A stretch of 64,000 nt of DNA, taken from NCBI RefSeq assembly GCF_003863355.1, contig NZ_QQWG01000008.1:1-64000 (forward strand). Direction: 5' to 3'. Below, in pieces: positions 1-64,000 of the stretch. This DNA is from Ancylomarina euxina (GTDB lineage: Bacteria; Bacteroidota; Bacteroidia; Bacteroidales; Marinifilaceae). The notes under the pieces were generated by a model. That model did no database searches. It was not told the DNA's origin and saw nothing but the letters and a program-made list of their open reading frames with translations. A program made the translations under genes and the position numbers. The stretch's first letter is position 1. The number at the start of each line of letters is the position of its first letter.

Positions 1-246
1 TCGTGTCCTATCTGATTTACCCTATGGGATTACGGTTGAATTTTGGGCGTTCCCAATCTATGGCTCGGTTACCCTTCCCATTTGAGCCTTATATCAGATT
101 TCTGTTCGTTAGAACATCGACTTTGCTGATGGCTTCCTTCAGATTTGTAGTCACCTACAACACCCTTGCCAATCGCTAGTACTTCCTATCAACTCGGCGT
201 ACACAGGAACTTACATCCTGCTAGTATATCACCATGCCCGACATAC
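1..246 (-). mobile_element. Group IIC-like intron, 5' part (domain I), cut by window start
   Basis: Read on the minus strand, the sequence starts GTATGTCGGGCATGG at 246 and continues with CAAGGGTGT, ATCTGAAGGAAGC, CTAACGAACAG and GATATAAGGC. These match, from memory, the 5' end and domain I of bacterial group IIC introns such as the Oceanobacillus iheyensis intron, which starts GTGTGCCCGGCATGG. The inferred first intron base is 246. It lies immediately after the T-run of a terminator hairpin, which is the insertion habit of group IIC introns. Any reverse transcriptase and domains V and VI would lie to the left, outside the window. Whether the intron is complete cannot be seen. Confidence 0.75.
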
Positions 247-247
247 C

Positions 248-276
248 AAAAAAGCGAGATGGTTTTACCATCTCGC
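248..276 (-). terminator. Rho-independent terminator of the PhnA-like gene; intron target
   Basis: A perfect 10-bp stem (254-263 with 267-276, loop of 3) is followed on the minus strand by six T (253-248). It lies 27 bases after the stop of the PhnA-like gene. The group IIC-like intron begins two bases beyond the T-run, so this hairpin is also the probable intron recognition site. Confidence 0.85.
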
Positions 277-303
277 CTTAAAATATATTTATATCAGAGA
301 GCC

Positions 304-882
304 TTAAGCCTTCTTCACATATTGTGTCAGAATCACAATCATCTGTCCGCTCACACGACCTTCGATTTGTTCAGCATTATCATGAACCAAAGAGATATTA
401 CGAACATGGGTACCACGCTTGGCTGTAAATCCACCACCTTTTACGTTTAAGTCTTTTATCAAGACAACTGAATCGCCAGCTTGTAAAACTGCACCATTGC
501 TATCGATGTGTTTCACTTTATCGTCATCATCTTCTCCCTCACCTGTTGCCTGAGCCCAAGCCATTGTGTCTTCATCTAAATAAAGCATATCCAACAAGTC
601 CTGTGGCCATCCTTCAGCTTTTAACCTATTCAACATACGCCATGCCATTACCTGAACCGCTGGCACCTCACTCCACATACTATCATTCAAACATCTCCAG
701 TGGTTAGAATCTACTTTATCAGGATTTTCTAATTGCTCAGAACAGGTTGAACAAAGCAATAGGCACTTTTCACTACCCTCTTTGGCTGCTGGTGGCACTT
801 CGTATACATTTAAATTATCAGTCGCACCACAAAGTTCGCAAACCGAACCACTTCTTGCCTGTAATTCCTTTAAAACACTCAT
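304..882 (-). CDS. PhnA/YjdM-family zinc-ribbon protein
   Basis: 192 aa. The N-terminus carries a zinc-ribbon-like set of cysteines (C15, C18, C40, C44, C47), and residues about 124-192 form the conserved PhnA C-terminal domain (NGAVLQAGDSVVLIKDLNVK, then FTAKRGT). The name comes from the phn locus of E. coli, but the family is not a proven phosphonate enzyme and its molecular role is unsettled. An acidic stretch (GEGEDDDDK, about 114-122) links the two parts. The gene is followed by a strong terminator and then by a group II intron. The upstream neighbour is a cupin gene 70 bases away on the same strand. Family assignment is good; function is unknown. Confidence 0.85.
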   Translation of the reverse strand: MSVLKELQARSGSVCELCGATDNLNVYEVPPAAKEGSEKCLLLCSTCSEQLENPDKVDSNHWRCLNDSMWSEVPAVQVMAWRMLNRLKAEGWPQDLLDMLYLDEDTMAWAQATGEGEDDDDKVKHIDSNGAVLQAGDSVVLIKDLNVKGGGFTAKRGTHVRNISLVHDNAEQIEGRVSGQMIVILTQYVKKA

Positions 883-952
883 ATCCTAATTGTCTTTTAA
901 TTTTATTATTCTAATATACAATCCCCAAACGAGATAGTATCCTTTATTGAGC

Positions 953-1318
953 CTACACCGATTTTAATTGCTGATCAGTAGACTTTGTAATCTCTGACAC
1001 AACATCTCCAGTATGAGCCGTCCCTTTATTCTCAATCAGCATTATCTGACATTCATCTGTTGAAGAAACACGATGATTGATGCCTCTTTTAATAATATAA
1101 ATATCGCCGGTCTTCATCTCAAAACACTCTTCACCTTCAACTTCCATAAAAAGCGTACCCGATATAATATAAAAAAGCTCATCTTCATTGGTATGATTAT
1201 GCCAGGGCACTTTATCACCTTTAATTTTAGCTACTTTCACATATACGTCATTTACTTCACCTATCACCTCAGGAGAGAAATAATCCTTTACATGACTTAA
1301 ATATGCTTGTAAATTCAT
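953..1318 (-). CDS. Small single-domain cupin protein
   Basis: 121 aa with a complete cupin core: motif 1 WHNHTNEDELFY (H40, H42, E46) followed by GDIYIIKRGINH with H82. This gives the usual three-His/one-Glu metal site of the beta-barrel. Small cupins of this kind are metal-binding and include isomerases, dioxygenases and sugar- or ligand-binding proteins; nothing here identifies a substrate. It is short, soluble and has no signal peptide. A CAAAAGTA on the plus strand at 1388-1395 reads as a minus-strand TACTTTTG -7 element, so it probably has its own promoter and may be co-transcribed with the PhnA-like gene downstream. Confidence 0.85.
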   Translation of the reverse strand: MNLQAYLSHVKDYFSPEVIGEVNDVYVKVAKIKGDKVPWHNHTNEDELFYIISGTLFMEVEGEECFEMKTGDIYIIKRGINHRVSSTDECQIMLIENKGTAHTGDVVSEITKSTDQQLKSV

Positions 1319-1387
1319 AGCAAGTAATTTTATTAAAGCTGTAATGTGATGAAAGCAATTAACTTAAAAACAAGCTTTAAATTAAGG

Positions 1388-1395
1388 CAAAAGTA
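1388..1395 (-). promoter_or_regulatory. Bacteroidota -7 element upstream of cupin gene
   Basis: TACTTTTG on the minus strand fits the Bacteroidota TAnnTTTG -7 consensus and lies about 70 bases before the cupin start. No convincing -33 TTG was seen at the expected 18-21 base spacing, so support is partial. Confidence 0.35.
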
Positions 1396-1453
1396 ACAAA
1401 TCTATCGGAATTATTATTCGCAGATTTTAAACGCCATCTAAGGCTTTTATCAG

Positions 1454-1481
1454 AAAAAGCGAGATAGTTTCCCATCTCGCT
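1454..1481 (-). terminator. Rho-independent terminator of ppiD-like gene
   Basis: An 8-bp stem AGCGAGAT/ATCTCGCT (1458-1465 with 1474-1481) is followed on the minus strand by a T-run (TTTTTC). It lies 50 bases after the stop of the peptidyl-prolyl isomerase gene. The stem sequence is nearly the same as the one behind the PhnA-like gene at 254-276. Confidence 0.8.
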
Positions 1482-1531
1482 TTTATATATTCTTAATATA
1501 AAGAGTAAAACCCCGATATTAAGCTTATCTA

Positions 1532-3655
1532 CTAATAGAATTTGTAACGCTTATCATCAATATTTGCATTTTCTCTAAGAACTTGCATTGACTGATAGTT
1601 TGTACGATATTGGTAATTCTGATTCATACGTGACTTGAACACTTCAATAGCATCTTCGGTAAGTGCATCTTCTTTCACATCATTTACAAGAATCATATAA
1701 ACACCTTGGTTTCCTTTAATAGGAGCCGAAATCTTACCTTTCTCAGTATTACTAGCATTAGCAATTACGTTAGGTTCGATACCTGCGCCAGGAATCTGGA
1801 ATGACTGGAATGAAACATCTGCAGCATTCTTCACTTCTAAATTTTCTTTTTGAGCTATAGACAATAAAGACTGAGCACCAGCAGAATTTTTAGCCATAGA
1901 AGCGATTATCATATCAGCTTTCTTATTCTTTCTAACTTCTCTTTCGATAGATGCCTGAACATCATTTATAGAAGCAAATCCTTCTTCTTTGATATCAGAA
2001 AGAATAGCAACAACAAATTTTTCACCAAACTCGAATACTGCCGAATTATCATTATTCAAAAGAACAGATTCAATATTCTCAGTTTTATATGCAGCACGAA
2101 CTAAATCTCTTGAATTTTCAAGACCGGGAATCAATTTTGTATCCTTCTTAAGATTTGCAACACGACGTGTTAAGTTTTGCTCAGAAATGGCTTTAAAGAA
2201 AGCATCTCGATCTTGATTCTCACCAGCAAATTTACGAGCCGCTGCATAAGCCGCCTGAAATGTTTTCTGACTAGCTTCAACCTTACGATCAAGAACAGCA
2301 ACCTGAACTTTCTTAACTGCCTTGCTCAAGTCTACAACCTGAATAAGGTGAGCTCCAAATTGAGTAGTCACAATCTTAACTTCGTTTTTATTTGAAGAAA
2401 AAGCAGCATTATTGAACTCAGGAACCATACGCCCTTGAGTAAACCATCCTAGATCACCACCATTAACAGCAGAACCTTGATCATCAGAATTAGTTTTAGC
2501 CAATTCAGCAAAATTTGCACCCTTACTAATTAGTTGCTTCAAACTGTCAGCCTTTGCTTCAGCAGCTTTGAAATCACCATTAACTGGACGAATTAAAATA
2601 TGACGAGCTTTCACCGAGTCAGCCATCATTTTAATATCAGAAATCTTAGCTAGTTTATAAGCATCTTTCTCATCGTAAGGACCGAACACATCACCTTTAC
2701 TACCACCAAACATGAAAGCATCAAGCTCTTTGTTTGAATTTTCACCCTTAGCAAAGTAATAAGTATTAAGTTTTGTATCAGAATTTAACTCTAAGAATTG
2801 AGCTACATTTTCTTCAGCAGTGAAATCTGCTTTCATATCTGCAATCCATTTCTCAGTGTATTTGTAGTCATCAGTTGATGGCTCAATATTGAAAGGAACA
2901 TAGTCAATTTTTCTTGACTCACCTTGCTTGAAAAGCTCTTTATTTTCTTTATAATAAGCCTTAATCTCTTCAGCAGTTACGTTAACCGTAGAATCAGAGA
3001 TCGAATTATAACTTTTCACAACATAGTCGAAACTTACTTTCTTAGAACCGTTACCAGCCATGTTTTTGGCGTAAGCGGCAGGAATATAAAGACCTTTTGC
3101 AATCAAAGTATTGTACTTAACCAATGTTCTTTGTGCAATAAGTTGCTCCTCGATATTCAACCAATAAGCCTTTTGAGGTGTTCCGTCAGGAGCAGAAATC
3201 AATTGCTTAAGCGTTCTAACAACATTGTCTTTGTCGAATTGTCCATTCTCACCTGTAAACAACTGACGAATAGTTGGATCAATATTATTACCACTAACCA
3301 TATCCCATAATTCCTGAGAAGTTAAGCTAATTCCTAGCTCATCATACTCACGATTCATTACGATCTCTTGAACCATTTGTTGCCAAACTTGCTCTTTAAT
3401 CTTATCCATCTGATCAGAGGGAATTGAGCTTTGCCCACTCATTAATTTGGTCACTTCAAGATTGTGGTTGAATCTGTTTTGGAAATCGCGAATATTTACA
3501 GACTCCCCTGCAATTTCAGCCATCTCATTTCGTGAGTTTGTCAAAAGAGAACCACCCGATTTTAAGGCATCACCGGCTATAAATGCCAACAAGGCTCCAC
3601 CAATAATAATTCCTATAAAAACTCCGCGGTTTCTTATTTTCTGTAATGTTGCCAT
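1532..3655 (-). CDS. Periplasmic peptidyl-prolyl isomerase, PpiD/SurA-like
   Basis: 707 aa. One N-terminal membrane anchor (residues about 12-32, RGVFIGIIIGGALLAFIAGD) is followed by a SurA N-like chaperone segment. A parvulin (PpiC-type) rotamase domain sits at about 345-460, recognisable by VKARHILI, GGDLGWF and MVPEFNNAAF. A second long helical and PPIase-like region fills the C-terminus. Known role of the family: membrane-anchored folding factor for periplasmic and outer-membrane proteins. Its length is typical for Bacteroidota PpiD-like proteins. It is flanked by its own terminator and by a probable promoter at 3689-3717. The neighbouring lptC and CBS-domain genes also serve the envelope. 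Confidence 0.9.
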   Translation of the reverse strand: MATLQKIRNRGVFIGIIIGGALLAFIAGDALKSGGSLLTNSRNEMAEIAGESVNIRDFQNRFNHNLEVTKLMSGQSSIPSDQMDKIKEQVWQQMVQEIVMNREYDELGISLTSQELWDMVSGNNIDPTIRQLFTGENGQFDKDNVVRTLKQLISAPDGTPQKAYWLNIEEQLIAQRTLVKYNTLIAKGLYIPAAYAKNMAGNGSKKVSFDYVVKSYNSISDSTVNVTAEEIKAYYKENKELFKQGESRKIDYVPFNIEPSTDDYKYTEKWIADMKADFTAEENVAQFLELNSDTKLNTYYFAKGENSNKELDAFMFGGSKGDVFGPYDEKDAYKLAKISDIKMMADSVKARHILIRPVNGDFKAAEAKADSLKQLISKGANFAELAKTNSDDQGSAVNGGDLGWFTQGRMVPEFNNAAFSSNKNEVKIVTTQFGAHLIQVVDLSKAVKKVQVAVLDRKVEASQKTFQAAYAAARKFAGENQDRDAFFKAISEQNLTRRVANLKKDTKLIPGLENSRDLVRAAYKTENIESVLLNNDNSAVFEFGEKFVVAILSDIKEEGFASINDVQASIEREVRKNKKADMIIASMAKNSAGAQSLLSIAQKENLEVKNAADVSFQSFQIPGAGIEPNVIANASNTEKGKISAPIKGNQGVYMILVNDVKEDALTEDAIEVFKSRMNQNYQYRTNYQSMQVLRENANIDDKRYKFY

Positions 3656-3688
3656 CTAAAAAGATTTAATTATTCTTAAAATAGGCTA

Positions 3689-3717
3689 CGAATATACAAA
3701 AAAATGAACAAGAACAA
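3689..3717 (-). promoter_or_regulatory. Probable promoter of the ppiD-like gene
   Basis: On the minus strand TTG (3717-3715) is followed after 18 bases by TATATTCG (3696-3689), one base off the TAnnTTTG consensus. It lies about 35 bases before the ppiD-like start. The rest of the 272-base gap (3656-3927) shows nothing else I can name. Confidence 0.4.
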
Positions 3718-3927
3718 GGCTTTTCTCAAAAGAGGTTTTAGGCTTTTTATAGATAAATATCGAACCAACTAAATATTAGTAAATAAGAAGACAAATCAAA
3801 GTAGTATTATTCTAATAATGAATAAGAAAATCTCAATATTAAGATAACATTATGACAAAAGACCAGGTATCATTATCCTAATTTCAATGGCTCGAAACCA
3901 GATTTAGATCTAAAAAAATATAATGAA

Positions 3928-5187
3928 TTATGAGATCAGGGTGAGTTTTACTTTACTAATACGTGTATTGGAAACTTCAATAATTTGAATTTTAAATCCT
4001 TCAATTCGGATAATTTCATTAACACTTGGAATACTTTCATGATTAAATATGATAAAGCCATTCAAAGTTTCAAAATCATCTGACTCTGGCAGCTCTAGTC
4101 TATACTTATCATTCAAATAGTCAATCTCAATTCTACCAGAAAAAATAAATTCAGTTTCACTCAACTGTTCTTCAACCAGATCGATACTATCATGCTCATC
4201 TTCAATTTCACCGAATATTTCCTCCATAATATCCTCAATAGTCACCATGCCAGATGTTCCTCCAAATTCATCAACAACAATAGCCACGCTTTTTTGTTCA
4301 CGGGTAAATAGCTTCAATAATTTATGAGCAGCCATCGTTTCTGGTACAATTAAAACACGACTTAATGCTGCTTTTATACTCTGTGGATTTCTAAAAAGGA
4401 CTGATGAATGCACATACCCAATGATATTATCGATAGATTCTTTATATATCATGATACGAGAATATCCTGTTTCAATAAATCGCTGTGTCAATTCTTGGAT
4501 TTCACCACCAATCTCCATCGCTTCAATTTCTGTTCGAGGCACAAAACACTCACGCAATTTCACGTTAGAGAAATCCAATGCATTTCTGAAAAGCTTCATA
4601 TTATGTTCCTCATCTTCCATTACTGTCTGCCTATCCTGTCCCTCCTGAACCAAATGATCTAAATCAACTTTACCAAAAGCACGAGACTCTGCCTCTTCTG
4701 TAATATCAGTATTTAAGACTCGACTAATTATGCTCTTAGAAAACATCATTATTACCACTGTAACTGGATAAAAAATGACATAAAAAAACATGACTGGCAC
4801 CGCAAAAAAGTTCAGAGAGAAGTTGGGATTTAATCTGAAAAGTGTTTTTGGTAAAAACTCGGCTGTAAAAAGAATCAAGAAGGTAGAGAAAAGGGTCTGT
4901 AACGTCATTATAAACAACTCTGATTCGACCCACAAGGCTATCGTTGGTTCAAGAATTTTTGCCATCATGATACCATAAACAACCAAGGCGATATTATTCC
5001 CTACCAACATAGTAGAAATATAATGACTCGGATGACTCGTAAAAACATTGATGATCCGGGAGGTCACCGTATTCTTACTCCTATCAAGTTCCATTCTCAA
5101 CTTATTGGCAGCAATAAAAGCAATTTCCATACCAGAGAAAAATGCAGAAAGAGCCAACATGGCTAGAATAATAAAGAGGTTGTTCAT
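3928..5187 (-). CDS. CNNM/CorC-family membrane protein with CBS pair (GldE-like)
   Basis: 419 aa. An N-terminal CNNM (DUF21) domain with three to four membrane segments (about 1-165, starting MNNLFIILAMLALSAFFSG) is followed by a CBS-domain pair (about 205-325; VVDEFGGTSGMVTIEDIMEE is the typical end) and a CorC_HlyC C-terminal domain (about 335-419). The family includes Mg/Co efflux-linked proteins and the Bacteroidota gliding protein GldE; which applies cannot be decided here. Its ATG shares one base with the stop of the 68-aa gene upstream (TAATG), so translation is probably coupled. The older label haemolysin is misleading. Confidence 0.88.
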   Translation of the reverse strand: MNNLFIILAMLALSAFFSGMEIAFIAANKLRMELDRSKNTVTSRIINVFTSHPSHYISTMLVGNNIALVVYGIMMAKILEPTIALWVESELFIMTLQTLFSTFLILFTAEFLPKTLFRLNPNFSLNFFAVPVMFFYVIFYPVTVVIMMFSKSIISRVLNTDITEEAESRAFGKVDLDHLVQEGQDRQTVMEDEEHNMKLFRNALDFSNVKLRECFVPRTEIEAMEIGGEIQELTQRFIETGYSRIMIYKESIDNIIGYVHSSVLFRNPQSIKAALSRVLIVPETMAAHKLLKLFTREQKSVAIVVDEFGGTSGMVTIEDIMEEIFGEIEDEHDSIDLVEEQLSETEFIFSGRIEIDYLNDKYRLELPESDDFETLNGFIIFNHESIPSVNEIIRIEGFKIQIIEVSNTRISKVKLTLIS

Positions 5188-5393
5188 TATTTTCTATCTT
5201 GATTTATGGCTTCTCTCGTTTTTCGTAGATATCGGCGAGATCCATACATTAAACATGCAAGCATTGTAACAACATACAACATGATATTTTCTTTAAACCC
5301 AAAATTGTAGGTTCTAACAATAGCAAACAGGATACTAAAAATAGCAACAAGTAACCAGATAATTTCTAGAAGGAAAGGCATTTTTTTTTTCAT
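5187..5393 (-). CDS. Small two-helix membrane protein of unknown function
   Basis: 68 aa. After a basic start (MKKKM) there are two hydrophobic segments, about residues 6-26 and 35-52, and then a basic C-terminal tail (RRYLRKTREAINQDRK). It looks like a small inner-membrane protein. The stop codon overlaps the start of the CBS-domain gene by one base (TAATG), which supports a real, co-translated gene. A strong terminator lies between it and lptC, so it probably heads its own short operon. No family recognised. Confidence 0.65.
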   Translation of the reverse strand: MKKKMPFLLEIIWLLVAIFSILFAIVRTYNFGFKENIMLYVVTMLACLMYGSRRYLRKTREAINQDRK

Positions 5394-5482
5394 CTTTTAT
5401 TTTAAACTTTAAGATACTCGTTTATCTACCCTGCGAAAGTACATTTAAAGATGGAGATTTTGATCTAAAATAAAAACCTCTG

Positions 5483-5520
5483 AAAAAAAAAAAATTACTT
5501 ACATCTTATCTGTAAGTAAT
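5483..5520 (-). terminator. Rho-independent terminator after lptC
   Basis: A 9-bp stem ATTACTTAC/GTAAGTAAT (5494-5502 with 5512-5520) is followed on the minus strand by a run of about 12 T (adenines 5483-5494 on the plus strand). It lies 24 bases past the lptC stop and separates lptC from the small membrane protein gene. Confidence 0.9.
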
Positions 5521-5543
5521 TTTATAAAGCTCAGTTGAAGCTC

Positions 5544-6125
5544 CTATTTTTTTAAGTTCTTGTCTTCGAGAAAAACTTCACCGCTAACTCGACTCAATAA
5601 TATTTGATTTAATTTGTCATCGGCAGTAAAACTATCTCCTTCTATCATTTGACCATCCTCTTCGGTAATTCGAACATATTGGTCAGAATAAATTGTTTGC
5701 TTTTTCTGATCCCAATACATAAGTTCACTGTTTATGGTTTTGCCATCATCACTAACAGCAACAACATCATTTCGAAGTTCCCACAGCTGTTCATCATCCA
5801 TGAATTTCGCATAATTAGATTTGATATTCCAAGCTTGAGAACCATCTTCATTATATGAAATTACATTACCTCCTTTAGGAAATTCTTTATAAACTTCTTC
5901 TTCTGTTTTGATCTCCAAAAATTCAATAGCATATGCCTTATACTGAATTCGAGTTGAATCGGTAAAAGTGAATTCTACATTTTCACCATAAATTTCGGGT
6001 CGAGTTTCTTCAGCTGTTATACTTTCAACTTCTTTAATACTGTTTTCACAAGACAAAAGCATTGTCGCCCCCAATAGGGCAACAATGCTTTTATATATAA
6101 GTTCTATTTGAATCTTTTTTTTCAT
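5544..6125 (-). CDS. lptC: LPS export ABC transporter periplasmic protein LptC
   Basis: 193 aa with an N-terminal lipoprotein-like signal: a basic start, a hydrophobic stretch and LLSCENS with Cys26 as likely lipidation site. The body has the LptC/OstA-like beta-jellyroll pattern (VISYNEDGSQAWNIKSNYAK, then MYWDQKKQTIYSDQYVRIT and GDSFTADDKL). LptC belongs to the Lpt bridge that moves lipopolysaccharide from the inner to the outer membrane. The position between a TPR protein and the CBS-domain protein matches the usual Bacteroidota neighbourhood. A strong terminator follows. Confidence 0.88.
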   Translation of the reverse strand: MKKKIQIELIYKSIVALLGATMLLSCENSIKEVESITAEETRPEIYGENVEFTFTDSTRIQYKAYAIEFLEIKTEEEVYKEFPKGGNVISYNEDGSQAWNIKSNYAKFMDDEQLWELRNDVVAVSDDGKTINSELMYWDQKKQTIYSDQYVRITEEDGQMIEGDSFTADDKLNQILLSRVSGEVFLEDKNLKK

Positions 6126-6198
6126 GTGTCTATAATTTCATGTCTCTTGCCACATGGAAGTTGCCATTGAAATTTATTTCACGGCACATTTCAACAAA

Positions 6199-7530
6199 TT
6201 ACTCGTTTAGTCTGATTTTTGTTGTTTCATTAATCCAAGAACCGATTTTGTAAGTTTCTCCTTCTTTAAGACCTTGCATAAATGCTTCTTCTTTAGCTGG
6301 GAAATACTTTGAATAAGTCTGAATCAATTTATTCGCTTCAACAGCACATTCAGGATCAACGCTTTTCGCTTTCATAAACTTATCTACAGCTACCCAGTAT
6401 AAAGCTTGCTTCTCGTGCAATTTACCAGGAAAATCTTTACTAGCAGCAGCATAACACTTACCAATTAGCAGGTATGCATTACCCAAATTTGGTTTATTTT
6501 TAATAGCATCTAAAGCATTCTTTTTAGAATCAACTAAGTTGTTTTCCATAAGAAGGATACTTCCCAATTTAAAATGAAGATCTGCTTTAACTTCAGCATC
6601 CCCTTCTAATTCAATTGACTTCTGAATATATTCCTTACTCTTAGAGAATTGCTTTTTCTTAATAAACATTTTAGCTAAGTCATGAGCTGCATCAGCACTT
6701 GGCTCAAGTCTGTATTTTTGCTCAGCTACTTTTGCATATAAGGCACCATCTTCACACTCCTGACGGTTCAACATCTTCATAATCTTGTCGATCAAAACCA
6801 TATCCTTAGGATTAGCTTCAAACTTAGGAGTGAAAATACTACTTAAAGTTTCACAGTCAGCTACACCAGCAGCAAAGAAATCATTCTCAACATTAACAAT
6901 AGCTCCTTTTATATTTTCAGCCTTCTTAGGATACTTCTCAATTTGAGCTTTCAAAAGATCCATGAATGCTAAGTAATCATCGATTACTAGATCAGGAGCT
7001 AATTCACCAGCCATCACTAAAAGCTTGCCAGCTTCCATTGTTTTATTAACAACTGCAGCTTCAGTATCTAAACCACCCATTGCAATTGACTTCTTCATAA
7101 TATTATAAGCTTCTTTAATTGAAGCCATATTATTCTTATTGAAAGCAAATAAGTCACCACCTTTACGTCCTAGAATCCATGCTTCATTGTACGTTTTGTG
7201 AACTCCAAAATATTTAATTCTCTGATCGTAAACCATCATCAGAGTATCAATATATTTTTTATCCTTAGTTGCATAGTACATGCCACGCATGATATCCACA
7301 CCCTTTGAATAAGTTGATCTTTGAAATTTAGGTGCATTATTAAAAATATATCTCCAACTAGGAAGAGCTTCTTTATAATTTTTTTGCTTTACCATCTCAC
7401 CATAAAGAGAGGCACTCAAAATTGTTTTTGCACTATCTACTCCATACTTCGACTCTTTGGTCTGGGCGTTTACCCCGAACATTGTCGAAAGTAATAAGAG
7501 AGCTGTTAGGATTGTAAGTCTAGTTTTCAT
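6199..7530 (-). CDS. Secreted tetratricopeptide-repeat protein
   Basis: 443 aa with a clear signal peptide (MKTRLTILTALLLLSTMFGVNAQ; cleavage near residue 23). The mature part is helical. TPR units are visible at about 265-390, for example LHFKLGSILLMENNLVDSKK and AYLLIGKCYAAA. It is probably a periplasmic or outer-membrane-associated scaffold. The gene commonly sits between coaX and lptC in Bacteroidota genomes, but its role is not known to me. The 220-base gap upstream toward coaX holds no clear element. Confidence 0.8.
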   Translation of the reverse strand: MKTRLTILTALLLLSTMFGVNAQTKESKYGVDSAKTILSASLYGEMVKQKNYKEALPSWRYIFNNAPKFQRSTYSKGVDIMRGMYYATKDKKYIDTLMMVYDQRIKYFGVHKTYNEAWILGRKGGDLFAFNKNNMASIKEAYNIMKKSIAMGGLDTEAAVVNKTMEAGKLLVMAGELAPDLVIDDYLAFMDLLKAQIEKYPKKAENIKGAIVNVENDFFAAGVADCETLSSIFTPKFEANPKDMVLIDKIMKMLNRQECEDGALYAKVAEQKYRLEPSADAAHDLAKMFIKKKQFSKSKEYIQKSIELEGDAEVKADLHFKLGSILLMENNLVDSKKNALDAIKNKPNLGNAYLLIGKCYAAASKDFPGKLHEKQALYWVAVDKFMKAKSVDPECAVEANKLIQTYSKYFPAKEEAFMQGLKEGETYKIGSWINETTKIRLNE

Positions 7531-7749
7531 GATATTTTATATCTAGTTAGTTATTGTGTCAAAAAATACTTTAATGATTTTAAATATAATTAATCCCATG
7601 GCAAAGCATATACCATTTTCAATATCTAATAGTTAAAAAAACTTAACAGAAGATAGTATCACTGGCAGCCTAGAGATCTCAAAATTCTGACAAGTGCAAA
7701 ACTATAAATAAATTAACAAGCTGCAAAACCTTATCGAATAATCTCGATA

Positions 7750-8478
7750 TTAGGAATTATTATAATTAAGAATAGAATTTAATCCACTCAATAAAAGCTC
7801 ATTACTTAAAAAAACCTTATTATTCAATTTCGAAGATATAAAATTCGAATCGCCTCCTGTTAGAAAGATTCTGGCATCAGGGTATTTTTCTTTTAGCTGA
7901 TTGATATAAGTATCTATTTCAAAAAGCATACTATTCTGAACCCCAGAGGTAATTGCTTGTATTGTATTCTTCCCTATTAAATCAAAAGAATCAGATTTTT
8001 CGAGCAAGGGTAATTTCTTGGTAAATGTGTTAAGTGCTTTAAATCTCATACTTAAGCCTGGAGAAATTGTTCCTCCTAAATATTGATTTTCGGCACTAAC
8101 AAAATCGAAAGTCATTGCAGTACCTGCATCAATTACTAGGAGATTTACATGAGGGCATATTGCATTAGCCCCCACGCAAGCGGCTAAGCGATCATACCCC
8201 AGAGTTTCTTTTGATTCATAAAGGTTCTCCAAAGGGGTTGGTGTATTCTGATCGAAAAAAATCAATCGAGAAAATTTGGATCTCAAAATATAGAGGAAGT
8301 CATTAGGCTTCCCCTGTACTGATGATACAATGGCCGCACTCAATCTTGCATATTTATTTTGCCATTCTTCAATCAAAGCAACATCCTGAAATTGAGACAC
8401 ACAAAATTCAAGCATCTCTTCATTATCAAAGAGTGCATATTTTGTTTGCGTGTTTCCTATATCAATAATTAAATTCAT
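7750..8478 (-). CDS. coaX: Type III pantothenate kinase
   Basis: 242 aa, the usual length. It has the ASKHA-fold phosphate loop DIGNTQTKYALF (D6), the GYDRLAACVGA motif and the second aspartate motif DAGTAMTFDF, all characteristic of CoaX. It phosphorylates pantothenate in the first step of coenzyme A synthesis and, as a type III enzyme, is not expected to be feedback-inhibited by CoA. It starts six bases after the mfd stop on the same strand, so the two genes are probably co-transcribed. Confidence 0.95.
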   Translation of the reverse strand: MNLIIDIGNTQTKYALFDNEEMLEFCVSQFQDVALIEEWQNKYARLSAAIVSSVQGKPNDFLYILRSKFSRLIFFDQNTPTPLENLYESKETLGYDRLAACVGANAICPHVNLLVIDAGTAMTFDFVSAENQYLGGTISPGLSMRFKALNTFTKKLPLLEKSDSFDLIGKNTIQAITSGVQNSMLFEIDTYINQLKEKYPDARIFLTGGDSNFISSKLNNKVFLSNELLLSGLNSILNYNNS

Positions 8479-8484
8479 ATCTTC

Positions 8485-11400
8485 TTACAAAGTTACTGGT
8501 TCTGAAAATGTGGACAAAACCTCCGTTGCATGTTTAATGCTTCTTACGTTCTCAAAACTCAAACTTAACCTATGTTTCGCCTCCTTCATTTTACAAGGCA
8601 AAGCTTGTGATTGCACAAAAGCAAGTACTTTTGAAAACTGTGGAGACTGATAATAGGCCGACTGATGGTCGTTCACGAAATATAGCACCATTTTTTTCGA
8701 TTTAAGAATCAACTTCTCAATACCCAAATCCAGAGCAAACCATCTTAATCGAACAACATTAAGCAACTCAATAGATGCTTCGGGTATTTCACCAAACCTA
8801 TCTTTTAGTTGAATCGCAAAAGTTTCAATTTCTTCTTCGCTTTGAATATTATCTAACTCACGATACAAACGAATACGCTCAGATATGCTTTCTATATATG
8901 ACTCAGGGAATAGAATTTCCAAATCAGTATCAATCTGACAATCTGCAATAAAACGCTTTATTTCACCGACTTCTTGAGCTTTTTCTTCTTCAAATACATC
9001 TTTAAACTCCGTTTCCTTAAGCTCCAGGATAGCCTCATTAAGAATTCGCTGATAAGTTTCGTAACCAATATCAGAGATAAAACCACTTTGTTCTCCACCC
9101 AAAAGATTACCAGCTCCACGAATATCCAAATCTTGCATCGCAATATTAAAACCACTTCCCAGCTCAGAAAAACTCTCAATAGCACTCAAGCGTTGACGAG
9201 CTTCCTGAGTCATTGACCCCATTGGTGGAGTCAGCAAATAACAGAACGCTTTTTTATTTGATCGACCCACTCGACCACGCAACTGGTGCAATTCACTCAA
9301 TCCAAAATTCTGTCCATTATTAATGATAATGGTATTTGCATTTGGGATATCAAGACCCGATTCGATAATGGTCGTCGCAATTAATACATCGTAATCACCT
9401 CGAATAAACTCAAGCATAATCTTTTCCAATTTCGGACCATCCATTTGCCCATGAGCTACAATGGTTGAAATACCCGGAACCACGCGATGCAACATCGCTT
9501 CCACCTCATGAATATTCTGAACCCTGTTATGAATAAAAAAGACTTGACCATTTCGTTCAACCTCGTAAGTAATGGCTTCTCGAATGATATCTTCGTTAAA
9601 ATTATGAATTTCAGTGGCAATAGGGTAGCGATTTGGAGGAGGCGTATTAATAATAGATAAATCACGAGCTCCCATCAGTGAAAACTGAAGCGTACGCGGA
9701 ATAGGCGTAGCCGTTAAAGTTAAAGTATCCACATTAACTTTCATTTGCTTCAACTTCTCTTTTACTGAAACGCCAAACTTCTGCTCCTCATCAACGACTA
9801 ATAAACCCATATCCTTAAACTGAATATCTTTACCAATAATTCGATGTGTTCCAATTAAAATATCAATTTTACCTGTCTTTAAATCTTTAAGAATCTCTTT
9901 CTGATCCTTAGGTTTTCTCATTCGAGAGATATAATCAATTCGACAAGGAAAATCCTTCAATCGATCGCTAAAAGTTTTAAAGTGTTGAAATGCAAGAATG
10001 GTTGTTGGCACAAGAATAGCAACCTGCTTATTATCGGCAACCGCTTTGAATGCAGCCCGTATCGCAATCTCAGTTTTCCCAAAACCAACATCCCCACAAA
10101 CCAATCTATCCATAGGGAAAGGCGATTCCATTCCTTCTTTCACCGATTGAGTTGCCTTAACCTGATCTGGAGTATCCTCATATATAAAAGAAGCCTCGAG
10201 CTCCTGCTGCATATAACTGTCAGGACTAAACTGGAATCCTTGTTCTGCTTTCCGTTTTGAATAAAGTAGAATCAGATCCTTAGCAATGTCCTTAATCTTA
10301 GTCTTGGTTTTATCTTTCAGCTTTTGCCAGGCACCTGTTCCCAGTTTATAGATTTTGGGAGCACTACCATCTTTGCCTTTATACTTTGATATTTTATGCA
10401 AAGAATGGAGACTTACAAAAAGAATATCATCATCCTTATACACTAAGCGAATAACTTCCTGTGATTTCCCATTTGTTTCGATACGCTGCAAACCACCAAA
10501 ACGGCCAATACCATGATCGGAATGCACTATAAAATCGCCTGGATGAAGTCGATTTATTTCTTTTAAGGTAACTGTTTCTTTGGCTTTATGAACCGTTGCA
10601 TTTTTTAATTTGAACTTATGATGTCTGTCAAAAATTTGATGATCGGTATAACAAGCTATCCTAAGATCAGAATCTGAAAAACCCTGATGTAAAGTTCGAT
10701 TCACGTCAGTAAAAATGACTTCAATACCTTTATCCTCAAAAATATTGTGAATACGTTCTATCTGTTTTGGATTATCAGAAAAGATATAATTCTCAAAAGC
10801 TTTGGCATTATTATTTAATAACTCTTGACCCAGCAAATCAAAATTCTTATTGAAAGCTGGCTGTGGGCTTTGGTTGAATTGAATCATGTTTTCGGCTGGA
10901 AAATAAAACTTCTGCCCGAATTCCAAACCCTTAAAAGCATTAACCTGATCAATAAAATCAGCCCCTTGAATTAAATAATCTTGAGCGGCAACTCTATCCT
11001 CACCAAACTCAATATAAGCTTTCTTTTCAATTGTCTTTGCAAAAATCGAATTGATTCTGTCTGCGATAAAGGCAACATTCTTAATCCAGCAAATAGAATT
11101 CTTAGGTAAGAATTTGAAAAAAGAAATTCGAGCCTCATCATTCAAATTCTCTTGAATATTAGGAATGATATCAACCGTCTTCATCTTGTCTTTTGATAAC
11201 TGATTCTCGACATCGAACAAGCGAATTGAATCCACTTCCTCTCCAAAAAAGTCAATACGATATGGGTATTCATCCGAAAAAGAGAAAATATCGATAATCG
11301 AACCACGGATGGAATATTGCCCTGGTTCAACGACAAAGTCGGCTCTCTCAAATTTGTAATCAACTAATACCTCTTCGATAAACTCAGGAGACAATCTCTC

Positions 11401-11844
11401 TCCAACTGAAATCTTCAGTGTATTTTCCTCCAACTGTTCCTGACTAATCACCTTTTCAGCTATAGCCTCAGGGAAAGTCACAATATAACTTGGATACTGA
11501 TTAGAAAGCAGACGATTTAAAACCTCAGCACGAAGAATTACATTCGAATTATCAGTCGTTTCGTATTGAGCCGATCGCTTAAAGGATGATGGAAAGTATA
11601 AAACTTGTTTATCATCAATCAGAGTACACAGATCATTGTAGAAATAAGCTGCCTCTTCTTTATCGTTCAAAACAAAGACTTGAGCTCTATTATCATTAGG
11701 TAACGAAGCTGCTAAAACTGCCAAGAATGAACCTTGCAAGCCCTTTATATGAACCTTATTTTGAGATTCCTGTTCTAAAAATTTCTGGATAGTATAACGA
11801 GCGGGATGCTCATTAAATAAGTTGATAATCTGATTTAATTCCAA
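8485..11844 (-). CDS. mfd: Transcription-repair coupling factor Mfd
   Basis: 1119 aa, full length. UvrB-like N-terminal modules occupy about 1-400. The RNA polymerase interaction domain (LHPGDFIVHSDHGIGRFG) starts near 433. The SF2 translocase follows, with Walker A GDVGFGKT at 584-591 and VVDEEQKFG further on. The TRG-like and C-terminal regulatory domain completes the protein. It displaces stalled RNA polymerase and recruits UvrA to damaged DNA. The start codon is TTG at 11844, supported by an AGGAGAA ribosome binding site just upstream and by the match of the N-terminus to the family. Confidence 0.96.
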   Translation of the reverse strand: MELNQIINLFNEHPARYTIQKFLEQESQNKVHIKGLQGSFLAVLAASLPNDNRAQVFVLNDKEEAAYFYNDLCTLIDDKQVLYFPSSFKRSAQYETTDNSNVILRAEVLNRLLSNQYPSYIVTFPEAIAEKVISQEQLEENTLKISVGERLSPEFIEEVLVDYKFERADFVVEPGQYSIRGSIIDIFSFSDEYPYRIDFFGEEVDSIRLFDVENQLSKDKMKTVDIIPNIQENLNDEARISFFKFLPKNSICWIKNVAFIADRINSIFAKTIEKKAYIEFGEDRVAAQDYLIQGADFIDQVNAFKGLEFGQKFYFPAENMIQFNQSPQPAFNKNFDLLGQELLNNNAKAFENYIFSDNPKQIERIHNIFEDKGIEVIFTDVNRTLHQGFSDSDLRIACYTDHQIFDRHHKFKLKNATVHKAKETVTLKEINRLHPGDFIVHSDHGIGRFGGLQRIETNGKSQEVIRLVYKDDDILFVSLHSLHKISKYKGKDGSAPKIYKLGTGAWQKLKDKTKTKIKDIAKDLILLYSKRKAEQGFQFSPDSYMQQELEASFIYEDTPDQVKATQSVKEGMESPFPMDRLVCGDVGFGKTEIAIRAAFKAVADNKQVAILVPTTILAFQHFKTFSDRLKDFPCRIDYISRMRKPKDQKEILKDLKTGKIDILIGTHRIIGKDIQFKDMGLLVVDEEQKFGVSVKEKLKQMKVNVDTLTLTATPIPRTLQFSLMGARDLSIINTPPPNRYPIATEIHNFNEDIIREAITYEVERNGQVFFIHNRVQNIHEVEAMLHRVVPGISTIVAHGQMDGPKLEKIMLEFIRGDYDVLIATTIIESGLDIPNANTIIINNGQNFGLSELHQLRGRVGRSNKKAFCYLLTPPMGSMTQEARQRLSAIESFSELGSGFNIAMQDLDIRGAGNLLGGEQSGFISDIGYETYQRILNEAILELKETEFKDVFEEEKAQEVGEIKRFIADCQIDTDLEILFPESYIESISERIRLYRELDNIQSEEEIETFAIQLKDRFGEIPEASIELLNVVRLRWFALDLGIEKLILKSKKMVLYFVNDHQSAYYQSPQFSKVLAFVQSQALPCKMKEAKHRLSLSFENVRSIKHATEVLSTFSEPVTL

Positions 11845-11869
11845 TGTTTCTCCTTTTTTGTAATGCTCA

Positions 11870-11877
11870 CAAATTTA
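11870..11877 (-). promoter_or_regulatory. -7 promoter element of mfd-coaX
   Basis: TAAATTTG on the minus strand is an exact match to the Bacteroidota TAnnTTTG element. It predicts a leader of about 20 bases before the TTG start of mfd, which contains an AGGAGAA ribosome binding site. No clear -33 TTG lies at the expected distance. Confidence 0.45.
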
Positions 11878-11933
11878 AGGAAATTGTTTGGGAATAGATA
11901 ATTGTATCAAATTATAGCATAAGCCAGTTAACC

Positions 11934-11971
11934 TCACAAAAAAAAGCAGAGCTGTAAATTTGCTCTGCTTT
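11934..11971 (-). terminator. Rho-independent terminator of fbp
   Basis: A 10-bp stem AAAGCAGAGC/GCTCTGCTTT (11943-11952 with 11962-11971, loop of 9) is followed on the minus strand by eight T. It begins 26 bases after the fbp stop codon. Confidence 0.9.
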
Positions 11972-11996
11972 CTCTATTTTTTCAATCTAAAAAGTA

Positions 11997-13019
11997 TTAG
12001 ATATTATTAAAAAAGTCTAAAAAATCTTCAGCCTTCTTCACCATATTAAGAGATCCTGTATAAAAAGGAACACGCTGATGAATAGACTCAGGCTTGATCT
12101 TTAAAATACGACCAGTCCCATCTGTTGCTTTACCACCCGCCTGTTCAGCAATAAATGCAATAGGATTGCATTCATAAAGCAAACGCAACTTTCCGTTACT
12201 ATTTTTGCTGGTATTAGGGTAGATAAAGATCCCACCCTTCAATAAGTTTCTGTGAAAATCGGCTACTAAGGATCCAATGTATCGAGATGTATAAGGACGA
12301 TTCGTCTTTGTATCATCTTCCTGACAGTACTTAATGTACTTTTTTACACCTGCAGGAAGATTAATATAATTCCCTTCGTTAATGGAATAGATGTTTCCAT
12401 TTTTAGGCGTCTTGATATTAGGATGCGAAAGACAGAATTCGCCAATTGAAGGATCAAGCGTAAATCCATTTACACCATTACCTGTTGTATAAACAAGCAT
12501 AGTCGATGATCCATAAATCACATATCCTGCTGCAACCTGCTTGGTTCCTTCTTGCAAGAAATCTTCTTTTGTTGGCAATTCTCCTTTTTTACTTACTCGA
12601 AGGTAGATGGAAAAGATTGTTCCTATCGAAACATTCACGTCAATATTTGATGAACCATCAAGAGGATCCATACAAAAAACGTACTTGGCGTTACGTCCCA
12701 TTTCATCATCAAAAATGATAATTTCTTCATTTTCTTCAGAAGCAATTGCAGCACATTCACCACTTGCTCTCATTGCATTTATGAAATGATTATCTGCAAA
12801 AACATCTAATTTCTGTTGGTCCTCACCCTGTACATTTTGATCTCCATGGGCGCCTAAAACATCAACTAAACCTGCTTTATTTACGGCACGGTTAACAATT
12901 TTAGATGCAATCCCAAGGTGATGTAGCAAACGTGATAATTCTCCTGAAGCGTTAGGATAATCAGCCTGACGCTGAATAATGAATTGATTCAGAGTTTGAA
13001 CGTTATTGTGTTCAGTCAT
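11997..13019 (-). CDS. fbp: Class I fructose-1,6-bisphosphatase
   Basis: 340 aa. The metal- and phosphate-binding core [20 protein letters not shown] is intact, as is the preceding acidic segment ASEENEEI. The sugar-binding end [10 protein letters not shown] is present near the C-terminus. The enzyme hydrolyses fructose-1,6-bisphosphate to fructose-6-phosphate in gluconeogenesis. The length is normal for class I enzymes. It is transcribed divergently from the aspartate kinase gene across a 211-base gap and ends at its own terminator. Confidence 0.95.
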
Positions 13020-13175
13020 TTTTTTTGGCTTTTGGTTTGGTCTTGTTTGGTGCCATAAAGTTAATTTATTTTATTAAACCTCCTAAAGCTTATTTCAAAC
13101 GTGTGCGACGAAGATTTCTGTTAAAAAAACACAAGATGAGTTTCCCTCTGCAGTTTATTTACTACTTTCATATAT

Positions 13176-13205
13176 CGATAATCTTTATGATTATCGTTTT
13201 TTTTT
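13176..13205 (+). terminator. Terminator-like hairpin in the lysC leader (possible attenuator)
   Basis: A perfect 8-bp stem CGATAATC/GATTATCG (13176-13183 with 13189-13196, loop TTTAT) is followed on the plus strand by nine T. It ends about 25 bases before the aspartate kinase start. No plus-strand gene lies upstream within the window, so there is no obvious transcript to end except that of the kinase itself. It could be an attenuator, or a barrier to stray transcription. Confidence 0.6.
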
Positions 13206-13230
13206 ATTTTAAGATTTAATAAGGATAAGA

Positions 13231-14493
13231 ATGGATGTTTTTAAATTCGGGGGAGCCTCGGTAAACTCGGCAGAAGGTGTTCAAAATTTCTTTAAGATTG
13301 TACAATCGTATAAGAACGAGAGCCTAATTGTTGTTTCAGCCATGGGGAAAACCACCAATGCTCTGGAACAAATCGCAGATAATTTCTTTCACAAGAAAAA
13401 TGATTTGGTTCAAAAGCAATTTGAAGAAGTAAAGGCCTATCATTTCGATATAATAAAAGCTTTGTTCTCAAAAGAGAACACATTATCTGTCGCAAAAATT
13501 GATGTTTTATTCAATGATCTAAATGCCTATCTTCAAAAACCGGCATCACTAAATTATGAGTTTGAATACGATCAGATTGTAGCCTATGGAGAACTTTTAT
13601 CGACTACAATTATATCTGAATACCTACGACAAAAAGGTGTGAAAAACCAATGGGTTGATATCCGAAGATATTTGAAAACGAACGATACTTTTGGAGAGGC
13701 AAAAGTTGATTGGGAGCTATCAAGACAATTAATCCCTACTGCTTTTACTTTTCAAGATACCTTTATTTATATTACTCAAGGTTTTATTGGAGGAACCAGT
13801 TCCAATCTAACGACAACTTTAGGCCGGGAGGGTTCAGATTATACAGCTGCAATTCTTGCTAATATTCTAGATGCTCGCGAAGTTTCTATTCTCAAAGATG
13901 TTCCTGGAGTGATGAATGCTGATCCCAAATGGTTACCTGATGCAAAACAGCTTAAACGTATCTCGTATCAGGAAGCTATTGAACTTGCTTTTTTCGGAGC
14001 TAAGGTTATTCACCCAAAAACAATTCAGCCCATTCGAGAAAAGAACATACCCATGCATGTCCGTTCTTTCATCAACTTCTTTGATCAAGGAACACTTGTA
14101 AGTGAAGCTTCAATTGAAAAGTCTGCTAAAATTCCAATTTTCATTCAGAAAAAAGATCAAAGATTGATCTCGATTCGTCCAAAAGATTATTCCTTTGTTA
14201 TTGAGGAAAACCTAGGTCCGATTTTTTCAATGATAGCTAAACATCGTTTAAAAGTAAACTTGACTCAGAACTCAGCCATTAGTTTCTCACTGTGCGTTGA
14301 TAACAGTAAGAATATCGACAAGCTGATTGAATCGTTGAAGGAAAATTACGAAGTTAGATATAATGATAATTTGGAATTGATCACCATTCGTCATTACGAT
14401 AGCGATTCGATAAATCAAATGACAGAAGGGCGCAACATACTACTGGAACAGAAAAGCAGAGATACGGCTCAATATGTACTCGAGTGCAACTAA
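13231..14493 (+). CDS. lysC: Aspartate kinase (monofunctional, lysine-sensitive type)
   Basis: 420 aa. The kinase domain starts with KFGGASV, has GFIGGTSSNLTTTLGREGSD and the KDVPGVMNADPKW motif, and ends with the ELAFFGAKVIHPKTIQP segment near 250-270. An ACT-type regulatory region fills about 300-420. It phosphorylates L-aspartate, the entry step to lysine/DAP, threonine and methionine. There is no homoserine dehydrogenase fusion. The DAP branch also feeds the MurE of the dcw operon in this window. A hairpin plus T-run lies directly upstream. The gene is single and divergent from fbp. Confidence 0.93.
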   Translation: MDVFKFGGASVNSAEGVQNFFKIVQSYKNESLIVVSAMGKTTNALEQIADNFFHKKNDLVQKQFEEVKAYHFDIIKALFSKENTLSVAKIDVLFNDLNAYLQKPASLNYEFEYDQIVAYGELLSTTIISEYLRQKGVKNQWVDIRRYLKTNDTFGEAKVDWELSRQLIPTAFTFQDTFIYITQGFIGGTSSNLTTTLGREGSDYTAAILANILDAREVSILKDVPGVMNADPKWLPDAKQLKRISYQEAIELAFFGAKVIHPKTIQPIREKNIPMHVRSFINFFDQGTLVSEASIEKSAKIPIFIQKKDQRLISIRPKDYSFVIEENLGPIFSMIAKHRLKVNLTQNSAISFSLCVDNSKNIDKLIESLKENYEVRYNDNLELITIRHYDSDSINQMTEGRNILLEQKSRDTAQYVLECN

Positions 14494-14494
14494 G

Positions 14495-14513
14495 ACCAAA
14501 TTAACATCAAAAC
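14495..14513 (+). repeat. Short dispersed repeat, copy 1
   Basis: The 19 bases ACCAAATTAACATCAAAAC directly after the lysC stop recur exactly at about 32643-32661, between two genes of the redox module. Both copies are intergenic. The remainder of this 458-base gap holds an inverted repeat (TTTTCCC/GGGAAAA near 14532) and the promoter at 14762-14790. Confidence 0.5.
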
Positions 14514-14761
14514 TGCCCTTTTGTAAGCCGATATTTTCCCAAGGGAAAAACAATTCATACGAAGAAGTACTTAGGACGCTTATCAAATATGATTTTTTTT
14601 GATTAAAACGAATCGCATTTTCAAGTCATTAAAATTCCGCTCTTTTTTTTAAAAGTAGAGGTAGGAAATTTTGCTTGACGTAATGGTTCTAGCAACATGC
14701 TTTTGTATGCAGATACTTTGTATTTTTTCCAAGGCTTATAGTCTTAGGTATTCATTAGATC

Positions 14762-14790
14762 TTGTTTACAAACTTATTTTCATAAATTTG
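14762..14790 (+). promoter_or_regulatory. Probable promoter of the 107-aa gene
   Basis: TTG (14762-14764), an 18-base spacer and TAAATTTG (14783-14790), an exact TAnnTTTG element. The start of transcription would fall near 14797, leaving a leader of about 155 bases before the ATG at 14952. I could not assign a structure to that leader. Confidence 0.5.
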
Positions 14791-14951
14791 CACTGTTTAT
14801 AATAAGGTGTTGCTATGCCACTTATTTGATGGTACTAGAGCATCATTTAGTTCGACATATTAATAAGTTGTGCGAAACGACCCATGGAAAAATAATCGAA
14901 TGATATTACTAAACTACATTTAGCTACTTATTTTAATACATTACACAGAGT

Positions 14952-15275
14952 ATGACAAAATTATCATCAAGACCATCAACAGAAGCGAAAGCGCTTTCAC
15001 TTTTTTTAATGGCTTATAAAACGATAGACCCAATCTACAAGGAAAAATCTAAACGTATTAATAAACGCTGGAGCATGGTGTTATCAGATGAAATAAGCAG
15101 AGCTGAGTATAATGAAGAGGTGCTTGAAATGTTAACATCTTATGGTGGTTATGCAGAAGTTGTAGAAAAAACAGTTAGATTTTATATTGAAAAAACCGGC
15201 GAATGGCAATTACAAGGTGATGACAAATATTGCCGAGACGCTAAGGTAATTGCTGATAAAATCTTGAAAAAGTAG
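14952..15275 (+). CDS. Hypothetical protein, 107 aa
   Basis: Not recognised. The protein is soluble, charged and predicted helical, with no signal peptide, membrane segment or cysteine pair (one Cys near residue 95). It ends in a lysine-rich tail (ADKILKK). The gene has its own promoter-like element with a long leader and its own strong terminator, so it appears to be an independently expressed single gene. It sits between lysC and an SPFH-protein gene without obvious functional linkage. Confidence 0.65.
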   Translation: MTKLSSRPSTEAKALSLFLMAYKTIDPIYKEKSKRINKRWSMVLSDEISRAEYNEEVLEMLTSYGGYAEVVEKTVRFYIEKTGEWQLQGDDKYCRDAKVIADKILKK

Positions 15276-15312
15276 AAAGACTAAAAGCAAGTCTTGCCTT
15301 TTAGAACATATG

Positions 15313-15347
15313 GCCCATTCTCCACAAAAGAGTTTGGGCTTTTTTTA
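15313..15347 (+). terminator. Rho-independent terminator after the 107-aa gene
   Basis: A stem built from GCCCA/TGGGC and CTC/GAG with a two-base internal loop (about 15314-15339) is followed by eight T. It lies about 38 bases past the stop codon. Confidence 0.75.
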
Positions 15348-15582
15348 TGTCCTTCTATTTAATTCACAGGCTCCCCTGCGTTTTATCTGAGTCTTTCCAA
15401 AAACTTAGGGAAGTACCCTCAATCAGTGATTTGCCATTTCCTCATATCTGCAAATCTCCAATCGTGTAACAATTAGGTCAACTAGATTTCGCTGGTATCA
15501 CGTTCCTTAGAAGCTAAATTCAAAACCAGACGATACAAACAAAACTAATCGTACAGGAGCAACTCCAACATATATCTCTGAA

Positions 15583-15614
15583 AATGCTCTCTCACAATTT
15601 AGCAAGAGGGCATT
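15583..15614. terminator. Hairpin terminator downstream of the SPFH gene
   Basis: A 10-bp stem AATGCTCTCT/AGAGGGCATT (15583-15592 with 15605-15614, one G-T pair) lies 32 bases past the SPFH stop on the minus strand. T-rich tracts flank both sides, so it may work in both directions. The rest of the 371-base gap (15276-15646) shows nothing I can name. Confidence 0.6.
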
Positions 15615-15646
15615 ATTTTTAATAATATCTATTTATGATTCTAGCT

Positions 15647-16546
15647 TTAATTTTTCTGATGATTAGAAACAATATCTGCCCCAACCATAGCCTCCATCAC
15701 TTGTCCTTTTATGCCAATATCAGAGGTCATGAAAATGACATTTTTATTCTTCTCCCCCATGCTGATTAGCGTATCCTGATCAATAAGTTTCATTACTAAC
15801 TCAGTAGCATCTTTAATTTGCATATTAGTACCAACCGTTAAATCTTTAATCGCCTTTTCACGCCCTTTTAAAACAGCCATTTGTTGTAATGCTACACCTT
15901 CACCTTGTAATTTTTTACTTTCTTTTTCAGCTTCAGCCGCTTTGATAATTAAGATTTTATCAGCTTCACCTTTTTCTTCAGCAGCTTGTCTAAGTCTTTT
16001 CTGCTCATTAATGGCATTCATGGCACCTACAACTTTAGCGTCAGGTAAAATATCTACGACTAAAGTTTTTTTGATATCAAATCCGTAATTGGATAATAAA
16101 GAGTTAAGACCTTCCATTACTGTGTTGGCAATATGGTCTTTATTTTCGTAAACCATATCCAATTCCATCTTGGGCACTTCAGCTCTAACAGCGTCAAAAA
16201 CAAAGGATTCAATCTGCGAAGTAGAGTCTGCAAGCTCGTAAAAAGAATTCTGAATACTCTCCATATCAGCCTTAATAAGGTACTGAATAGCCACTTCAAT
16301 TTTCAAAGTCACTTTATCTTGAGTAATGGTTTCTACAGGAACACGTAGTTCTTGAATTTGTAAATTCTGAATCCCTGCAACCTGATCGATAAGTGGAATT
16401 CTAAAACTGATACCCGCTCGACGTACAGAATGAAACTTGCCTAAGCGTTGCATAATTTTAGCCTCCTTCTGGTTGACAATAATCATCGATAAGAAGAAAA
16501 ATAATATTGCGATTACGATAAAGATAATGATTAATACAGTTTCCAT
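15647..16546 (-). CDS. SPFH/Band 7 membrane protein (stomatin/HflC-like)
   Basis: 299 aa. An N-terminal membrane anchor (about 3-23) is followed by the SPFH domain (about 28-190: QKEAKIMQRLGKFHSVRRAG, VPVETITQDKVTL, and DIKKTLVVDILPD). An alanine- and glutamate-rich coiled coil follows (about 180-225, EKGEADKILIIKAAEAEKES). The family forms ring-like membrane scaffolds that organise microdomains and control proteases; the partner here is unknown and no NfeD or FtsH gene is adjacent. A hairpin terminator follows the gene. Confidence 0.9.
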   Translation of the reverse strand: METVLIIIFIVIAILFFFLSMIIVNQKEAKIMQRLGKFHSVRRAGISFRIPLIDQVAGIQNLQIQELRVPVETITQDKVTLKIEVAIQYLIKADMESIQNSFYELADSTSQIESFVFDAVRAEVPKMELDMVYENKDHIANTVMEGLNSLLSNYGFDIKKTLVVDILPDAKVVGAMNAINEQKRLRQAAEEKGEADKILIIKAAEAEKESKKLQGEGVALQQMAVLKGREKAIKDLTVGTNMQIKDATELVMKLIDQDTLISMGEKNKNVIFMTSDIGIKGQVMEAMVGADIVSNHQKN

Positions 16547-16644
16547 TTTAAAGTTTTATAAATTGATTAATAATTAGGTTTATTTTTACTATAAAATTAT
16601 ATTGGGTTAATAATTGCACATATTTTCAATACTTCATTGTCATA

Positions 16645-17241
16645 TTAAAAATCCATATCCATAGAAAAAGCGTTATAATTGTCCTTATCCTCTGAATCAT
16701 TTGAGTAGCCTAAAAATTGGGCCGTAATGGTCCAGGAGCCATGCCCTAGTATTTTTGATATCCACCTTTTAGCTTCGCTTGTAAAATCTTTCAATTCTAA
16801 ATATTTAATACAAAAAGTTTTTAAAAAACTATCGGACGAAAGATTCTGATAAGGTATTTCATACTTTGTAAAAAGCAATTTGACTTGCTTATTGACATAT
16901 TGTGAGGACAAAACCTGCTTGCCACTGTTGTTTAAAAATATATATTGATCCAGCTCTGCAGACCCCAATTTGATATAAATCCTACGAATGAGATTTCGAA
17001 TATCATCTACGATAAAGATGGTCCTGACCTTGCTTTTATCTTTTATTTCGAAAGATTCCTTATTAAGGACATCCTCCCAACGAAGAGTTAATATGCTCTT
17101 TAATCTAAGACCAAAAAAACATCCAAAAGCAACAATTAGAGCTATTTTGTATTTCTTATCCAATTCTAGCTTTTGAATAGTAATTGGAATGTATCTCCAA
17201 TCAATATGTTCAGATTTTGATATATCTCCTTTTAGTGTCAT
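16645..17241 (-). CDS. Tyrosine-recombinase-like protein with degenerate active site
   Basis: 198 aa, equivalent to the catalytic domain of a tyrosine recombinase without the N-terminal core-binding domain. Box I is present (FGLRLKSILTLRWEDV, containing the first Arg) and so is a Lys-containing beta-hairpin (KDKSKVRTIFI). The expected HxxR of box II is replaced (SSDSFLKTFC), and the region that normally ends with the nucleophilic Tyr reads LGHGSWTITAQFLGY, with Phe where the Tyr is expected and a Tyr three residues later. It may be a domesticated or inactive relative. No att-like repeats or other mobile genes are adjacent. Confidence 0.65.
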   Translation of the reverse strand: MTLKGDISKSEHIDWRYIPITIQKLELDKKYKIALIVAFGCFFGLRLKSILTLRWEDVLNKESFEIKDKSKVRTIFIVDDIRNLIRRIYIKLGSAELDQYIFLNNSGKQVLSSQYVNKQVKLLFTKYEIPYQNLSSDSFLKTFCIKYLELKDFTSEAKRWISKILGHGSWTITAQFLGYSNDSEDKDNYNAFSMDMDF

Positions 17242-17518
17242 CCTCTCTTCTTACTTGTAATTCCTTATGTGAAGTTAAATAAATAGTTTCAATAAACAAA
17301 TATTTATATCAAAAGTGAAACTTTTTCTTTTATTTTACACTCATCTAAAAACCAATTTAAGCTTGGGATATCATGTACCGAATTCTATGCCTAAGCCATA
17401 TTCGCATAATGACAAAATTTACAGAAATTTTGATAGTTATGAAAATCCTTTAATTTATGTGATTTTCTTCTGCTTTTTGTGTAAGGCTATATCAGGACGA
17501 GACAGTAAAAAAGAAAAA

Positions 17519-17549
17519 GGGAAAAGACTTAAACATCTTTTCCCTTTTT
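17519..17549. terminator. Bidirectional terminator at the end of the terpenoid cluster
   Basis: A 9-bp stem GGGAAAAGA/TCTTTTCCC (17519-17527 with 17536-17544) has T-rich tracts on both strands. On the minus strand it lies 8 bases after the stop of the cyclase gene and ends the 27-kb cluster. The remaining gap (17242-17518) holds no gene I can support. Confidence 0.8.
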
Positions 17550-17552
17550 TCT

Positions 17553-19337
17553 TTACTCCAACTCCTTAAGTGCTGCACAAGCAAACACCAAAGGGTACAT
17601 ATCTTCGTAATACCAAAGCGAGGCAAAATAAAGCCCGATTGGTGTCGCTTTAATGTCGTCCAGATTTTCTGGAATAATCTTCATTAAACAGTCAGCTGCA
17701 CGATTAGCCAAACTTGTCTTACCACAAGCTGCCATGGCTCTAAGTGCCAAAGAGGTTTCCTCTATACTTGGTGGCAAATCTTTATCAGCCCCCCATCCTC
17801 CATGGTGATGTTGAACCATAGCTAAAAAGCGAATGGCTTTCTCCATCATAGAATTTAGTCCTGAGTAGCCAGCCTTTTTAAGATCTGAAAGACTATATAG
17901 AACGATAGAAGTTCCATAAACAGGGTTTTGATGATGTTCGGCCAGTTCGTTTCCAAACCAAAGCGGTGCAAACGATCCATCGCGATACTGCGCTTTGCCT
18001 AAATAGGCAATCGCTTTCTTTATTCTTTTATCAATTTTCTTTTGGAACTTTTTATCAAATCGTTCTTTCCAAACAACAAATGATTTAATCGCATGAGCCG
18101 TGATATCGGGACATGAGCTATCGAAAGGTAATTTCCCCCAACCCTTACAAAAGGTTGGGAATCCACCATCGCTATTTTGCATGCCCATCAGCCAGTGGAT
18201 GCCATTTTTCACAACATCCAAAGAAATATCCTCATCTTTATTGAGGTGATGCAAAGCTATTAAGGCCCCCGATGTATCATCAGTATCTGGTACACCACCT
18301 TGTAGATTCGTCCAGGCCCAACCACCAGGTTTGATTTTGGTAAACGGATGAACCACTTTATATTGTTGTTCTATTAGGTTTATTTTGATTTCAGCCTTAT
18401 TATCCAGTTTTGCCAAAGATTCCGAACTCAAAGCATTCAGAGACAAACTACTTACCCATGTGGATAGATTCGTATCGATTGGCCAACTCCCATCTTCTCG
18501 AATAGACTGAGCTAAAAATTGACTTGCTTTATCACAAACTTCAAGCTCGTGATAATTCGCCTTAACCAGACTCATTAAAACAAAAGCTGTTAGGGGTGTT
18601 GCCTCTAAAAAGCCACCATTATCAGGCTGTTTTGCCTTAAGCACATTTAAAACTCTTTTTCTACAAGCGGCTCTAACAATTCGACGAAAAACACCCTTAT
18701 TCGAATTCTGACTTTTAACTAAGCCAATAGCAATTAGAGCTGGAATGGCATAACTCACCACGGAGAGGTTAAGCCATCGAAACAGGCGATTTGGAAAAAT
18801 AGCCAGATGATAAGGCAGTTGAGGAACCAATTTCCATCCTTTCTCACCCAATCGTCCAGAAATGGCACACATGGCCAATATAGGAACGGAAAAAGTTTGA
18901 TCGCTTTTATAATGGTCTAATATGGCTTCACTAATTGCTTCAGGGTCCAAGCTTCCCACTCGTCTTTTCAACCAGATTTCAGCATCCTGAATGGGTTCTT
19001 GAAAGCCCTTTTCTCCATTAACTATAGAAAAAGTAGCCCATGTCAAAAGTGTTGTACTTAAATTACTCTGACTTCTAATGGTATCACCCCAGCCACCGTC
19101 TGGATTTCTATTAGCTATAAGCCACGAAAGCCCTTGATCAATTTCGCTCCTATATTTTTCTTTATCGAATTGACACAAAGCAAAAACAGCAAGAGCTGTT
19201 GACAAAGCACTACTCGACAAACGTCCAGTCCACATGCCCTTTTCGTTTCTCAACGAAAGGATTTTTTGCTCTAAGCTCTGAAAAAGTTGTTTCCTCTTTT
19301 CGTCCATAAATTCAGTAGAATTATAATAAGATTCCAA
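17553..19337 (-). CDS. Squalene-hopene-cyclase-like class II terpene cyclase
   Basis: 594 aa with the double alpha-barrel repeat pattern of squalene/hopene cyclases. Several QW-like repeats are visible (NRNPDGGWGD near 77, QNSDGGFPTF near 387, AQYRDGSFAPLW near 449, QHHHGGWGA near 509). The acid motif GGVPDTDDTSGAL puts DTDD at 351-354, equivalent to the DXDD that protonates the polyene. This implies cyclisation of a linear isoprenoid. It overlaps the preceding cyclase-like gene by 17 bases and follows the prenyl-synthase fusion gene, so the substrate is probably the product of that enzyme. No squalene synthase gene is visible, so calling it a hopanoid enzyme would be unsafe. Confidence 0.82.
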   Translation of the reverse strand: MESYYNSTEFMDEKRKQLFQSLEQKILSLRNEKGMWTGRLSSSALSTALAVFALCQFDKEKYRSEIDQGLSWLIANRNPDGGWGDTIRSQSNLSTTLLTWATFSIVNGEKGFQEPIQDAEIWLKRRVGSLDPEAISEAILDHYKSDQTFSVPILAMCAISGRLGEKGWKLVPQLPYHLAIFPNRLFRWLNLSVVSYAIPALIAIGLVKSQNSNKGVFRRIVRAACRKRVLNVLKAKQPDNGGFLEATPLTAFVLMSLVKANYHELEVCDKASQFLAQSIREDGSWPIDTNLSTWVSSLSLNALSSESLAKLDNKAEIKINLIEQQYKVVHPFTKIKPGGWAWTNLQGGVPDTDDTSGALIALHHLNKDEDISLDVVKNGIHWLMGMQNSDGGFPTFCKGWGKLPFDSSCPDITAHAIKSFVVWKERFDKKFQKKIDKRIKKAIAYLGKAQYRDGSFAPLWFGNELAEHHQNPVYGTSIVLYSLSDLKKAGYSGLNSMMEKAIRFLAMVQHHHGGWGADKDLPPSIEETSLALRAMAACGKTSLANRAADCLMKIIPENLDDIKATPIGLYFASLWYYEDMYPLVFACAALKELE

Positions 19338-20292
19338 TTCCTAAAAGGGCATAATAAGTATACTCAACATCACAGGTCATATCAGCAATACTGCCAAAGA
19401 AACCTCCCGATTCGTCCCAATGCAAATTAATAAAATCAATAGATTTATCGGATAGGACTTGTAAATTTTCACCAGTCATATAAAGTGCTAATAATGCTGT
19501 ACTTGTAGAAAGAATATCGGCTATAGGTAAATCTGAAGCAGCTTTAAAACCTCCTCTTCGCGTGCTATTCTGCTTTAAATAAGCAATTGTACTTTTCCAA
19601 TCGCTATCCTTATCGTATGTCATAATTAGGCCTGCAGCAGTTGCAGAAGTCACACCTGATTGTGAGGAATTATCATTAGCAAAAGAAGCATCTTTACATC
19701 TTAAAGTTTCAATCTGATGGGTTATTCTATTCAATCGAGACGTTTCTTCATTCAAATCATGATAAAGTGTCCAAACCAGAAATGAAGCATAGACTGTCGC
19801 TTGTTCTGCTTGTTTTTCATTGTGATTGTATCCGCCATCATTTGATCTGTAAGACTCAACCAGCTCGAAATAAGGTTGACAATATTTCTTCACTTTTTTA
19901 ATCAAACCTTTCATGAAAATCTTACCAAGAAAGCTGTCAAAGTCCGAAACATTGGGTTTAAAACCGAACTTTTGCTTTTGCTGCATAATCAAAAGCAACA
20001 TGTAACAACGTATAAAACAAACGGCATGAATTAAATCTGCTTCTTGAGTTTCCTTCCATCTCTCTAGAAAAGTGAATTCTTTTTCAATATCAAGCTCAAT
20101 GTCGTAAACGAAAGCTAAAGTGTATCCAAATACGGTGTAATAAATATCAGGCTTTCCAGCTCTATCCTCAAAGCCTCCTTGCTGATATTTTGCACGATCT
20201 ACAAAAGTTCGAATCTGCAACAAAGCCTCATCGCTTAATAATTCTTTAGTCTTGAAAAGAGCTTTTAATATCTCCTGATTGCAGTTTGTCAT
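19321..20292 (-). CDS. Prenyltransferase/terpene-cyclase-fold protein, zinc site lost
   Basis: 323 aa with alpha-barrel repeats of the prenyltransferase-beta/squalene-cyclase superfamily (YQQGGFEDRAG near 36, RSNDGGYNHN near 149, RRGGFKAA near 245, DESGGFFGS near 293). The C-terminal segment CDVEYTYYALLGIG aligns with the zinc-binding end of protein prenyltransferase beta subunits, but the His ligand is replaced and no DXDD motif is present. It is therefore more likely a binding or accessory partner, or half of a two-protein cyclase, than a classic enzyme. It overlaps its neighbours by 4 and 17 bases, implying coupled translation and a shared complex. Confidence 0.75.
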   Translation of the reverse strand: MTNCNQEILKALFKTKELLSDEALLQIRTFVDRAKYQQGGFEDRAGKPDIYYTVFGYTLAFVYDIELDIEKEFTFLERWKETQEADLIHAVCFIRCYMLLLIMQQKQKFGFKPNVSDFDSFLGKIFMKGLIKKVKKYCQPYFELVESYRSNDGGYNHNEKQAEQATVYASFLVWTLYHDLNEETSRLNRITHQIETLRCKDASFANDNSSQSGVTSATAAGLIMTYDKDSDWKSTIAYLKQNSTRRGGFKAASDLPIADILSTSTALLALYMTGENLQVLSDKSIDFINLHWDESGGFFGSIADMTCDVEYTYYALLGIGILL

Positions 20293-21893
20293 CCATTCAG
20301 AATTTTATTCAAAAAGCGAGTCAATAATATTTTCAAGGCAGGACTTTTCAAATCCGCGATACTGCTCAGGGCTTGCAATTTGTAGTCCTCCAGCATCTGT
20401 TCGGCTTCTTTTATGCCTTCACGAATTTCGGTTTGCTTCCAAATTTCTTTTTTACTTAAGTCATCGCCGTTTTGGAAATCCTTAAACCAAACTTCCATTT
20501 TATCTGGATATTTTCGATTAATAAGAGCCGTTACCAATGAGGGTTGAATTGTATTAAAGGCATTATCTAAATTATCATGATTAAAATCTTCCAAATCATC
20601 TTTAATCTGATAGGCTATTCCCAAAGCAGAACTGTAGGCTGTCAGAATTTTCATCACCTCGTCATCAGCATCGGATATAATCGCACCAAACTGCAGAGCC
20701 ACTTCAAAAGCCGGAGACGTTTTCAAACTAAATATCTTAATAATTTTATCCACAGACAGCAGTTTCTTATTTCGTCGCCAAAGCAATTCTTCCCCTTGAC
20801 CTATAGACAAATCTCTATGCCCAAGTGCTGCTATTTTCAAAAGTTTCCGAATATGTTTCGCACCCGATTCTGCTATCAATTGATAGCCGTAACCTAAAAT
20901 TAGATCACCAATATTAATAGCAACTGAAGTATCGTATTGCTTATGTAGTGTAGCCTTTCCGTAACGTTCATTATCATCATCAACAATATCGTCGTGAACC
21001 AATGATGCCTTATGAAAACTCTCAATTGAAACGGCTAATTTTTGAATGCATTCATCCAAATTGACTTCTGTTCCCTTCAGAGCTTTATAAACAGCCACCA
21101 TAATTAATGGACGCCAACGCTTTCCTCCTTCAGCCAACCAATCTCTGGAAATCTGTGAGCTTTTATCATCACCCTCCAGCATATACTCTAATTGCTCTTT
21201 CTCAAACCATGAATCAACTTCTGACCTTAAAGCATCAATGTTGATCCATCCTCGCCAATTACTTTCCCTGCGAATAGGCAAAACTTCATTCAACCAAATT
21301 TCATCAACTTTAGAATCCTTACAGTCGTTATTATACAAAGGGATGGCAATGGAAGGAACTCCCTCTTTTACAGCTAAAGGAAATGATCGTTCGAAAGAAT
21401 GTAAACAGCCAACACCAATCACACATTCAACCTTTCCAGAAGTTAATAGCGTTGTAACTGTCGTTGTGCCTTCGCTCACAAGTGTATGATAGCCTAATTC
21501 GTCAGCTTGAGTTAAAATATCAGCAATATCACATTTTCCACACTGTTCACAAAGCAGACCCAATTCGTCGAATTGAGCTGGACAATCTGTAGAGTGAGAA
21601 ATACATTTCGGAAGTAATAAGATGCGTCGATTGAAAGGAATGCCAGAAACAATATCGCGCCAAGAATGATTGTTGATCATGACAGCCAATAGCTTTTGAT
21701 ATAAAAAAAGCTCAGGATGCTTCTTAATCAATTCGCCAGAATGAAAGATAACTTCTTCCTCCTGCAAAGGAGGAACTAATTCTTTCTCTGCCGCATAATC
21801 ACAAATCAAATCCCGTATTTGTTTCAACTTTTCAGGCGATTGAGGCAAACCATTTCCCAATTTCCCTGAAGGCTTATCTTTTCTTAATATCAT
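20289..21893 (-). CDS. DUF116-polyprenyl synthetase fusion protein
   Basis: 534 aa. Residues about 60-205 form a DUF116-like domain with conserved cysteines (C97, C104, C115, C118, C121, C157, C163; CEQCGKC in the middle), a likely Fe-S or metal site. Residues about 235-534 are a trans-isoprenyl diphosphate synthase: GGKRWRP near 256, first aspartate-rich motif DDIVDDD at 301-307, QGEE near 365, and second motif KDDLEDF at 431-437. The synthase half appears catalytically complete and should make a linear prenyl diphosphate; chain length cannot be read with confidence. The stop overlaps the start of the cyclase-like gene by 4 bases. Confidence 0.85.
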   Translation of the reverse strand: MILRKDKPSGKLGNGLPQSPEKLKQIRDLICDYAAEKELVPPLQEEEVIFHSGELIKKHPELFLYQKLLAVMINNHSWRDIVSGIPFNRRILLLPKCISHSTDCPAQFDELGLLCEQCGKCDIADILTQADELGYHTLVSEGTTTVTTLLTSGKVECVIGVGCLHSFERSFPLAVKEGVPSIAIPLYNNDCKDSKVDEIWLNEVLPIRRESNWRGWINIDALRSEVDSWFEKEQLEYMLEGDDKSSQISRDWLAEGGKRWRPLIMVAVYKALKGTEVNLDECIQKLAVSIESFHKASLVHDDIVDDDNERYGKATLHKQYDTSVAINIGDLILGYGYQLIAESGAKHIRKLLKIAALGHRDLSIGQGEELLWRRNKKLLSVDKIIKIFSLKTSPAFEVALQFGAIISDADDEVMKILTAYSSALGIAYQIKDDLEDFNHDNLDNAFNTIQPSLVTALINRKYPDKMEVWFKDFQNGDDLSKKEIWKQTEIREGIKEAEQMLEDYKLQALSSIADLKSPALKILLTRFLNKILNG

Positions 21894-21962
21894 TTTACAA
21901 ATAGCTAAATGGTACGAATAATATAGTGCCTTGAGTACTTATAAACCGTTTATACACTTCGG

Positions 21963-23162
21963 CTAACCGTAAGCTCCAAATCCAAAAAAGGAATATTTCT
22001 TGGCAAATCGATAAACAAAACTCTTTTCTGGAATCTCTTTCCCTGGAATATGATGGCCGGCACAAGGTCTCATCTGACTCAATTCGTTAAAACCTGCATT
22101 TCTATTGGAAGAATCATAGGCCCCAGAGTCCTTCAATATGGTATTTAAATATTCTGGATCGTCGAGTAAAATACAGCCTTGAGTTTTATTATTGATTCGA
22201 GTTCGCATACTCTTTAGGAAATCAGAATTCTCAATCACAGAACCTAAATCTTTTCCATTGCCAATATTCTCTTTAGCAAATTGAATGGGCGGACAGAATT
22301 CGATATCGCCAAAAGGGTTAATATGATGACTCAAACCAATGGCTCCTGGACACAAAGCTTTCCCTTTTTCATCCCAATAGGTGTCGATAATCATCAAGGG
22401 TGCTTTCACTCGAATATCAACCATAAACTGTCTGAGTTCAAGAATTTCTTCTTCAGACAAAGCCAAGTCAGTCGTAGGGCGTGCTCCAACGGGTCTATAA
22501 ATATAGTACCACAGGTAATGAACTCCCTTTGCTATGCATGCATTTATAAAATCTTCGCTAACTAATTCCTTAAAGTTCGATTTGCAAACCGAAGTCGCAA
22601 CACCCGTAAATAGCTTATTATTCACAGATGCTTCAATACCTTTCATGGTTCGACCATAAACATCATTGGCTCCTCTTCTAACATCACTCACATCTTTTAG
22701 CCCCTCAACACTTATAAGTGGTGAAACATTTCCTAAAGACCTCATCCGCTTAGCATACTCATCAGATAAAAGAGTGCCATTCGTAAAGAGCTGGAAGTAA
22801 CAGTCTGAGTGTTTCTCCATCACATCAAACAAATGTGGGTACATTAAAGGTTCTCCACCCAAAAGTCCGAAAAAATACGATCCCTTCTTCTTTCCAGATT
22901 CTATCACATTATTAAGCGTATCAACATCCATTCCTTTGGATTTATTATCGATACTCACCCAACAACCCTGGCAGTTCAGATTGCAGTTATCAGTCAATGA
23001 AATCATTAAAAAAGCAGGAAATAACTCGCCCTTCTTCAACCTTTTCTTATGTTTTGCCACAGTGCGCATACCTTTCCAACCAAGGTTATAAGCTATCTTC
23101 CAAAGTAATCGAAAGTCCACTTGTCGCATAATTCTACTTCCTAATTTTAAAATCATATTCAA
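21963..23162 (-). CDS. Radical SAM protein of the terpenoid cluster
   Basis: 399 aa. The radical SAM cluster motif TDNCNLNCQGCW gives C60, C64 and C67, and GGEPL at 102-106 is the SAM-binding motif. C-terminal cysteines (CPGAIG, EFCPP, GCILLDD, RPCAGHH) suggest an additional cluster, as in SPASM-type proteins. The start and the end (KYSFFGFGAYG) are hydrophobic and basic, suggesting membrane contact. Substrate unknown; a modification of an isoprenoid or lipid is plausible by context, and HpnH is a precedent for radical SAM enzymes in triterpenoid pathways. It follows the ferredoxin gene by 9 bases, a likely electron donor. Confidence 0.82.
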   Translation of the reverse strand: MNMILKLGSRIMRQVDFRLLWKIAYNLGWKGMRTVAKHKKRLKKGELFPAFLMISLTDNCNLNCQGCWVSIDNKSKGMDVDTLNNVIESGKKKGSYFFGLLGGEPLMYPHLFDVMEKHSDCYFQLFTNGTLLSDEYAKRMRSLGNVSPLISVEGLKDVSDVRRGANDVYGRTMKGIEASVNNKLFTGVATSVCKSNFKELVSEDFINACIAKGVHYLWYYIYRPVGARPTTDLALSEEEILELRQFMVDIRVKAPLMIIDTYWDEKGKALCPGAIGLSHHINPFGDIEFCPPIQFAKENIGNGKDLGSVIENSDFLKSMRTRINNKTQGCILLDDPEYLNTILKDSGAYDSSNRNAGFNELSQMRPCAGHHIPGKEIPEKSFVYRFAKKYSFFGFGAYG

Positions 23163-23171
23163 ATTCTCTTA

Positions 23172-24014
23172 TTAGCAGCAACAGTTCTTATCCGATCCCT
23201 CATCCTTACAATCACAATCAGGCTCTGTTTCTGTTTTGCAAATACAATCGCATTCGCAGGCCTTATCTTGTGGCTCTTCTTTAGTGCTACAGTTTATTCT
23301 TTCTTCCTCTGCCATTTTCAGCTGCTCCTTTTTCAAAAGCGAAACCTTAAAATTGCTGCGTCGAGCACTTAAAACAGAATAAACATCGTCGTTCTGAATT
23401 TGCTCCAAAATATTATCTCCCGATAACATTACACCTTCTCCACCATCAATAGGGCTTTCGGCGTGCTTGGGAAAAATAATGGCATTTTGTGGACAAACAC
23501 GAGCACAAGCCGGGCACATATCCTTACAATTGGCCGAAGCCGAAACAACAACGCTTCCATCATCTTCTACTGAATAAACACTAAACAAGCAAAAGTTAAG
23601 GCATTTTCTGCAACCATTACAGCGCTCATAATCGATAACCGGATACCAAGGTTTCCATTCATCGGCATATTTAATTTTCAGAGCTTTAGGATTATCTGTT
23701 TTTACCGATTCAACAAGTTTGTTGCCATCCGCATCGTCTATATGATAGTATTCTGTTTTATTCTCGTGAATTTTCTTCCCACTATTGCTTATTAGATTCT
23801 GCATAGCACGAGATTGACAACCAAAAACAAGTGCATCTGCAGCAGTAAATAAGCTTTCCAAAGCATCTGGCGTTTTAAGTACAGTCCCACAAAGATCTTC
23901 GATATAAGTGTAACCCATATTCTTCTCCTCTAGACTATGAATCAATCTTTCTACAGATTTCTTCTCAATCTTCCCATCTTTCTCACAACCGCAAATAAAT
24001 ATTTTCTTAGTCAT
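23172..24014 (-). CDS. Ferredoxin-like protein with Cys-rich tail
   Basis: 280 aa from the ATG at 24014, chosen over an upstream start at 24083 because the extra stretch is repetitive intergenic DNA and an AAAGAA site precedes 24014. The N-terminal part (about 1-110) looks like a small alpha/beta domain beginning KKIFICGCEKDGK. Two [4Fe-4S] motifs follow (CNGCRKCLNFC and CKDMCPACARVCP). The C-terminal tail carries about ten cysteines (CECDCICK, CDCKD, CCC), unusual for a ferredoxin and possibly metal-binding. It is adjacent to the radical SAM gene, so it may supply electrons or handle metal for it. Confidence 0.8.
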   Translation of the reverse strand: MTKKIFICGCEKDGKIEKKSVERLIHSLEEKNMGYTYIEDLCGTVLKTPDALESLFTAADALVFGCQSRAMQNLISNSGKKIHENKTEYYHIDDADGNKLVESVKTDNPKALKIKYADEWKPWYPVIDYERCNGCRKCLNFCLFSVYSVEDDGSVVVSASANCKDMCPACARVCPQNAIIFPKHAESPIDGGEGVMLSGDNILEQIQNDDVYSVLSARRSNFKVSLLKKEQLKMAEEERINCSTKEEPQDKACECDCICKTETEPDCDCKDEGSDKNCCC

Positions 24015-24085
24015 ATTCTTTAGATTTGAATAATTTGAAATGAAATGAAATGTGAGATTTGAAACCTCACACCTATAAGTCACAT

Positions 24086-25300
24086 CTAGCCTTGAGCTTT
24101 TATATTATATGCCATTAAAACATTGCCATGACGAATGTACAAGATACCATTATTAATAACGGGTTGAGCAAAATGCTCTTTGGTTCCTTTTTCTACTTTA
24201 AATGAACTAATGATCTCCATTTTAGGCTCAGTTTTTACCAAAGCTACTTTTCCTTGTTCGTTATAGCAATACAAAAAACCATTTGCTGCGATAGTTGCTC
24301 CTCGTCCGAACTTTAAACTGTCAACCATATCACCTGAATTGGAATCAATTGCTTTCCATTTCTTTTTACGATGACCAGAAGCAAAGATCTTATCATTCAC
24401 TTTTACCGCCCCACCCATAATATTATCAAGCTGCTTATTTCTCCACATTTCTGTGATCTGACTTCCGTCCTTTGAGATTTGAAGTTTCACCGTACCATTA
24501 CCACATCCGGCAACATAGTACAAATAGCCATCTTCGAATATTGGTGTATTTCCATGAATATCACAAAGTGTGTCTTGCATATGAGACCATAGCAATTCCC
24601 CTGTCTGAGATTCCAGTCCGAAAAGAGCATTATCTGAAAAAGTAACCAGAACATTGCGAGTTGGGAATTCAAGCAATAGTGGAGAACAGTATGCTGGAAC
24701 CTCACCAAAAGCTTTATTGGTCCACTTGGTTTCACCTGTAAAACGATCTAAGGCAACAATATTCACATCCTCTCCTCCCGGAGCACAATACACCAAATCG
24801 CCATCAATTTCTAAAGATTGAGAATAACCAAATCGCGTGTTCTTCCCTTTGAATTTCTCAATCATATTCAATCCCCACTTTTTCTCACCTGTCTCCGTAT
24901 CGATACAAGCAATATCTCCCATACTTGATGCAACATAGACCAAACCATTAACTACAGTTGGAGCTGAACGACTACCAACAAAGTTCTTTGTCCAATCTCT
25001 ACCAAATTCAGTCTTCCAAAGCATTTCCCCCTTTAAGTCGAAGGCCATTAAATAAGCTAAACTATCAATTTCGCCATTAATAAAAAGCTTATCGTGAGTG
25101 ATCACAGGTGATCCGTATCCATTACCAACACCTTCGTGTTCCCATAATAAGACTGGGCCATCTGCAGGCCATTCTGTCAACAAATTCGATTCATCGTAGA
25201 TTCCCGTTCGATTTTCACCACGCCATTGACTGACTTCTTTCTTTTTTGGAGTACATGAAAAAAACAGTACCAAACAGATTAATAAGCTTAAATTTTTCAT
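24086..25300 (-). CDS. PQQ-like beta-propeller lipoprotein (copy 1 of 6)
   Basis: 404 aa with a lipoprotein signal (LVLFFSCTPKKK, Cys16). The mature start SQWRGENRTGIY is the signature of this propeller family, followed by blades with the [AF]xDxxTGExxW pattern (CIDTETGEKKW, ALDRFTGETKW, GLESQTGELLW). It resembles the propellers at 42205-43452 and 43660-44865 in length and motif order. PQQ binding is not shown and no quinoprotein active site is evident. It is likely an envelope-anchored scaffold or binding protein. It lies between the FtsX permease and the ferredoxin gene. Confidence 0.85.
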   Translation of the reverse strand: MKNLSLLICLVLFFSCTPKKKEVSQWRGENRTGIYDESNLLTEWPADGPVLLWEHEGVGNGYGSPVITHDKLFINGEIDSLAYLMAFDLKGEMLWKTEFGRDWTKNFVGSRSAPTVVNGLVYVASSMGDIACIDTETGEKKWGLNMIEKFKGKNTRFGYSQSLEIDGDLVYCAPGGEDVNIVALDRFTGETKWTNKAFGEVPAYCSPLLLEFPTRNVLVTFSDNALFGLESQTGELLWSHMQDTLCDIHGNTPIFEDGYLYYVAGCGNGTVKLQISKDGSQITEMWRNKQLDNIMGGAVKVNDKIFASGHRKKKWKAIDSNSGDMVDSLKFGRGATIAANGFLYCYNEQGKVALVKTEPKMEIISSFKVEKGTKEHFAQPVINNGILYIRHGNVLMAYNIKAQG

Positions 25301-25367
25301 TGTTCATTCAGTTAGGTTATTGATTTGGGTCGGTTATTCTTTGAAATATATTTGGTGTATTATATTC

Positions 25368-28300
25368 TTATTCATTTTTTAAACTCTCTATCAAATTCTG
25401 TTTCATAGCCAGTTTTGCTGGGATATAAATCGATATCAAAGCAAAAACTAGAATAGCAAGTGTTACTTGTAAAACAAAGCCTACAGGTATACTAAAGGCA
25501 TCGGAAAATAGTGATGGTAGCATTCCTACAATTGCAGCTAAGGCACCACTTAATAAGCCAACTATCAATAAAAACAGATTCTCAATCATGATCAATCTGA
25601 AAATGCTTTTTTGTTCAAAGCCCAATGCTTTCAAAAGAGCCAGCTCTTTTTTACGCTCTAACATGTTTCTAAGCAAAACGATACCCAATCCCAGAGTTCC
25701 AATTATCACCCCAAAAGCACCCAATAACATAAACATGTTTAGGTAAGTATTCTCAACAGAATAGAAAGCTGCCAAACGCTCACTTGCTTTTTGAATCTGT
25801 GGCCCATAATCTTGTAACTGGTCTTCAATAATCTGAATACCATTTTTATTTATTCCATCAACAAGAATCAATTTTGAGCCGCTTACCGAAGGGTAATTGG
25901 CTTGGAAATTTTGATCAGAGATCAGGATATTCCCCTGAAAGATAGAATTGTTCAAGCCTCCTATCAGAAGCAACTTGATTGTCTTTCCAAATTCGTTTTT
26001 ATATTGTAGCGTATCGCCAACCGCTTTTTTAAGTCCCCAAACAATCACTGTTTGGTCAGCATAGGCAGGAATTACATCAGTTCCAAAGTCTTGATTTAGG
26101 GCTAACCAAGGGTGATTCTTATCTACTGATTCATGTAATGATGCAAATGAGAAAGCAGAACGTTTATCGAAAGTCTCAGAATTGAAACCCAAAACGCGAG
26201 GACGTTGCACCTGATTCAGGTTTAAACAGCTCGCATCGTCTCCAGCCAGACTTCGGAATTGTACAAAACCAACAGCATCAATAATTGAATCTCCAGTCAG
26301 ACCAAGTTTTTCTTTTCCCTCATCCGTATTAATATCATTCAAGACAGGCAAAGTGGTTTCTATCCAATATTTATAGGCTCCCGTTCCCGATTGAGCAGAA
26401 TTTTCAGCATCGACAAATGTTTTACGATTGGCTCCGGTAATCATCACAGAAAAACAGCCAAGAGCCAGAAGCACAATAGTCGTTAAACTTCGCCCCTTAT
26501 TTCTCGCAGCATTCTTAATTGCCAATTCCATTATGGATGGCACATGTCTACTGTTTGTTTCGTCCTTAACAATCAGAAAGTAATAAAAGGCCGCAAAACA
26601 GGCTATCATCAACAAACCACCAGACGACATCAGCAATTCAGCATTCAAAATCTCAGAACTTGCAAAAGCATAGGCAGCAATTAAAATAGAAATCACGAAA
26701 GTCAATCCTGCAATTAGAAGTGAAAAGCTTTTCTTCTTTTTTGAGTTCGAATTAGCTTGTGTATTTTGAATTAAGCCCACTACCGATCGCTTCAAATTCT
26801 TACGACTCACCCAGTAAACGGATAGTAAGGCGATAATCATTCCTATTAAAGCACCAACAATTAGCGTTTGTATTTGTACATCAAGTTGAATCATATTGGT
26901 ACGAACCACATCTTGCCAAACAGAGTTCAATCCCCAAATAACGGCCTGATTGTAGGCTATCCCAATGATACTACCCAAGATTCCTCCCAATACTACAGTT
27001 GGCATCGATTCTAAAAATCGGAGACTTAATATCTTTCTATCACTAAAGCCTAATCCTTTAAGAATCCCAGTTTCCTGATTCCTATTCTCCAGATTTAAGG
27101 CATAAATCAATAAGGTAAGTAGAATACCTGCAGCGATAATGAAGAAACTCAGACTCAGAAAGAGTTCTCCAAAATCAACCATATTGTTAGCTGCATTCTC
27201 GCCCTGATTTCGTACTGAAATGAAGTTCAAGTTCAGCATAGAAGGATGTAAGCGTTCCAAAATTTGCACTTCAATCTCATGAGCAGAAAGCTCTTCTTTA
27301 TAAAAGCGGAAAGCTGTGTATTGGCCATATTTATTACTCCACATATTTAAGGCACTCGACATACCTATCATCGCCTTAGGCGTTCCTTTATATTTCTTCC
27401 AGTAAGCCTCATCCTTATCGCGGATCTTAGTAAAATCGATAGGAATACCCGCATCCCAGTCGTTACAACTTCCAGCATTCGATAATCCGGGAAATGAAGG
27501 CATCATGGCCTTATCAAGTTTCTTTGTCTTTTCAGAGAAGATACCTGAAACCAGAAAACTATTGCTCTCTTCTTCCAAAGAACGTAAAGCACCAATCACA
27601 AAATAATCCAACTTCAAACTGTCACCAACTTTCAGTTTCAAATCCTTGGCTAACCATGAACTAATATGAATTCGATCGGTTCGAATATCGGAGAAAACAT
27701 CTTCATTCTCAATCGCCGTCACAAATGAGTAGGGTGTTTTACCATCTTTAGACTCGATGCCATTTACAAAATAAGTGAGCAAGGCATCCTTAGGCAAACA
27801 CATCTTTTGAATTTCACTGGCAATAGGCTCATCAATAAAGATTCGATCAGAACTCAACTCATAAACCGATTGTTCTTTCAGTTCTTTGAACTTCAGACCT
27901 GCATCTCCCACCTGCCATTTTTTAGCCAAGCTTTCATTCAATTTTATCTCGGTCAATCCATCTTTGCCTTTAGGATTTGCTAGCAATAAATTAGCTTTCT
28001 CTTGCAGGTCCATTTCTTCAGCAAGAAATTCTCTTGAGATAAAAATATTATAAGGAGCAACCTGATTACTCCTCAGACTAAAACGTCCAAGTTGATCATC
28101 ACCCAATACGGCACTTACTGTCAAACGAAGCGCTATGGACTGATCTTCATCCGAAACAAAGGGTGCATTTACTGGAACCAAGTTTGCCTTTTCAACTCGT
28201 AATAAAAATTCTATTCCAACTGCCAGACCTAATTTATCAGCAAGGTTTTCACTTATCGCCACCTCATCTTTTTTCAGATCTATCAATGATTCTTCTGATA

Positions 28301-28652
28301 AATCTGAGAAAGTTTTGTCGATACCGTAAACTTGCACGCCATTAGCGCGAGTTTGAGAATCTGATTCAATAGCCAAGCCTTTTACACTCAAAACTGGAGA
28401 AACATGAATTCCCAATTCTTTCGAAATGTCATTGGCCAATTCAGCTCGCACAAATCGATCACCTGTTGGCATGGCATATTCAATCTCACCCAATCGCATA
28501 TTCAGCAATTGATGCAAGCTATACTTTACGGAATCGCCAATAATTAGCGCTCCTGTTAGAACAGCTGTACTTATAATCGTCCCCAACAGCACTGCTAAAT
28601 GCTGCTTCCTGAAAAACCAGAGACTCTTTAATATGTATTGATAGATGCTCAT
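25368..28652 (-). CDS. Large FtsX-type ABC permease
   Basis: 1094 aa, about twice the size of a simple FtsX/LolC permease, with two FtsX halves. An N-terminal membrane segment (about 18-40) is followed by a large extracytoplasmic domain, then a helix bundle at about 510-770 including the IYALNLENRNQETGILKGLGF signature. A second soluble domain and a C-terminal bundle (about 970-1085, LERKKELALLKALGF) complete it. The layout resembles large lipid/lipoprotein exporters of the MacB/LolCE superfamily. It pairs with the ATPase gene immediately upstream (28744-29430). By context it may export or extract a lipid or terpenoid product (inference). Confidence 0.88.
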   Translation of the reverse strand: MSIYQYILKSLWFFRKQHLAVLLGTIISTAVLTGALIIGDSVKYSLHQLLNMRLGEIEYAMPTGDRFVRAELANDISKELGIHVSPVLSVKGLAIESDSQTRANGVQVYGIDKTFSDLSEESLIDLKKDEVAISENLADKLGLAVGIEFLLRVEKANLVPVNAPFVSDEDQSIALRLTVSAVLGDDQLGRFSLRSNQVAPYNIFISREFLAEEMDLQEKANLLLANPKGKDGLTEIKLNESLAKKWQVGDAGLKFKELKEQSVYELSSDRIFIDEPIASEIQKMCLPKDALLTYFVNGIESKDGKTPYSFVTAIENEDVFSDIRTDRIHISSWLAKDLKLKVGDSLKLDYFVIGALRSLEEESNSFLVSGIFSEKTKKLDKAMMPSFPGLSNAGSCNDWDAGIPIDFTKIRDKDEAYWKKYKGTPKAMIGMSSALNMWSNKYGQYTAFRFYKEELSAHEIEVQILERLHPSMLNLNFISVRNQGENAANNMVDFGELFLSLSFFIIAAGILLTLLIYALNLENRNQETGILKGLGFSDRKILSLRFLESMPTVVLGGILGSIIGIAYNQAVIWGLNSVWQDVVRTNMIQLDVQIQTLIVGALIGMIIALLSVYWVSRKNLKRSVVGLIQNTQANSNSKKKKSFSLLIAGLTFVISILIAAYAFASSEILNAELLMSSGGLLMIACFAAFYYFLIVKDETNSRHVPSIMELAIKNAARNKGRSLTTIVLLALGCFSVMITGANRKTFVDAENSAQSGTGAYKYWIETTLPVLNDINTDEGKEKLGLTGDSIIDAVGFVQFRSLAGDDASCLNLNQVQRPRVLGFNSETFDKRSAFSFASLHESVDKNHPWLALNQDFGTDVIPAYADQTVIVWGLKKAVGDTLQYKNEFGKTIKLLLIGGLNNSIFQGNILISDQNFQANYPSVSGSKLILVDGINKNGIQIIEDQLQDYGPQIQKASERLAAFYSVENTYLNMFMLLGAFGVIIGTLGLGIVLLRNMLERKKELALLKALGFEQKSIFRLIMIENLFLLIVGLLSGALAAIVGMLPSLFSDAFSIPVGFVLQVTLAILVFALISIYIPAKLAMKQNLIESLKNE

Positions 28653-28743
28653 ATTCTTTAATAGACTATTAGATCTGAGATATAAGATTAATTACTAAAT
28701 GACAAGCATTCATTCGGACATCGTTTATAACGAACACACAAAC

Positions 28744-29430
28744 CTAAGTATTCTGCTCTTTAATCTTACCATTTTCAATTCGGCAAATGCGGTTCATATA
28801 TTGAGCCAATTCCTGAGAATGGGTCACAACAATCATGGTGACAGCTTGCTCTTCGTTGATTCTCACAAATAGCTTTGCTAATTGATCAGCGCTTTCCTTA
28901 TCCAATGAGCCAGTCGGTTCATCGGCTAAGATCAATTTAGGTTGATGAATTAAGGCCCTTACTACAGCAGCACGCTGACATTCCCCGCCTGACATTTGCC
29001 CTGGTCGTTGATGAATCTGATTCGATAGACCCACAAAATCCAATAAGTCCAAGGCTCTTTTCTCTGCTTCTTTTTTCACAGCCTTATCCTTCTCTGGCAA
29101 ATAAGGCAATAGAACATTCTCAAGCAAACTCAGCTGAGGCAATAAATGATGAGATTGAAACACAAAGCCAATTTTCTTATTTCGAAACTGAGCCAACTGA
29201 TCAGAACCATAATTTGAGATTTCCTCACCATCAAACTTTACAGTTCCTGAATTGGGCAGATCAAGAGAACTCATCACATTCAGTAAAGTACTCTTCCCAG
29301 AACCTGATGGTCCCAAAATCGCAATTCGATCTCCCTTTGCTATTTCCAGGGAAAGTTCATCGAGCACCGTTCTCCGAATAGTCGTTTCTGGTACTTCGTA
29401 ATATTTTGTGATTTTATCGAGTTTAAGCAT
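28744..29430 (-). CDS. ABC transporter ATP-binding protein, LolD/MacB type
   Basis: 228 aa. Walker A GPSGSGKST (about 40-48), Q-loop FVFQSHHLLPQLS, signature MSGGECQRAA, Walker B LILADEPTGSLD and the H-loop VVTHS are all intact. The sequence type is that of ATPases serving FtsX-family permeases (LolD, FtsE, MacB C). It lies 91 bases upstream of the 1094-aa permease and 21 bases downstream of a propeller gene, so all three are probably one transcription unit. Confidence 0.93.
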   Translation of the reverse strand: MLKLDKITKYYEVPETTIRRTVLDELSLEIAKGDRIAILGPSGSGKSTLLNVMSSLDLPNSGTVKFDGEEISNYGSDQLAQFRNKKIGFVFQSHHLLPQLSLLENVLLPYLPEKDKAVKKEAEKRALDLLDFVGLSNQIHQRPGQMSGGECQRAAVVRALIHQPKLILADEPTGSLDKESADQLAKLFVRINEEQAVTMIVVTHSQELAQYMNRICRIENGKIKEQNT

Positions 29431-29451
29431 CTATTTCGTTTTAAGCTGATT

Positions 29452-30558
29452 TTATTTCTCGCCAAAGGCATAAATTCGCCCATCCATAGCTGTCACAATA
29501 ATTAAATTATTGACCACGGCTGGCGTTGATATAATGGCTTTACCTATTTCGTAGGACCATATTTTAGTTCCAGTTTTCAAATCCAACTGATAGATTCGTC
29601 CATCACCTGAAGCAATCAAAACTGATTTATTAGTGATCACTGGTGAACCTTCAATTTTCCCCTTAGTTTTATATTGCCAGATGAGATCACCTGTTTTCTT
29701 ATTATAGCAATACACGACTCTATTCTCTGCGCCAATAATCACTTTATCCTCATTTACTGATGGTGAACCTAAAAAGGAAATTCCACCTTCTTTTTGCCAA
29801 AGGATTTTTCCCGCTTTCAGATCGGCACAATAAAATAGCCCATCATAATTTCCAAAATAAGCTCTTTGCCCATCCAAAGCGGTAGACGAGGCAATATAGG
29901 ATCCCGCATTCAAGGTATCTTTCACTCGTCCTGTTTTTACATCAACCTGATGAATAAAACCATCGCAACCACCAAACACCGCAATTTCCCCATTGCAAGC
30001 CGGAGCTCCATTGATATAATTGTTCGATTCATATTTCCAGAGACCTTTACCAGTCTTGGCATCCACACAGTGCAGGAAGTAATCGTAGCTACCAAAAAGC
30101 AGTCGCTTCTTCTTTTCTTCCGAAGAGTAGAACCAGGATGCCGAACCTGATATTTGGCCTTCGCTTATATACTCCCATTTCTTCTCACCCGAACTGGCAT
30201 TCAAACAAAAGAACTTGCCCTCTAGCGAACCAAAGTAAATATTTCCATCCAAATATAAAGGTGCAGCTTCAACCGAATTCTTGGCATCGAAGGTCCATTT
30301 AAGCTCTCCATTTCTCGAAATGGCATATAGCTTCCCATCGTTTGATCCTACAAAAACAGTCCCATTACTGATGATGGGTGATGATTTAATGGCATCTCCC
30401 GTTTTATAAGTCCAAAGTAACTTTGGAGCCTTTGGAACCTCAGCATTTGTGCAGCCCGTCAATTCCGAATTGCCTCGGAAAGCCAACCAGTTGTTAAAGT
30501 TTTGAGCTGTGCCTCCAATGCTTAGACAGAATAGTATTACAAATATTAGTTGTTTCAT
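29452..30558 (-). CDS. PQQ-like beta-propeller protein, secreted (copy 2 of 6)
   Basis: 368 aa with a cleavable signal peptide (MKQLIFVILFCLSIGGTAQ). The mature start NNWLAFRGNSELTG is a variant of the cluster's QWRGxNRxG signature. Seven or eight regular blades follow, each with a GxxYxxDxxTGxxxW-like pattern (CLNASSGEKKWEY, CVDAKTGKGLWKY, CYNKKTGDLIWQY, QLDLKTGTKIWSY). It is the most regular propeller of the six and similar to BamB-like proteins. Probably periplasmic. It starts just downstream of the palindromic element and GIY-YIG gene and precedes the ABC ATPase gene. Confidence 0.85.
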   Translation of the reverse strand: MKQLIFVILFCLSIGGTAQNFNNWLAFRGNSELTGCTNAEVPKAPKLLWTYKTGDAIKSSPIISNGTVFVGSNDGKLYAISRNGELKWTFDAKNSVEAAPLYLDGNIYFGSLEGKFFCLNASSGEKKWEYISEGQISGSASWFYSSEEKKKRLLFGSYDYFLHCVDAKTGKGLWKYESNNYINGAPACNGEIAVFGGCDGFIHQVDVKTGRVKDTLNAGSYIASSTALDGQRAYFGNYDGLFYCADLKAGKILWQKEGGISFLGSPSVNEDKVIIGAENRVVYCYNKKTGDLIWQYKTKGKIEGSPVITNKSVLIASGDGRIYQLDLKTGTKIWSYEIGKAIISTPAVVNNLIIVTAMDGRIYAFGEK

Positions 30559-30570
30559 ATATTTTAAAAA

Positions 30571-30650
30571 TCGTTTCGACTCCGCTCAACGAACGGCTTA
30601 TTCAACGTAATCTGAAAATCTAAACCCGTACCCTGAGCGGAGTCGAAGGG
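30571..30650. repeat. Palindromic element, left copy next to GIY-YIG gene
   Basis: About 80 bases with 14-base inverted ends TTCGACTCCGCTCA (30575-30588) and TGAGCGGAGTCGAA (30634-30647). The inner part is shared with the right copy at 30996-31075 apart from a few substitutions. A related half-site lies at 39625-39638. The two copies are in direct orientation on either side of the GIY-YIG gene. Confidence 0.85.
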
Positions 30651-30653
30651 TTT

Positions 30654-30965
30654 TCATTTTTTTTGTAAATTCTTAGAATGACTATCATTTTTACATTCTG
30701 ATAATTCATTTAACAAGCTAGTTTGCTCCTTAATTAATGCTCTCTTTTTCTGTCGTCCCCAACCCTGCACTTGTTTTTCTCTGTAATAAGCCTCATCAAT
30801 CCGATCAAACTCCTCAAAATAGACCAAACGAACGGGTAAATGTTTTCGATTAAAATTTGCTCCTTCCCCAGCTTGATATTCTTCAAGTCGTCTATCTAAA
30901 TCCAAAGTACTACCTGTATAAAATTGCCCTCCAGCACATTCTAATATATACATATAGCCTTTCAT
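30654..30965 (-). CDS. GIY-YIG nuclease family protein (UPF0213-like)
   Basis: 103 aa. The GIY-YIG core appears as YMYILECAGGQFYTGSTLDL (the second half reads YTG), followed by RRLEEYQAG with the conserved Arg, then YFEEFDRIDEAYYREKQVQGW with the Glu of the fold and a KKRALI segment. Single-domain proteins of this type are predicted nucleases of unclear role. The gene is bracketed by two direct copies of an 80-base palindromic element within a few dozen bases on each side, which suggests the gene and the repeats form one unit. It interrupts an otherwise functionally coherent cluster. Confidence 0.88.
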   Translation of the reverse strand: MKGYMYILECAGGQFYTGSTLDLDRRLEEYQAGEGANFNRKHLPVRLVYFEEFDRIDEAYYREKQVQGWGRQKKRALIKEQTSLLNELSECKNDSHSKNLQKK

Positions 30966-30995
30966 GATGTTTCGTTTATTTATTTTTACATTATA

Positions 30996-31075
30996 TCGTT
31001 TCGACTCCGCTCAACGAACGGTTTATTCAATGTAATATCAAAATCTAAATCCGTACCCTGAGCGGAGTCGAAGGG
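30996..31075. repeat. Palindromic element, right copy next to GIY-YIG gene
   Basis: Second copy of the element at 30571-30650, with the same 14-base inverted ends (31000-31013 and 31059-31072) and a near-identical centre. It sits between the GIY-YIG start and the end of the Fe-S flavoprotein gene. Confidence 0.85.
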
Positions 31076-31085
31076 TAAAATATTC

Positions 31086-32597
31086 CTATTTCAAAGCCAA
31101 AGCACCCGTTGGGCAAGCTTCTGCACATTTTTGCGCTGTTTGTGTAAGGGCCTTACTCATATTCTGATTAAAAGGAACGGCCATTTCCATATCGAAACCT
31201 CGACCAATAAATGTCACTCCTGTTAATTCATTATTCTTCTGGGCAATCTCGACGCATAAACCACATTTAATACACTTTTCAGGTTCATAAACGATACTCT
31301 CGTGATTGAAATATTTCTTGAGGGATTCTCTATCTCCCATCAAGAATTTTCTTCTATCTGCCTGATATGTCTCAGCACAGTCACGAAGCTTACAGTTATC
31401 GATCTTTCTGCAATCGCAATGCAAACATCTTTTTGCTTCAGCGATTGCGTCTTCTCTACTATTTATATCTTTCCTCTCGCCCTCCTCTGATTCTTTCAGG
31501 TATTCCAAAGCTTCAGTTTGACTTAGGACACCAAAACGAGAATTGAATTTTCTCTTCGTTGCTTCAACCTCTTCTCCTCTCAAAAACTGATTCGCAGAAT
31601 GAGCAGCCTCTTTTCCCTGAGCCAAAGCTTTCACTGCCATCTTTTGTAATCGAAGCAGGCTTCCACAAGCAAAAACATCAGGTAAATTGGTTTTAAATGC
31701 GTCTTTCTCACCCTTAAAATCGAGATTCAAGTTACTTATTTCGTCGGAAATCGAACCTGTTGCTATAATCACAGCATCATATTCCTTTCGGATATTCTCA
31801 AAATTTTCTATTGATAATGGCGTGTTTAAATTTATCTCAAGACCCGATTGCTGAAGAATCATCATTTCTGAATCCAAGATCTCCTGAGGCATCTCTCCTT
31901 TCTTGATTGCGGTTTGCAGTGTTCCTCCCAAAACAGACTCTCTTTCGAAAAGACGACAAGCATGTCCTTCTTTAAGAATATGAAAGCTCGCTGCCAAACC
32001 AGCAACTCCTGAACCAATCACTGCAACCTTTTTTCCACTTGCTGCATTCAATTCAGGTAGGTAAGTATTTTCTGATTCTTCTGCTACCGTTCTCTTCAAA
32101 ACACAAATGGAAACGGCTTCATCCACATCTTTTCGACGACAGACTTTCTCACAGGGAGCCGAACAGATATAACCCAATATATGTGGCAAGGCGATTTCTT
32201 CTTTCACAATCTCAATGGCCTCATCGAAGTTTCCTTCTGCAATAAATCGGTTCATTTTGGGAATATCCATAAAAGCAGGACAAGCGACACGGCATGGTGC
32301 TTCACAATCACCTACATGATCGCTCAAAAGAAGTTCTACGGCCTCTTTTCTGGCATCAAATACTTCTTCATCCTCGCTTGCCAATTCCATTCCCTCAACA
32401 ACTTTCGTTGCGCAGGATGGCATCATTTTTCCCGATTTAATATCCTTAACCATGCAAACCATACAAGTTGGATGATTTGAACAGCCATCTAAATAGCACA
32501 TGGAAGGAATGTAGATACCTACAGATTCAGCAGCTTTTAAAACTGTTGTACCAGCAGATACCTCTATATCTTTATTGTCAATTTTTAGTTTTACCAT
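31086..32597 (-). CDS. [2Fe-2S]/FAD/[4Fe-4S] protein, GltD-like without NAD(P) domain
   Basis: 503 aa. A NuoG-like [2Fe-2S] domain (C34, C45, C48, C62) comes first, then a GltD-type double-cluster segment (DCEAPCRVACP near 98, CSAPCEKVCRR near 145). An FAD Rossmann motif GSGVAG lies at 195-200, IIATGS at 278-282, the FAD-closing motif TNLPDVFACGS at about 303-313, and C-terminal Fe-S motifs (CIKCGLC, CAEACPTGA) follow. Normal GltD-type proteins carry a second, NAD(P)-binding Rossmann domain before the closing motif; here only about 20 residues separate them. It should pass electrons via FAD and Fe-S but needs a partner for NADH, presumably the NuoEF fusion encoded just upstream. Confidence 0.85.
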   Translation of the reverse strand: MVKLKIDNKDIEVSAGTTVLKAAESVGIYIPSMCYLDGCSNHPTCMVCMVKDIKSGKMMPSCATKVVEGMELASEDEEVFDARKEAVELLLSDHVGDCEAPCRVACPAFMDIPKMNRFIAEGNFDEAIEIVKEEIALPHILGYICSAPCEKVCRRKDVDEAVSICVLKRTVAEESENTYLPELNAASGKKVAVIGSGVAGLAASFHILKEGHACRLFERESVLGGTLQTAIKKGEMPQEILDSEMMILQQSGLEINLNTPLSIENFENIRKEYDAVIIATGSISDEISNLNLDFKGEKDAFKTNLPDVFACGSLLRLQKMAVKALAQGKEAAHSANQFLRGEEVEATKRKFNSRFGVLSQTEALEYLKESEEGERKDINSREDAIAEAKRCLHCDCRKIDNCKLRDCAETYQADRRKFLMGDRESLKKYFNHESIVYEPEKCIKCGLCVEIAQKNNELTGVTFIGRGFDMEMAVPFNQNMSKALTQTAQKCAEACPTGALALK

Positions 32598-32642
32598 AAT
32601 CTACTTCTATCAGATTACTGATTTTAAATTGAACTTATTTAT

Positions 32643-32720
32643 ACCAAATTAACATCAAAACCTATCTCCTAAAACAACAAATACTGAGAGTCCACAAATT
32701 ACACAGATTATCACAAATTA
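32643..32720 (+). repeat. Intergenic short repeats
   Basis: Within the 164-base gap, 32643-32661 repeats exactly the 19-mer found after lysC at 14495. Bases 32691-32720 form three units of a 10-base period (TCCACAAATT, ACACAGATTA, TCACAAATTA). No gene or terminator is evident here. Confidence 0.5.
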
Positions 32721-32761
32721 TTTTTCATATGATTATCCTCTAATGACCTTATCCTCAATAG

Positions 32762-35110
32762 TTATCTTATCACAACAGCATCAACAGGACAAATTTGTCT
32801 GCAAATGTCACATTTAATGCAAAGCTCATTATCAACTTCGTGCAATTCATAGGGCTTAGCCTTTATAGCATCTACCGGACATCGTTGTGCACATTTCGTA
32901 CAACCAGTGCATTCATCCTTTATTTCATACTTAATCAGACTTTCGCACTTTCCTGATGGGCAAGTCCCATTGATATGCGCTTCGTATTCGTGTCTGAAAT
33001 ATTTCAAGGTTGATAATACAGGATTCGGTGCTGTTTGTCCTAAACCGCAAATACTCCCTTTCTTAGTATTGATTGCCAATTTCTCTAACAAATCCAGATC
33101 TTCGAGTTTGCCCTTACCTGTTTTAATCTTATTCAGAATCTCAAGCATACGACGCGTTCCAATTCTACAGAATGTGCATCGTCCGCATGATTCCTCTTGA
33201 GTGAATGATAAGAAGTAGTGAGCAATATCTACCATACAATCCGATTCATCGAGAACAATCAGGCCTCCTGACCCCATCATAGCACCAACTTCTTTCAAAG
33301 AATCGAAGTCGATGCATGTATCAGCCATTGAAGCTGGTATACATCCACCTGAAGGACCTCCAATTTGAACGGCTTTAAATTTCTTTCCGCCAGCTACCCC
33401 TCCTCCAATTTCTTCTACAATTTGGCGAATCGATATCCCCATAGGAACCTCTATCAATCCACCACGATTTATTTTGCCCGCCAAGGCAAAAACCTTAGTT
33501 CCCTTACTTTTTTCAGTTCCAATCTCACAGAACTTATCCGATCCATTTCTCAGTATCCAGGGAACAAGGGAGAAGGTTTCCGTATTATTTATAAGTGTGG
33601 GTTGATTCCAAAGTCCTTTTTCAGCTGGATAAGGTGGGCGCAATTGCGGAATGCCTCGCTTACCTTCAATAGAAGCAATCAAGGCTGTTTCTTCTCCACA
33701 TACAAAAGCGCCTGCTCCTTCGAAAATTTCCATATCGAAAGAAAAACCTGAACCCAATATATTTTGACCAAGAATACCCTTTTCTCTGCATATTTTAATG
33801 CCTTCACGAATTCGCTCTACAGCTAAAGGATACTCTGCACGAATGTATAAACGACCTTCAGTCGCACCAACGGCATAGGCTGCAATAATAATCCCTTCGA
33901 TGATTCGAAATGGATAGGATTCCAAGAGCATTCTATCCATAAAAGCACCAGGGTCACCCTCATCGCCATTACAGATAATGTATTTTTTATCGGACTGAAC
34001 TTTATTCACCATACGCCACTTAATGGCAGATGGAAAACCAGCTCCTCCACGACCTTTCAGTCCGCTCTTTTCAATTTCATCAATAATTTGATTGGGACTT
34101 AAGTCTTTCAAACATTTTTCAAGGGCAGAAAAACCCTCTTTACTTTTATATTCTTCAAAATCTGAAGGTCGAATTTCACCTCTGTATTCAGTAGCAATAT
34201 TAATTTGTCCCTTTAAAAATTCAGCAATTGGCGTATCAGCTTCATTCACACTGTAGTGATCTGACGACAGAGGTATATTGCTAAACGTTAAATTCTCCGC
34301 GTAATTGTAAAATCGACTTTTGAATCGATTCATAAATCCATCAGATTTAAAATGCCTTTGAATAATATCACCAACATCCTCTGATTTCAATTTGGTATAA
34401 TAAACAGCATCCTCACCTGGCTTATGAATCTCCATCATTGGAACCTGGTTACAGACACCAACACAACCGACTTGTTTCACATCTACATTTATACCGCTAT
34501 TACTTAATGTATCTTCTAAAGCTTCCTTCACTCCAGAGCTACCGCTAGCAATACAACAAGAACCCAATCCAATTCGGATCTCACCCTGAGGCAAGCCTTT
34601 TTCTGAAAGGGTTCTCACTTTCTCTTCACTCTCACGTCCCTCTTTTAAAAGAAAATCTTCAAGCACATCCTTAACCGTTCCCGTTTCAACATGTCCATAG
34701 GTGACATCGTCTATCTGAACAACGGGTGCCAAGGTGCAACAGCCTAAACAAGCGACTTCTTCAAGCGTAAATTTTTTATCACTATCCGTTTCTTCACCAT
34801 CAGCTAATTTCAATTCTCTTCGAAAAGCATCGTAAACCTGTCCTGCCCCCTTAACGTGACAAGCGGTACCTACACACACACGAACAATATGCTCACCTAC
34901 TGGTTGATGACGAAATTGAGAATAAAAAGTTGAGATGCCAGAAATCTGTGCTTGTGTAATCTCAGTGATTTCACAAACTCGCTTCAAAGCCTCTTCTGGC
35001 AAATAGTTTAGCTCAGCTTGAATGGCCTGTAAAATAGAAATCACCTTTTCTGAGCTAATCCCTTTCACTGCAACTATTCTGTCAACTATATCGTTTATAT
35101 TATTATTCAT
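32762..35110 (-). CDS. Fused NuoE-NuoF NADH-oxidising flavoprotein with C-terminal ferredoxin
   Basis: About 782 aa from the ATG at 35110; a GTG at 35134 is possible, but the ATG has an AAAAAGAAA site upstream. Numbered from the GTG, a NuoE domain comes first ([2Fe-2S] ligands C87, C92, C129, C133). A second thioredoxin-like Cys motif follows (GSCCIASG near 191, GCVGVC near 223). The NuoF part has the NADH/FMN motifs GRGGAGFPSAIKW and CNGDEGDPGAFMDR, and the cluster motif ESCGRCTFCRIG. The C-terminus has two [4Fe-4S] motifs (CTGCTKCAQRCP, CIKCDICRQICP). This is the domain set of HydB/Bfu-type bifurcating flavoproteins. It should oxidise or reduce NAD(H) and pair with the FAD/Fe-S protein encoded next. 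Confidence 0.9.
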   Translation of the reverse strand: MNNNINDIVDRIVAVKGISSEKVISILQAIQAELNYLPEEALKRVCEITEITQAQISGISTFYSQFRHQPVGEHIVRVCVGTACHVKGAGQVYDAFRRELKLADGEETDSDKKFTLEEVACLGCCTLAPVVQIDDVTYGHVETGTVKDVLEDFLLKEGRESEEKVRTLSEKGLPQGEIRIGLGSCCIASGSSGVKEALEDTLSNSGINVDVKQVGCVGVCNQVPMMEIHKPGEDAVYYTKLKSEDVGDIIQRHFKSDGFMNRFKSRFYNYAENLTFSNIPLSSDHYSVNEADTPIAEFLKGQINIATEYRGEIRPSDFEEYKSKEGFSALEKCLKDLSPNQIIDEIEKSGLKGRGGAGFPSAIKWRMVNKVQSDKKYIICNGDEGDPGAFMDRMLLESYPFRIIEGIIIAAYAVGATEGRLYIRAEYPLAVERIREGIKICREKGILGQNILGSGFSFDMEIFEGAGAFVCGEETALIASIEGKRGIPQLRPPYPAEKGLWNQPTLINNTETFSLVPWILRNGSDKFCEIGTEKSKGTKVFALAGKINRGGLIEVPMGISIRQIVEEIGGGVAGGKKFKAVQIGGPSGGCIPASMADTCIDFDSLKEVGAMMGSGGLIVLDESDCMVDIAHYFLSFTQEESCGRCTFCRIGTRRMLEILNKIKTGKGKLEDLDLLEKLAINTKKGSICGLGQTAPNPVLSTLKYFRHEYEAHINGTCPSGKCESLIKYEIKDECTGCTKCAQRCPVDAIKAKPYELHEVDNELCIKCDICRQICPVDAVVIR

Positions 35111-35170
35111 TGTTTCTTTTTCAAGCATCATCACATTAACACATCATCAGATTACCATATCAGCTCATCA

Positions 35171-37066
35171 TCATTTTCCTATACAATAAAGGTTCTTTCC
35201 TGCGCGGATAAAAATATGACCATCAGCAAAGGCAGGTGTTGAATCTGTCTTTTCACCTATATTTGATGTCGCAATGGATACAAATTCTTTGTCAGCTTTA
35301 AAAATGTGCATGCTTCCGGCTCTGTCTATTAAGTATATTTTACCATCAACCCAAATTGGCGAAGCATAAAAACCACTGTCAAACTCGTGCTCCCAATACA
35401 GTTCTCCTGATAAAGCATCGTAACAAGCCACAAGCCCATATGATGTCACAACAAATAAATATTTATCCGTGGCAACAGGACTTGGCACATCAGACAGGTA
35501 ATCGTATGCTTCCCAAAGAACTTCAGGTTTATCACCCGTCTTGATAGCAACCAAACTGGCATATTCGTTAAGAGCAAACACAATTCCATTGGCATAAGCG
35601 ACCGATGGTCCAACCTCTCCTGTGATGCAATCCAATTTCCACAACTCTTCACCTGTTTGTGCATCATAGGAAGCCACACAAGGATCAGCTGCTAATAGAA
35701 TTTCAGCACGTTCGCCATTTTGAACAATAACCGGAGACGCCCACGACACTTTCACTTTTCTGGCTGTACTCCACATTTCATCTCCCGTTTTAGTCGAAAG
35801 AGCCATGATTTTTCCAGCCTTTTTGTGATCAAATTGTACAATCAGCTTATCTTCAAAAACAATTAAGGAAGACGAATGCCCATAATGATTCTCAGGAACA
35901 CCTAAATTCTTAGACCAGACCGATTTTCCATTCATATCCAAAGCGATAAGATCACCATTAGAAAAAATGGCAAAAACAAAAGTACCATCCGTACTTACAC
36001 TCGATGCTGCATGTCCCGTATCGGGAGTTACTTCTGGTGCCGCAGCACTTCCTGATATGTTTTTAATATCAGCTGTCCATAACAATTTACCAGAATTTCT
36101 ATCGTAGCAATAAACCTGTTTTTTGCTTGCATCAGCTCCCGATAAGAATAGTTTATTCCCCCAAATCACAGGTGAGTTATAGGCATGTAAAGGCGTACTA
36201 ACTTTCCATTTGATATTCTTCCCGCTGGCTCCATCCCATTCGGTAGGCATATTTTTGTGATAAGCGATACCATTCCCTCCAGGTCCTCTGAAAGAAGGGA
36301 AGTTTGCCATCATCTCCTTACTTGGATATTGACCTGTATATTTTGGGGCAGCAGGTGTTTCTTCAGTTTCTACAGCTTTTTCAACAGACTTCGATTTTGC
36401 TATTTCTTCAACAGTAGTTTCAACAATCTTTTTCGTTTCAATTTTTTCAGCATTGACTTCTTTAACAGCAAGCTCTTTCTCAATTTCTTCTGGTTTATCT
36501 GCCACTACGGCATCTGGCGACACTTCATTGGCAAGTTCAGTTTTCGCCTTTGCTATTTGAGCCGCATCGGTAAATCGTGTCCCTAAGTCTTTATGTGTGA
36601 TAAAAGCCAATATCAAAGTCACAAGCACTAAAGCTGATCCTCCAATACCAACCCATTTCCTGGCATTTTGCTGATAGCTGATTATATTTTGACTGTACTC
36701 TTCATCAACAGAAGGCAATGTTTTTTTGCCCATTTTCATGATCTGCATGGCAATGATCATCACAATAAGAGAAAACAGTAAAAGGTAGGCTCCCGTTCTC
36801 ACTTCCCACTGGTTGGTGAAAAAAGCTTTACGAACCAAAAGATCCATCTCTCTGATTTGTTCCCGCAGTTGATTATCATTAGGATTGTCGTTCAATCGTT
36901 CCACCAAAGCATTAATCACTTCGGTATTGACAGGATCAACCTTATTAATTTGCATATAATTGACAATAACCATGGCACAAATCAAGATGGCAAAAACGCC
37001 AGATACTATGGCAACTCCTCGCCATAGAGGAAGATTGATTGTTTTACTTGAAAATTCTGTTTTCAT
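35171..37066 (-). CDS. Membrane-anchored PQQ-like beta-propeller protein (copy 3 of 6)
   Basis: 631 aa, the largest propeller of the cluster. Three membrane segments lie at about 17-38, 92-110 and 138-157, with a helical loop between the first two. A Glu/Lys/Val-rich linker (about 165-245) follows, then the propeller from FPSFRGPGGNGIAYHKN (about 255) to the end, with blades such as CYDRNSGKLLW, ALSTKTGDEMW, SYDAQTGEELW and CYDALSGELYW. It is likely an inner-membrane anchor that displays the propeller in the periplasm. The 415 bases upstream hold the 21-bp repeat array and a leader of about 100 bases. Confidence 0.85.
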   Translation of the reverse strand: MKTEFSSKTINLPLWRGVAIVSGVFAILICAMVIVNYMQINKVDPVNTEVINALVERLNDNPNDNQLREQIREMDLLVRKAFFTNQWEVRTGAYLLLFSLIVMIIAMQIMKMGKKTLPSVDEEYSQNIISYQQNARKWVGIGGSALVLVTLILAFITHKDLGTRFTDAAQIAKAKTELANEVSPDAVVADKPEEIEKELAVKEVNAEKIETKKIVETTVEEIAKSKSVEKAVETEETPAAPKYTGQYPSKEMMANFPSFRGPGGNGIAYHKNMPTEWDGASGKNIKWKVSTPLHAYNSPVIWGNKLFLSGADASKKQVYCYDRNSGKLLWTADIKNISGSAAAPEVTPDTGHAASSVSTDGTFVFAIFSNGDLIALDMNGKSVWSKNLGVPENHYGHSSSLIVFEDKLIVQFDHKKAGKIMALSTKTGDEMWSTARKVKVSWASPVIVQNGERAEILLAADPCVASYDAQTGEELWKLDCITGEVGPSVAYANGIVFALNEYASLVAIKTGDKPEVLWEAYDYLSDVPSPVATDKYLFVVTSYGLVACYDALSGELYWEHEFDSGFYASPIWVDGKIYLIDRAGSMHIFKADKEFVSIATSNIGEKTDSTPAFADGHIFIRAGKNLYCIGK

Positions 37067-37170
37067 ATATTTTATAAATATTAGTCTCTCAATATTTAAT
37101 ATCCTTCGTAGGAATCTAATTTTTCTATTTTATCCTACACCTTTATTATAAAAGAGTCCTATTTCACTAT

Positions 37171-37470
37171 CCCCGGGATGTTTTTATTACTCCCCGGAAC
37201 GTTTGCACCCTTCCCCGAGATGTATTTTCCATCCCCGGGACGTTTTTAGTACTCCCCGGAACGTTTTCACCCTTCCCCGGGATGTATTTTCCATCCCCGG
37301 GACGTTTTTTGTGCTCCCCGGAGCGTTTGCACCCTTCCCCGGGATGTATTTTCCATCCCCGGGACATTTTTTTGTGCTCCCCGAAGCGTTTTCACCATTC
37401 CCCGGGATGTATTTTCCATCCCCGGGACATTTTTTTGTGCTCCCCGAAGCGTTTTCATCATGCCTGGGGT
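37171..37470. repeat. GC-rich array of 21-bp units with 63-bp super-repeat
   Basis: CCCCGG-type cores begin at 37171, 37192, 37213, 37233, 37254, 37275, 37295, 37316, 37337, 37357, 37379, 37400, 37420 and 37442, with a decayed copy near 37463. Steps are 20-22 bases, mean about 21. Three unit variants alternate (CCCCGGGACGTTTTT; CCCCGGAACGTTTT plus CACC; CCCCGGGATGTATTTTCC), giving a super-repeat of about 62-63 bases. The cores are palindromic or nearly so. It lies between two cluster genes, in the likely mRNA leader of the 631-aa propeller gene. Overlapping open frames on both strands are by-products of the period being divisible by three. Confidence 0.95.
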
Positions 37471-37480
37471 AATTTAGAGA

Positions 37481-38782
37481 TCATCTCTCAACAGGGCAAT
37501 ATTTTAAACAGCGAGCACAGCTCACACACTCAGCCTTATCAGGCGTGTAATCTTCACGATATTTAAATACAGATAAGCTTGATAGTGTCAATCCGAAAAC
37601 TAGACCTAAAAAGCCTCCCAAAATCCAAGCTCCTAAATAAAATTGCTCTACAATAACAGCTGCTTCAGAATACAATTCCTGAACCGGAGTTCCCGCTGTT
37701 TTGAAAGCTTCTATCTCCACTGAAGGCAACATCACATCAGGTTTAAATAGCATGAGTTCATTCGCCAAGCGAACTTTCGTATTTACCTTGGCTAAATTCT
37801 CATGAAAGTTTGAAAGTGTCCAACCACCCAATATCATCAATAAGGGTATGATCAAACTCAATCTTATAAATCGTTTAGTTGCCGATGGTCTGTCTTCCAT
37901 CACCTTTACCGGAACGGGCTTATTGATGGCTCCCAATGGACAGGAATCTTCACACAATCGACATTGAATACATTTATTGGGCGTAATGGTCAGGTGATGT
38001 TTCGAGAAACGACTCATCCAATTCAGAAGAACGCCATATGGGCAAAAGAATCGACAATAAGGACGAGCGACAAAAGCACTCAGCAAAAGAAAAATAGCCC
38101 CGATAGTAAACATGAAAAAAGTGGCATCGAATCGGTAGATTCCTACAAAAGGATCGTATCTGCAAATGATAAAATCGGTAGCTGTTGCTGCATACAAAAC
38201 AGACAATCCTAAATAGATATAGGGAATTAAACCTAAAACTTTCTGCAACCAAGTTTTCATTGTAACAGGACGCAATAACAAAACATCCTGAATGGCTCCC
38301 AAAGGACAAACACCTGCACAAAAGGTTCGTCCAAAAAATAAGGTATAAACAAGAGGGATAACAAAAAATGCCAAGGCTGATATGGGTATGCTATATTCAG
38401 GTTGAAAGAGTGCCAATGTCACATTTTGCAGAGACCCCACCGAACAAATACAGCCCTCACGAAAGAAGCCAAAATAAAGAATAGAAAATACCGACATAGC
38501 CAGAACGCCTCGCCTTGATCGCTTCTTTAAAATCAGCCAAGTAATTAATGATAATGCAATAACAAGAATCAAAACATCGAACCATGCATAAAAATCAGCT
38601 CTAGCCTCGGGCATTGAAGTGACGGGCTGCGTATAGCCTGATTCAAATTCCGGTTTTGGAAATCGCTGTTGTTGCGCAAAAAGAGGAAAACCTGAAGTCA
38701 ATAATAAAATAAACATTGACAGCATAGTGACAAGCTTCTTTATATTCCCGGTTTGTGTTAAGTATTTTAAAATTTCTGACAT
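37481..38782 (-). CDS. NapH/NosR-like membrane polyferredoxin
   Basis: 433 aa. An N-terminal signal-like helix (about 18-36) and about five further membrane segments surround the conserved Cys motifs CICSVGSLQN (111-120), FCAGVCPLGAIQDVL (155-169) and YCRFFCPYGVLLN (242-254). A [4Fe-4S] site follows at C271/C274/C277/C281 and a second at the extreme C-terminus (C419/C422/C425/C429, ending CPVER). This is the core of the NapH/NosR/CcoG family, which moves electrons between the quinone pool and periplasmic Fe-S proteins. The Tat-type ferredoxin gene directly upstream is the expected NapG-like partner. Confidence 0.88.
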   Translation of the reverse strand: MSEILKYLTQTGNIKKLVTMLSMFILLLTSGFPLFAQQQRFPKPEFESGYTQPVTSMPEARADFYAWFDVLILVIALSLITWLILKKRSRRGVLAMSVFSILYFGFFREGCICSVGSLQNVTLALFQPEYSIPISALAFFVIPLVYTLFFGRTFCAGVCPLGAIQDVLLLRPVTMKTWLQKVLGLIPYIYLGLSVLYAATATDFIICRYDPFVGIYRFDATFFMFTIGAIFLLLSAFVARPYCRFFCPYGVLLNWMSRFSKHHLTITPNKCIQCRLCEDSCPLGAINKPVPVKVMEDRPSATKRFIRLSLIIPLLMILGGWTLSNFHENLAKVNTKVRLANELMLFKPDVMLPSVEIEAFKTAGTPVQELYSEAAVIVEQFYLGAWILGGFLGLVFGLTLSSLSVFKYREDYTPDKAECVSCARCLKYCPVER

Positions 38783-38812
38783 TAAGAAATCTGTTTAAGG
38801 TATTGAGTTAAG

Positions 38813-39382
38813 TTAGTCTTTCTGTTCTTTTTTAAAACCGGAAAACTTATAAGGTTCATCAGCTGGCACACGTGAAAATGCATCGGAAGGACAATCACGT
38901 GCAATGGCACATTGATTGCAATTCACACACAAATCGTGGCTTATCTGCAATTGAAGCGATCCGTTTCCAAAAGCACCACAACCTTTCACACATTTACCAC
39001 AGCCAATACACAAATCTTCAATTATTTCATATTCAAAGAATGGATCTTCAACATACTTCCTTTTAATTGCGCCAGTTGGGCAAAGTTGATTTTCAGCACC
39101 CGTGGTAATATTTTTCACATTGGGACGCAAATAGCCACCACACAAATCGCAATAGCCACACATATCGTATACATGAATACATTTCACCGCTGAAGGTGTC
39201 ATTACACATGAGGTGGCACATCGTCCACATTGGGTACACTTTGTGGTATCAATTTGCCAAAGCGTATTCCCGGACACAGTCTTATGTGCCAAAACACCAG
39301 TCACCCCAACCAAGCTAGCTCCTGCAGCAAAGCGAAAACACGTATTGATAAAATCTCTTCTATTTTTTCCTTTTTCAGCCAT
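38813..39382 (-). CDS. Tat-exported NapG-like ferredoxin with four Fe-S motifs
   Basis: 189 aa. A twin-arginine signal (NRRDFINTC, R8-R9) precedes a hydrophobic stretch. Four cysteine motifs follow (CTQCGRCATSC, CGYCDLCGG, CIGCGKCVKGC, CVNCNQCAIARDC), the pattern of NapG/MauM-type ferredoxins carrying four [4Fe-4S] clusters. It should be exported folded and exchange electrons with the NapH-like protein, whose gene starts 30 bases downstream. No nitrate or nitrous-oxide reductase is present, so the acceptor is unknown. Confidence 0.88.
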   Translation of the reverse strand: MAEKGKNRRDFINTCFRFAAGASLVGVTGVLAHKTVSGNTLWQIDTTKCTQCGRCATSCVMTPSAVKCIHVYDMCGYCDLCGGYLRPNVKNITTGAENQLCPTGAIKRKYVEDPFFEYEIIEDLCIGCGKCVKGCGAFGNGSLQLQISHDLCVNCNQCAIARDCPSDAFSRVPADEPYKFSGFKKEQKD

Positions 39383-39393
39383 TCTACTACAAA

Positions 39394-39600
39394 TTATTGT
39401 ATCGAATTTTTCTTCTTATAGTCAATGCCATCAGGTAAACGACAGCCTTTAACTTTTTTACAATTACGACAAACAAAATCAAAATCACAGCTATCGCCAT
39501 TTGAGTTTAGATTTCGAAAAATCATCGTTCCTGAGAAAATAGCTAGAACGCTTAAAATTGTTCCTCTCCCTATATTGTGTAAAAAACGTCTTCTATTCAT
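39394..39600 (-). CDS. Small Tat-signal protein with four cysteines
   Basis: 68 aa. It begins MNRRRFLHN, a twin-arginine-like motif, then one hydrophobic segment (about 13-28). A short mature part holds four cysteines (C38, C44, C47, C53; CDFDFVCRNCKKVKGC). The Cys set could bind one Fe-S cluster or a metal. It ends 11 bases before the NapG-like gene and is surely in the same transcript, so it is probably a small subunit or chaperone of that electron-transfer unit. No family recognised. Confidence 0.7.
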   Translation of the reverse strand: MNRRRFLHNIGRGTILSVLAIFSGTMIFRNLNSNGDSCDFDFVCRNCKKVKGCRLPDGIDYKKKNSIQ

Positions 39601-39624
39601 TATTTATAGATATGAGACCAGCAT

Positions 39625-39638
39625 TGAGCGAAGTCGAA
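39625..39638. repeat. Half-site of the palindromic element
   Basis: TGAGCGAAGTCGAA differs by one base from the inner-end arm of the 80-base elements beside the GIY-YIG gene. It stands alone in the gap between the NHL propeller and the small Tat-signal gene, next to a low-complexity stretch of GAGATTTAAGA type. Confidence 0.6.
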
Positions 39639-39691
39639 ATGTGTAAGACTTGAGATTTAAGATCGATTTCAAATCAGCAAGGGCATAAACT

Positions 39692-40657
39692 TTAATATTT
39701 TAGTTCAAAAATTCGAACCATTTTACGTGAAGGATCTAAAACTATAATTCTATCATTAGAATCAACTGCTAAATCCAAACCTGTTGTACCAGCATCGAAT
39801 TGATTAGGAGCTGCAACTACCGATTTAAAATCGCCCGATGGCAAATGAATTTTTATTCTCTCCAATCCTTTTTCACTTGTCACAAATGAGCCATCAGATA
39901 ACATAGCCACATGACTAGGATTACAACAACCACCAAAACCATCAACTTGCATGGAAGTTCGCTCCCATGAAGAAATCAAATCACCTTTATCGTTATAAGC
40001 TTCCAGAGCATGTCGCCCAGGGTTCACAACCCAAAGCTCGCCTTGTCGACCAAACATGAGGTCGAAATAAGGACTTGGTATAACAAAGCCACGAATGCCT
40101 TTATCAAGATTCTTAGCACCAATAATATTGATTTTATTTCCATCTATTGTATACTGATGAACGATCTTTTGTCCTGCGTCAGCAATAAAAACATGGCCTT
40201 CTCTTTCTACCAAACTACTGATATAGGCTTTCGCTCCTTTTATTTGAAAACTATTATTCAACCCGCCGTCTGGTTTACGCACATCAACACGATTTCCAAC
40301 ACCTAACAGAATATTACCAGATTCAGAAATACTCACAGCGTGTGCATCGCCTCGCACTTTCATGCTTGATTGAACTTGTCCTTGCGAATCAAAAATCCAA
40401 AGCTTATCGGTACCACTCACATAGATTCGATCTTCAGCATCTATGGCAAGTCCGAAAACAGCTTCTGAATTAATTTTAAAAGAGAAGACTTCCTTATAAG
40501 CAATCAATGATGAATCTACCTTCCTCAACTCCTTAAGATCGTACTCATAGATATTTTTTTGTGGCTTTGGTTTCTCAAGAAACAAGTCGCCTGCAATTAA
40601 GCCTACCAAAAGAAGTAAGAGAACAATAGAAAAAATTAGACCTAGCTTATTCTTCAT
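39692..40657 (-). CDS. Membrane-anchored NHL-type beta-propeller
   Basis: 321 aa from the ATG at 40657, chosen because MKNKLGLIFSIVLLLLLVG gives a clean membrane anchor; the frame is open to 40696. The mature part has NHL/six-bladed repeats (LAIDAEDRIYVSG near 72, LVEREGHVFIADAG, LAVDSNDRIIVLD near the end). A conserved-looking GGCCNPSHVAMLSDG contains two adjacent cysteines and may be a ligand or metal site. It lies between the ferredoxins and three PQQ-like propellers, so it probably belongs to the same envelope assembly. Confidence 0.82.
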   Translation of the reverse strand: MKNKLGLIFSIVLLLLLVGLIAGDLFLEKPKPQKNIYEYDLKELRKVDSSLIAYKEVFSFKINSEAVFGLAIDAEDRIYVSGTDKLWIFDSQGQVQSSMKVRGDAHAVSISESGNILLGVGNRVDVRKPDGGLNNSFQIKGAKAYISSLVEREGHVFIADAGQKIVHQYTIDGNKINIIGAKNLDKGIRGFVIPSPYFDLMFGRQGELWVVNPGRHALEAYNDKGDLISSWERTSMQVDGFGGCCNPSHVAMLSDGSFVTSEKGLERIKIHLPSGDFKSVVAAPNQFDAGTTGLDLAVDSNDRIIVLDPSRKMVRIFELKY

Positions 40658-40766
40658 CTGTTTGAAATTAGATTTGAGTATCAAGAAGTGAGACATGAGA
40701 TGATTTACATCTTCTAGTGTATTTAATTATAGATTGCTTCATATCTCGCTTTTTCATAATCTGATA

Positions 40767-42194
40767 TTAATTTGCACGCAAATCGATACAAAGCATGTGT
40801 TTAGAATCTCTCATCAGCAATCGACCATCAGTTATAACCATAGGCCCCCAGGCATCATGTCCATCAATAAGTTTCACTTTATCGAGTAATTCAAACTTCT
40901 CAGTTGTTGCTCTGGCTATGGTTAATTCACCATTATCTTTCAGAATAAAAAACTTCCCATCGGCGACCAAATAAGGACCTAAACCAAAGCGATCCGTCTT
41001 GCCACTTGTCCACAAAATCTTTGTACAATCGTTCGGATCGCAACAAACAAACTGATTACGCATAGCTCCCGCATCCTTTGGCAGAATTGTAAACATGCGA
41101 CCTTTATATATAATTGGCGTCTGTTGTTCAGATGCCATTCCATCTTTTGGCTTGTATTTCTGTAAGGTTTCAACCTGATAAGAATTACCTGATTTTTTCA
41201 CTTGAAAGAGAACTCCTCCAGCACCATATCCTGCAGTCATAAACACTTTCCCATCACCATAAATTAAGGGAGATGGAGCAATAACTGATGGAGAAAAATC
41301 TTTTGTTTTCCAAAGAATTTGCCCAATGTCATCGCCTTCGGCTGATACGCCACAGATTCCACCAACGGCTGCATAAACCCACATTTTTTTTCCATCCAAA
41401 ACCATTGCCATGATTGAAGAGTGCGACATTTTCCATCCATCAGGATTAGGTGTTTCCCACAAAACCTTACCTGTAGCACAATCAACACCAATAAGCAGAG
41501 CTTTACCTCCAGGTGCAATTATGGCAACATTATTATCGATAATTGGACATTGCCCGGTATACCAAAAAGGAATTTCAGACTGATATTCTTTGACCAAATC
41601 CAATCCCCACAAGAAATCTCCTGATTCAGGATTCACACACATCACATGGCAACGAGGTCCCATACTTACAAGATACTTGTCGTTAATTGCAGGAACAGTT
41701 CTTGACATTCCGTGATTTCTTTTCACATGAACCTTATACGATCGTTTCCAAATTTCTTCACCAGTTTCCAAAGAAAAACATCGAAGAGCATCTGCCTTTT
41801 TCACCTCATCGTAATCGAGCAAGTAAACCTTCCCATTATAAACAACGGGTGCAGCATGGCCTTCTCCCAAATCATGTTTCCACAATATTTTAGGTTCAGA
41901 TCCGATTTTATCGACAAGCTCAATTTTTTCCTTAGAGATATTATCAAAATTAGCACCTCTAAACTGGGTCCATTTTCCAATTAAACTTGAAGTATGCTCA
42001 ATATATGATTTAAATTTCTCTCCAATGATCACCTCATCTATAGCTTCGGTTCCAGCCTTTGGACGATTATCCAGACCTGGCACACTCGCTGAGAAATCCT
42101 GAACTGGATCGTAGCGTAACCAGGAAACAAATATTGAGATGGCTATAACAACAACCACAGTCAGAAAAAGAATATTTATCGTTTTTTTACTCAT
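40767..42194 (-). CDS. PQQ-like beta-propeller with N-terminal anchor (copy 4 of 6)
   Basis: 475 aa. A single N-terminal membrane segment (about 7-24) is followed by a spacer and by the family start WTQFRGANFDNI (about 75). The propeller has blades such as CFSLETGEEIW, CVNPESGDFLW and GVDCATGKVLW. Compared with the other copies it has a longer N-terminal region and additional loops. Its stop lies 72 bases from the NHL propeller gene, and its start is 10 bases past the stop of the next propeller, so these genes are co-transcribed. Confidence 0.85.
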   Translation of the reverse strand: MSKKTINILFLTVVVVIAISIFVSWLRYDPVQDFSASVPGLDNRPKAGTEAIDEVIIGEKFKSYIEHTSSLIGKWTQFRGANFDNISKEKIELVDKIGSEPKILWKHDLGEGHAAPVVYNGKVYLLDYDEVKKADALRCFSLETGEEIWKRSYKVHVKRNHGMSRTVPAINDKYLVSMGPRCHVMCVNPESGDFLWGLDLVKEYQSEIPFWYTGQCPIIDNNVAIIAPGGKALLIGVDCATGKVLWETPNPDGWKMSHSSIMAMVLDGKKMWVYAAVGGICGVSAEGDDIGQILWKTKDFSPSVIAPSPLIYGDGKVFMTAGYGAGGVLFQVKKSGNSYQVETLQKYKPKDGMASEQQTPIIYKGRMFTILPKDAGAMRNQFVCCDPNDCTKILWTSGKTDRFGLGPYLVADGKFFILKDNGELTIARATTEKFELLDKVKLIDGHDAWGPMVITDGRLLMRDSKHMLCIDLRAN

Positions 42195-42204
42195 GGAAAT
42201 ACGG

Positions 42205-43452
42205 CTATGCTTTAATTTTATAGGCCATCAATGCATCTTCGTGACGGACATATAGAATACCATCTTTTATAACCAGATGTGACCAATGAGGACCTTTACC
42301 CAAAGGCACTTTAAAAGAACTAATCACGTTAAAGCCATCAGGACTTGCTTTAGACAATGCGATATTCCCACCTTTTTCATCGTAGCAATACAACATCCCT
42401 TCAGCTGAAATGATCGAACCCTTATTTTCCCATTCTGTCTCGTACATAGCCTTACCAGTCTTCCATTCCAGGCAAACCCATTTTCCCATTCGGTTGTGTT
42501 CCCAATTAGAGCCATATACATAATTGCCTAAGCGAACCGCACCACCATGATGTACATCTAATAAAGAATCAACATAAGCTAGTTTTACAGAAGAAGCATC
42601 TTCATTTAAATCAAGCATTACCGATTTATGATCGTAACCGTTGGTCACAAATATTTTCCCTTCGTGATAAAGCGGTGTATTGGTTTGAATATTTGCTTTC
42701 CACTCGCCTCCTGCGTATTCTGCATAATTGAAAGTCCAAACTATTTCGCCAGTTTCAGGATTAACGCCTATGACATTATTTTCTGTAACAGTAACAATAA
42801 GTTTCGTTCCATTACGGTCAACCATAAGAGGCGAAACATAGCCTGGTTTATCTTTTAAACTTTTAGATTGCCAAACAGTTTCACCCGTATTCTTATTTAA
42901 GGCAATCATAGTCGTTTTCTCACCACATGGTGTATAATAAACGTAATCGCCATGCAATAATAGAGATTCTGAGATTCCCCACTGACCATATGTTCCTTCG
43001 AATTTCTCACTCGCTTTCACCTGCCAAAAGATATCTCCCGTGAGGGCATTCAAACAAGCTAAATCACCCTTCCCACTCGAAAGATAAATCCTATCATCTT
43101 GAATTGTTGGCGTACAACGACTATCAGGAAAGGTGTTATCCCAACGGCGACCATAAGGCACTTGCCATTTAAGCTGTCCTTTCATATCAACGGCCATCAA
43201 AACATCCATGGAATCTTTGATTCCTGTTAAATAAACCAAATCGTTAACGACTGCAACCGATGAATAGCCTTTAGGAATATCAGTTAATGACCACAACATT
43301 TCGGGCCCCTTCTCAGGCCATACTTTCAATAAGCCCGTCTCATTATAAACCCCTGTTCGGTTTGGTCCACGCCATTCACTTTGGGATTTTGGAGAGTTAC
43401 ATTGAGAGAAAATTGTGATGGCTGCAAAGCCAAGTAAAAACAGTCGTTTCAT
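42205..43452 (-). CDS. PQQ-like beta-propeller lipoprotein (copy 5 of 6)
   Basis: 415 aa. The lipoprotein signal ends in FSQCNSPKS (Cys18). The mature start SEWRGPNRTGVYNE is the cluster signature, with regular blades (CLNALTGDIFW, ALNKNTGETVW, GVNPETGEIVW). The C-terminal WSHLVIKDGILYVRHEDALMAY matches the ends of copies 1 and 6, so these three are close paralogues. A minus-strand promoter-like element lies at 43516-43549. Confidence 0.86.
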   Translation of the reverse strand: MKRLFLLGFAAITIFSQCNSPKSQSEWRGPNRTGVYNETGLLKVWPEKGPEMLWSLTDIPKGYSSVAVVNDLVYLTGIKDSMDVLMAVDMKGQLKWQVPYGRRWDNTFPDSRCTPTIQDDRIYLSSGKGDLACLNALTGDIFWQVKASEKFEGTYGQWGISESLLLHGDYVYYTPCGEKTTMIALNKNTGETVWQSKSLKDKPGYVSPLMVDRNGTKLIVTVTENNVIGVNPETGEIVWTFNYAEYAGGEWKANIQTNTPLYHEGKIFVTNGYDHKSVMLDLNEDASSVKLAYVDSLLDVHHGGAVRLGNYVYGSNWEHNRMGKWVCLEWKTGKAMYETEWENKGSIISAEGMLYCYDEKGGNIALSKASPDGFNVISSFKVPLGKGPHWSHLVIKDGILYVRHEDALMAYKIKA

Positions 43453-43515
43453 TTTTATATTTTTAATATTTTTAATTATCAGAATGAAATCTTAATCTTA
43501 TAAATAATAGCGACT

Positions 43516-43549
43516 CAAATTTATCAATTCCACCAGAAATCTAAACAAA
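43516..43549 (-). promoter_or_regulatory. Probable promoter of the propeller-redox cluster
   Basis: Read on the minus strand, TTTG (43549-43546) is followed after 22 bases by TAAATTTG (43523-43516), an exact TAnnTTTG element. Transcription would start about 55 bases before the 42205-43452 gene. The spacing is slightly long for the consensus. Confidence 0.4.
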
Positions 43550-43556
43550 TAACAAA

Positions 43557-43579
43557 CTTGTTAACATTCGATTAACAAG
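43557..43579 (-). terminator. Inverted repeat after propeller copy 6
   Basis: A perfect 8-bp inverted repeat CTTGTTAA/TTAACAAG with a 7-base loop is followed on the minus strand by TTTGTT. It could be a weak terminator for the 43660-44865 gene, or an operator for the promoter immediately downstream. Confidence 0.45.
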
Positions 43580-43659
43580 ATTTCATCCTTAATCAAACTA
43601 AAGAAGAATAGTATTAAGATCGAGTCTTATTAAGACAGTAAATCAAATCGTATTTAAAC

Positions 43660-44865
43660 CTAAATTCCGTAAACCATAAATGCACCACCATGACGGACAT
43701 ACATTCTATTTTTATGAATCACCAAGTGCGCCCAATGCTGTTTTGTTCCCATAGGAACACGGAAAGAACTAACTTTATTAAATGAATCCCCCTTAATATC
43801 AATTAGTCCAATTTCACCATTATCACCGTAGCAATACAACATGCCATCAGCAAAAATTACATTCCCCTTGGCTATTGCCTTTGATGAATAAATTTCTTTA
43901 CCTGTCTTCCAATCGACACAATACCACATGCGATTATTATGTCCTGACACATAAATTTTACCATCGACTAAAACTGCTCCTCCCATTTGATTATCGACAA
44001 AAGCATTTCGCCACAACTCTTTAACAGCAGAACCATCCTCAGATAATTGAAGCATCACTCCACCTTTGCCATAACCACTGAAACAAAATAGTTGCCCATC
44101 TTTAAATAAAGGTGTATTGGGGTGAATATCGTATTGATTCTTATGCTCGAAATTCCAAAGCATCTCACCATTCTTAATATCAATTCCAATAATAGATCCA
44201 CCGGTATGTGTTACCAACAAGGAACGTTTTCCACGCTTAACTAGAAGAGGAGAACAATAAGCTGACTTTTCACCCATCGCTTTTGTTTTCCAAATGAGTT
44301 CACCCGTTTTCTTATTTACGGCAATGACATTAGCCTCTTCACCTCCTGGAGTACAGAACAATCGATCACCTTCAATCAAAAGATTTTCGGTCATACCGAA
44401 ACGAAGATTTCTACCTCCATATTCAGTCAACATATTTTTAGACCAAACTTTCTCTCCATTTTCAGCAGACATTGCAACTAACTCACCATGGCCACTCATA
44501 ATGTATAAAAGACCATCATTCAACAAAGGTGTACCTCTAACACCATCGTAATTATCCATCCACTCCTTGGCGTAGTTCTTTTTCCACAACTGTTTTCCCG
44601 AATGATCAAAAGCGATAATAAAACCCTGATCACCATCAACGCCTCCGGTATACACTCTCGAATCTGTTACTGTAGCTGATGCATGCCCATCACCCAAGGC
44701 ATCATAATGCCACAAAAGTTTAGGTCCAGCTTCTGGCCATTTTTTCAATAAACCTTTGGCATTATATTTCCCATCACGGTTTACGCCGCGCCATTGCGAC
44801 ATATTCTGAGAATGAGACTGAAAGACAATCATCAAACTAGCAACTAATAAAAAAAGAGATCTCAT
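43660..44865 (-). CDS. PQQ-like beta-propeller, secreted (copy 6 of 6)
   Basis: 401 aa with a cleavable signal (MRSLFLLVASLMIVFQSHSQ). The mature start SQWRGVNRDGKYNAKG is the family signature, with blades AMSAENGEKVW, AVNKKTGELIW and GIDIKNGEMLW. It is the most upstream gene of the cluster and a close paralogue of copies 1 and 5, but it lacks their lipobox cysteine. A possible weak terminator and a new promoter follow, so it may be transcribed partly on its own. Confidence 0.86.
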   Translation of the reverse strand: MRSLFLLVASLMIVFQSHSQNMSQWRGVNRDGKYNAKGLLKKWPEAGPKLLWHYDALGDGHASATVTDSRVYTGGVDGDQGFIIAFDHSGKQLWKKNYAKEWMDNYDGVRGTPLLNDGLLYIMSGHGELVAMSAENGEKVWSKNMLTEYGGRNLRFGMTENLLIEGDRLFCTPGGEEANVIAVNKKTGELIWKTKAMGEKSAYCSPLLVKRGKRSLLVTHTGGSIIGIDIKNGEMLWNFEHKNQYDIHPNTPLFKDGQLFCFSGYGKGGVMLQLSEDGSAVKELWRNAFVDNQMGGAVLVDGKIYVSGHNNRMWYCVDWKTGKEIYSSKAIAKGNVIFADGMLYCYGDNGEIGLIDIKGDSFNKVSSFRVPMGTKQHWAHLVIHKNRMYVRHGGAFMVYGI

Positions 44866-45040
44866 ATTTTAACATTTAGGTTTCCAAATCATCATTTACA
44901 ATTACAAGATTCTAAAGATAAGACCTATCCACATCAAATATCAACAAGAAACACCCATAATCAGGAATCCATTATAAGTCTAAATAAGCTCAAGCTTACC
45001 CCCAACAATGAGCAACACAAGCAATCTCAAAATAAAGCAC

Positions 45041-45070
45041 AAAAAAAGCCAGTTGATTCAATCAACTAGC
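45041..45070 (-). terminator. Rho-independent terminator after methyltransferase gene
   Basis: The stem GC-AGTTGAT/ATCAACT-GC (about 45048-45070, one mismatch, three-base loop) is followed on the minus strand by seven T. It lies 34 bases past the stop at 45104, i.e. the stop of the frame reached if one T is removed from the T9 run. Confidence 0.75.
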
Positions 45071-45155
45071 TTCCATCTTATTTTGAATATGATTCCTAAA
45101 AAATCAAACGATAACTTTCCTAAAAACAAACACATCGTCCTTAACAACCTCAAGT

Positions 45156-45746
45156 TCAGCTCCACATCTTACAGCCAAATACTTCAAACTTTTGACCGAA
45201 AAAAAAACACACATGAGTCATATCTCGCTTATAAAACCATTGAGGAAAAGTCCCATCACATGGAGACAATTGCGTTTTAATGGCTAAAACGCCACCTGGC
45301 TTCAACATTGAAAACAGTCGGTCGAACTCCATTCGTGGCTTATGAAAATGCTCTACAACCTCACAAGCTGTTATAAAATCATACGATCTTGCAAAAACTT
45401 CTTCATTGGGAGCAAAGTAAGCATCATAAATATCCATCTGACAACCCTCAATTTCAAACATTTGCGACAAAGCTGGACCAGGGCCACAACCGAAATCCAA
45501 ACCTTTAGCTCCTACTGAAATTCTTTCAAGAACTGGATCCATTATCTGTTTTAGATATTCCTGATACACCAAATCTTCGGGCTCATTTTGATGATGCTCA
45601 TACTTTCTCATTTCAACACTAGAAGTAAAAAAGAAGCCTGCAGGCACAAATACTAAATCACAATTCTCACAAGAATAATATTCTCGCGATTCCCCTTCAC
45701 AATAAAACGAAGTATTTTCAGAACAGCACAGAGGGCATTTTTCCAC
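45156..45746 (-). CDS. SAM-dependent methyltransferase with zinc ribbon, frameshifted 3' end
   Basis: 196 aa as read. An N-terminal zinc ribbon (CPLCCSE and CENCDLVF) precedes a class I methyltransferase domain with the SAM-binding motif GLDFGCGPGP (about 83-92), the ACEVVEHF motif and MLKPGGVL. The reading frame runs through nine T (45207-45199) and then ends in FEVFGCKMWS, unlike the family. Removing one T gives SVKSLKYLAVRCGAELEVV and so on to a stop at 45104, i.e. 213 aa with a normal family-type end. The gene is therefore frameshifted, slippage-controlled, or affected by a base-count error. The terminator at 45041-45070 fits the longer frame. Confidence 0.8.
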   Translation of the reverse strand: MEKCPLCCSENTSFYCEGESREYYSCENCDLVFVPAGFFFTSSVEMRKYEHHQNEPEDLVYQEYLKQIMDPVLERISVGAKGLDFGCGPGPALSQMFEIEGCQMDIYDAYFAPNEEVFARSYDFITACEVVEHFHKPRMEFDRLFSMLKPGGVLAIKTQLSPCDGTFPQWFYKRDMTHVCFFFGQKFEVFGCKMWS

Positions 45747-45794
45747 AAAGAAGGTTTAGGTAAGAACAAAGCTTATTTTTATTCACTCAAAGTA

Positions 45795-46232
45795 CTAATT
45801 CTTCTCAAACAATTTAACTTGCCTTAAACCTAAAACAAACAAAGCGACTACTTTTAAAACTTCCATCACGATATAAGTCATATGTACTGAACTTTTCTCA
45901 GGCTGCATACCTTGCATTATCAACTGAGCATTCTCACTCAACTCAGGCAGCAAGTATCCAGATTGAGCGACAATAAAAGTAAAAATCAAAACTCCAGCTG
46001 TCACCACAACTTTATCGGTAAATTTATAAAAAACAACCACCAAAAGAAACACAGAAAAGACACGTTCAACTGCATTTAAAGCACCAAAAACATGCCTCCC
46101 TACATCAAGAGCCGTAGGTAAATCAAGACTCTCAGCTCTAAACTTCACCCAAGCTTCCATAAAACTGATAGACAGTATAAAACCTATCCATACAAAACTC
46201 ACTACAAACCCGTAATTCACTAGTTTTTTCAT
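45795..46232 (-). CDS. Four-helix membrane protein of unknown function
   Basis: 145 aa with four hydrophobic segments (about 6-27, 55-72, 75-92 and 118-136), short loops and an FMEAWVKFRAESL motif after the first helix. The general look, a small four-helix membrane protein with a conserved glutamate and lysine after helix 1, recalls DUF4149-type proteins, but I cannot place it firmly. It is transcribed together with, or just before, the methyltransferase gene (48 bases apart) and divergently from mraZ. Confidence 0.68.
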   Translation of the reverse strand: MKKLVNYGFVVSFVWIGFILSISFMEAWVKFRAESLDLPTALDVGRHVFGALNAVERVFSVFLLVVVFYKFTDKVVVTAGVLIFTFIVAQSGYLLPELSENAQLIMQGMQPEKSSVHMTYIVMEVLKVVALFVLGLRQVKLFEKN

Positions 46233-46246
46233 GCCATATATTTTTA

Positions 46247-46254
46247 TATTTTTG
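46247..46254 (+). promoter_or_regulatory. Possible upstream promoter of the dcw cluster
   Basis: TATTTTTG, followed by CAGCC, is an exact TAnnTTTG element pointing toward mraZ, but no -33 element is clear. Forty bases on, at 46295-46324, a nine-codon open frame (MSKNNKKKI) follows. The remainder of the 338-base gap before mraZ shows no other gene; the MraZ boxes are at 46501-46530. Confidence 0.3.
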
Positions 46255-46500
46255 CAGCCAATCTAGAATTTCAAACTGCTTAACCTTATTTTGAATGAGT
46301 AAAAATAACAAAAAGAAGATCTAATCCACATTCAAAATCATTTTAAGACTCCAAATGTTAAATTATTATTTAAAACCTTATACAAAGCCTTATCTCAGAA
46401 GCAAAACTAAGTTTTAGAAAACCAAAGACATAGCGCCGCTCATTAGTTCTCGTGATTGCTAGAAAAAACCACAAAGCAAAAAGTTTTCAACAATCCAATT

Positions 46501-46554
46501 AAAGTGGTTGAAAGTGGTTGAAAGTGGTTCGAAATTTTCTTACTTTTACATTTG
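46501..46554 (+). promoter_or_regulatory. MraZ boxes and mraZ promoter
   Basis: Three perfect 10-base direct repeats AAAGTGGTTG/AAAGTGGTTG/AAAGTGGTTC occupy 46501-46530, matching the MraZ-box type AAAGTGK known from other bacteria. A TACATTTG -7 element lies at 46547-46554. The third box covers the place expected for the -33 contact, so bound MraZ should block RNA polymerase. The predicted transcript start near 46561 leaves a leader of about 10 bases. Confidence 0.8.
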
Positions 46555-46570
46555 TAAACCATTTTTGTCA

Positions 46571-47029
46571 ATGCTAACATTCATAGGTGATTACCCCTGC
46601 AAACTAGACGCAAAGGGACGAGTACTTCTCCCCTCTGCATTTCGAAAGTTGCTAGCAGCTTCTTCCGAAGATGGTTTTGTTATGCGAAAAAACCTGTATG
46701 AAGACTGTCTTGATCTCTACCCTTCATCGGAATGGAACAGACAATTAGCAATGATTCGAAGCCAACTAAATCCATTCAATCGCAAGCACGCAAAATTCTT
46801 ACGAGAGTTTTACAGAGGGACAGCCGAAATCCAGATTGATGGTAATGGCCGAATTCTAATCCCTAAAAAAATATTTGCAGACACTAATCTATCCAACGGG
46901 CTAACTCTTGTTGGACAAGATGGTAAAATCGAAATATGGGATACAAAAAAATACAATAACTCCGGAATGAACCAAGAGGAATTCAACCAATTGGCTAATG
47001 ACATTTTGGGAGACAATATGGCTTTATAA
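46571..47029 (+). CDS. mraZ: Transcriptional regulator MraZ
   Basis: 152 aa from the ATG at 46571. An upstream TTG at 46508 in the same frame lies inside the MraZ boxes and before the promoter, so it cannot be the start. The family start MLTFIGDYPCKLDAKGRVLLP is intact, and the second SpoVT/AbrB half has YRGTAEIQIDGNGRILIP. MraZ is a ring-forming DNA-binding repressor of the dcw cluster that binds repeats in its own promoter; three such repeats are seen directly upstream. It heads the operon, 50 bases before rsmH. Confidence 0.93.
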   Translation: MLTFIGDYPCKLDAKGRVLLPSAFRKLLAASSEDGFVMRKNLYEDCLDLYPSSEWNRQLAMIRSQLNPFNRKHAKFLREFYRGTAEIQIDGNGRILIPKKIFADTNLSNGLTLVGQDGKIEIWDTKKYNNSGMNQEEFNQLANDILGDNMAL

Positions 47030-47079
47030 GCCCAAATACCAATTAGAATCTATTTTCAAATTTTGTAATATCATCTGGC

Positions 47080-47985
47080 ATGACATCATATCACGTACCT
47101 GTACTTTTAAATGAAAGCATTGAAGCTTTAGACATCAAACCAGATGGGATATATGTCGACTTAACCTTTGGTGGAGGAGGCCATTCAAGAGAAATCATCA
47201 AACACCTAACAACCGGAAAACTAATTGGTTTCGACCAGGATGTTGATGCAGAAAGAAATATCATAGACGATGAACGATTTATTTTCATTCGTCACAACTT
47301 CCGATATTTTAAAAATTTCCTAAAATACATTGGCTACGAGAAAGTTGATGGCATACTTGCCGACTTAGGCGTATCATCTCACGAATTTGATGTTGCCGAA
47401 CGAGGTTTCTCATTCCGTTTCGATGGTGATTTGGATATGAGAATGAACCAAAGTGCCGATTTCGACGCAGCTGATCTTTTAAACACGTATTCATCTGATG
47501 AATTATTTAGAGTGTTCAAATATTATGGCGAAGTTAAAAACCCAGGCAAACTCGTTCGATTAATTCTGGCGCATCGTGAGGATAATGAATTTAAAACCAT
47601 ACAGCAACTTAAAGAAGTCATTCTGCCATGCACCCCAAAATTCAAAGAACACAGGTATTGGGCACAAGTTTTTCAAGCTTTAAGAATTGAAGTGAATGCT
47701 GAAATGGATGTTTTGAAAGATATGCTTAATCAGATTCCTGATGCTCTCAAACCAGATGGTAGATTAGTCGTAATCACGTACCATTCGTTAGAAGATAGAT
47801 TGGTAAAAAACTTCATTCGAGATGGAAAATTTGCTGGTGGAGCTGAGAAAGATTTTTATGGGAGAACCAATGCACCTCTAGAAGCTGTAAACCGCAAAGT
47901 AATTCTACCTAGCGAAGAGGAATTGGAACTCAATAACAGATCGAGAAGTGCGAAACTGAGAATTGCACAACCAAGAACAAATTAG
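47080..47985 (+). CDS. rsmH: 16S rRNA m4C1402 methyltransferase RsmH
   Basis: 301 aa. The SAM-binding motif DLTFGGGGHS (about 28-37), the DLGVSSHEFD motif, GFSFRFDGDLDMRMN and the C-terminal ITYHSLEDRLVKNFI are all characteristic. The enzyme methylates N4 of C1402 in 16S rRNA. Second gene of the dcw operon, in the expected position between mraZ and ftsL. Confidence 0.96.
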   Translation: MTSYHVPVLLNESIEALDIKPDGIYVDLTFGGGGHSREIIKHLTTGKLIGFDQDVDAERNIIDDERFIFIRHNFRYFKNFLKYIGYEKVDGILADLGVSSHEFDVAERGFSFRFDGDLDMRMNQSADFDAADLLNTYSSDELFRVFKYYGEVKNPGKLVRLILAHREDNEFKTIQQLKEVILPCTPKFKEHRYWAQVFQALRIEVNAEMDVLKDMLNQIPDALKPDGRLVVITYHSLEDRLVKNFIRDGKFAGGAEKDFYGRTNAPLEAVNRKVILPSEEELELNNRSRSAKLRIAQPRTN

Positions 47986-48006
47986 AACCATTCAAATTAA
48001 AATAGA

Positions 48007-48387
48007 ATGTTTGGATTCAAACGAAAATATAAAGACTTCATCAGCCCTAAAGAAGAAATAAAAGAAACCCCTTCGGGTTCTTTTAAGGATATCATTTCGG
48101 GTAGCGTGTTGTCAAAAGATGTGGTTGTACACCATCTCCCATTTATTCTTTTCATTGCTATCCTAGGCATCTATTACATCAGTAACCGATATCATTCTGA
48201 GCGAGTTTATCGTGAAATGGTAAGCCTTGAGAAAGAACTAAAAGAACTTCGTTTTGAATCTATAACAACTGCATCAGACTTGATGTACATGAGCAAACAA
48301 TCAGAAGTTGTAAAAAGAGTAGAAAAAGAGGGCTTGGATTTAATTGAATCAACAGAGCCTCCAGTAAAAATCTATTTAGAAAAATAA
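48007..48387 (+). CDS. FtsL-like cell division protein
   Basis: 126 aa. A basic, acidic-mixed cytoplasmic part (about 1-45) precedes one membrane segment (HHLPFILFIAILGIYYI, about 45-61) and a short periplasmic coiled coil (about 65-110, EMVSLEKELKELRFES). This is the layout of FtsL, a bitopic divisome protein that forms a complex with FtsQ and FtsB and with FtsW-FtsI. Sequence similarity within the family is always low, so the call rests mainly on topology and on its place between rsmH and ftsI. Confidence 0.82.
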   Translation: MFGFKRKYKDFISPKEEIKETPSGSFKDIISGSVLSKDVVVHHLPFILFIAILGIYYISNRYHSERVYREMVSLEKELKELRFESITTASDLMYMSKQSEVVKRVEKEGLDLIESTEPPVKIYLEK

Positions 48388-48391
48388 AACT

Positions 48392-50509
48392 GTGCAAATA
48401 AAGAACGACATCATGTGGCGAGTGGGCGTCTGTTACACTCTAATTGTACTTCTCGCATTCTGTGTAGTTAGCCGAGTAGTTTATCTGCAAGTTTTCGAAG
48501 GAGATGATTGGAGGGGACGTGCACAGTCTATCAGTAAGAAGGATATTACGGTCTATGCGAATAGAGGTGATATCTGTGCAGCCGACGGTCGCCTTTTAGC
48601 CAGTTCTATCCCCTACTATGAATTACGTATGGACTTTCAGGCCATGGGGTTAACTAATGATATTTTCAAAAAAAATGTAGATTCTCTGGCGATTTGTTTA
48701 TCCAGATTTTTTGGTGACAAAAGCAGTTCTGCTTATCGCAGACAACTATGGGATGCCAAATTTCATTCGACCAGAAATCGTTATGTATTAATCAATCAAC
48801 GAAAGGTTAATTACAACGAACTTAAACAGATCAAAACCTTTCCACTCTTTCGATTATCCTCTAATAAGGGAGGTTTAATTTGCTTACAAGAAAGTAAAAG
48901 GGTTCAGCCTCATATCAATTTGGCAAGTAGAACCATTGGCTATTTAAACAAGGGCAATGGCAACGAACTTATTGGAAAAGTTGGACTCGAAGGCTTATTC
49001 GAGAATGAACTAAAAGGTATTGATGGTATCTCCATGATGCAGAAAATGTCAGGCAAATGGCTTCCTGTGAATCAGGCCGATCCTAAGGATGGGAACGATA
49101 TCATTACAACCATAGATGTCAATTTTCAGGACGTAGCTCAATCCGCCTTATTACAGCAACTTCAAGCCTATCATGCAGACCATGGCTCTGCCATACTTAT
49201 GGAAGTAGAAACTGGAGCCATAAAAGCAATAGCTAATTTGGGTTTAGATTCTGAAACCAATAAATATGAAGAAATTTACAATTACGCTATTGGTGAAGCC
49301 ACAGAACCTGGCTCAACTTTCAAGTTAGCATCAATAATGGCTCTACTAGAAGATGGTTATGTCCAACCAACAGATTCTATTGACACGGGCAATGGGATTC
49401 ATCGTTTTTATAAAGATAAGATGCGCGATTCTCACGTCGGAGGCTATGGTATGATAAGTGTTCAGGAAGCCTTCGAAAAGTCATCGAACGTCGGAATCTC
49501 AAAATTAGTCAATCAACATTATAAAGATAAACCTCGCGATTTTATTAATCGATTATCTGCATTCAGACTAAACAAAACTTTAGATTTAGATATCAAGGGT
49601 GAAGGTCGTCCAAAAATAAAATACCCCGGTGAAGAAGGTTGGTCTGGAATCTCTCTCCCATGGATGTCCATTGGTTATGAAGTACAACAAACACCACTTC
49701 AAACATTATGCTTCTACAATGCCATTGCAAATAATGGTAAGATGATGAAACCCATATTTGTTCATGAAATCAAATATCATGGAAAAGTATTAAAACATTT
49801 TGATGAAGAGGTGCTCAAAAATAGTCTATGCTCAAGAGAAACTCTTAGAAAAGTGAAATCAATGCTTGAAGGTGTCGTTTTGAGAGGCACAGCAACAAAT
49901 CTAAGAAATTCGAGTTACAGCATTGCTGGAAAAACAGGAACTGCTCAAATAGCTGACAAGAATAAAGGATATGGTCACAAAGTCTATCAAGCATCTTTCG
50001 CTGGTTATTTCCCTGCTGACGCTCCAAAATACTCTTGCGTAGTAGTGATCAACAGCCCTGACAAGAAGAAAGGATTCTACGGAAATCAAGTTGCTGGCCC
50101 TGTTTTCAAAACCATTGCAGATAAAGTTTATGCCATGACTTATGCCATGCATCCCCCAAAGCAAGATGAACAAATATGCGAAATAAAAGTTCCTATCTCA
50201 TTAAATGGAAATAAAGACGATTTAGATATAGTATTTAAAGAACTCAACGTATCAATAGATGATCGCGAAGTATATGGCGATTGGGTTTTAACCTCTCGCC
50301 AAGATTCTATAATCAAATATAAAAATAGAATAATAAACAACCATCTTGTCCCTAATGTAAAAGGGATGGGTATTCAGGATGCCTTGTACATACTAGAGAA
50401 CGCCGGATTGAAGGTGAAAATTAATGGCTTTGGTTCCGTGAAAAAACAATCTCTAAACCCAGGTTCTAATTTTAGAAGCGGTGATCTAATTTACATTGAG
50501 TTATCCTAA
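48392..50509 (+). CDS. ftsI: Division-specific transpeptidase FtsI (PBP3) with PASTA domain
   Basis: 705 aa. An N-terminal membrane segment (about 10-30) is followed by the PBP dimerisation region (NRGDICAADGRLLASS) and the transpeptidase domain with STFK (catalytic Ser in EPGSTFKLAS), SSN (KSSNVGIS) and KTGTAQ. A C-terminal PASTA domain (HLVPNVKGMGIQDALYILEN) ends the protein. It cross-links septal peptidoglycan with FtsW. The chosen start is the GTG at 48392, four bases after the ftsL stop; an ATG at 48413 is the alternative, with an AAAGAA sequence before it. Confidence 0.94.
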   Translation: MQIKNDIMWRVGVCYTLIVLLAFCVVSRVVYLQVFEGDDWRGRAQSISKKDITVYANRGDICAADGRLLASSIPYYELRMDFQAMGLTNDIFKKNVDSLAICLSRFFGDKSSSAYRRQLWDAKFHSTRNRYVLINQRKVNYNELKQIKTFPLFRLSSNKGGLICLQESKRVQPHINLASRTIGYLNKGNGNELIGKVGLEGLFENELKGIDGISMMQKMSGKWLPVNQADPKDGNDIITTIDVNFQDVAQSALLQQLQAYHADHGSAILMEVETGAIKAIANLGLDSETNKYEEIYNYAIGEATEPGSTFKLASIMALLEDGYVQPTDSIDTGNGIHRFYKDKMRDSHVGGYGMISVQEAFEKSSNVGISKLVNQHYKDKPRDFINRLSAFRLNKTLDLDIKGEGRPKIKYPGEEGWSGISLPWMSIGYEVQQTPLQTLCFYNAIANNGKMMKPIFVHEIKYHGKVLKHFDEEVLKNSLCSRETLRKVKSMLEGVVLRGTATNLRNSSYSIAGKTGTAQIADKNKGYGHKVYQASFAGYFPADAPKYSCVVVINSPDKKKGFYGNQVAGPVFKTIADKVYAMTYAMHPPKQDEQICEIKVPISLNGNKDDLDIVFKELNVSIDDREVYGDWVLTSRQDSIIKYKNRIINNHLVPNVKGMGIQDALYILENAGLKVKINGFGSVKKQSLNPGSNFRSGDLIYIELS

Positions 50510-50553
50510 AAACGATCAAAAGTAAGACCAACATCATATAAGAAACAAATAAG

Positions 50554-52011
50554 ATGACTAAGAAAATAACAGACCTATTAAGATCCATCAACATACTAGA
50601 AAGTGTAGGTGAGCTCAATACAGAGATCAACATGTTGCATTTCGATTCGAGAAAGGTGGCAACAGGTGATTTCTTTATTGCACAGGTCGGAACGCAATCC
50701 GATGGTCATGATTTTATACCAAAAGCAATTGATCAAGGCGCTAAAGCTATTCTATGCCAGCATCTTCCTGAAGATATTAATCCTAAGGTAATCTACATTA
50801 AAGTAGAAAATACATCAAAGGCTCTTTCCGCATTGGCTCATAATTATTACGATTGTCCATCTAACAATTTAAAACTTGTAGGGGTAACCGGAACGAATGG
50901 AAAAACAACTATTGCCAGCTTACTCTATGAACTATTTAGAAAGCTGGGTTATAAAGTTGGTCTTCTTTCAACAGTTACCAATTTTATCGACACAAAAGAG
51001 GTTAAGGCCACGCATACCACTCCTGATGCCATTCAAATTTCGAAACTATTAAGCGAGATGGTTGAAGAGGGCTGTGAGTATTGTTTTATGGAGGTCAGCT
51101 CTCATGCTGTTGATCAGCACAGAACAGGGGCTTTAAATTTCAAAGGTGGTATTTTTACTAACCTGACTCACGATCATTTAGACTATCACAAAACTTTTGA
51201 CGCCTACTTAAGAGCAAAAAAAGGATTTTTCGATCAGTTGGGCAAAACCTCATTTGCCATTACCAATGCTGATGATAAAAATGGAAAAATAATTTTACAA
51301 AACACCAAAGCACATAAGTTCACTTATTCAACCCGCGCTTTCGCTGATTTTAGAGCTCAGATTCTTGAGAAGCACTTTAATGGCATGCAATTGGAAATAG
51401 ATGGCCTTGAGTTATGGACAAATTTCATTGGCGATTTTAATGCTCATAACCTGTTAGCCGTTTATAGTGCTGCCCGACTTCTTGATCAATCAAAAGAAGA
51501 AGTCTTAATGAAGATGAGTGAGCTGAATTCTGTTGCTGGAAGGTTTGAGAGTATTATTTCTCCCAATGGTATTATGGCCATTGTCGATTATGCTCACACG
51601 CCTGATGCCTTAAAAAATGTTTTGCTAACCATTGACCAACTTCGCACCAGAAACGAAACGGTAATTACTGTTGTAGGGGCTGGTGGTGATAGAGATAAAA
51701 CGAAGCGACCTTTAATGGGTAAAGTTAGTGCTGAATATAGCGACAAGGTGATTTTAACCTCTGACAACCCAAGATCTGAAAATCCTGATACTATTATCAC
51801 TGAGATGAGAGAAGGTGTTTCTGCTAATAATCTAAAAAAAGTACTTGCTATTACTGATAGAAAAGAGGCTATTAGAACGGCTATCATGCTAGCTAAAAAG
51901 GATGATATTATCCTTGTTGCTGGCAAAGGCCACGAGGATTACCAAGAAATTAATGGTGTGAAACATCACTTCGACGATAAAGAAATTATTAACGAAATAT
52001 TCAATCAATAA
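50554..52011 (+). CDS. murE: UDP-MurNAc-tripeptide synthetase MurE (meso-DAP type)
   Basis: 485 aa. The ATP-binding motif [10 protein letters not shown] (about 110-119), the central [12 protein letters not shown] and the C-terminal DNPRSENP motif are intact. DNPR is the established signature of ligases that add meso-diaminopimelate rather than lysine, so the wall should be of DAP type. Dicarboxylate supply would come from the aspartate pathway. It is separated by 44 bases from ftsI and by 2 bases from mraY. Confidence 0.95.
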
Positions 52012-52013
52012 AC

Positions 52014-53267
52014 ATGCTATACTATCTTTTTAAATTCCTACATGAGTTAGATTTTCCAGGGGCTGGGATGTTTGATTATATTTCATTTCGTGCTGCTTTA
52101 AGTATCATCACTTCGCTTTTGATTGCGACTGTATTTGGTAAAAGAATCATTTATTATCTCCAGAAACAACAAATTGGAGAAGTCGTAAGAGACCTAGGTC
52201 TTGCAGGACAAATAGAGAAAAAAGGAACACCTACAATGGGTGGGATCATTATTCTAATTTCTATTCTGGTTCCTGTCTTATTATTCGCCAAACTCGATAA
52301 CATTTATATTATTTTGATGATTATCACAACCGTTTGGTTAGGCTTGATCGGATTCATAGACGACTATATCAAAGTTTTCAAGAAAGATAAAGAAGGTTTA
52401 AAAGGTCGATTCAAAATTGCTGGACAAGTAGGCTTAGGTTTGATTGTAGGTTTAACTTTATATCTAAACGATGATGTGGTTATTCGCGAAAGAGCCAATA
52501 TTTATGACATTGGAACAAAAACTGAAATCGTTGATGAAGGCTTTGTTGCTGATAGAGCTGATGCAACAGCAATGACAAAAGATATTAAATCTACCAAAAC
52601 AACGATTCCATTCTTTAAGAACAATGAATTCGATTATGAAAGTCTTGTTCGTTTTGGAGGCGAATATTCATCAATTCTTGCCTGGATACTCTTTATTATT
52701 GTCACCATATTTATCGTAACCGCTGTTTCTAACGGAGCTAATATGACAGATGGACTAGACGGCCTCGCAACGGGGACATCAGCCATCATAGGTGCTACAC
52801 TTGGTATTCTGGCCTATCTTTCAGGACACTTAGTTTATGCGAGTTATCTAAATATCATGTATATTCCTCACTCAGGAGAGTTGGTTGTTTATATCGCTGC
52901 ATTTATCGGATCTACAATTGGTTTCCTTTGGTACAACTCCTATCCTGCTCAAGTTTTCATGGGAGACACAGGAAGTCTTTCATTGGGAGGTATTATCGCG
53001 GTATTAGCAATTATCATTCATAAAGAACTATTAATACCTGTACTCTGCGGAATATTCTTGGTGGAAAACATTTCGGTTATGATGCAAGTTTCCTGGTTTA
53101 AGTATACCAGAAAAAGATACGGTGAAGGTCGTCGAATATTCAGAATGGCACCTCTACACCACCATTATCAATTAAAGGGATATCCTGAAGCTAAGATTGT
53201 AACTCGATTTTGGATTATCGGTATTTTATTAGCAGTTATCACTATTGTGACCCTTAAAATCAGATAA
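52014..53267 (+). CDS. mraY: Phospho-MurNAc-pentapeptide transferase MraY
   Basis: 417 aa, an integral membrane enzyme with about ten helices that makes lipid I from UDP-MurNAc-pentapeptide and undecaprenyl phosphate. Diagnostic motifs are GTPTMGG (about 73), the FIDDYIK aspartate motif, [13 protein letters not shown], and the HHHYQ histidines near the C-terminus. The extra length compared with E. coli comes from an insertion (about 155-215) usual for Bacteroidota MraY. It abuts murD directly (stop and next start adjacent). Confidence 0.95.
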
Positions 53268-54611
53268 ATGAATAGTCAGGAAACCATAGTTGTTTTAGGT
53301 GCAGGAGAAAGTGGTGTTGGTGCAGCTATATTAGCTAAAAGCAAAGGCTTTAATGTATTTGTTTCAGATAAGGGACAAATCACATCAAACTATATCAAAA
53401 TTCTGAACGAATACGAAATTCCTTTCGAAGAAGGTAAACATAGTGAGGAACGCATTATTGAGGCTACCGAGGTTATTAAGAGTCCAGGTATTCCAGATAC
53501 TGCACCACTTATAAAGAAACTAAATAGTTTAAACATTCCTGTTATTTCAGAAATCGAATTTGCAGGACGCTATTCAGATGCTAAAATGATTTGCATCACC
53601 GGTAGCAATGGGAAAACCACAACAACGCTGCTTATTTATCACATGCTGAAAAAAGCAGGTATCAATGTGGGATTAGCTGGTAATGTAGGACATAGTTTGG
53701 CGCGTCAAGTAGCCGAGAATAATTATAGTCACTATGTTGTTGAATTGAGCAGTTTCCAACTTGATGGCATGCAGCAATTCAAAGCTGATATAGCCATTTT
53801 AATGAATATCACACCTGACCATCTGGATCGTTACGATTATAAGATGGAGAATTATATTGATTCTAAATTCAGAATCATTCAGAATCAGACTGAGAATGAT
53901 GCTTTCATTTTCTGTCAGGATGATGAAATCATTACAAAAGAGTTAAAGCAAATATCAATTCAGGTTCAAAAACATCCGTTTAGTATTTATGAATGTTTAC
54001 CAAAGGGGGCAAGTTTGAGGGATGAAGATTTAATTATTAAGAATGAAAATATCAATCTTAATATGAAGCAGAAAGACCTTTCTTTAAAAGGGAAACACAA
54101 TATTTACAACTCAATGGCTGCGGGCATTGCAGGAAGTATTCTTGGCATTCGCAACGATGTCATCAGAGAGAGCCTTAGTGATTTTGAAGGCGTAGAACAC
54201 CGCCTAGAAAAACTAGTAAATGTTCGTGGTGTTGATTTTATAAATGACTCTAAAGCCACAAATATCAATTCAACTTGGTATGCACTTGAAAGCATGAACG
54301 ACAAAACCGTTTGGATTGTTGGTGGTGTTGATAAAGGCAATGACTATTCAGAATTGATGGATTTGGTGAAAGAAAAAGTAAAAGCGATTGTATGCTTAGG
54401 CCTTGACAATTCAAAAATCCACGCAGCTTTTGATGGCGTCATCAATTCAATTGTAGATGCAGAGTCCATGCCCGATGCCGTTAAAAAAGCATTCGAATTA
54501 GCAGACGAAGAAGCTACAGTATTACTATCTCCCGCTTGTGCAAGTTTCGACCTGTTCAAAAGTTATGAAGATAGAGGCAATCAATTTAAGGATGAAGTGC
54601 GAAAACTATAG
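53268..54611 (+). CDS. murD: UDP-MurNAc-alanine--D-glutamate ligase MurD
   Basis: 447 aa. An N-terminal Rossmann-like domain starts VVLGAGESGVGAA; the ATP-binding motif CITGSNGKTTTT (about 109-120), the central MNITPDHLDRYD and the C-terminal FINDSKATN and LSPACASFDLF motifs are intact. It adds D-glutamate to UDP-MurNAc-L-Ala. It is directly adjacent to mraY and 10 bases from ftsW, so all are translated from one message. Confidence 0.95.
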   Translation: MNSQETIVVLGAGESGVGAAILAKSKGFNVFVSDKGQITSNYIKILNEYEIPFEEGKHSEERIIEATEVIKSPGIPDTAPLIKKLNSLNIPVISEIEFAGRYSDAKMICITGSNGKTTTTLLIYHMLKKAGINVGLAGNVGHSLARQVAENNYSHYVVELSSFQLDGMQQFKADIAILMNITPDHLDRYDYKMENYIDSKFRIIQNQTENDAFIFCQDDEIITKELKQISIQVQKHPFSIYECLPKGASLRDEDLIIKNENINLNMKQKDLSLKGKHNIYNSMAAGIAGSILGIRNDVIRESLSDFEGVEHRLEKLVNVRGVDFINDSKATNINSTWYALESMNDKTVWIVGGVDKGNDYSELMDLVKEKVKAIVCLGLDNSKIHAAFDGVINSIVDAESMPDAVKKAFELADEEATVLLSPACASFDLFKSYEDRGNQFKDEVRKL

Positions 54612-54621
54612 CAAGAATTAA

Positions 54622-55794
54622 ATGGGACGATTTATAAGCAATTTTAAATTACAAGGCGATAAGGTCATATGGATCATCATATTTCTACTATCTATCATTT
54701 CGCTTTTGGTAGTCTACAGTTCAACCGGAACCTTAGCTTATAAGGTAAAAGGAGGAAATACGTCCTATTTTTTCATCAAACAATTAGTCTTATTATTGGG
54801 CTGTTATTTTATTATTTGGGTCACCCACAAGATTCCCTATAAACATTATTCAAGTTGGGCGAATATGGGATTATTCATAGCGATAGGTATGCTTTTATTA
54901 GCCAAAATTGTTGGGGTTAATTTAAATCAGGCTTCCAGATGGATCACAATTCCTGGCATTGGCTTTAACTTTCAACCTTCTGAATTAGCAAAACTGGCAT
55001 TAATTCTATTTGTCTCACGAATACTATCTAAATTCCAAACAGATAGAGAATGTCAAAAAGAAGCTTTCTGGAAAATAATTGCCGCCATTGGTGTCGTGTG
55101 TGGTATTATCTTTCTCGATGACTTTTCTACTTCAGCTCTATTGGGTGGTATTTGCCTAATGCTCATGTTTATTGGTCGAATAGCAGCCAAGTACCTACTT
55201 GGAACTTTTGGAGCTGGTTTAGGACTGATCATCATCTTACTCATAATTGCCCCATTCTTACCCAATAGCTTTGGGCGTATACATACGGTCAGAAATCGTA
55301 TTTTAAACTTCGCTGGCATCGGGGAGAAAAAAACAGATGACGGACGAAACTACCAAGTCGATCAGGCAAAAATAGCCGTAGTTTCAGGAGGTATTATAGG
55401 CAAAGGTCCAGGCAACAGTGATCAACGAAATTTCTTGCCTCATCCTTACTCTGATTTCATTTATGCAATTATACTTGAAGAATTAGGATGGTTTGGCGGA
55501 TTTGGTATACTAGCACTCTATCTTTTCCTAATCTATCGGGCAGGCTCCATAGTGCGGAAATGCGATCGAACCTTCCCCGCTTTTCTCGTCATCGGTCTCA
55601 GTTTAAGTATTGTTGCGCAAGCTTTAACCAATATGGCCGTTTCGGTCAATTTAATTCCAGTAACAGGTCAACCCCTGCCTCTGGTCAGTATGGGGGGAAC
55701 CTCTCTGATATTTACAAGTGCAGCTCTGGGTATGATTTTAAGTGTGAGTCGATCAGTAAAAGAACAAGAAGAATTAAACCATGCGGAAGATTAA
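54622..55794 (+). CDS. ftsW: Septal peptidoglycan polymerase FtsW
   Basis: 390 aa, SEDS family, about ten membrane helices. The motif FQPSELAKLALILFVSR and the conserved HPYSDFIYAIILEELGWFGG loop, with the catalytic-type aspartate, are present, as is PLPLVSMGGTSL near the C-terminus. It is the glycan polymerase that works with FtsI at the septum. Its 3' end overlaps murG by 14 bases, implying translational coupling. Confidence 0.95.
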   Translation: MGRFISNFKLQGDKVIWIIIFLLSIISLLVVYSSTGTLAYKVKGGNTSYFFIKQLVLLLGCYFIIWVTHKIPYKHYSSWANMGLFIAIGMLLLAKIVGVNLNQASRWITIPGIGFNFQPSELAKLALILFVSRILSKFQTDRECQKEAFWKIIAAIGVVCGIIFLDDFSTSALLGGICLMLMFIGRIAAKYLLGTFGAGLGLIIILLIIAPFLPNSFGRIHTVRNRILNFAGIGEKKTDDGRNYQVDQAKIAVVSGGIIGKGPGNSDQRNFLPHPYSDFIYAIILEELGWFGGFGILALYLFLIYRAGSIVRKCDRTFPAFLVIGLSLSIVAQALTNMAVSVNLIPVTGQPLPLVSMGGTSLIFTSAALGMILSVSRSVKEQEELNHAED

Positions 55795-56884
55795 AATAAT
55801 AGTTAGTGGAGGTGGAACTGGAGGACATATCTTTCCAGCAATTTCAATTGCCAATGCCCTAAAAGCAAAGCAAGACGATATAGAAATTTTATTTGTAGGT
55901 GCCGATGGTAAAATGGAAATGGAAAAAGTTCCAGCCGCAGGTTACAAGATAATTGGACTTCCAATTAGAGGCTTACAAAGAAATTTCAACAAAGAGAATT
56001 TAAAATTTTTTTCTCGATTATTCCGAAGTTTACGTAAGGCGAAAAAGATTATCAAAGAATTCAAACCTGATGCTGTTGTTGGTGTGGGTGGTTATGCCAG
56101 TGGTCCTTTATTGCATGCGGCAAACAAAATGGGCATTCCATCATTGATTCAGGAACAAAATTCTTACGCAGGGATAACGAATAAGCTATTAGCTAAGAAA
56201 GCCGACAAAATTTGTGTAGCTTATCAAGGTATGGAACGTTTTTTTCCTGCTGATAAAATCTTGATGACTGGGAATCCTGTCAGAAAAGATTTAATACAAT
56301 TAGAGAATCTAAGAGCAGAAGCTCAGTTTTTTTTCAATCTCAATCCAAACAAAAAGACACTACTGGTTATTGGTGGTAGTTTAGGAGCAAGAACCATTAA
56401 TCACAGTATTATTGAAAATATTGAAGACTTTAAAGACAAGCCGATTCAAGTCATATGGCAATCTGGTAAATTCTACCATCAAGAGATGAAAGAGAAGCTT
56501 GCTAAAGCCAATATTGACAACGTACAAGTCTCAGATTTCTTAACACGAATGGATTTAGCTTACGCTGCATCTGATCTTGTTATTTCAAGAGCAGGAGCAG
56601 GAACCATTTCTGAACTTTGTATGGTAAAGAAAGCTTGTATTTTGGTTCCGTCACCGAACGTTTCAGAAGATCATCAAACTAAAAATGCCATGGCTCTTGT
56701 TCATCAAGATGCGGCCATGATGATTCCTGATATTGAAGCGAAAGAAAGATTGGTTAAAGAAGCCTTATTACTATTAGACAATGATTCAGAGTTGGAAAAG
56801 CTTGAAAAGAATATTGCTCTATTGGCAAAACCCAATGCTGCAGATGAAATTGCAGATGAGATATTAAAAATGATTAAGCAATAA
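55781..56884 (+). CDS. murG: Lipid II synthase MurG
   Basis: 367 aa, GT-B glycosyltransferase. The first glycine-rich loop GGGTGGHIFPA (about 10-20), GVGGYASGP, QEQNSYAG, the second-domain GGSLGARTIN, and SRAGAGTISEL with the donor-binding loop are intact. It transfers GlcNAc to lipid I on the cytoplasmic membrane face. It overlaps ftsW by 14 bases and is followed after 44 bases by murC. Confidence 0.96.
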   Translation: MRKIKIIVSGGGTGGHIFPAISIANALKAKQDDIEILFVGADGKMEMEKVPAAGYKIIGLPIRGLQRNFNKENLKFFSRLFRSLRKAKKIIKEFKPDAVVGVGGYASGPLLHAANKMGIPSLIQEQNSYAGITNKLLAKKADKICVAYQGMERFFPADKILMTGNPVRKDLIQLENLRAEAQFFFNLNPNKKTLLVIGGSLGARTINHSIIENIEDFKDKPIQVIWQSGKFYHQEMKEKLAKANIDNVQVSDFLTRMDLAYAASDLVISRAGAGTISELCMVKKACILVPSPNVSEDHQTKNAMALVHQDAAMMIPDIEAKERLVKEALLLLDNDSELEKLEKNIALLAKPNAADEIADEILKMIKQ

Positions 56885-56928
56885 GTTTAAGTATTAAAAC
56901 TTAAACTGATTCACATATAGGCAGAAAA

Positions 56929-58305
56929 ATGATGAATATAGAGGATTTTAAAAACATCTATTTTGTAGGAATTGGAGGTATTGGAATGAGTGCTATTGCA
57001 CGATATTTCAAAGCTATTGGGAAAAATGTGTATGGTTACGACAAGACACAAACTTTACTGACTAGTGAATTAGAAAAAGAAGGAATCAGTATTATTTTCT
57101 CTGATGAAGTTGATCAAATTCCTGAGATTTATCTCAATAAAACAGAAACCCTGGTTGTTTATACACCTGCTATTCCATCCAATCATGAACAATTGTCATT
57201 TTTCAAAAACGAAAACTACCATTTGATGAAAAGAGCCCAGGTTTTGGGTTTTTTATCGGATCCTTTGAATGGAATTGGTATAGCTGGCACACATGGAAAG
57301 ACAACTGTATCGAGTTTAACAGCTCATATTTTTAAAAACTCGACTCAAGACTGCAATGCTTTTTTGGGTGGTATTGCAAGAAATTACAACACGAATTTGC
57401 TTCTATCTAAAACGAGCCCATGGGTGGTCTTAGAAGCTGATGAGTTTGACCGATCATTCCTTCAACTTCATCCACAAGTAGCTGTTGTTACTTCTATGGA
57501 TGCGGATCATCTAGACATCTATGGTGAAAAAGAAGAACTGGAAAAAACGTTTCAAAATTACGTTCGCCAAATAAAAAAGGGGGGGCACCTTGTCTATAAA
57601 AAAGGTTTACCATTAAAGCCCGAAGGAATCAATCTTCATTCCTATTCTCTTGAAGAAGAAGAAGCCGATTTTTATGCCAAAAACTTAAAACTAATTAAAG
57701 GTCTATATCAATTCGACCTAGTGCATCCTAATGGTTGCATTGAGGGATTAAATCTATCTTATCCTGGCCGAATAAATGTTGAAAATGCAATTGCGGCAAG
57801 TGCGGTAGCCTTAATCTGCGGCATCAATCAGGAAGAACTTCGTTTAGCACTAAATAATTTCATGGGTGTTCGCAGAAGATTCGACTATCGTATTAAAAGT
57901 GATAAATTGGTTTTTATTGATGATTATGCTCACCACCCAAAGGAGCTTTGGGAAAGTATTTCTTCGGTTAAGGCCATATACCCTGATAAAAAAATAACAG
58001 GTATTTTTCAACCTCATCTTTTCACAAGGACACGCGATTTTGCTGATGGTTTCGCGGAAAGTTTAGATCTATTGGACGAGCTAATCTTACTTGATATATA
58101 TCCGGCTAGAGAACTTCCTATTGAAGGTGTCGATTCAAGTCTAATTCTTAGTAAGATGAAAAAGAAGGGCCGAATATGCTCTAAGGATGAATTAATTGAG
58201 CAAATTAAACAGGGTGAAATAGAAGTATTATTAACTTTGGGTGCAGGCGATATTGACAAGCTGGTTGAACCTATCGCACAGATTCTGAATCAAAGAATAA
58301 AATGA
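56929..58305 (+). CDS. murC: UDP-MurNAc-L-alanine ligase MurC
   Basis: 458 aa. The N-terminal YFVGIGGIGMSA, the ATP-binding GIAGTHGKTTVSS (about 120-132), EADEFDRSFL, and the C-terminal YAHHPKE and QPHLFTRT motifs identify it. It adds the first L-alanine of the stem peptide. The start could be the first or second ATG (56929 or 56932). It overlaps ftsQ by 4 bases. There is no ddl or murB between murC and ftsQ, as is usual for this phylum. Confidence 0.95.
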   Translation: MMNIEDFKNIYFVGIGGIGMSAIARYFKAIGKNVYGYDKTQTLLTSELEKEGISIIFSDEVDQIPEIYLNKTETLVVYTPAIPSNHEQLSFFKNENYHLMKRAQVLGFLSDPLNGIGIAGTHGKTTVSSLTAHIFKNSTQDCNAFLGGIARNYNTNLLLSKTSPWVVLEADEFDRSFLQLHPQVAVVTSMDADHLDIYGEKEELEKTFQNYVRQIKKGGHLVYKKGLPLKPEGINLHSYSLEEEEADFYAKNLKLIKGLYQFDLVHPNGCIEGLNLSYPGRINVENAIAASAVALICGINQEELRLALNNFMGVRRRFDYRIKSDKLVFIDDYAHHPKELWESISSVKAIYPDKKITGIFQPHLFTRTRDFADGFAESLDLLDELILLDIYPARELPIEGVDSSLILSKMKKKGRICSKDELIEQIKQGEIEVLLTLGAGDIDKLVEPIAQILNQRIK

Positions 58306-59030
58306 TAAATAAAATCAAACCCATATTAATGACCTTGGCATTATCAGCCTACATCATTTTCACTTTTTCCTTTGTGAATAAGAAAAGTGATGCCTTGCTT
58401 GTTACAGGCATTAATATTGATATTACTGATAGTTTAAACACTCATTTTATATCCGATTCTGATATTAAAAATCTCATATTAAAGAATCACCCAGATATTA
58501 TCGGCAAGTATACAACCAGCATAAATAAAGAAAACCTAGAACGTTTAATTAATAAAATACCATCTGTTAAAAACACCGAAGTGTTCACCTCACTAAAGGG
58601 TTGTTTACATATAGAGATTGAGCAACGCAAACCTATTGTTCGATTATTAAAAGGTAAAGGGTTTTATATTGATGAAGAAGGAAGGCGAATGCCGCTATCT
58701 TCAAATTTTACATCCAGGGTTTTGGTTGTCTCTGGACACATAAAAGATAAGACGATTGAAAGAGATTTAATGCCACTTGTCAATTTTATTACAAAAGATG
58801 AATTTTGGTCTTCGCAAATCAATCAAATCTATGTAGATTCGAATGATGAATACATTTTAATACCTAGAGTAGGTGGACAGAAAATTGAGATGGGAAAAAT
58901 TGATAATTTCGAAAGGAAATTTGACAAGCTCTACGCCTTATACAAAGATGGATTTTCAAAAGTGGGTTGGAATAAATACGAAAAGATAAATTTGAAATAC
59001 GAAAATCAGATCGTATGTACAAAAAGATAA
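58302..59030 (+). CDS. ftsQ: Cell division protein FtsQ
   Basis: 242 aa. A single N-terminal membrane segment (about 7-25) is followed by a POTRA-like domain (ITDSLNTHFISDSDIKNLIL) and a FtsQ/DivIB beta domain (VKNTEVFTSLKGCLHIEIEQ and RKPIVRL). It links FtsA/FtsZ-side proteins to FtsL and FtsW/FtsI. Overall conservation is weak, so the call rests on domain pattern plus location between murC and ftsA. It overlaps murC by 4 bases and ends 4 bases before ftsA. Confidence 0.9.
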   Translation: MINKIKPILMTLALSAYIIFTFSFVNKKSDALLVTGINIDITDSLNTHFISDSDIKNLILKNHPDIIGKYTTSINKENLERLINKIPSVKNTEVFTSLKGCLHIEIEQRKPIVRLLKGKGFYIDEEGRRMPLSSNFTSRVLVVSGHIKDKTIERDLMPLVNFITKDEFWSSQINQIYVDSNDEYILIPRVGGQKIEMGKIDNFERKFDKLYALYKDGFSKVGWNKYEKINLKYENQIVCTKR

Positions 59031-59034
59031 TAGG

Positions 59035-60285
59035 ATGATCAACACAAACGAAATTATAGCGGCTATAGATATTGGGACAACTAAAATTGTTGCCATAGCT
59101 GGGAAAGTTACATCCAACGGAGAACTCCAGATATTAGGATTGGAAAAAACCAAATCAACAGGTGTTGTTAAGGGAGTGATCCAAAACATTAACCAAACAA
59201 TTGGAGCCATTCGTGAAGTGGTAGAAAAATTACAACAGAATACAAATCTTAAAATAGATAAGGCATACGTTGGCATTGCCGGACAGCATATTAGAAGCCT
59301 AAAGAATCGCCAGTTTAAATACATTCAAAACGGTTCTGAAATTATTACTCAAGAAGATATTGATACCATTCTGAAAGAAAACTTCAGAATTCCAATTCAA
59401 GTAGGCGAACAAATCCTCCACGTGATACCACAAGATTATGTGGTCGATAAAGATAAGGGAATTACAGACCCTCTGGGTATGGCTGGACGTAGACTTGATG
59501 GCAACTTCAATATCATTATTGGAAGAACTGCATCTGCTAGAAATATAGAAAACTGCGTAAAAGCTGTTGATATTGATATTGAAGAGTTGGTTCTTGAACC
59601 TTTAGCATCTTCACTTGCAGTACTTACTCATGAAGAAAAAGAAGCTGGTGTTGTACTTGTTGATATCGGCGGTGGAACCACAGATATCACTCTTTATTTC
59701 GATGGTGTTCTTCGTCATACAGCTGTCATTCCTTTTGGAGGCGATGTTGTGACCAAGGATATAAAAGAAGGCTGTCATCTTTTGCTAAAACAAGCTGAAG
59801 CACTAAAAGTACAGTTTGGCGAAGCTGTTGAACAATTAGCAGATAGTGACAAGGTGGTCAATATTCCACAAACTGGTGGCTGGGATCCCAAAGAAATTGC
59901 TTTTAAAACCGTTGCACAGATTATTCAGTGCCGTATGGAAGAAATTCTAGATCGTGTGAAATATCAAATTGACATGACCCCTTATGGCGATAAGCTTGGA
60001 GCAGGAATTGTTCTTACTGGAGGTGGCGCAATGCTTAAGAACCTTGATGTTTTGACCAAAGAAAAACTCGGAGTAGATGTTAGAATTGGTTATCCAAATG
60101 CTTCCGCTATGATTAAGGTTGATGAAGCCATTAATATGCCCATGTATGCAACAAGCATCGGTTTATTATTGAATGGTTTAAACAAACTTCAACACAGGCC
60201 TAGCGATGGCGTTTCGAACCAAGTAAATACTAAAACAAAAAAGAGAGGCTTAAAACGTTTCTTTGAAACTATATTTGATAATTAA
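59035..60285 (+). CDS. ftsA: Cell division actin homologue FtsA
   Basis: 416 aa. The actin-fold phosphate-1 loop AAIDIGTTKIVAIAG, the 1C (SHS2) region, the phosphate-2 motif VDIGGGTTDITLY and the adenosine motif VLTGGGAML are intact. A C-terminal amphipathic, basic membrane-targeting helix is visible (KKRGLKRFFETIFDN). It anchors FtsZ filaments to the membrane by binding the C-terminal peptide of FtsZ. The only clear peptide of that kind in the window belongs to the second ftsZ gene. Confidence 0.95.
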   Translation: MINTNEIIAAIDIGTTKIVAIAGKVTSNGELQILGLEKTKSTGVVKGVIQNINQTIGAIREVVEKLQQNTNLKIDKAYVGIAGQHIRSLKNRQFKYIQNGSEIITQEDIDTILKENFRIPIQVGEQILHVIPQDYVVDKDKGITDPLGMAGRRLDGNFNIIIGRTASARNIENCVKAVDIDIEELVLEPLASSLAVLTHEEKEAGVVLVDIGGGTTDITLYFDGVLRHTAVIPFGGDVVTKDIKEGCHLLLKQAEALKVQFGEAVEQLADSDKVVNIPQTGGWDPKEIAFKTVAQIIQCRMEEILDRVKYQIDMTPYGDKLGAGIVLTGGGAMLKNLDVLTKEKLGVDVRIGYPNASAMIKVDEAINMPMYATSIGLLLNGLNKLQHRPSDGVSNQVNTKTKKRGLKRFFETIFDN

Positions 60286-60391
60286 AATTTGAAAGACAAA
60301 TCTATGATGATATTGAATTCCCCTAGATATTCATATCAAATTCAAGTCTCATCAATTGGTCTATTAATAAAAACATTATAATCCCTAAATT

Positions 60392-61705
60392 ATGATTGAC
60401 GATATACTACCTGTTGATTTTGAAACAAAAGAAGAATCAATGATCAAAGTTATTGGTGTTGGAGGCGGTGGAAGTAACGCTGTCAATCACATGTATAAAG
60501 AAGGTATTAAAGATGTAGGTTTTGTAATTTGCAATACCGACTCTCAGGCTCTAATTGATAGTCCAATTCCTTTAAAAATACAATTAGGTAAAAGTTTAAC
60601 TGAAGGTCGAGGGGCAGGCAATAAACCTGAAAAAGGTCGCCAGTCTGCCATCGAAAGCATCGACGATGTCAATAAACTTTTTGGAGAAAAAACCAAGATG
60701 GTATTCATTACTGCTGGTATGGGTGGTGGCACTGGAACAGGTGCTGCACCAGTAATTGCAGAATTGGCTAAAGAAAAAAACATACTAACTGTTGGGATTG
60801 TAACGATTCCTTTCCTATTTGAAGGGAAACGCCGGGTACAACAAGCTCTCGAAGGCATTGAAAACTTAGAAAAACATGTGGATGCTTTATTGATCATTAA
60901 TAATGAGAAATTAAGAAGCATGTTTGGAGACCTGAAACTCTCTGAAGCTTTTGCTCAGGCTGATAGTGTTTTATCTATAGCTGCCAAATCAATTGCTGAA
61001 ATCATAACCGTTCATGGCTATGTAAACGTCGACTTTGCCGACGTTGAAACGGTAATGCGTAATTCAGGAGTTGCAATCATGGGATCGGCTAGCTTAGCTG
61101 GTGAAGACAGAGCCATAAAAGCAATTAAGCAAGCGCTGAATTCTCCATTATTGAACAGCAATAATATTTATGGAGCACGTAATATCTTACTTAACATCAT
61201 TTCTGGTGCTGAAGAAGCAACCATGACTGAGGTAACAGATATTACTGAATACGTTCAAGCAGTCGTTGGTAATGATGTGAATATTATATGGGGAAATGGT
61301 TACAGCGAATCGTGCAACGATGAATTAAGCGTAACTATTATTGCTACAGGTTTCACAGACAATCCAATTCCAGAGTTGAATATTCAACCTCGGGAACATG
61401 AGCTAAATAAAGCCCCTCAATTGGAGTTAATTATCGAAAATCCAGAAATGCTGGAAGCAGAAGCCAACAATTCAAAAAGAAAAACGACTGCTCCTAAAAT
61501 GAAAAATCTTAATCAAACAGAAACGGTCGAAGCTTACTTTGAAGATGAAGAGATTGTTGGCGAAATTGAAGAAAAGGTAAATGAAAGTAAGTCGAATAAT
61601 TCTTTTGTTGCTGCACAAGCCAAAGAGGTGAAAAAGGATAAAAAATCAGGTTGGTTCAAAGATACTTTAGGTTCATTATTCGATACCGAAGATACTTCAA
61701 TGTAA
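60392..61705 (+). CDS. ftsZ: Tubulin homologue FtsZ, first copy, lacking canonical C-terminal peptide
   Basis: 437 aa. The GTPase domain is complete: GVGGGGSNAVNHM (about 22-34), tubulin signature GGGTGTGAAP (111-120) and T7 loop NVDFAD (212-217) with the catalytic aspartates. It should therefore bind GTP and polymerise. The C-terminal linker (about 325-415) ends in KKSGWFKDTLGSLFD (417-431) rather than the usual IPAFxRR-type FtsA-binding peptide. The gene lies 106 bases after ftsA without a clear promoter. Whether it co-assembles with the second FtsZ, regulates it or works elsewhere is open. Confidence 0.92.
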   Translation: MIDDILPVDFETKEESMIKVIGVGGGGSNAVNHMYKEGIKDVGFVICNTDSQALIDSPIPLKIQLGKSLTEGRGAGNKPEKGRQSAIESIDDVNKLFGEKTKMVFITAGMGGGTGTGAAPVIAELAKEKNILTVGIVTIPFLFEGKRRVQQALEGIENLEKHVDALLIINNEKLRSMFGDLKLSEAFAQADSVLSIAAKSIAEIITVHGYVNVDFADVETVMRNSGVAIMGSASLAGEDRAIKAIKQALNSPLLNSNNIYGARNILLNIISGAEEATMTEVTDITEYVQAVVGNDVNIIWGNGYSESCNDELSVTIIATGFTDNPIPELNIQPREHELNKAPQLELIIENPEMLEAEANNSKRKTTAPKMKNLNQTETVEAYFEDEEIVGEIEEKVNESKSNNSFVAAQAKEVKKDKKSGWFKDTLGSLFDTEDTSM

Positions 61706-61791
61706 ATTATGATCTGGAAATAATTTTATTTCTTTAGTCTAATTTCACTTAGAAAATCTAAATAAAAATTAAGACATAGATAATTAAGTAT

Positions 61792-61799
61792 TACTTTTG
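61792..61799 (+). promoter_or_regulatory. -7 promoter element of the second ftsZ
   Basis: TACTTTTG, followed by CAGC, matches TAnnTTTG exactly and lies in the 153-base gap between the two ftsZ genes, predicting a leader of about 50 bases. No clear -33 TTG is at the expected spacing. It suggests that the second ftsZ can be expressed independently. Confidence 0.5.
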
Positions 61800-61858
61800 C
61801 AGCGCAAAACGTTAAATACAATTACACACATTCAACAGAGGATAAATAAGATAAATTA

Positions 61859-63133
61859 ATGAGCGAGGAATTAATGGATTTTGGCCTAGTAGAAAACGAA
61901 GCTTCAATTATTAAAGTAATTGGAGTTGGTGGTGGTGGAGGCAATGCTGTTAACTACATGTATCAACAAGGTATCAAAGATGTTGATTTTGTCATCTGTA
62001 ATACCGATGCACAAGCTTTAGCAAAAAGCAATGTGCCTAAAAAGATTCAACTAGGTGAATCTTTAACTGAAGGACGAGGAGCTGGTAACAAACCTGAGAA
62101 GGGCGAACAATCAGCTATCGAAAACCTTGATGATGTAATAGAGGTTCTAGCTGACAATACTAAAATGGTTTTTATTACTGCTGGAATGGGGGGTGGTACT
62201 GGAACTGGAGCAGCTCCTATCATTGCTAAGGCAGCAAAGGATATGAAGATCTTAACGGTTGGTATTGTAACTATTCCATTCCGTTTCGAAGGCAGACAAC
62301 GAATTAGCCAAGCAATTGAGGGCATCAGAAAACTTAAACAAAGCGTCGATTCTCTTCTTGTTATCGATAATGGGAAACTTTCAGAAATATATGGAGATCT
62401 TAAACTATCAACAGCCTTCTCTAAAGCTGATGATGTTTTAGCTACCGCAGCAAAAGGTATCGCTGAAATTATAACTTTACATGGTTATATTAATGTTGAC
62501 TTCGAAGATGTTAAAACCGTGATGACTGATAGTGGTGTTGCTGTTATGGGATCGGCGAGTGCGGAAGGTGAAGGACGAGCAGTGACGGCTATTCGTGAAG
62601 CTTTAACCTCTCCTCTTCTTGACAACAACGATGTTCGAGGAGCAAAATCTATTCTTCTTAATATCACGTCAGGAACCGAGGAAGTCACAATGGATGAAGT
62701 TGGTGAAATCACCGATTACGTTTATGAGGCTGTAGGTGATAGCGGTAATATTATTTGGGGTACTGGTCAGGATGAAGCTTTAGGAAATAAAATTTCTGTA
62801 ACTATTATTGCGACTGGTTTTGAGCATGATGATTCTGAAAACTACGATCCAAAACCTCAGCAAGCTATACTTAATAAGCCAAGTGCTTTCAAAGGCGGTA
62901 AAGGGCCAGCTAAAGTAACTGAGACTCAAAAATTACAGTTGGAATTAAATCCATTACCTGAGCAAGAAAATAAGCTTGATGAAAAACTGGATGCCAGTAA
63001 TATGAATGAGGCTGAAATTCAAGAAAACGAAGATATACCTGCCTTCAAGCGTAAACAAATTAATTTGCAACGAACCGAACCTTCAAGAACATCCAACGTG
63101 GTTCACTTCGACTTAGGTGATTTCGATAATTAA
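61859..63133 (+). CDS. ftsZ: Tubulin homologue FtsZ, second copy, with canonical C-terminal peptide
   Basis: 424 aa. It is strongly similar to the first copy over the whole GTPase domain, with GVGGGGGNAVNYM, GGGTGTGAAP and T7 loop NVDFED (212-217). The C-terminal linker is different and contains DIPAFKRKQINLQ (about 392-404), the canonical conserved peptide that binds FtsA, followed by about 20 extra residues. This copy is thus the better candidate for the main Z-ring protein. It has its own -7 promoter element and precedes yqeY, the usual neighbour of the single ftsZ in related genomes. Confidence 0.94.
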   Translation: MSEELMDFGLVENEASIIKVIGVGGGGGNAVNYMYQQGIKDVDFVICNTDAQALAKSNVPKKIQLGESLTEGRGAGNKPEKGEQSAIENLDDVIEVLADNTKMVFITAGMGGGTGTGAAPIIAKAAKDMKILTVGIVTIPFRFEGRQRISQAIEGIRKLKQSVDSLLVIDNGKLSEIYGDLKLSTAFSKADDVLATAAKGIAEIITLHGYINVDFEDVKTVMTDSGVAVMGSASAEGEGRAVTAIREALTSPLLDNNDVRGAKSILLNITSGTEEVTMDEVGEITDYVYEAVGDSGNIIWGTGQDEALGNKISVTIIATGFEHDDSENYDPKPQQAILNKPSAFKGGKGPAKVTETQKLQLELNPLPEQENKLDEKLDASNMNEAEIQENEDIPAFKRKQINLQRTEPSRTSNVVHFDLGDFDN

Positions 63134-63191
63134 TACAAATCTATATAAATCCGATCTACATACTCGGTTTTATATAATAATCTGATACATC

Positions 63192-63638
63192 ATGACTTTA
63201 TTAGAACAAATAAATAGCGATATAAAGGCTGCAATGAAAGCCAAAGACAAAGAAAAGCTACAAGCTCTTAGAGCGGTAAAAACGGCTTTTACGCTTGAAA
63301 TGACAAAAACCGGTAGTACTGAAATTGCTGATGCCGATGCTTTGAAAATTATTCAAAAACTAGCTAAACAAAGAAAAGACTCTGCTGATACTTACATAGC
63401 AGGTGGACGTCAAGAATTAGCTGATGTTGAGTTAAAAGAAATGTCTTTTATCGAAGCATATCTTCCTGCACAAATTAGTGATGAAGAACTAACTGCTGCC
63501 ATTAAGGTTTTGATTGAGAAAACTGGAGCTAGCTCTATAAAAGATATGGGTAAAGTTGTTGGTATGGCCTCTAAAGAATTAGCCGGTCGTGCTGAAGGAA
63601 AAACGATAGCCGACAAGGTGAAAGCATTGCTAGCATAG
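63192..63638 (+). CDS. GatB/YqeY domain protein
   Basis: 148 aa. The helical YqeY fold is recognisable from MTLLEQINSDIKAAMKAKDK, LKIIQKLAKQRKDSADTY and the C-terminal MGKVVGMASKELAGRAEGK. The domain also forms the tRNA-binding tail of GatB, the amidotransferase subunit, but the stand-alone protein has no settled role. It is 58 bases downstream of the second ftsZ and is followed by a strong terminator, so it ends the dcw transcription unit. Confidence 0.92.
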   Translation: MTLLEQINSDIKAAMKAKDKEKLQALRAVKTAFTLEMTKTGSTEIADADALKIIQKLAKQRKDSADTYIAGGRQELADVELKEMSFIEAYLPAQISDEELTAAIKVLIEKTGASSIKDMGKVVGMASKELAGRAEGKTIADKVKALLA

Positions 63639-63660
63639 CTGAATAATTTAGAAAAACCGA

Positions 63661-63700
63661 GAGGCTGTCAATAATAATTGACAGCCTCTTTTGTTTTATT
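63661..63700. terminator. Strong terminator at the end of the dcw cluster
   Basis: A perfect 12-bp stem (63661-63672 with 63677-63688, four-base loop) is followed on the plus strand by TTTTGTTTTATTTTT. On the minus strand a short T-run follows as well, so it probably also ends the convergent miaB-like gene, which stops at 63715. Confidence 0.92.
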
Positions 63701-63714
63701 TTTATCAGAATCGT

Positions 63715-64000
63715 TTATTCAATAATCTCTGCTATTATGGTTGCAGAGTTACAGCTAACTGCTTTTACTTTTACAAAATCACCAACTTTAAGATCGCTTT
63801 TAGGTAAAACAAAGGCTTTATTCTGTGAGCTTCGTCCATACAGTTCTTGATCCGATTTCTTAGAAACACCTTCAATTAAGATTTCAAAAGTTTTCCCAAT
63901 ATCACGCTGGTTACTTTCTAGTGACAATTGTCTTTGTAAGGCAATCATTTCATCCAAACGCTTCGATTTTACATCTTCAGGGATATTATCTTTCAGATTT
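63715..64000 (-). CDS. miaB: tRNA methylthiotransferase MiaB, C-terminal part, cut by window end
   Basis: Only the last 94 codons lie in the window; the frame stays open to 64000. KSKRLDEMIALQRQLS is the end of the radical SAM core, and a TRAM domain follows (FEILIEGVSKKSDQELYGRS, then SQNKAFVLPK). The SKKS/YGRS pattern is that of MiaB, which adds the 2-methylthio group to i6A37 in tRNA; MtaB or RimO are less likely. It converges on the dcw cluster across the terminator at 63661-63688. Confidence 0.85.
   Translation of the reverse strand, partial: NLKDNIPEDVKSKRLDEMIALQRQLSLESNQRDIGKTFEILIEGVSKKSDQELYGRSSQNKAFVLPKSDLKVGDFVKVKAVSCNSATIIAEIIE

Follow-up and report, generated by a model that had tools for sequence, protein, structure and literature searches.

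Terpenoid synthesis, iron-sulfur and flavin electron transfer, beta-propellers and an exporter meet in some 27 kb of the genome of Ancylomarina euxina (Marinifilaceae, Bacteroidales), and the question raised by this locus is whether they form a single system, as the original prediction had it, or separable parts. In the 64,000 nucleotides analysed here (the window), the cluster is made up of two conserved modules, a terpenoid cassette, E-D-C-B-A, and a redox module, S-R-Q-P-O-N-M-L-K-I-H-G. The best overall explanation is that these two modules are co-selected and combine the cassette with an electron line of the Bfu type (HydABC/StnABC/NfnABC), a reading to which a probability of roughly 0.6 can be assigned.

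Organization of the Gene Cluster

The cluster (17,553 to 44,865) comprises 19 genes, every one on the minus strand (Table 1), which confirms the predicted shared direction, but not the predicted count of twenty. The cassette genes E-D-C-B-A are closely packed, with gaps of 9 and 69 nt followed by overlaps of 4 and 17 nt, and gaps reach 414 nt elsewhere in the cluster. Hairpins resembling terminators lie at both borders, though sites of this kind are, overall, only mildly more frequent than in shuffled sequences (19 vs. 12.7, sd 4.0; 14 vs. 7.5, sd 3.1). In Ancylomarina L063, nothing corresponding to gene J lies between K and I; J is a probable passenger.

Table 1. Features of the cluster and its borders, in window coordinates.
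Feature	Position	Strand	Length (aa)	Description	Further evidence
Hairpin	17514..17549	-		Terminator-like, directly 3' of A	15-pair stem, T tail
A	17553..19337	-	594	Class II (DxDD) terpene cyclase, squalene-hopene cyclase superfamily	Pfam SQHop_cyclase_C 2.1e-35, _N 9e-13
B	19321..20292	-	323	Alpha-alpha barrel, protein-prenyltransferase beta-subunit fold	
C	20289..21893	-	534	DUF116 + trans-isoprenyl diphosphate synthase fusion	Pfam DUF116 3.2e-27, polyprenyl_synt 7.9e-42
D	21963..23162	-	399	Radical SAM enzyme	Pfam 7.4e-17
E	23172..24083	-	303	Fe-S protein	Cys-rich N-terminal domain, two 4Fe-4S motifs
F	24086..25300	-	404	PQQ-like propeller, lipoprotein-like signal (by eye)	PQQ_2 8e-21
G	25368..28652	-	1094	FtsX/MacB-type permease	PF02687 2.1e-23; 10 TM-like segments
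H	28744..29430	-	228	ABC ATPase, partner of G	PF00005 1.6e-35
I	29452..30558	-	368	PQQ-like propeller	
J		-	103	GIY-YIG protein between K and I	
K	31086..32597	-	503	BfuA-like subunit	2Fe-2S domain, more cluster motifs, GltD-type FAD domain
L	32762..35134	-	790	Fused BfuC-BfuB	NuoE, extra 2Fe-2S domain, NuoF, two 4Fe-4S
M	35171..37066	-	631	PQQ-like propeller	Three N-terminal TM-like segments
N	37481..38782	-	433	NapH/MauN-like membrane Fe-S protein	7 TM-like segments
O	38813..39382	-	189	Ferredoxin, probably exported	Twin-Arg start, four CxxCxxC motifs
P	39692..40696	-	334	Membrane-anchored NHL propeller	Invariant CC pair (GCCNP)
Q	40767..42194	-	475	Membrane-anchored PQQ-like propeller	Conserved KRNHG
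R	42205..43452	-	415	PQQ-like propeller, lipoprotein-like signal (by eye)	
S	43660..44865	-	401	PQQ-like propeller, first gene of the cluster	Signal-like start
Hairpin	45044..45074	-		Terminator-like, upstream of S	14-pair stem, T tail

Families, ligands, gene order and linkage were read from the sequence, while the reactions, the direction of electron flow and any joint role are inferred. Most of the predicted inventory reappears: six PQQ-like propellers (F, I, M, Q, R, S), an NHL propeller (P), a radical SAM enzyme (D), a prenyl diphosphate synthase (the DUF116 fusion C), an NADH flavoprotein with its partner (L/K) and an FtsX/ABC exporter pair (G/H, assigned to their families by sequence). 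The expected absences also hold, given that the cytochrome c motif CxxCH is missing from the 21 proteins scanned (A to S and two neighbours), and no known terminal enzyme, such as a terminal reductase, is found within the cluster. A search for partner genes clustered 687 unlabelled open reading frames from the loci compared, naming by eye the groups present at 10 or more loci; it recovered two groups that resemble regulators (at 22 and 10 loci) and two more restricted to 11 Marinifilaceae loci, with no recognised terminal enzyme among them.

The recurrence of the gene order beyond the family, and in a second phylum, indicates that the cluster is more than a chance assembly. The dN/dS ratios of the 11 genes tested against two Ancylomarina loci range from 0.018 to 0.111, in a comparison where dS mostly exceeds 1 and is thus saturated.

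The Terpenoid Cassette

The cyclase A shares with the squalene-hopene and other class II terpene cyclases the DxDD motif, an SHC-like length and QW-type repeats (by eye). Its profile matches SHC at 1.9e-29, the alignment to SHC retains the DxDD catalytic acid, and an alignment of 35 sequences shows no variation at D351, D353, D354, D411 and H415. Unlike those enzymes, A occurs in a host with no squalene synthase match, and has genetic ties to a radical SAM enzyme and to a prenyl synthase fused with DUF116. Two cyclase-fold proteins had been predicted, and B does share the fold, but DxDD is absent from it, which rules out a pair of true DxDD cyclases. The beta subunits of protein prenyltransferases hold zinc at an Asp-Cys-His site. 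In B, by contrast with these proteins (RabGGTase beta, for example), no potential zinc-binding Cys or His is invariant, or nearly so, among 40 sequences.

In common with the trans-isoprenyl diphosphate synthases, C has both DDxxD motifs (at 301 and 432), and seven cysteines of its DUF116 domain (97, 104, 115, 118, 121, 163 and 191) are invariant in 45 sequences. The predicted structure of this domain consists of four strands and helices, with block means of about 73–90. The same fusion is named in PMC5898192 as Psta_0175 of Pirellula staleyi, where the treatment of this protein notes the fusion without describing a cassette, cyclases or a redox link. The radical SAM enzyme D has CxxxCxxC, further invariant Cys and a conserved C-terminus, FFGxGxYG (alignment of seven sequences). 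It scores 43 bits against the curated model of the adenosyl-hopene transferase HpnH, with a cut-off of 225.05, and D, A, K and N all fall far under the curated models that each matches best.

The complete set E-D-C-B-A is found, under the stricter cut, in 53 of the 80 loci fetched, planctomycetes among them. Taken singly, D is present in 80, C in 77, E in 76, B in 72 and A in 67, in a set in which many contigs break off inside the cassette. Among 149 genomes of the order, C, D and A each occur in seven, the same seven in every case (C lies in two contig pieces in one genome, and D was counted at 48% identity or more). Searches of the openly licensed literature found no description of the cassette, nor of the redox module.

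A disguised hopanoid or carotenoid pathway, in which A would use squalene made elsewhere, might be suggested by the place of A within the SHC superfamily, and by the squalene/phytoene synthase (SQS_PSY) matches in 8 of 21 cassette genomes. No such match was found in the other 13, which are the host and 12 others; 7 of 14 control genomes did match. In addition, A reaches 99.7 bits against a cut-off of 431.1 for the curated hopene cyclase model, and C accompanies A in the mapped loci. This pathway is very improbable for the cassette in general, and is rejected for the host on the score of A and the missing synthase match. The lack of a squalene/phytoene synthase in the host makes a polyprenyl diphosphate the likelier substrate.

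The cassette reads, with high probability, as a set of genes yielding a cyclic terpenoid lipid. In the scheme proposed, C would build a polyprenyl diphosphate, which A would protonate through its DxDD acid and cyclise, while B, given its fold and the absence of a conserved zinc site, probably serves to hold or channel the prenyl chain. Electrons for D, which would modify the terpenoid product, would come from E and from the DUF116 domain.

The Redox Module

That L and K belong to the Bfu type was absent from the earlier reading of the sequence. The closest solved relatives of the pair are 9n5u, 9bov and 8oh5 (an Stn enzyme), those of K being 9bov_A, 8oh5_C and 9n5u_A. In K, 19 Cys and two His are conserved in 25 of 25 sequences, five of them planctomycete. 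L retains the ligands of the BfuC 2Fe-2S cluster C1 (C87, C92, C129, C133) and of clusters B5 (C193/194, C224, C228), B1 (650, 653, 656, 696), B2 (C633, H720, C725, C730) and B3/B4, the cluster names being assigned in the present analysis. These sets are kept in every sequence covering them (20–22 of 22, or 21 of 21; 22 sequences, five planctomycete), save for C656 (20 of 22). The B2 residues were located from their spacing, to within one residue, relative to those given in PMC9304861, rather than by alignment to that protein, and the diagnostic His is described there as absent from non-bifurcating homologues. Position 671, which by spacing would be the fifth B2 ligand (Cys or Thr), is variable, with K in the window; 7 of 17 sequences have T or C there.

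With these ligands and a BfuA-like FAD subunit, L-K resembles the Bfu enzymes, and bifurcating chemistry of this kind is a likely assignment for the pair. It differs from them in the fusion of BfuC and BfuB within L, and in its partners by gene order, which are propellers and Fe-S proteins, both NapH-like and exported, in place of a hydrogenase, a dehydrogenase or a complex I arm. The module appears to be a new, membrane-bound type of Bfu system; neither "PQQ" nor "NapH" occurs in the main text of PMC9304861.

N has 15 invariant Cys in 38 sequences, and resembles NapH/MauN, although its score against the curated NapH model is low (54.1, far from the cut-off of 213.05), and no known quinol or reductase partner accompanies it, in contrast with NapGH/MauMN. 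Sixteen Cys of O are invariant in 40 sequences, and this protein resembles the ferredoxin-type partners of NapH/MauN. The order Q-P-O-N-M-L-K is identical in five Pirellulales loci. With regard to reductive dehalogenation, the passages reached by term search in the literature on the Marinifilaceae or marine dehalogenation included none on the redox module.

An electron path across the membrane is a reasonably probable role for the module. L-K would mediate electron exchange between NAD(H), ferredoxin and another partner, the third, reached through the membrane protein N and through O, the exported ferredoxin with four clusters, and the line would end at the periplasmic propellers (M, P and Q, which are anchored, and S, R and F), with G-H as an exporter of lipid or lipoprotein. 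Flow may also run in reverse, with exported propellers oxidising a periplasmic compound, and O-N-K-L bifurcating the electrons to NADH and ferredoxin, which would feed the radical SAM step. Bfu enzymes are described as reversible in the relevant passages of PMC9304861, and the profile matches of S, R, F and I are to propellers of the PQQ and BamB types. This direction is unlikely, however, as electrons would move against the membrane potential, no catalytic residues were identified in the propellers, and PqqC, the marker used for PQQ synthesis, was matched in none of 37 genomes, a result to be read with the equal lack of a match in any control genome.

Linkage and Separability of the Modules

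Half of the cassette loci (40 of 80) carry at least one of I and K to Q alongside, with the redox genes either preceding E or following A. Five changes of the linked label are required on a quick tree of D, where most of the linked loci fall in two large clades and the planctomycete row sits on a long branch. One linked locus is found in a Brocadiia MAG, where the GC content is even, at 0.58–0.60. Among the 149 genomes of the order, all seven with the cassette fall within the 26 that have propeller Q (p = 2.3e-6, kinship ignored). O was found in 43 of the 50 cassette genomes tested, in 42 at 57% identity or more, although eight of the 43 are interrupted by one or two stop codons.

These patterns of linkage argue against the proposal that two unrelated modules lie side by side, the cassette making a general membrane terpenoid (for hopanoid-like strengthening) and the redox module being separate, with adjacency arising from shared regulation, under anoxia, or from inheritance. 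This proposal is less probable than co-selection, but it is the more credible for several observations. The cassette is missing from 19 of the 26 genomes with Q, and in 4 of 18 stretches from the order, Q is accompanied by at most S or H, and not by the redox genes. At least 16 of the 80 loci are unlinked despite at least 9 kb on either side, and in unlinked Draconibacterium and Maribellus loci, O lies elsewhere in the genome. In the Pirellulales, a strong O match occurs in 11 of 75 D-positive genomes, against 4 of 71 D-negative ones, and is missing from 64 of the 75. In 7 of the 11 genomes with both O and D, neither A nor C is near D, which may be a paralogue in these seven.

Neither module needs the other, as follows from the Q genomes without a cassette, the Pirellulales counts of O, and the 7 of 50 cassette genomes without O. 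Co-occurrence across the phylum is uninformative, because the host was the one genome among 395 to give a match to D (E 1e-80) and O (E 1e-40), in a sample that includes at least five other genomes of the same order. The original prediction of one system thus survives as conserved, repeatedly linked terpenoid and redox sets, but not as an indivisible 27-kb unit; the independent scattering that would have spoken against it is seen in part, and is countered by the linked half of the loci.

A Possible Joint Role and Its Significance

For the two co-selected modules, a single shared role is conceivable, at somewhat less than even odds. The terpenoid would most likely reside in the same membrane and serve the electron line, without being indispensable to it, and hypothetically it may be exported or redox-active.

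The cassette might, alternatively, make a lipid-linked redox cofactor that would act as the electron line's own carrier in the membrane, namely a meroterpenoid whose cyclised prenyl chain bears a head resembling a quinone. In 6 of 14 Pirellulales stretches, C is adjoined by c7, a small, conserved gene that resembles the chorismate lyases by eye, its profile weakly matching 2nwi (E 0.21), a protein of that kind. This identification is weak, given that neither Pfam nor NCBIfam yields a match for c7, which is also unmatched in 102 loci on the Bacteroidales side. A role for DUF116 in electron transfer, predicted in the passage of PMC5898192 on this domain, fits such a cofactor. There is, however, no aromatic prenyltransferase within the cluster, and Q occurs without the cassette, so that this alternative is improbable.

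If co-selection holds, the widest reading is a new membrane energy system common to the Bacteroidota and Planctomycetota, in which a complex bifurcating between NAD(H) and ferredoxin would drive electrons to periplasmic propellers by way of a NapH-type Fe-S conduit, with a purpose-made cyclic terpenoid as membrane partner or carrier. As a whole, this is speculative and rather unlikely. Two membrane-bound types, Mbh-Bfu and Nuo-Bfu, are predicted in PMC9304861, which leaves 17 Bfu clades unassigned; the redox module is a candidate for one of these, and would, if the assignment is true, represent a third membrane-bound type. The DUF116-prenyl synthase fusion, in turn, is placed within a named set of genes and given a function open to testing, and the cassette would point to a class of terpenoids that planctomycetes, as well as gut and marine Bacteroidales, produce without squalene.

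Organization of the Cluster

The cluster (coordinates in the table) consists of 19 genes, all on the minus strand, lettered by position with S first and A last, and is flanked at both ends by hairpin-T sites. The window is part of a 194-kb contig in a genome of 4.4 Mb. The predicted terpenoid-forming cassette, E-D-C-B-A, encodes an Fe-S protein (E), a radical SAM protein (D), a DUF116-prenyl synthase fusion (C), a prenyltransferase-fold protein (B), and a DxDD class II cyclase (A), separated in order by gaps of 9 and 69 nt, and then by overlaps of 4 and 17 nt. The redox module, S-R-Q-P-O-N-M-L-K-I-H-G, combines beta-propellers (PQQ-like S, R, Q, M, and I, and NHL-type P) with the ferredoxin O, the membrane protein N, the flavoprotein L and its partner K, and the FtsX/ABC pair G/H.

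Features of the window and of stretches from other genomes (L followed by a number denotes such a stretch, not protein L)
Feature	Location	Strand	Remarks
Cluster S to A	window 17553-44865	minus	
J, GIY-YIG protein	window 30654-30965	minus	within cluster; no counterpart between K and I of Ancylomarina L063
Integrase-like protein, 198 aa	window 16645-17241	minus	just downstream of cluster terminator
Methyltransferase gene	window 45156-45746	minus	upstream of cluster; by eye, coding sense seems to continue in other frame near 3' end
GC skew sign switch	window 46508-48000		near MraZ-like and RsmH-like genes (named by eye)
Group II intron D1-D4 match	window 1-160	minus	truncated by window edge
Run of F-like, E, D, C, B, A, Q, P, O, N, M	L112:6216-19658		Brocadiia MAG; single run, linked cluster in another phylum
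Small conserved gene	L155:2105-2650	minus	adjoins C in 6/14 Pirellulales stretches (L154-L159, this one for example); perhaps a distant chorismate lyase
Glycosyltransferase-like protein (by eye)	L057:11194-12486	plus	between I and H
Glycosyltransferase-like protein (by eye)	L044:13753-15000	plus	after G

Distribution of the Cassette

Among 149 genomes of the order, the C fusion, D (at least 48% identity), and A are each present in the same seven genomes, with the fusion of one of them (G137) being split over two contig pieces; weaker matches of D (32-38% identity), found in G071, G115, and as a second copy in G112, were left out of this count. By identity, the named proteins closest to D come from Ancylomarina salipaludis (94%) and Ancylomarina sp. 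(93%), which places the host in Ancylomarina or among its close kin (Marinifilaceae, Bacteroidota).

When D was used to scan one genome per species in 84,980 species, 198 relatives were recovered, of which 80 were kept, and the record titles among the relatives of D include Draconibacterium, Maribellus, Carboxylicivirga, Parabacteroides, Prevotella, Alistipes, Pirellula, Brocadiia, and Kiritimatiellota. D itself was present in all 80 loci, against 77 for C, 76 for E, 72 for B, and 67 for A; the complete five-gene cassette was detected in 53 under a stricter cut, with many contigs breaking off inside the cassette.

In the Pirellulales, D is found in 75 of 146 genomes, counting the centre genome. 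In 14 stretches from this group, D lies beside both A and C in 11, beside A in one, and alone in two. The neighbors vary: some stretches have GcvH-like, CobW, and aminotransferase-V (cysteine-desulfurase-like) genes, and others have genes for aldehyde and iron alcohol dehydrogenases and for a HemN-like protein (one representative of each was scanned).

The DUF116-prenyl synthase fusion has been mentioned on its own for Pirellula staleyi, DUF116 being a predicted metal-binding electron-transfer domain (PMC5898192). The substrate of cyclase A is more likely to be a polyprenyl diphosphate, given that no squalene/phytoene synthase was matched in 13 of 21 cassette genomes, the host genome among them, the other eight having a match.

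Distribution of the Redox Module and its Linkage to the Cassette

The propeller Q (at least 47% identity) occurs in 26 of the 149 genomes of the order, including all seven that carry the cassette (Fisher p=2.3e-6, a value that ignores kinship, two of the seven belonging to one genus). In 18 stretches drawn from 17 of the Q genomes, Q-P-O-N appear in order in 13, most of which continue to M and L, and also to K and I if the stretch extends far enough; in four others, Q is accompanied by at most S or H, and the last is a contig carrying D and E. The cassette lies beside Q in none of the 18; in four of the 17 genomes it is found on a different contig. Five Pirellulales loci (L170, L171, L177, L180, and L187) share the order Q-P-O-N-M-L-K, with shorter runs in other loci.

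At least one of I and K-Q is present at 40 of the 80 cassette loci, and 16 of the other 40 have at least 9 kb on both sides and are unlinked within that distance. Two main arrangements were recognized, with the redox genes either before E (Marinifilaceae, including the window) or after A (G023 and many others). A quick tree built from 92 D proteins, with 18 rows unlabelled, requires five changes of the linked or unlinked label and four of the "after A" label, as gains or losses. One "after A" row, flagged as a long branch, is a Brocadiia MAG, in which the GC content of the locus is even.

Of the 50 cassette genomes tested for O, a subset of the 80 loci, 43 gave a match, with eight of these matches containing stop codons. 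Strong matches of O (E below 1e-45) were found in 15 of the 146 Pirellulales genomes, and D is also present in 11 of these 15; in all 11, the D copies belong to a divergent 39-44% group, and no A or C was detected beside seven of them.

The Flavoprotein L and the Bfu Family

L combines a NuoE-like domain with a second 2Fe-2S domain and a NuoF domain, and carries two 4Fe-4S motifs at the C-terminus. Among solved structures, it is closest to 9n5u_B (NfnB), 9bov_B, and 8oh5_B, as well as hydrogenase B subunits, and K is closest to their partner chains, 9bov_A, 8oh5_C, and 9n5u_A. Schut et al., whose defining feature of the Bfu family is a six-cluster BfuBC core, reported that nearly all bifurcating BfuB proteins have the histidine ligand of the B2 cluster (8 of 1558 are without it), which is missing from the non-bifurcating homologues (PMC9304861). 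The B2 residues reported there, C438, H525, C531, and C536, correspond by spacing, within one residue, to C633, H720, C725, and C730 of L, which are kept in every covering sequence (22/22 or 21/21, five of the 22 being planctomycete). The fifth ligand position is not clearly conserved. According to the same source, there are two predicted membrane-bound Bfu types, and 17 Bfu clades have no assigned function; the terms "PQQ" and "NapH" are absent from its main text (PMC9304861).

Proposed Working of the System

The NapH/MauN-like protein N, with seven TM-like segments, carries 15 invariant cysteines; the probably exported ferredoxin O, with a twin-arginine start, carries 16. Hydrophobic anchors are present in M, P, and Q, and lipoprotein-like starts, identified by eye, in R and the PQQ-like propeller F; P also has an invariant CC pair, and Q, a conserved KRNHG motif. 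No haem motif was found in the cluster proteins scanned. These predicted locations and cofactors suggest a route in which electrons would pass from L/K to N, then to O, and on to the propellers. An outward flow, from NADH and ferredoxin to a periplasmic acceptor, is favored over an inward one, given that it would follow the membrane potential.

No paper on either the cassette or the redox module was found in a search of the openly licensed PMC literature. As each module occurs alone, neither the terpenoid nor the redox module is likely to be indispensable to the other. The evidence is best fitted by a supporting role of the terpenoid in the same membrane, or by the mere co-regulation of the two modules.
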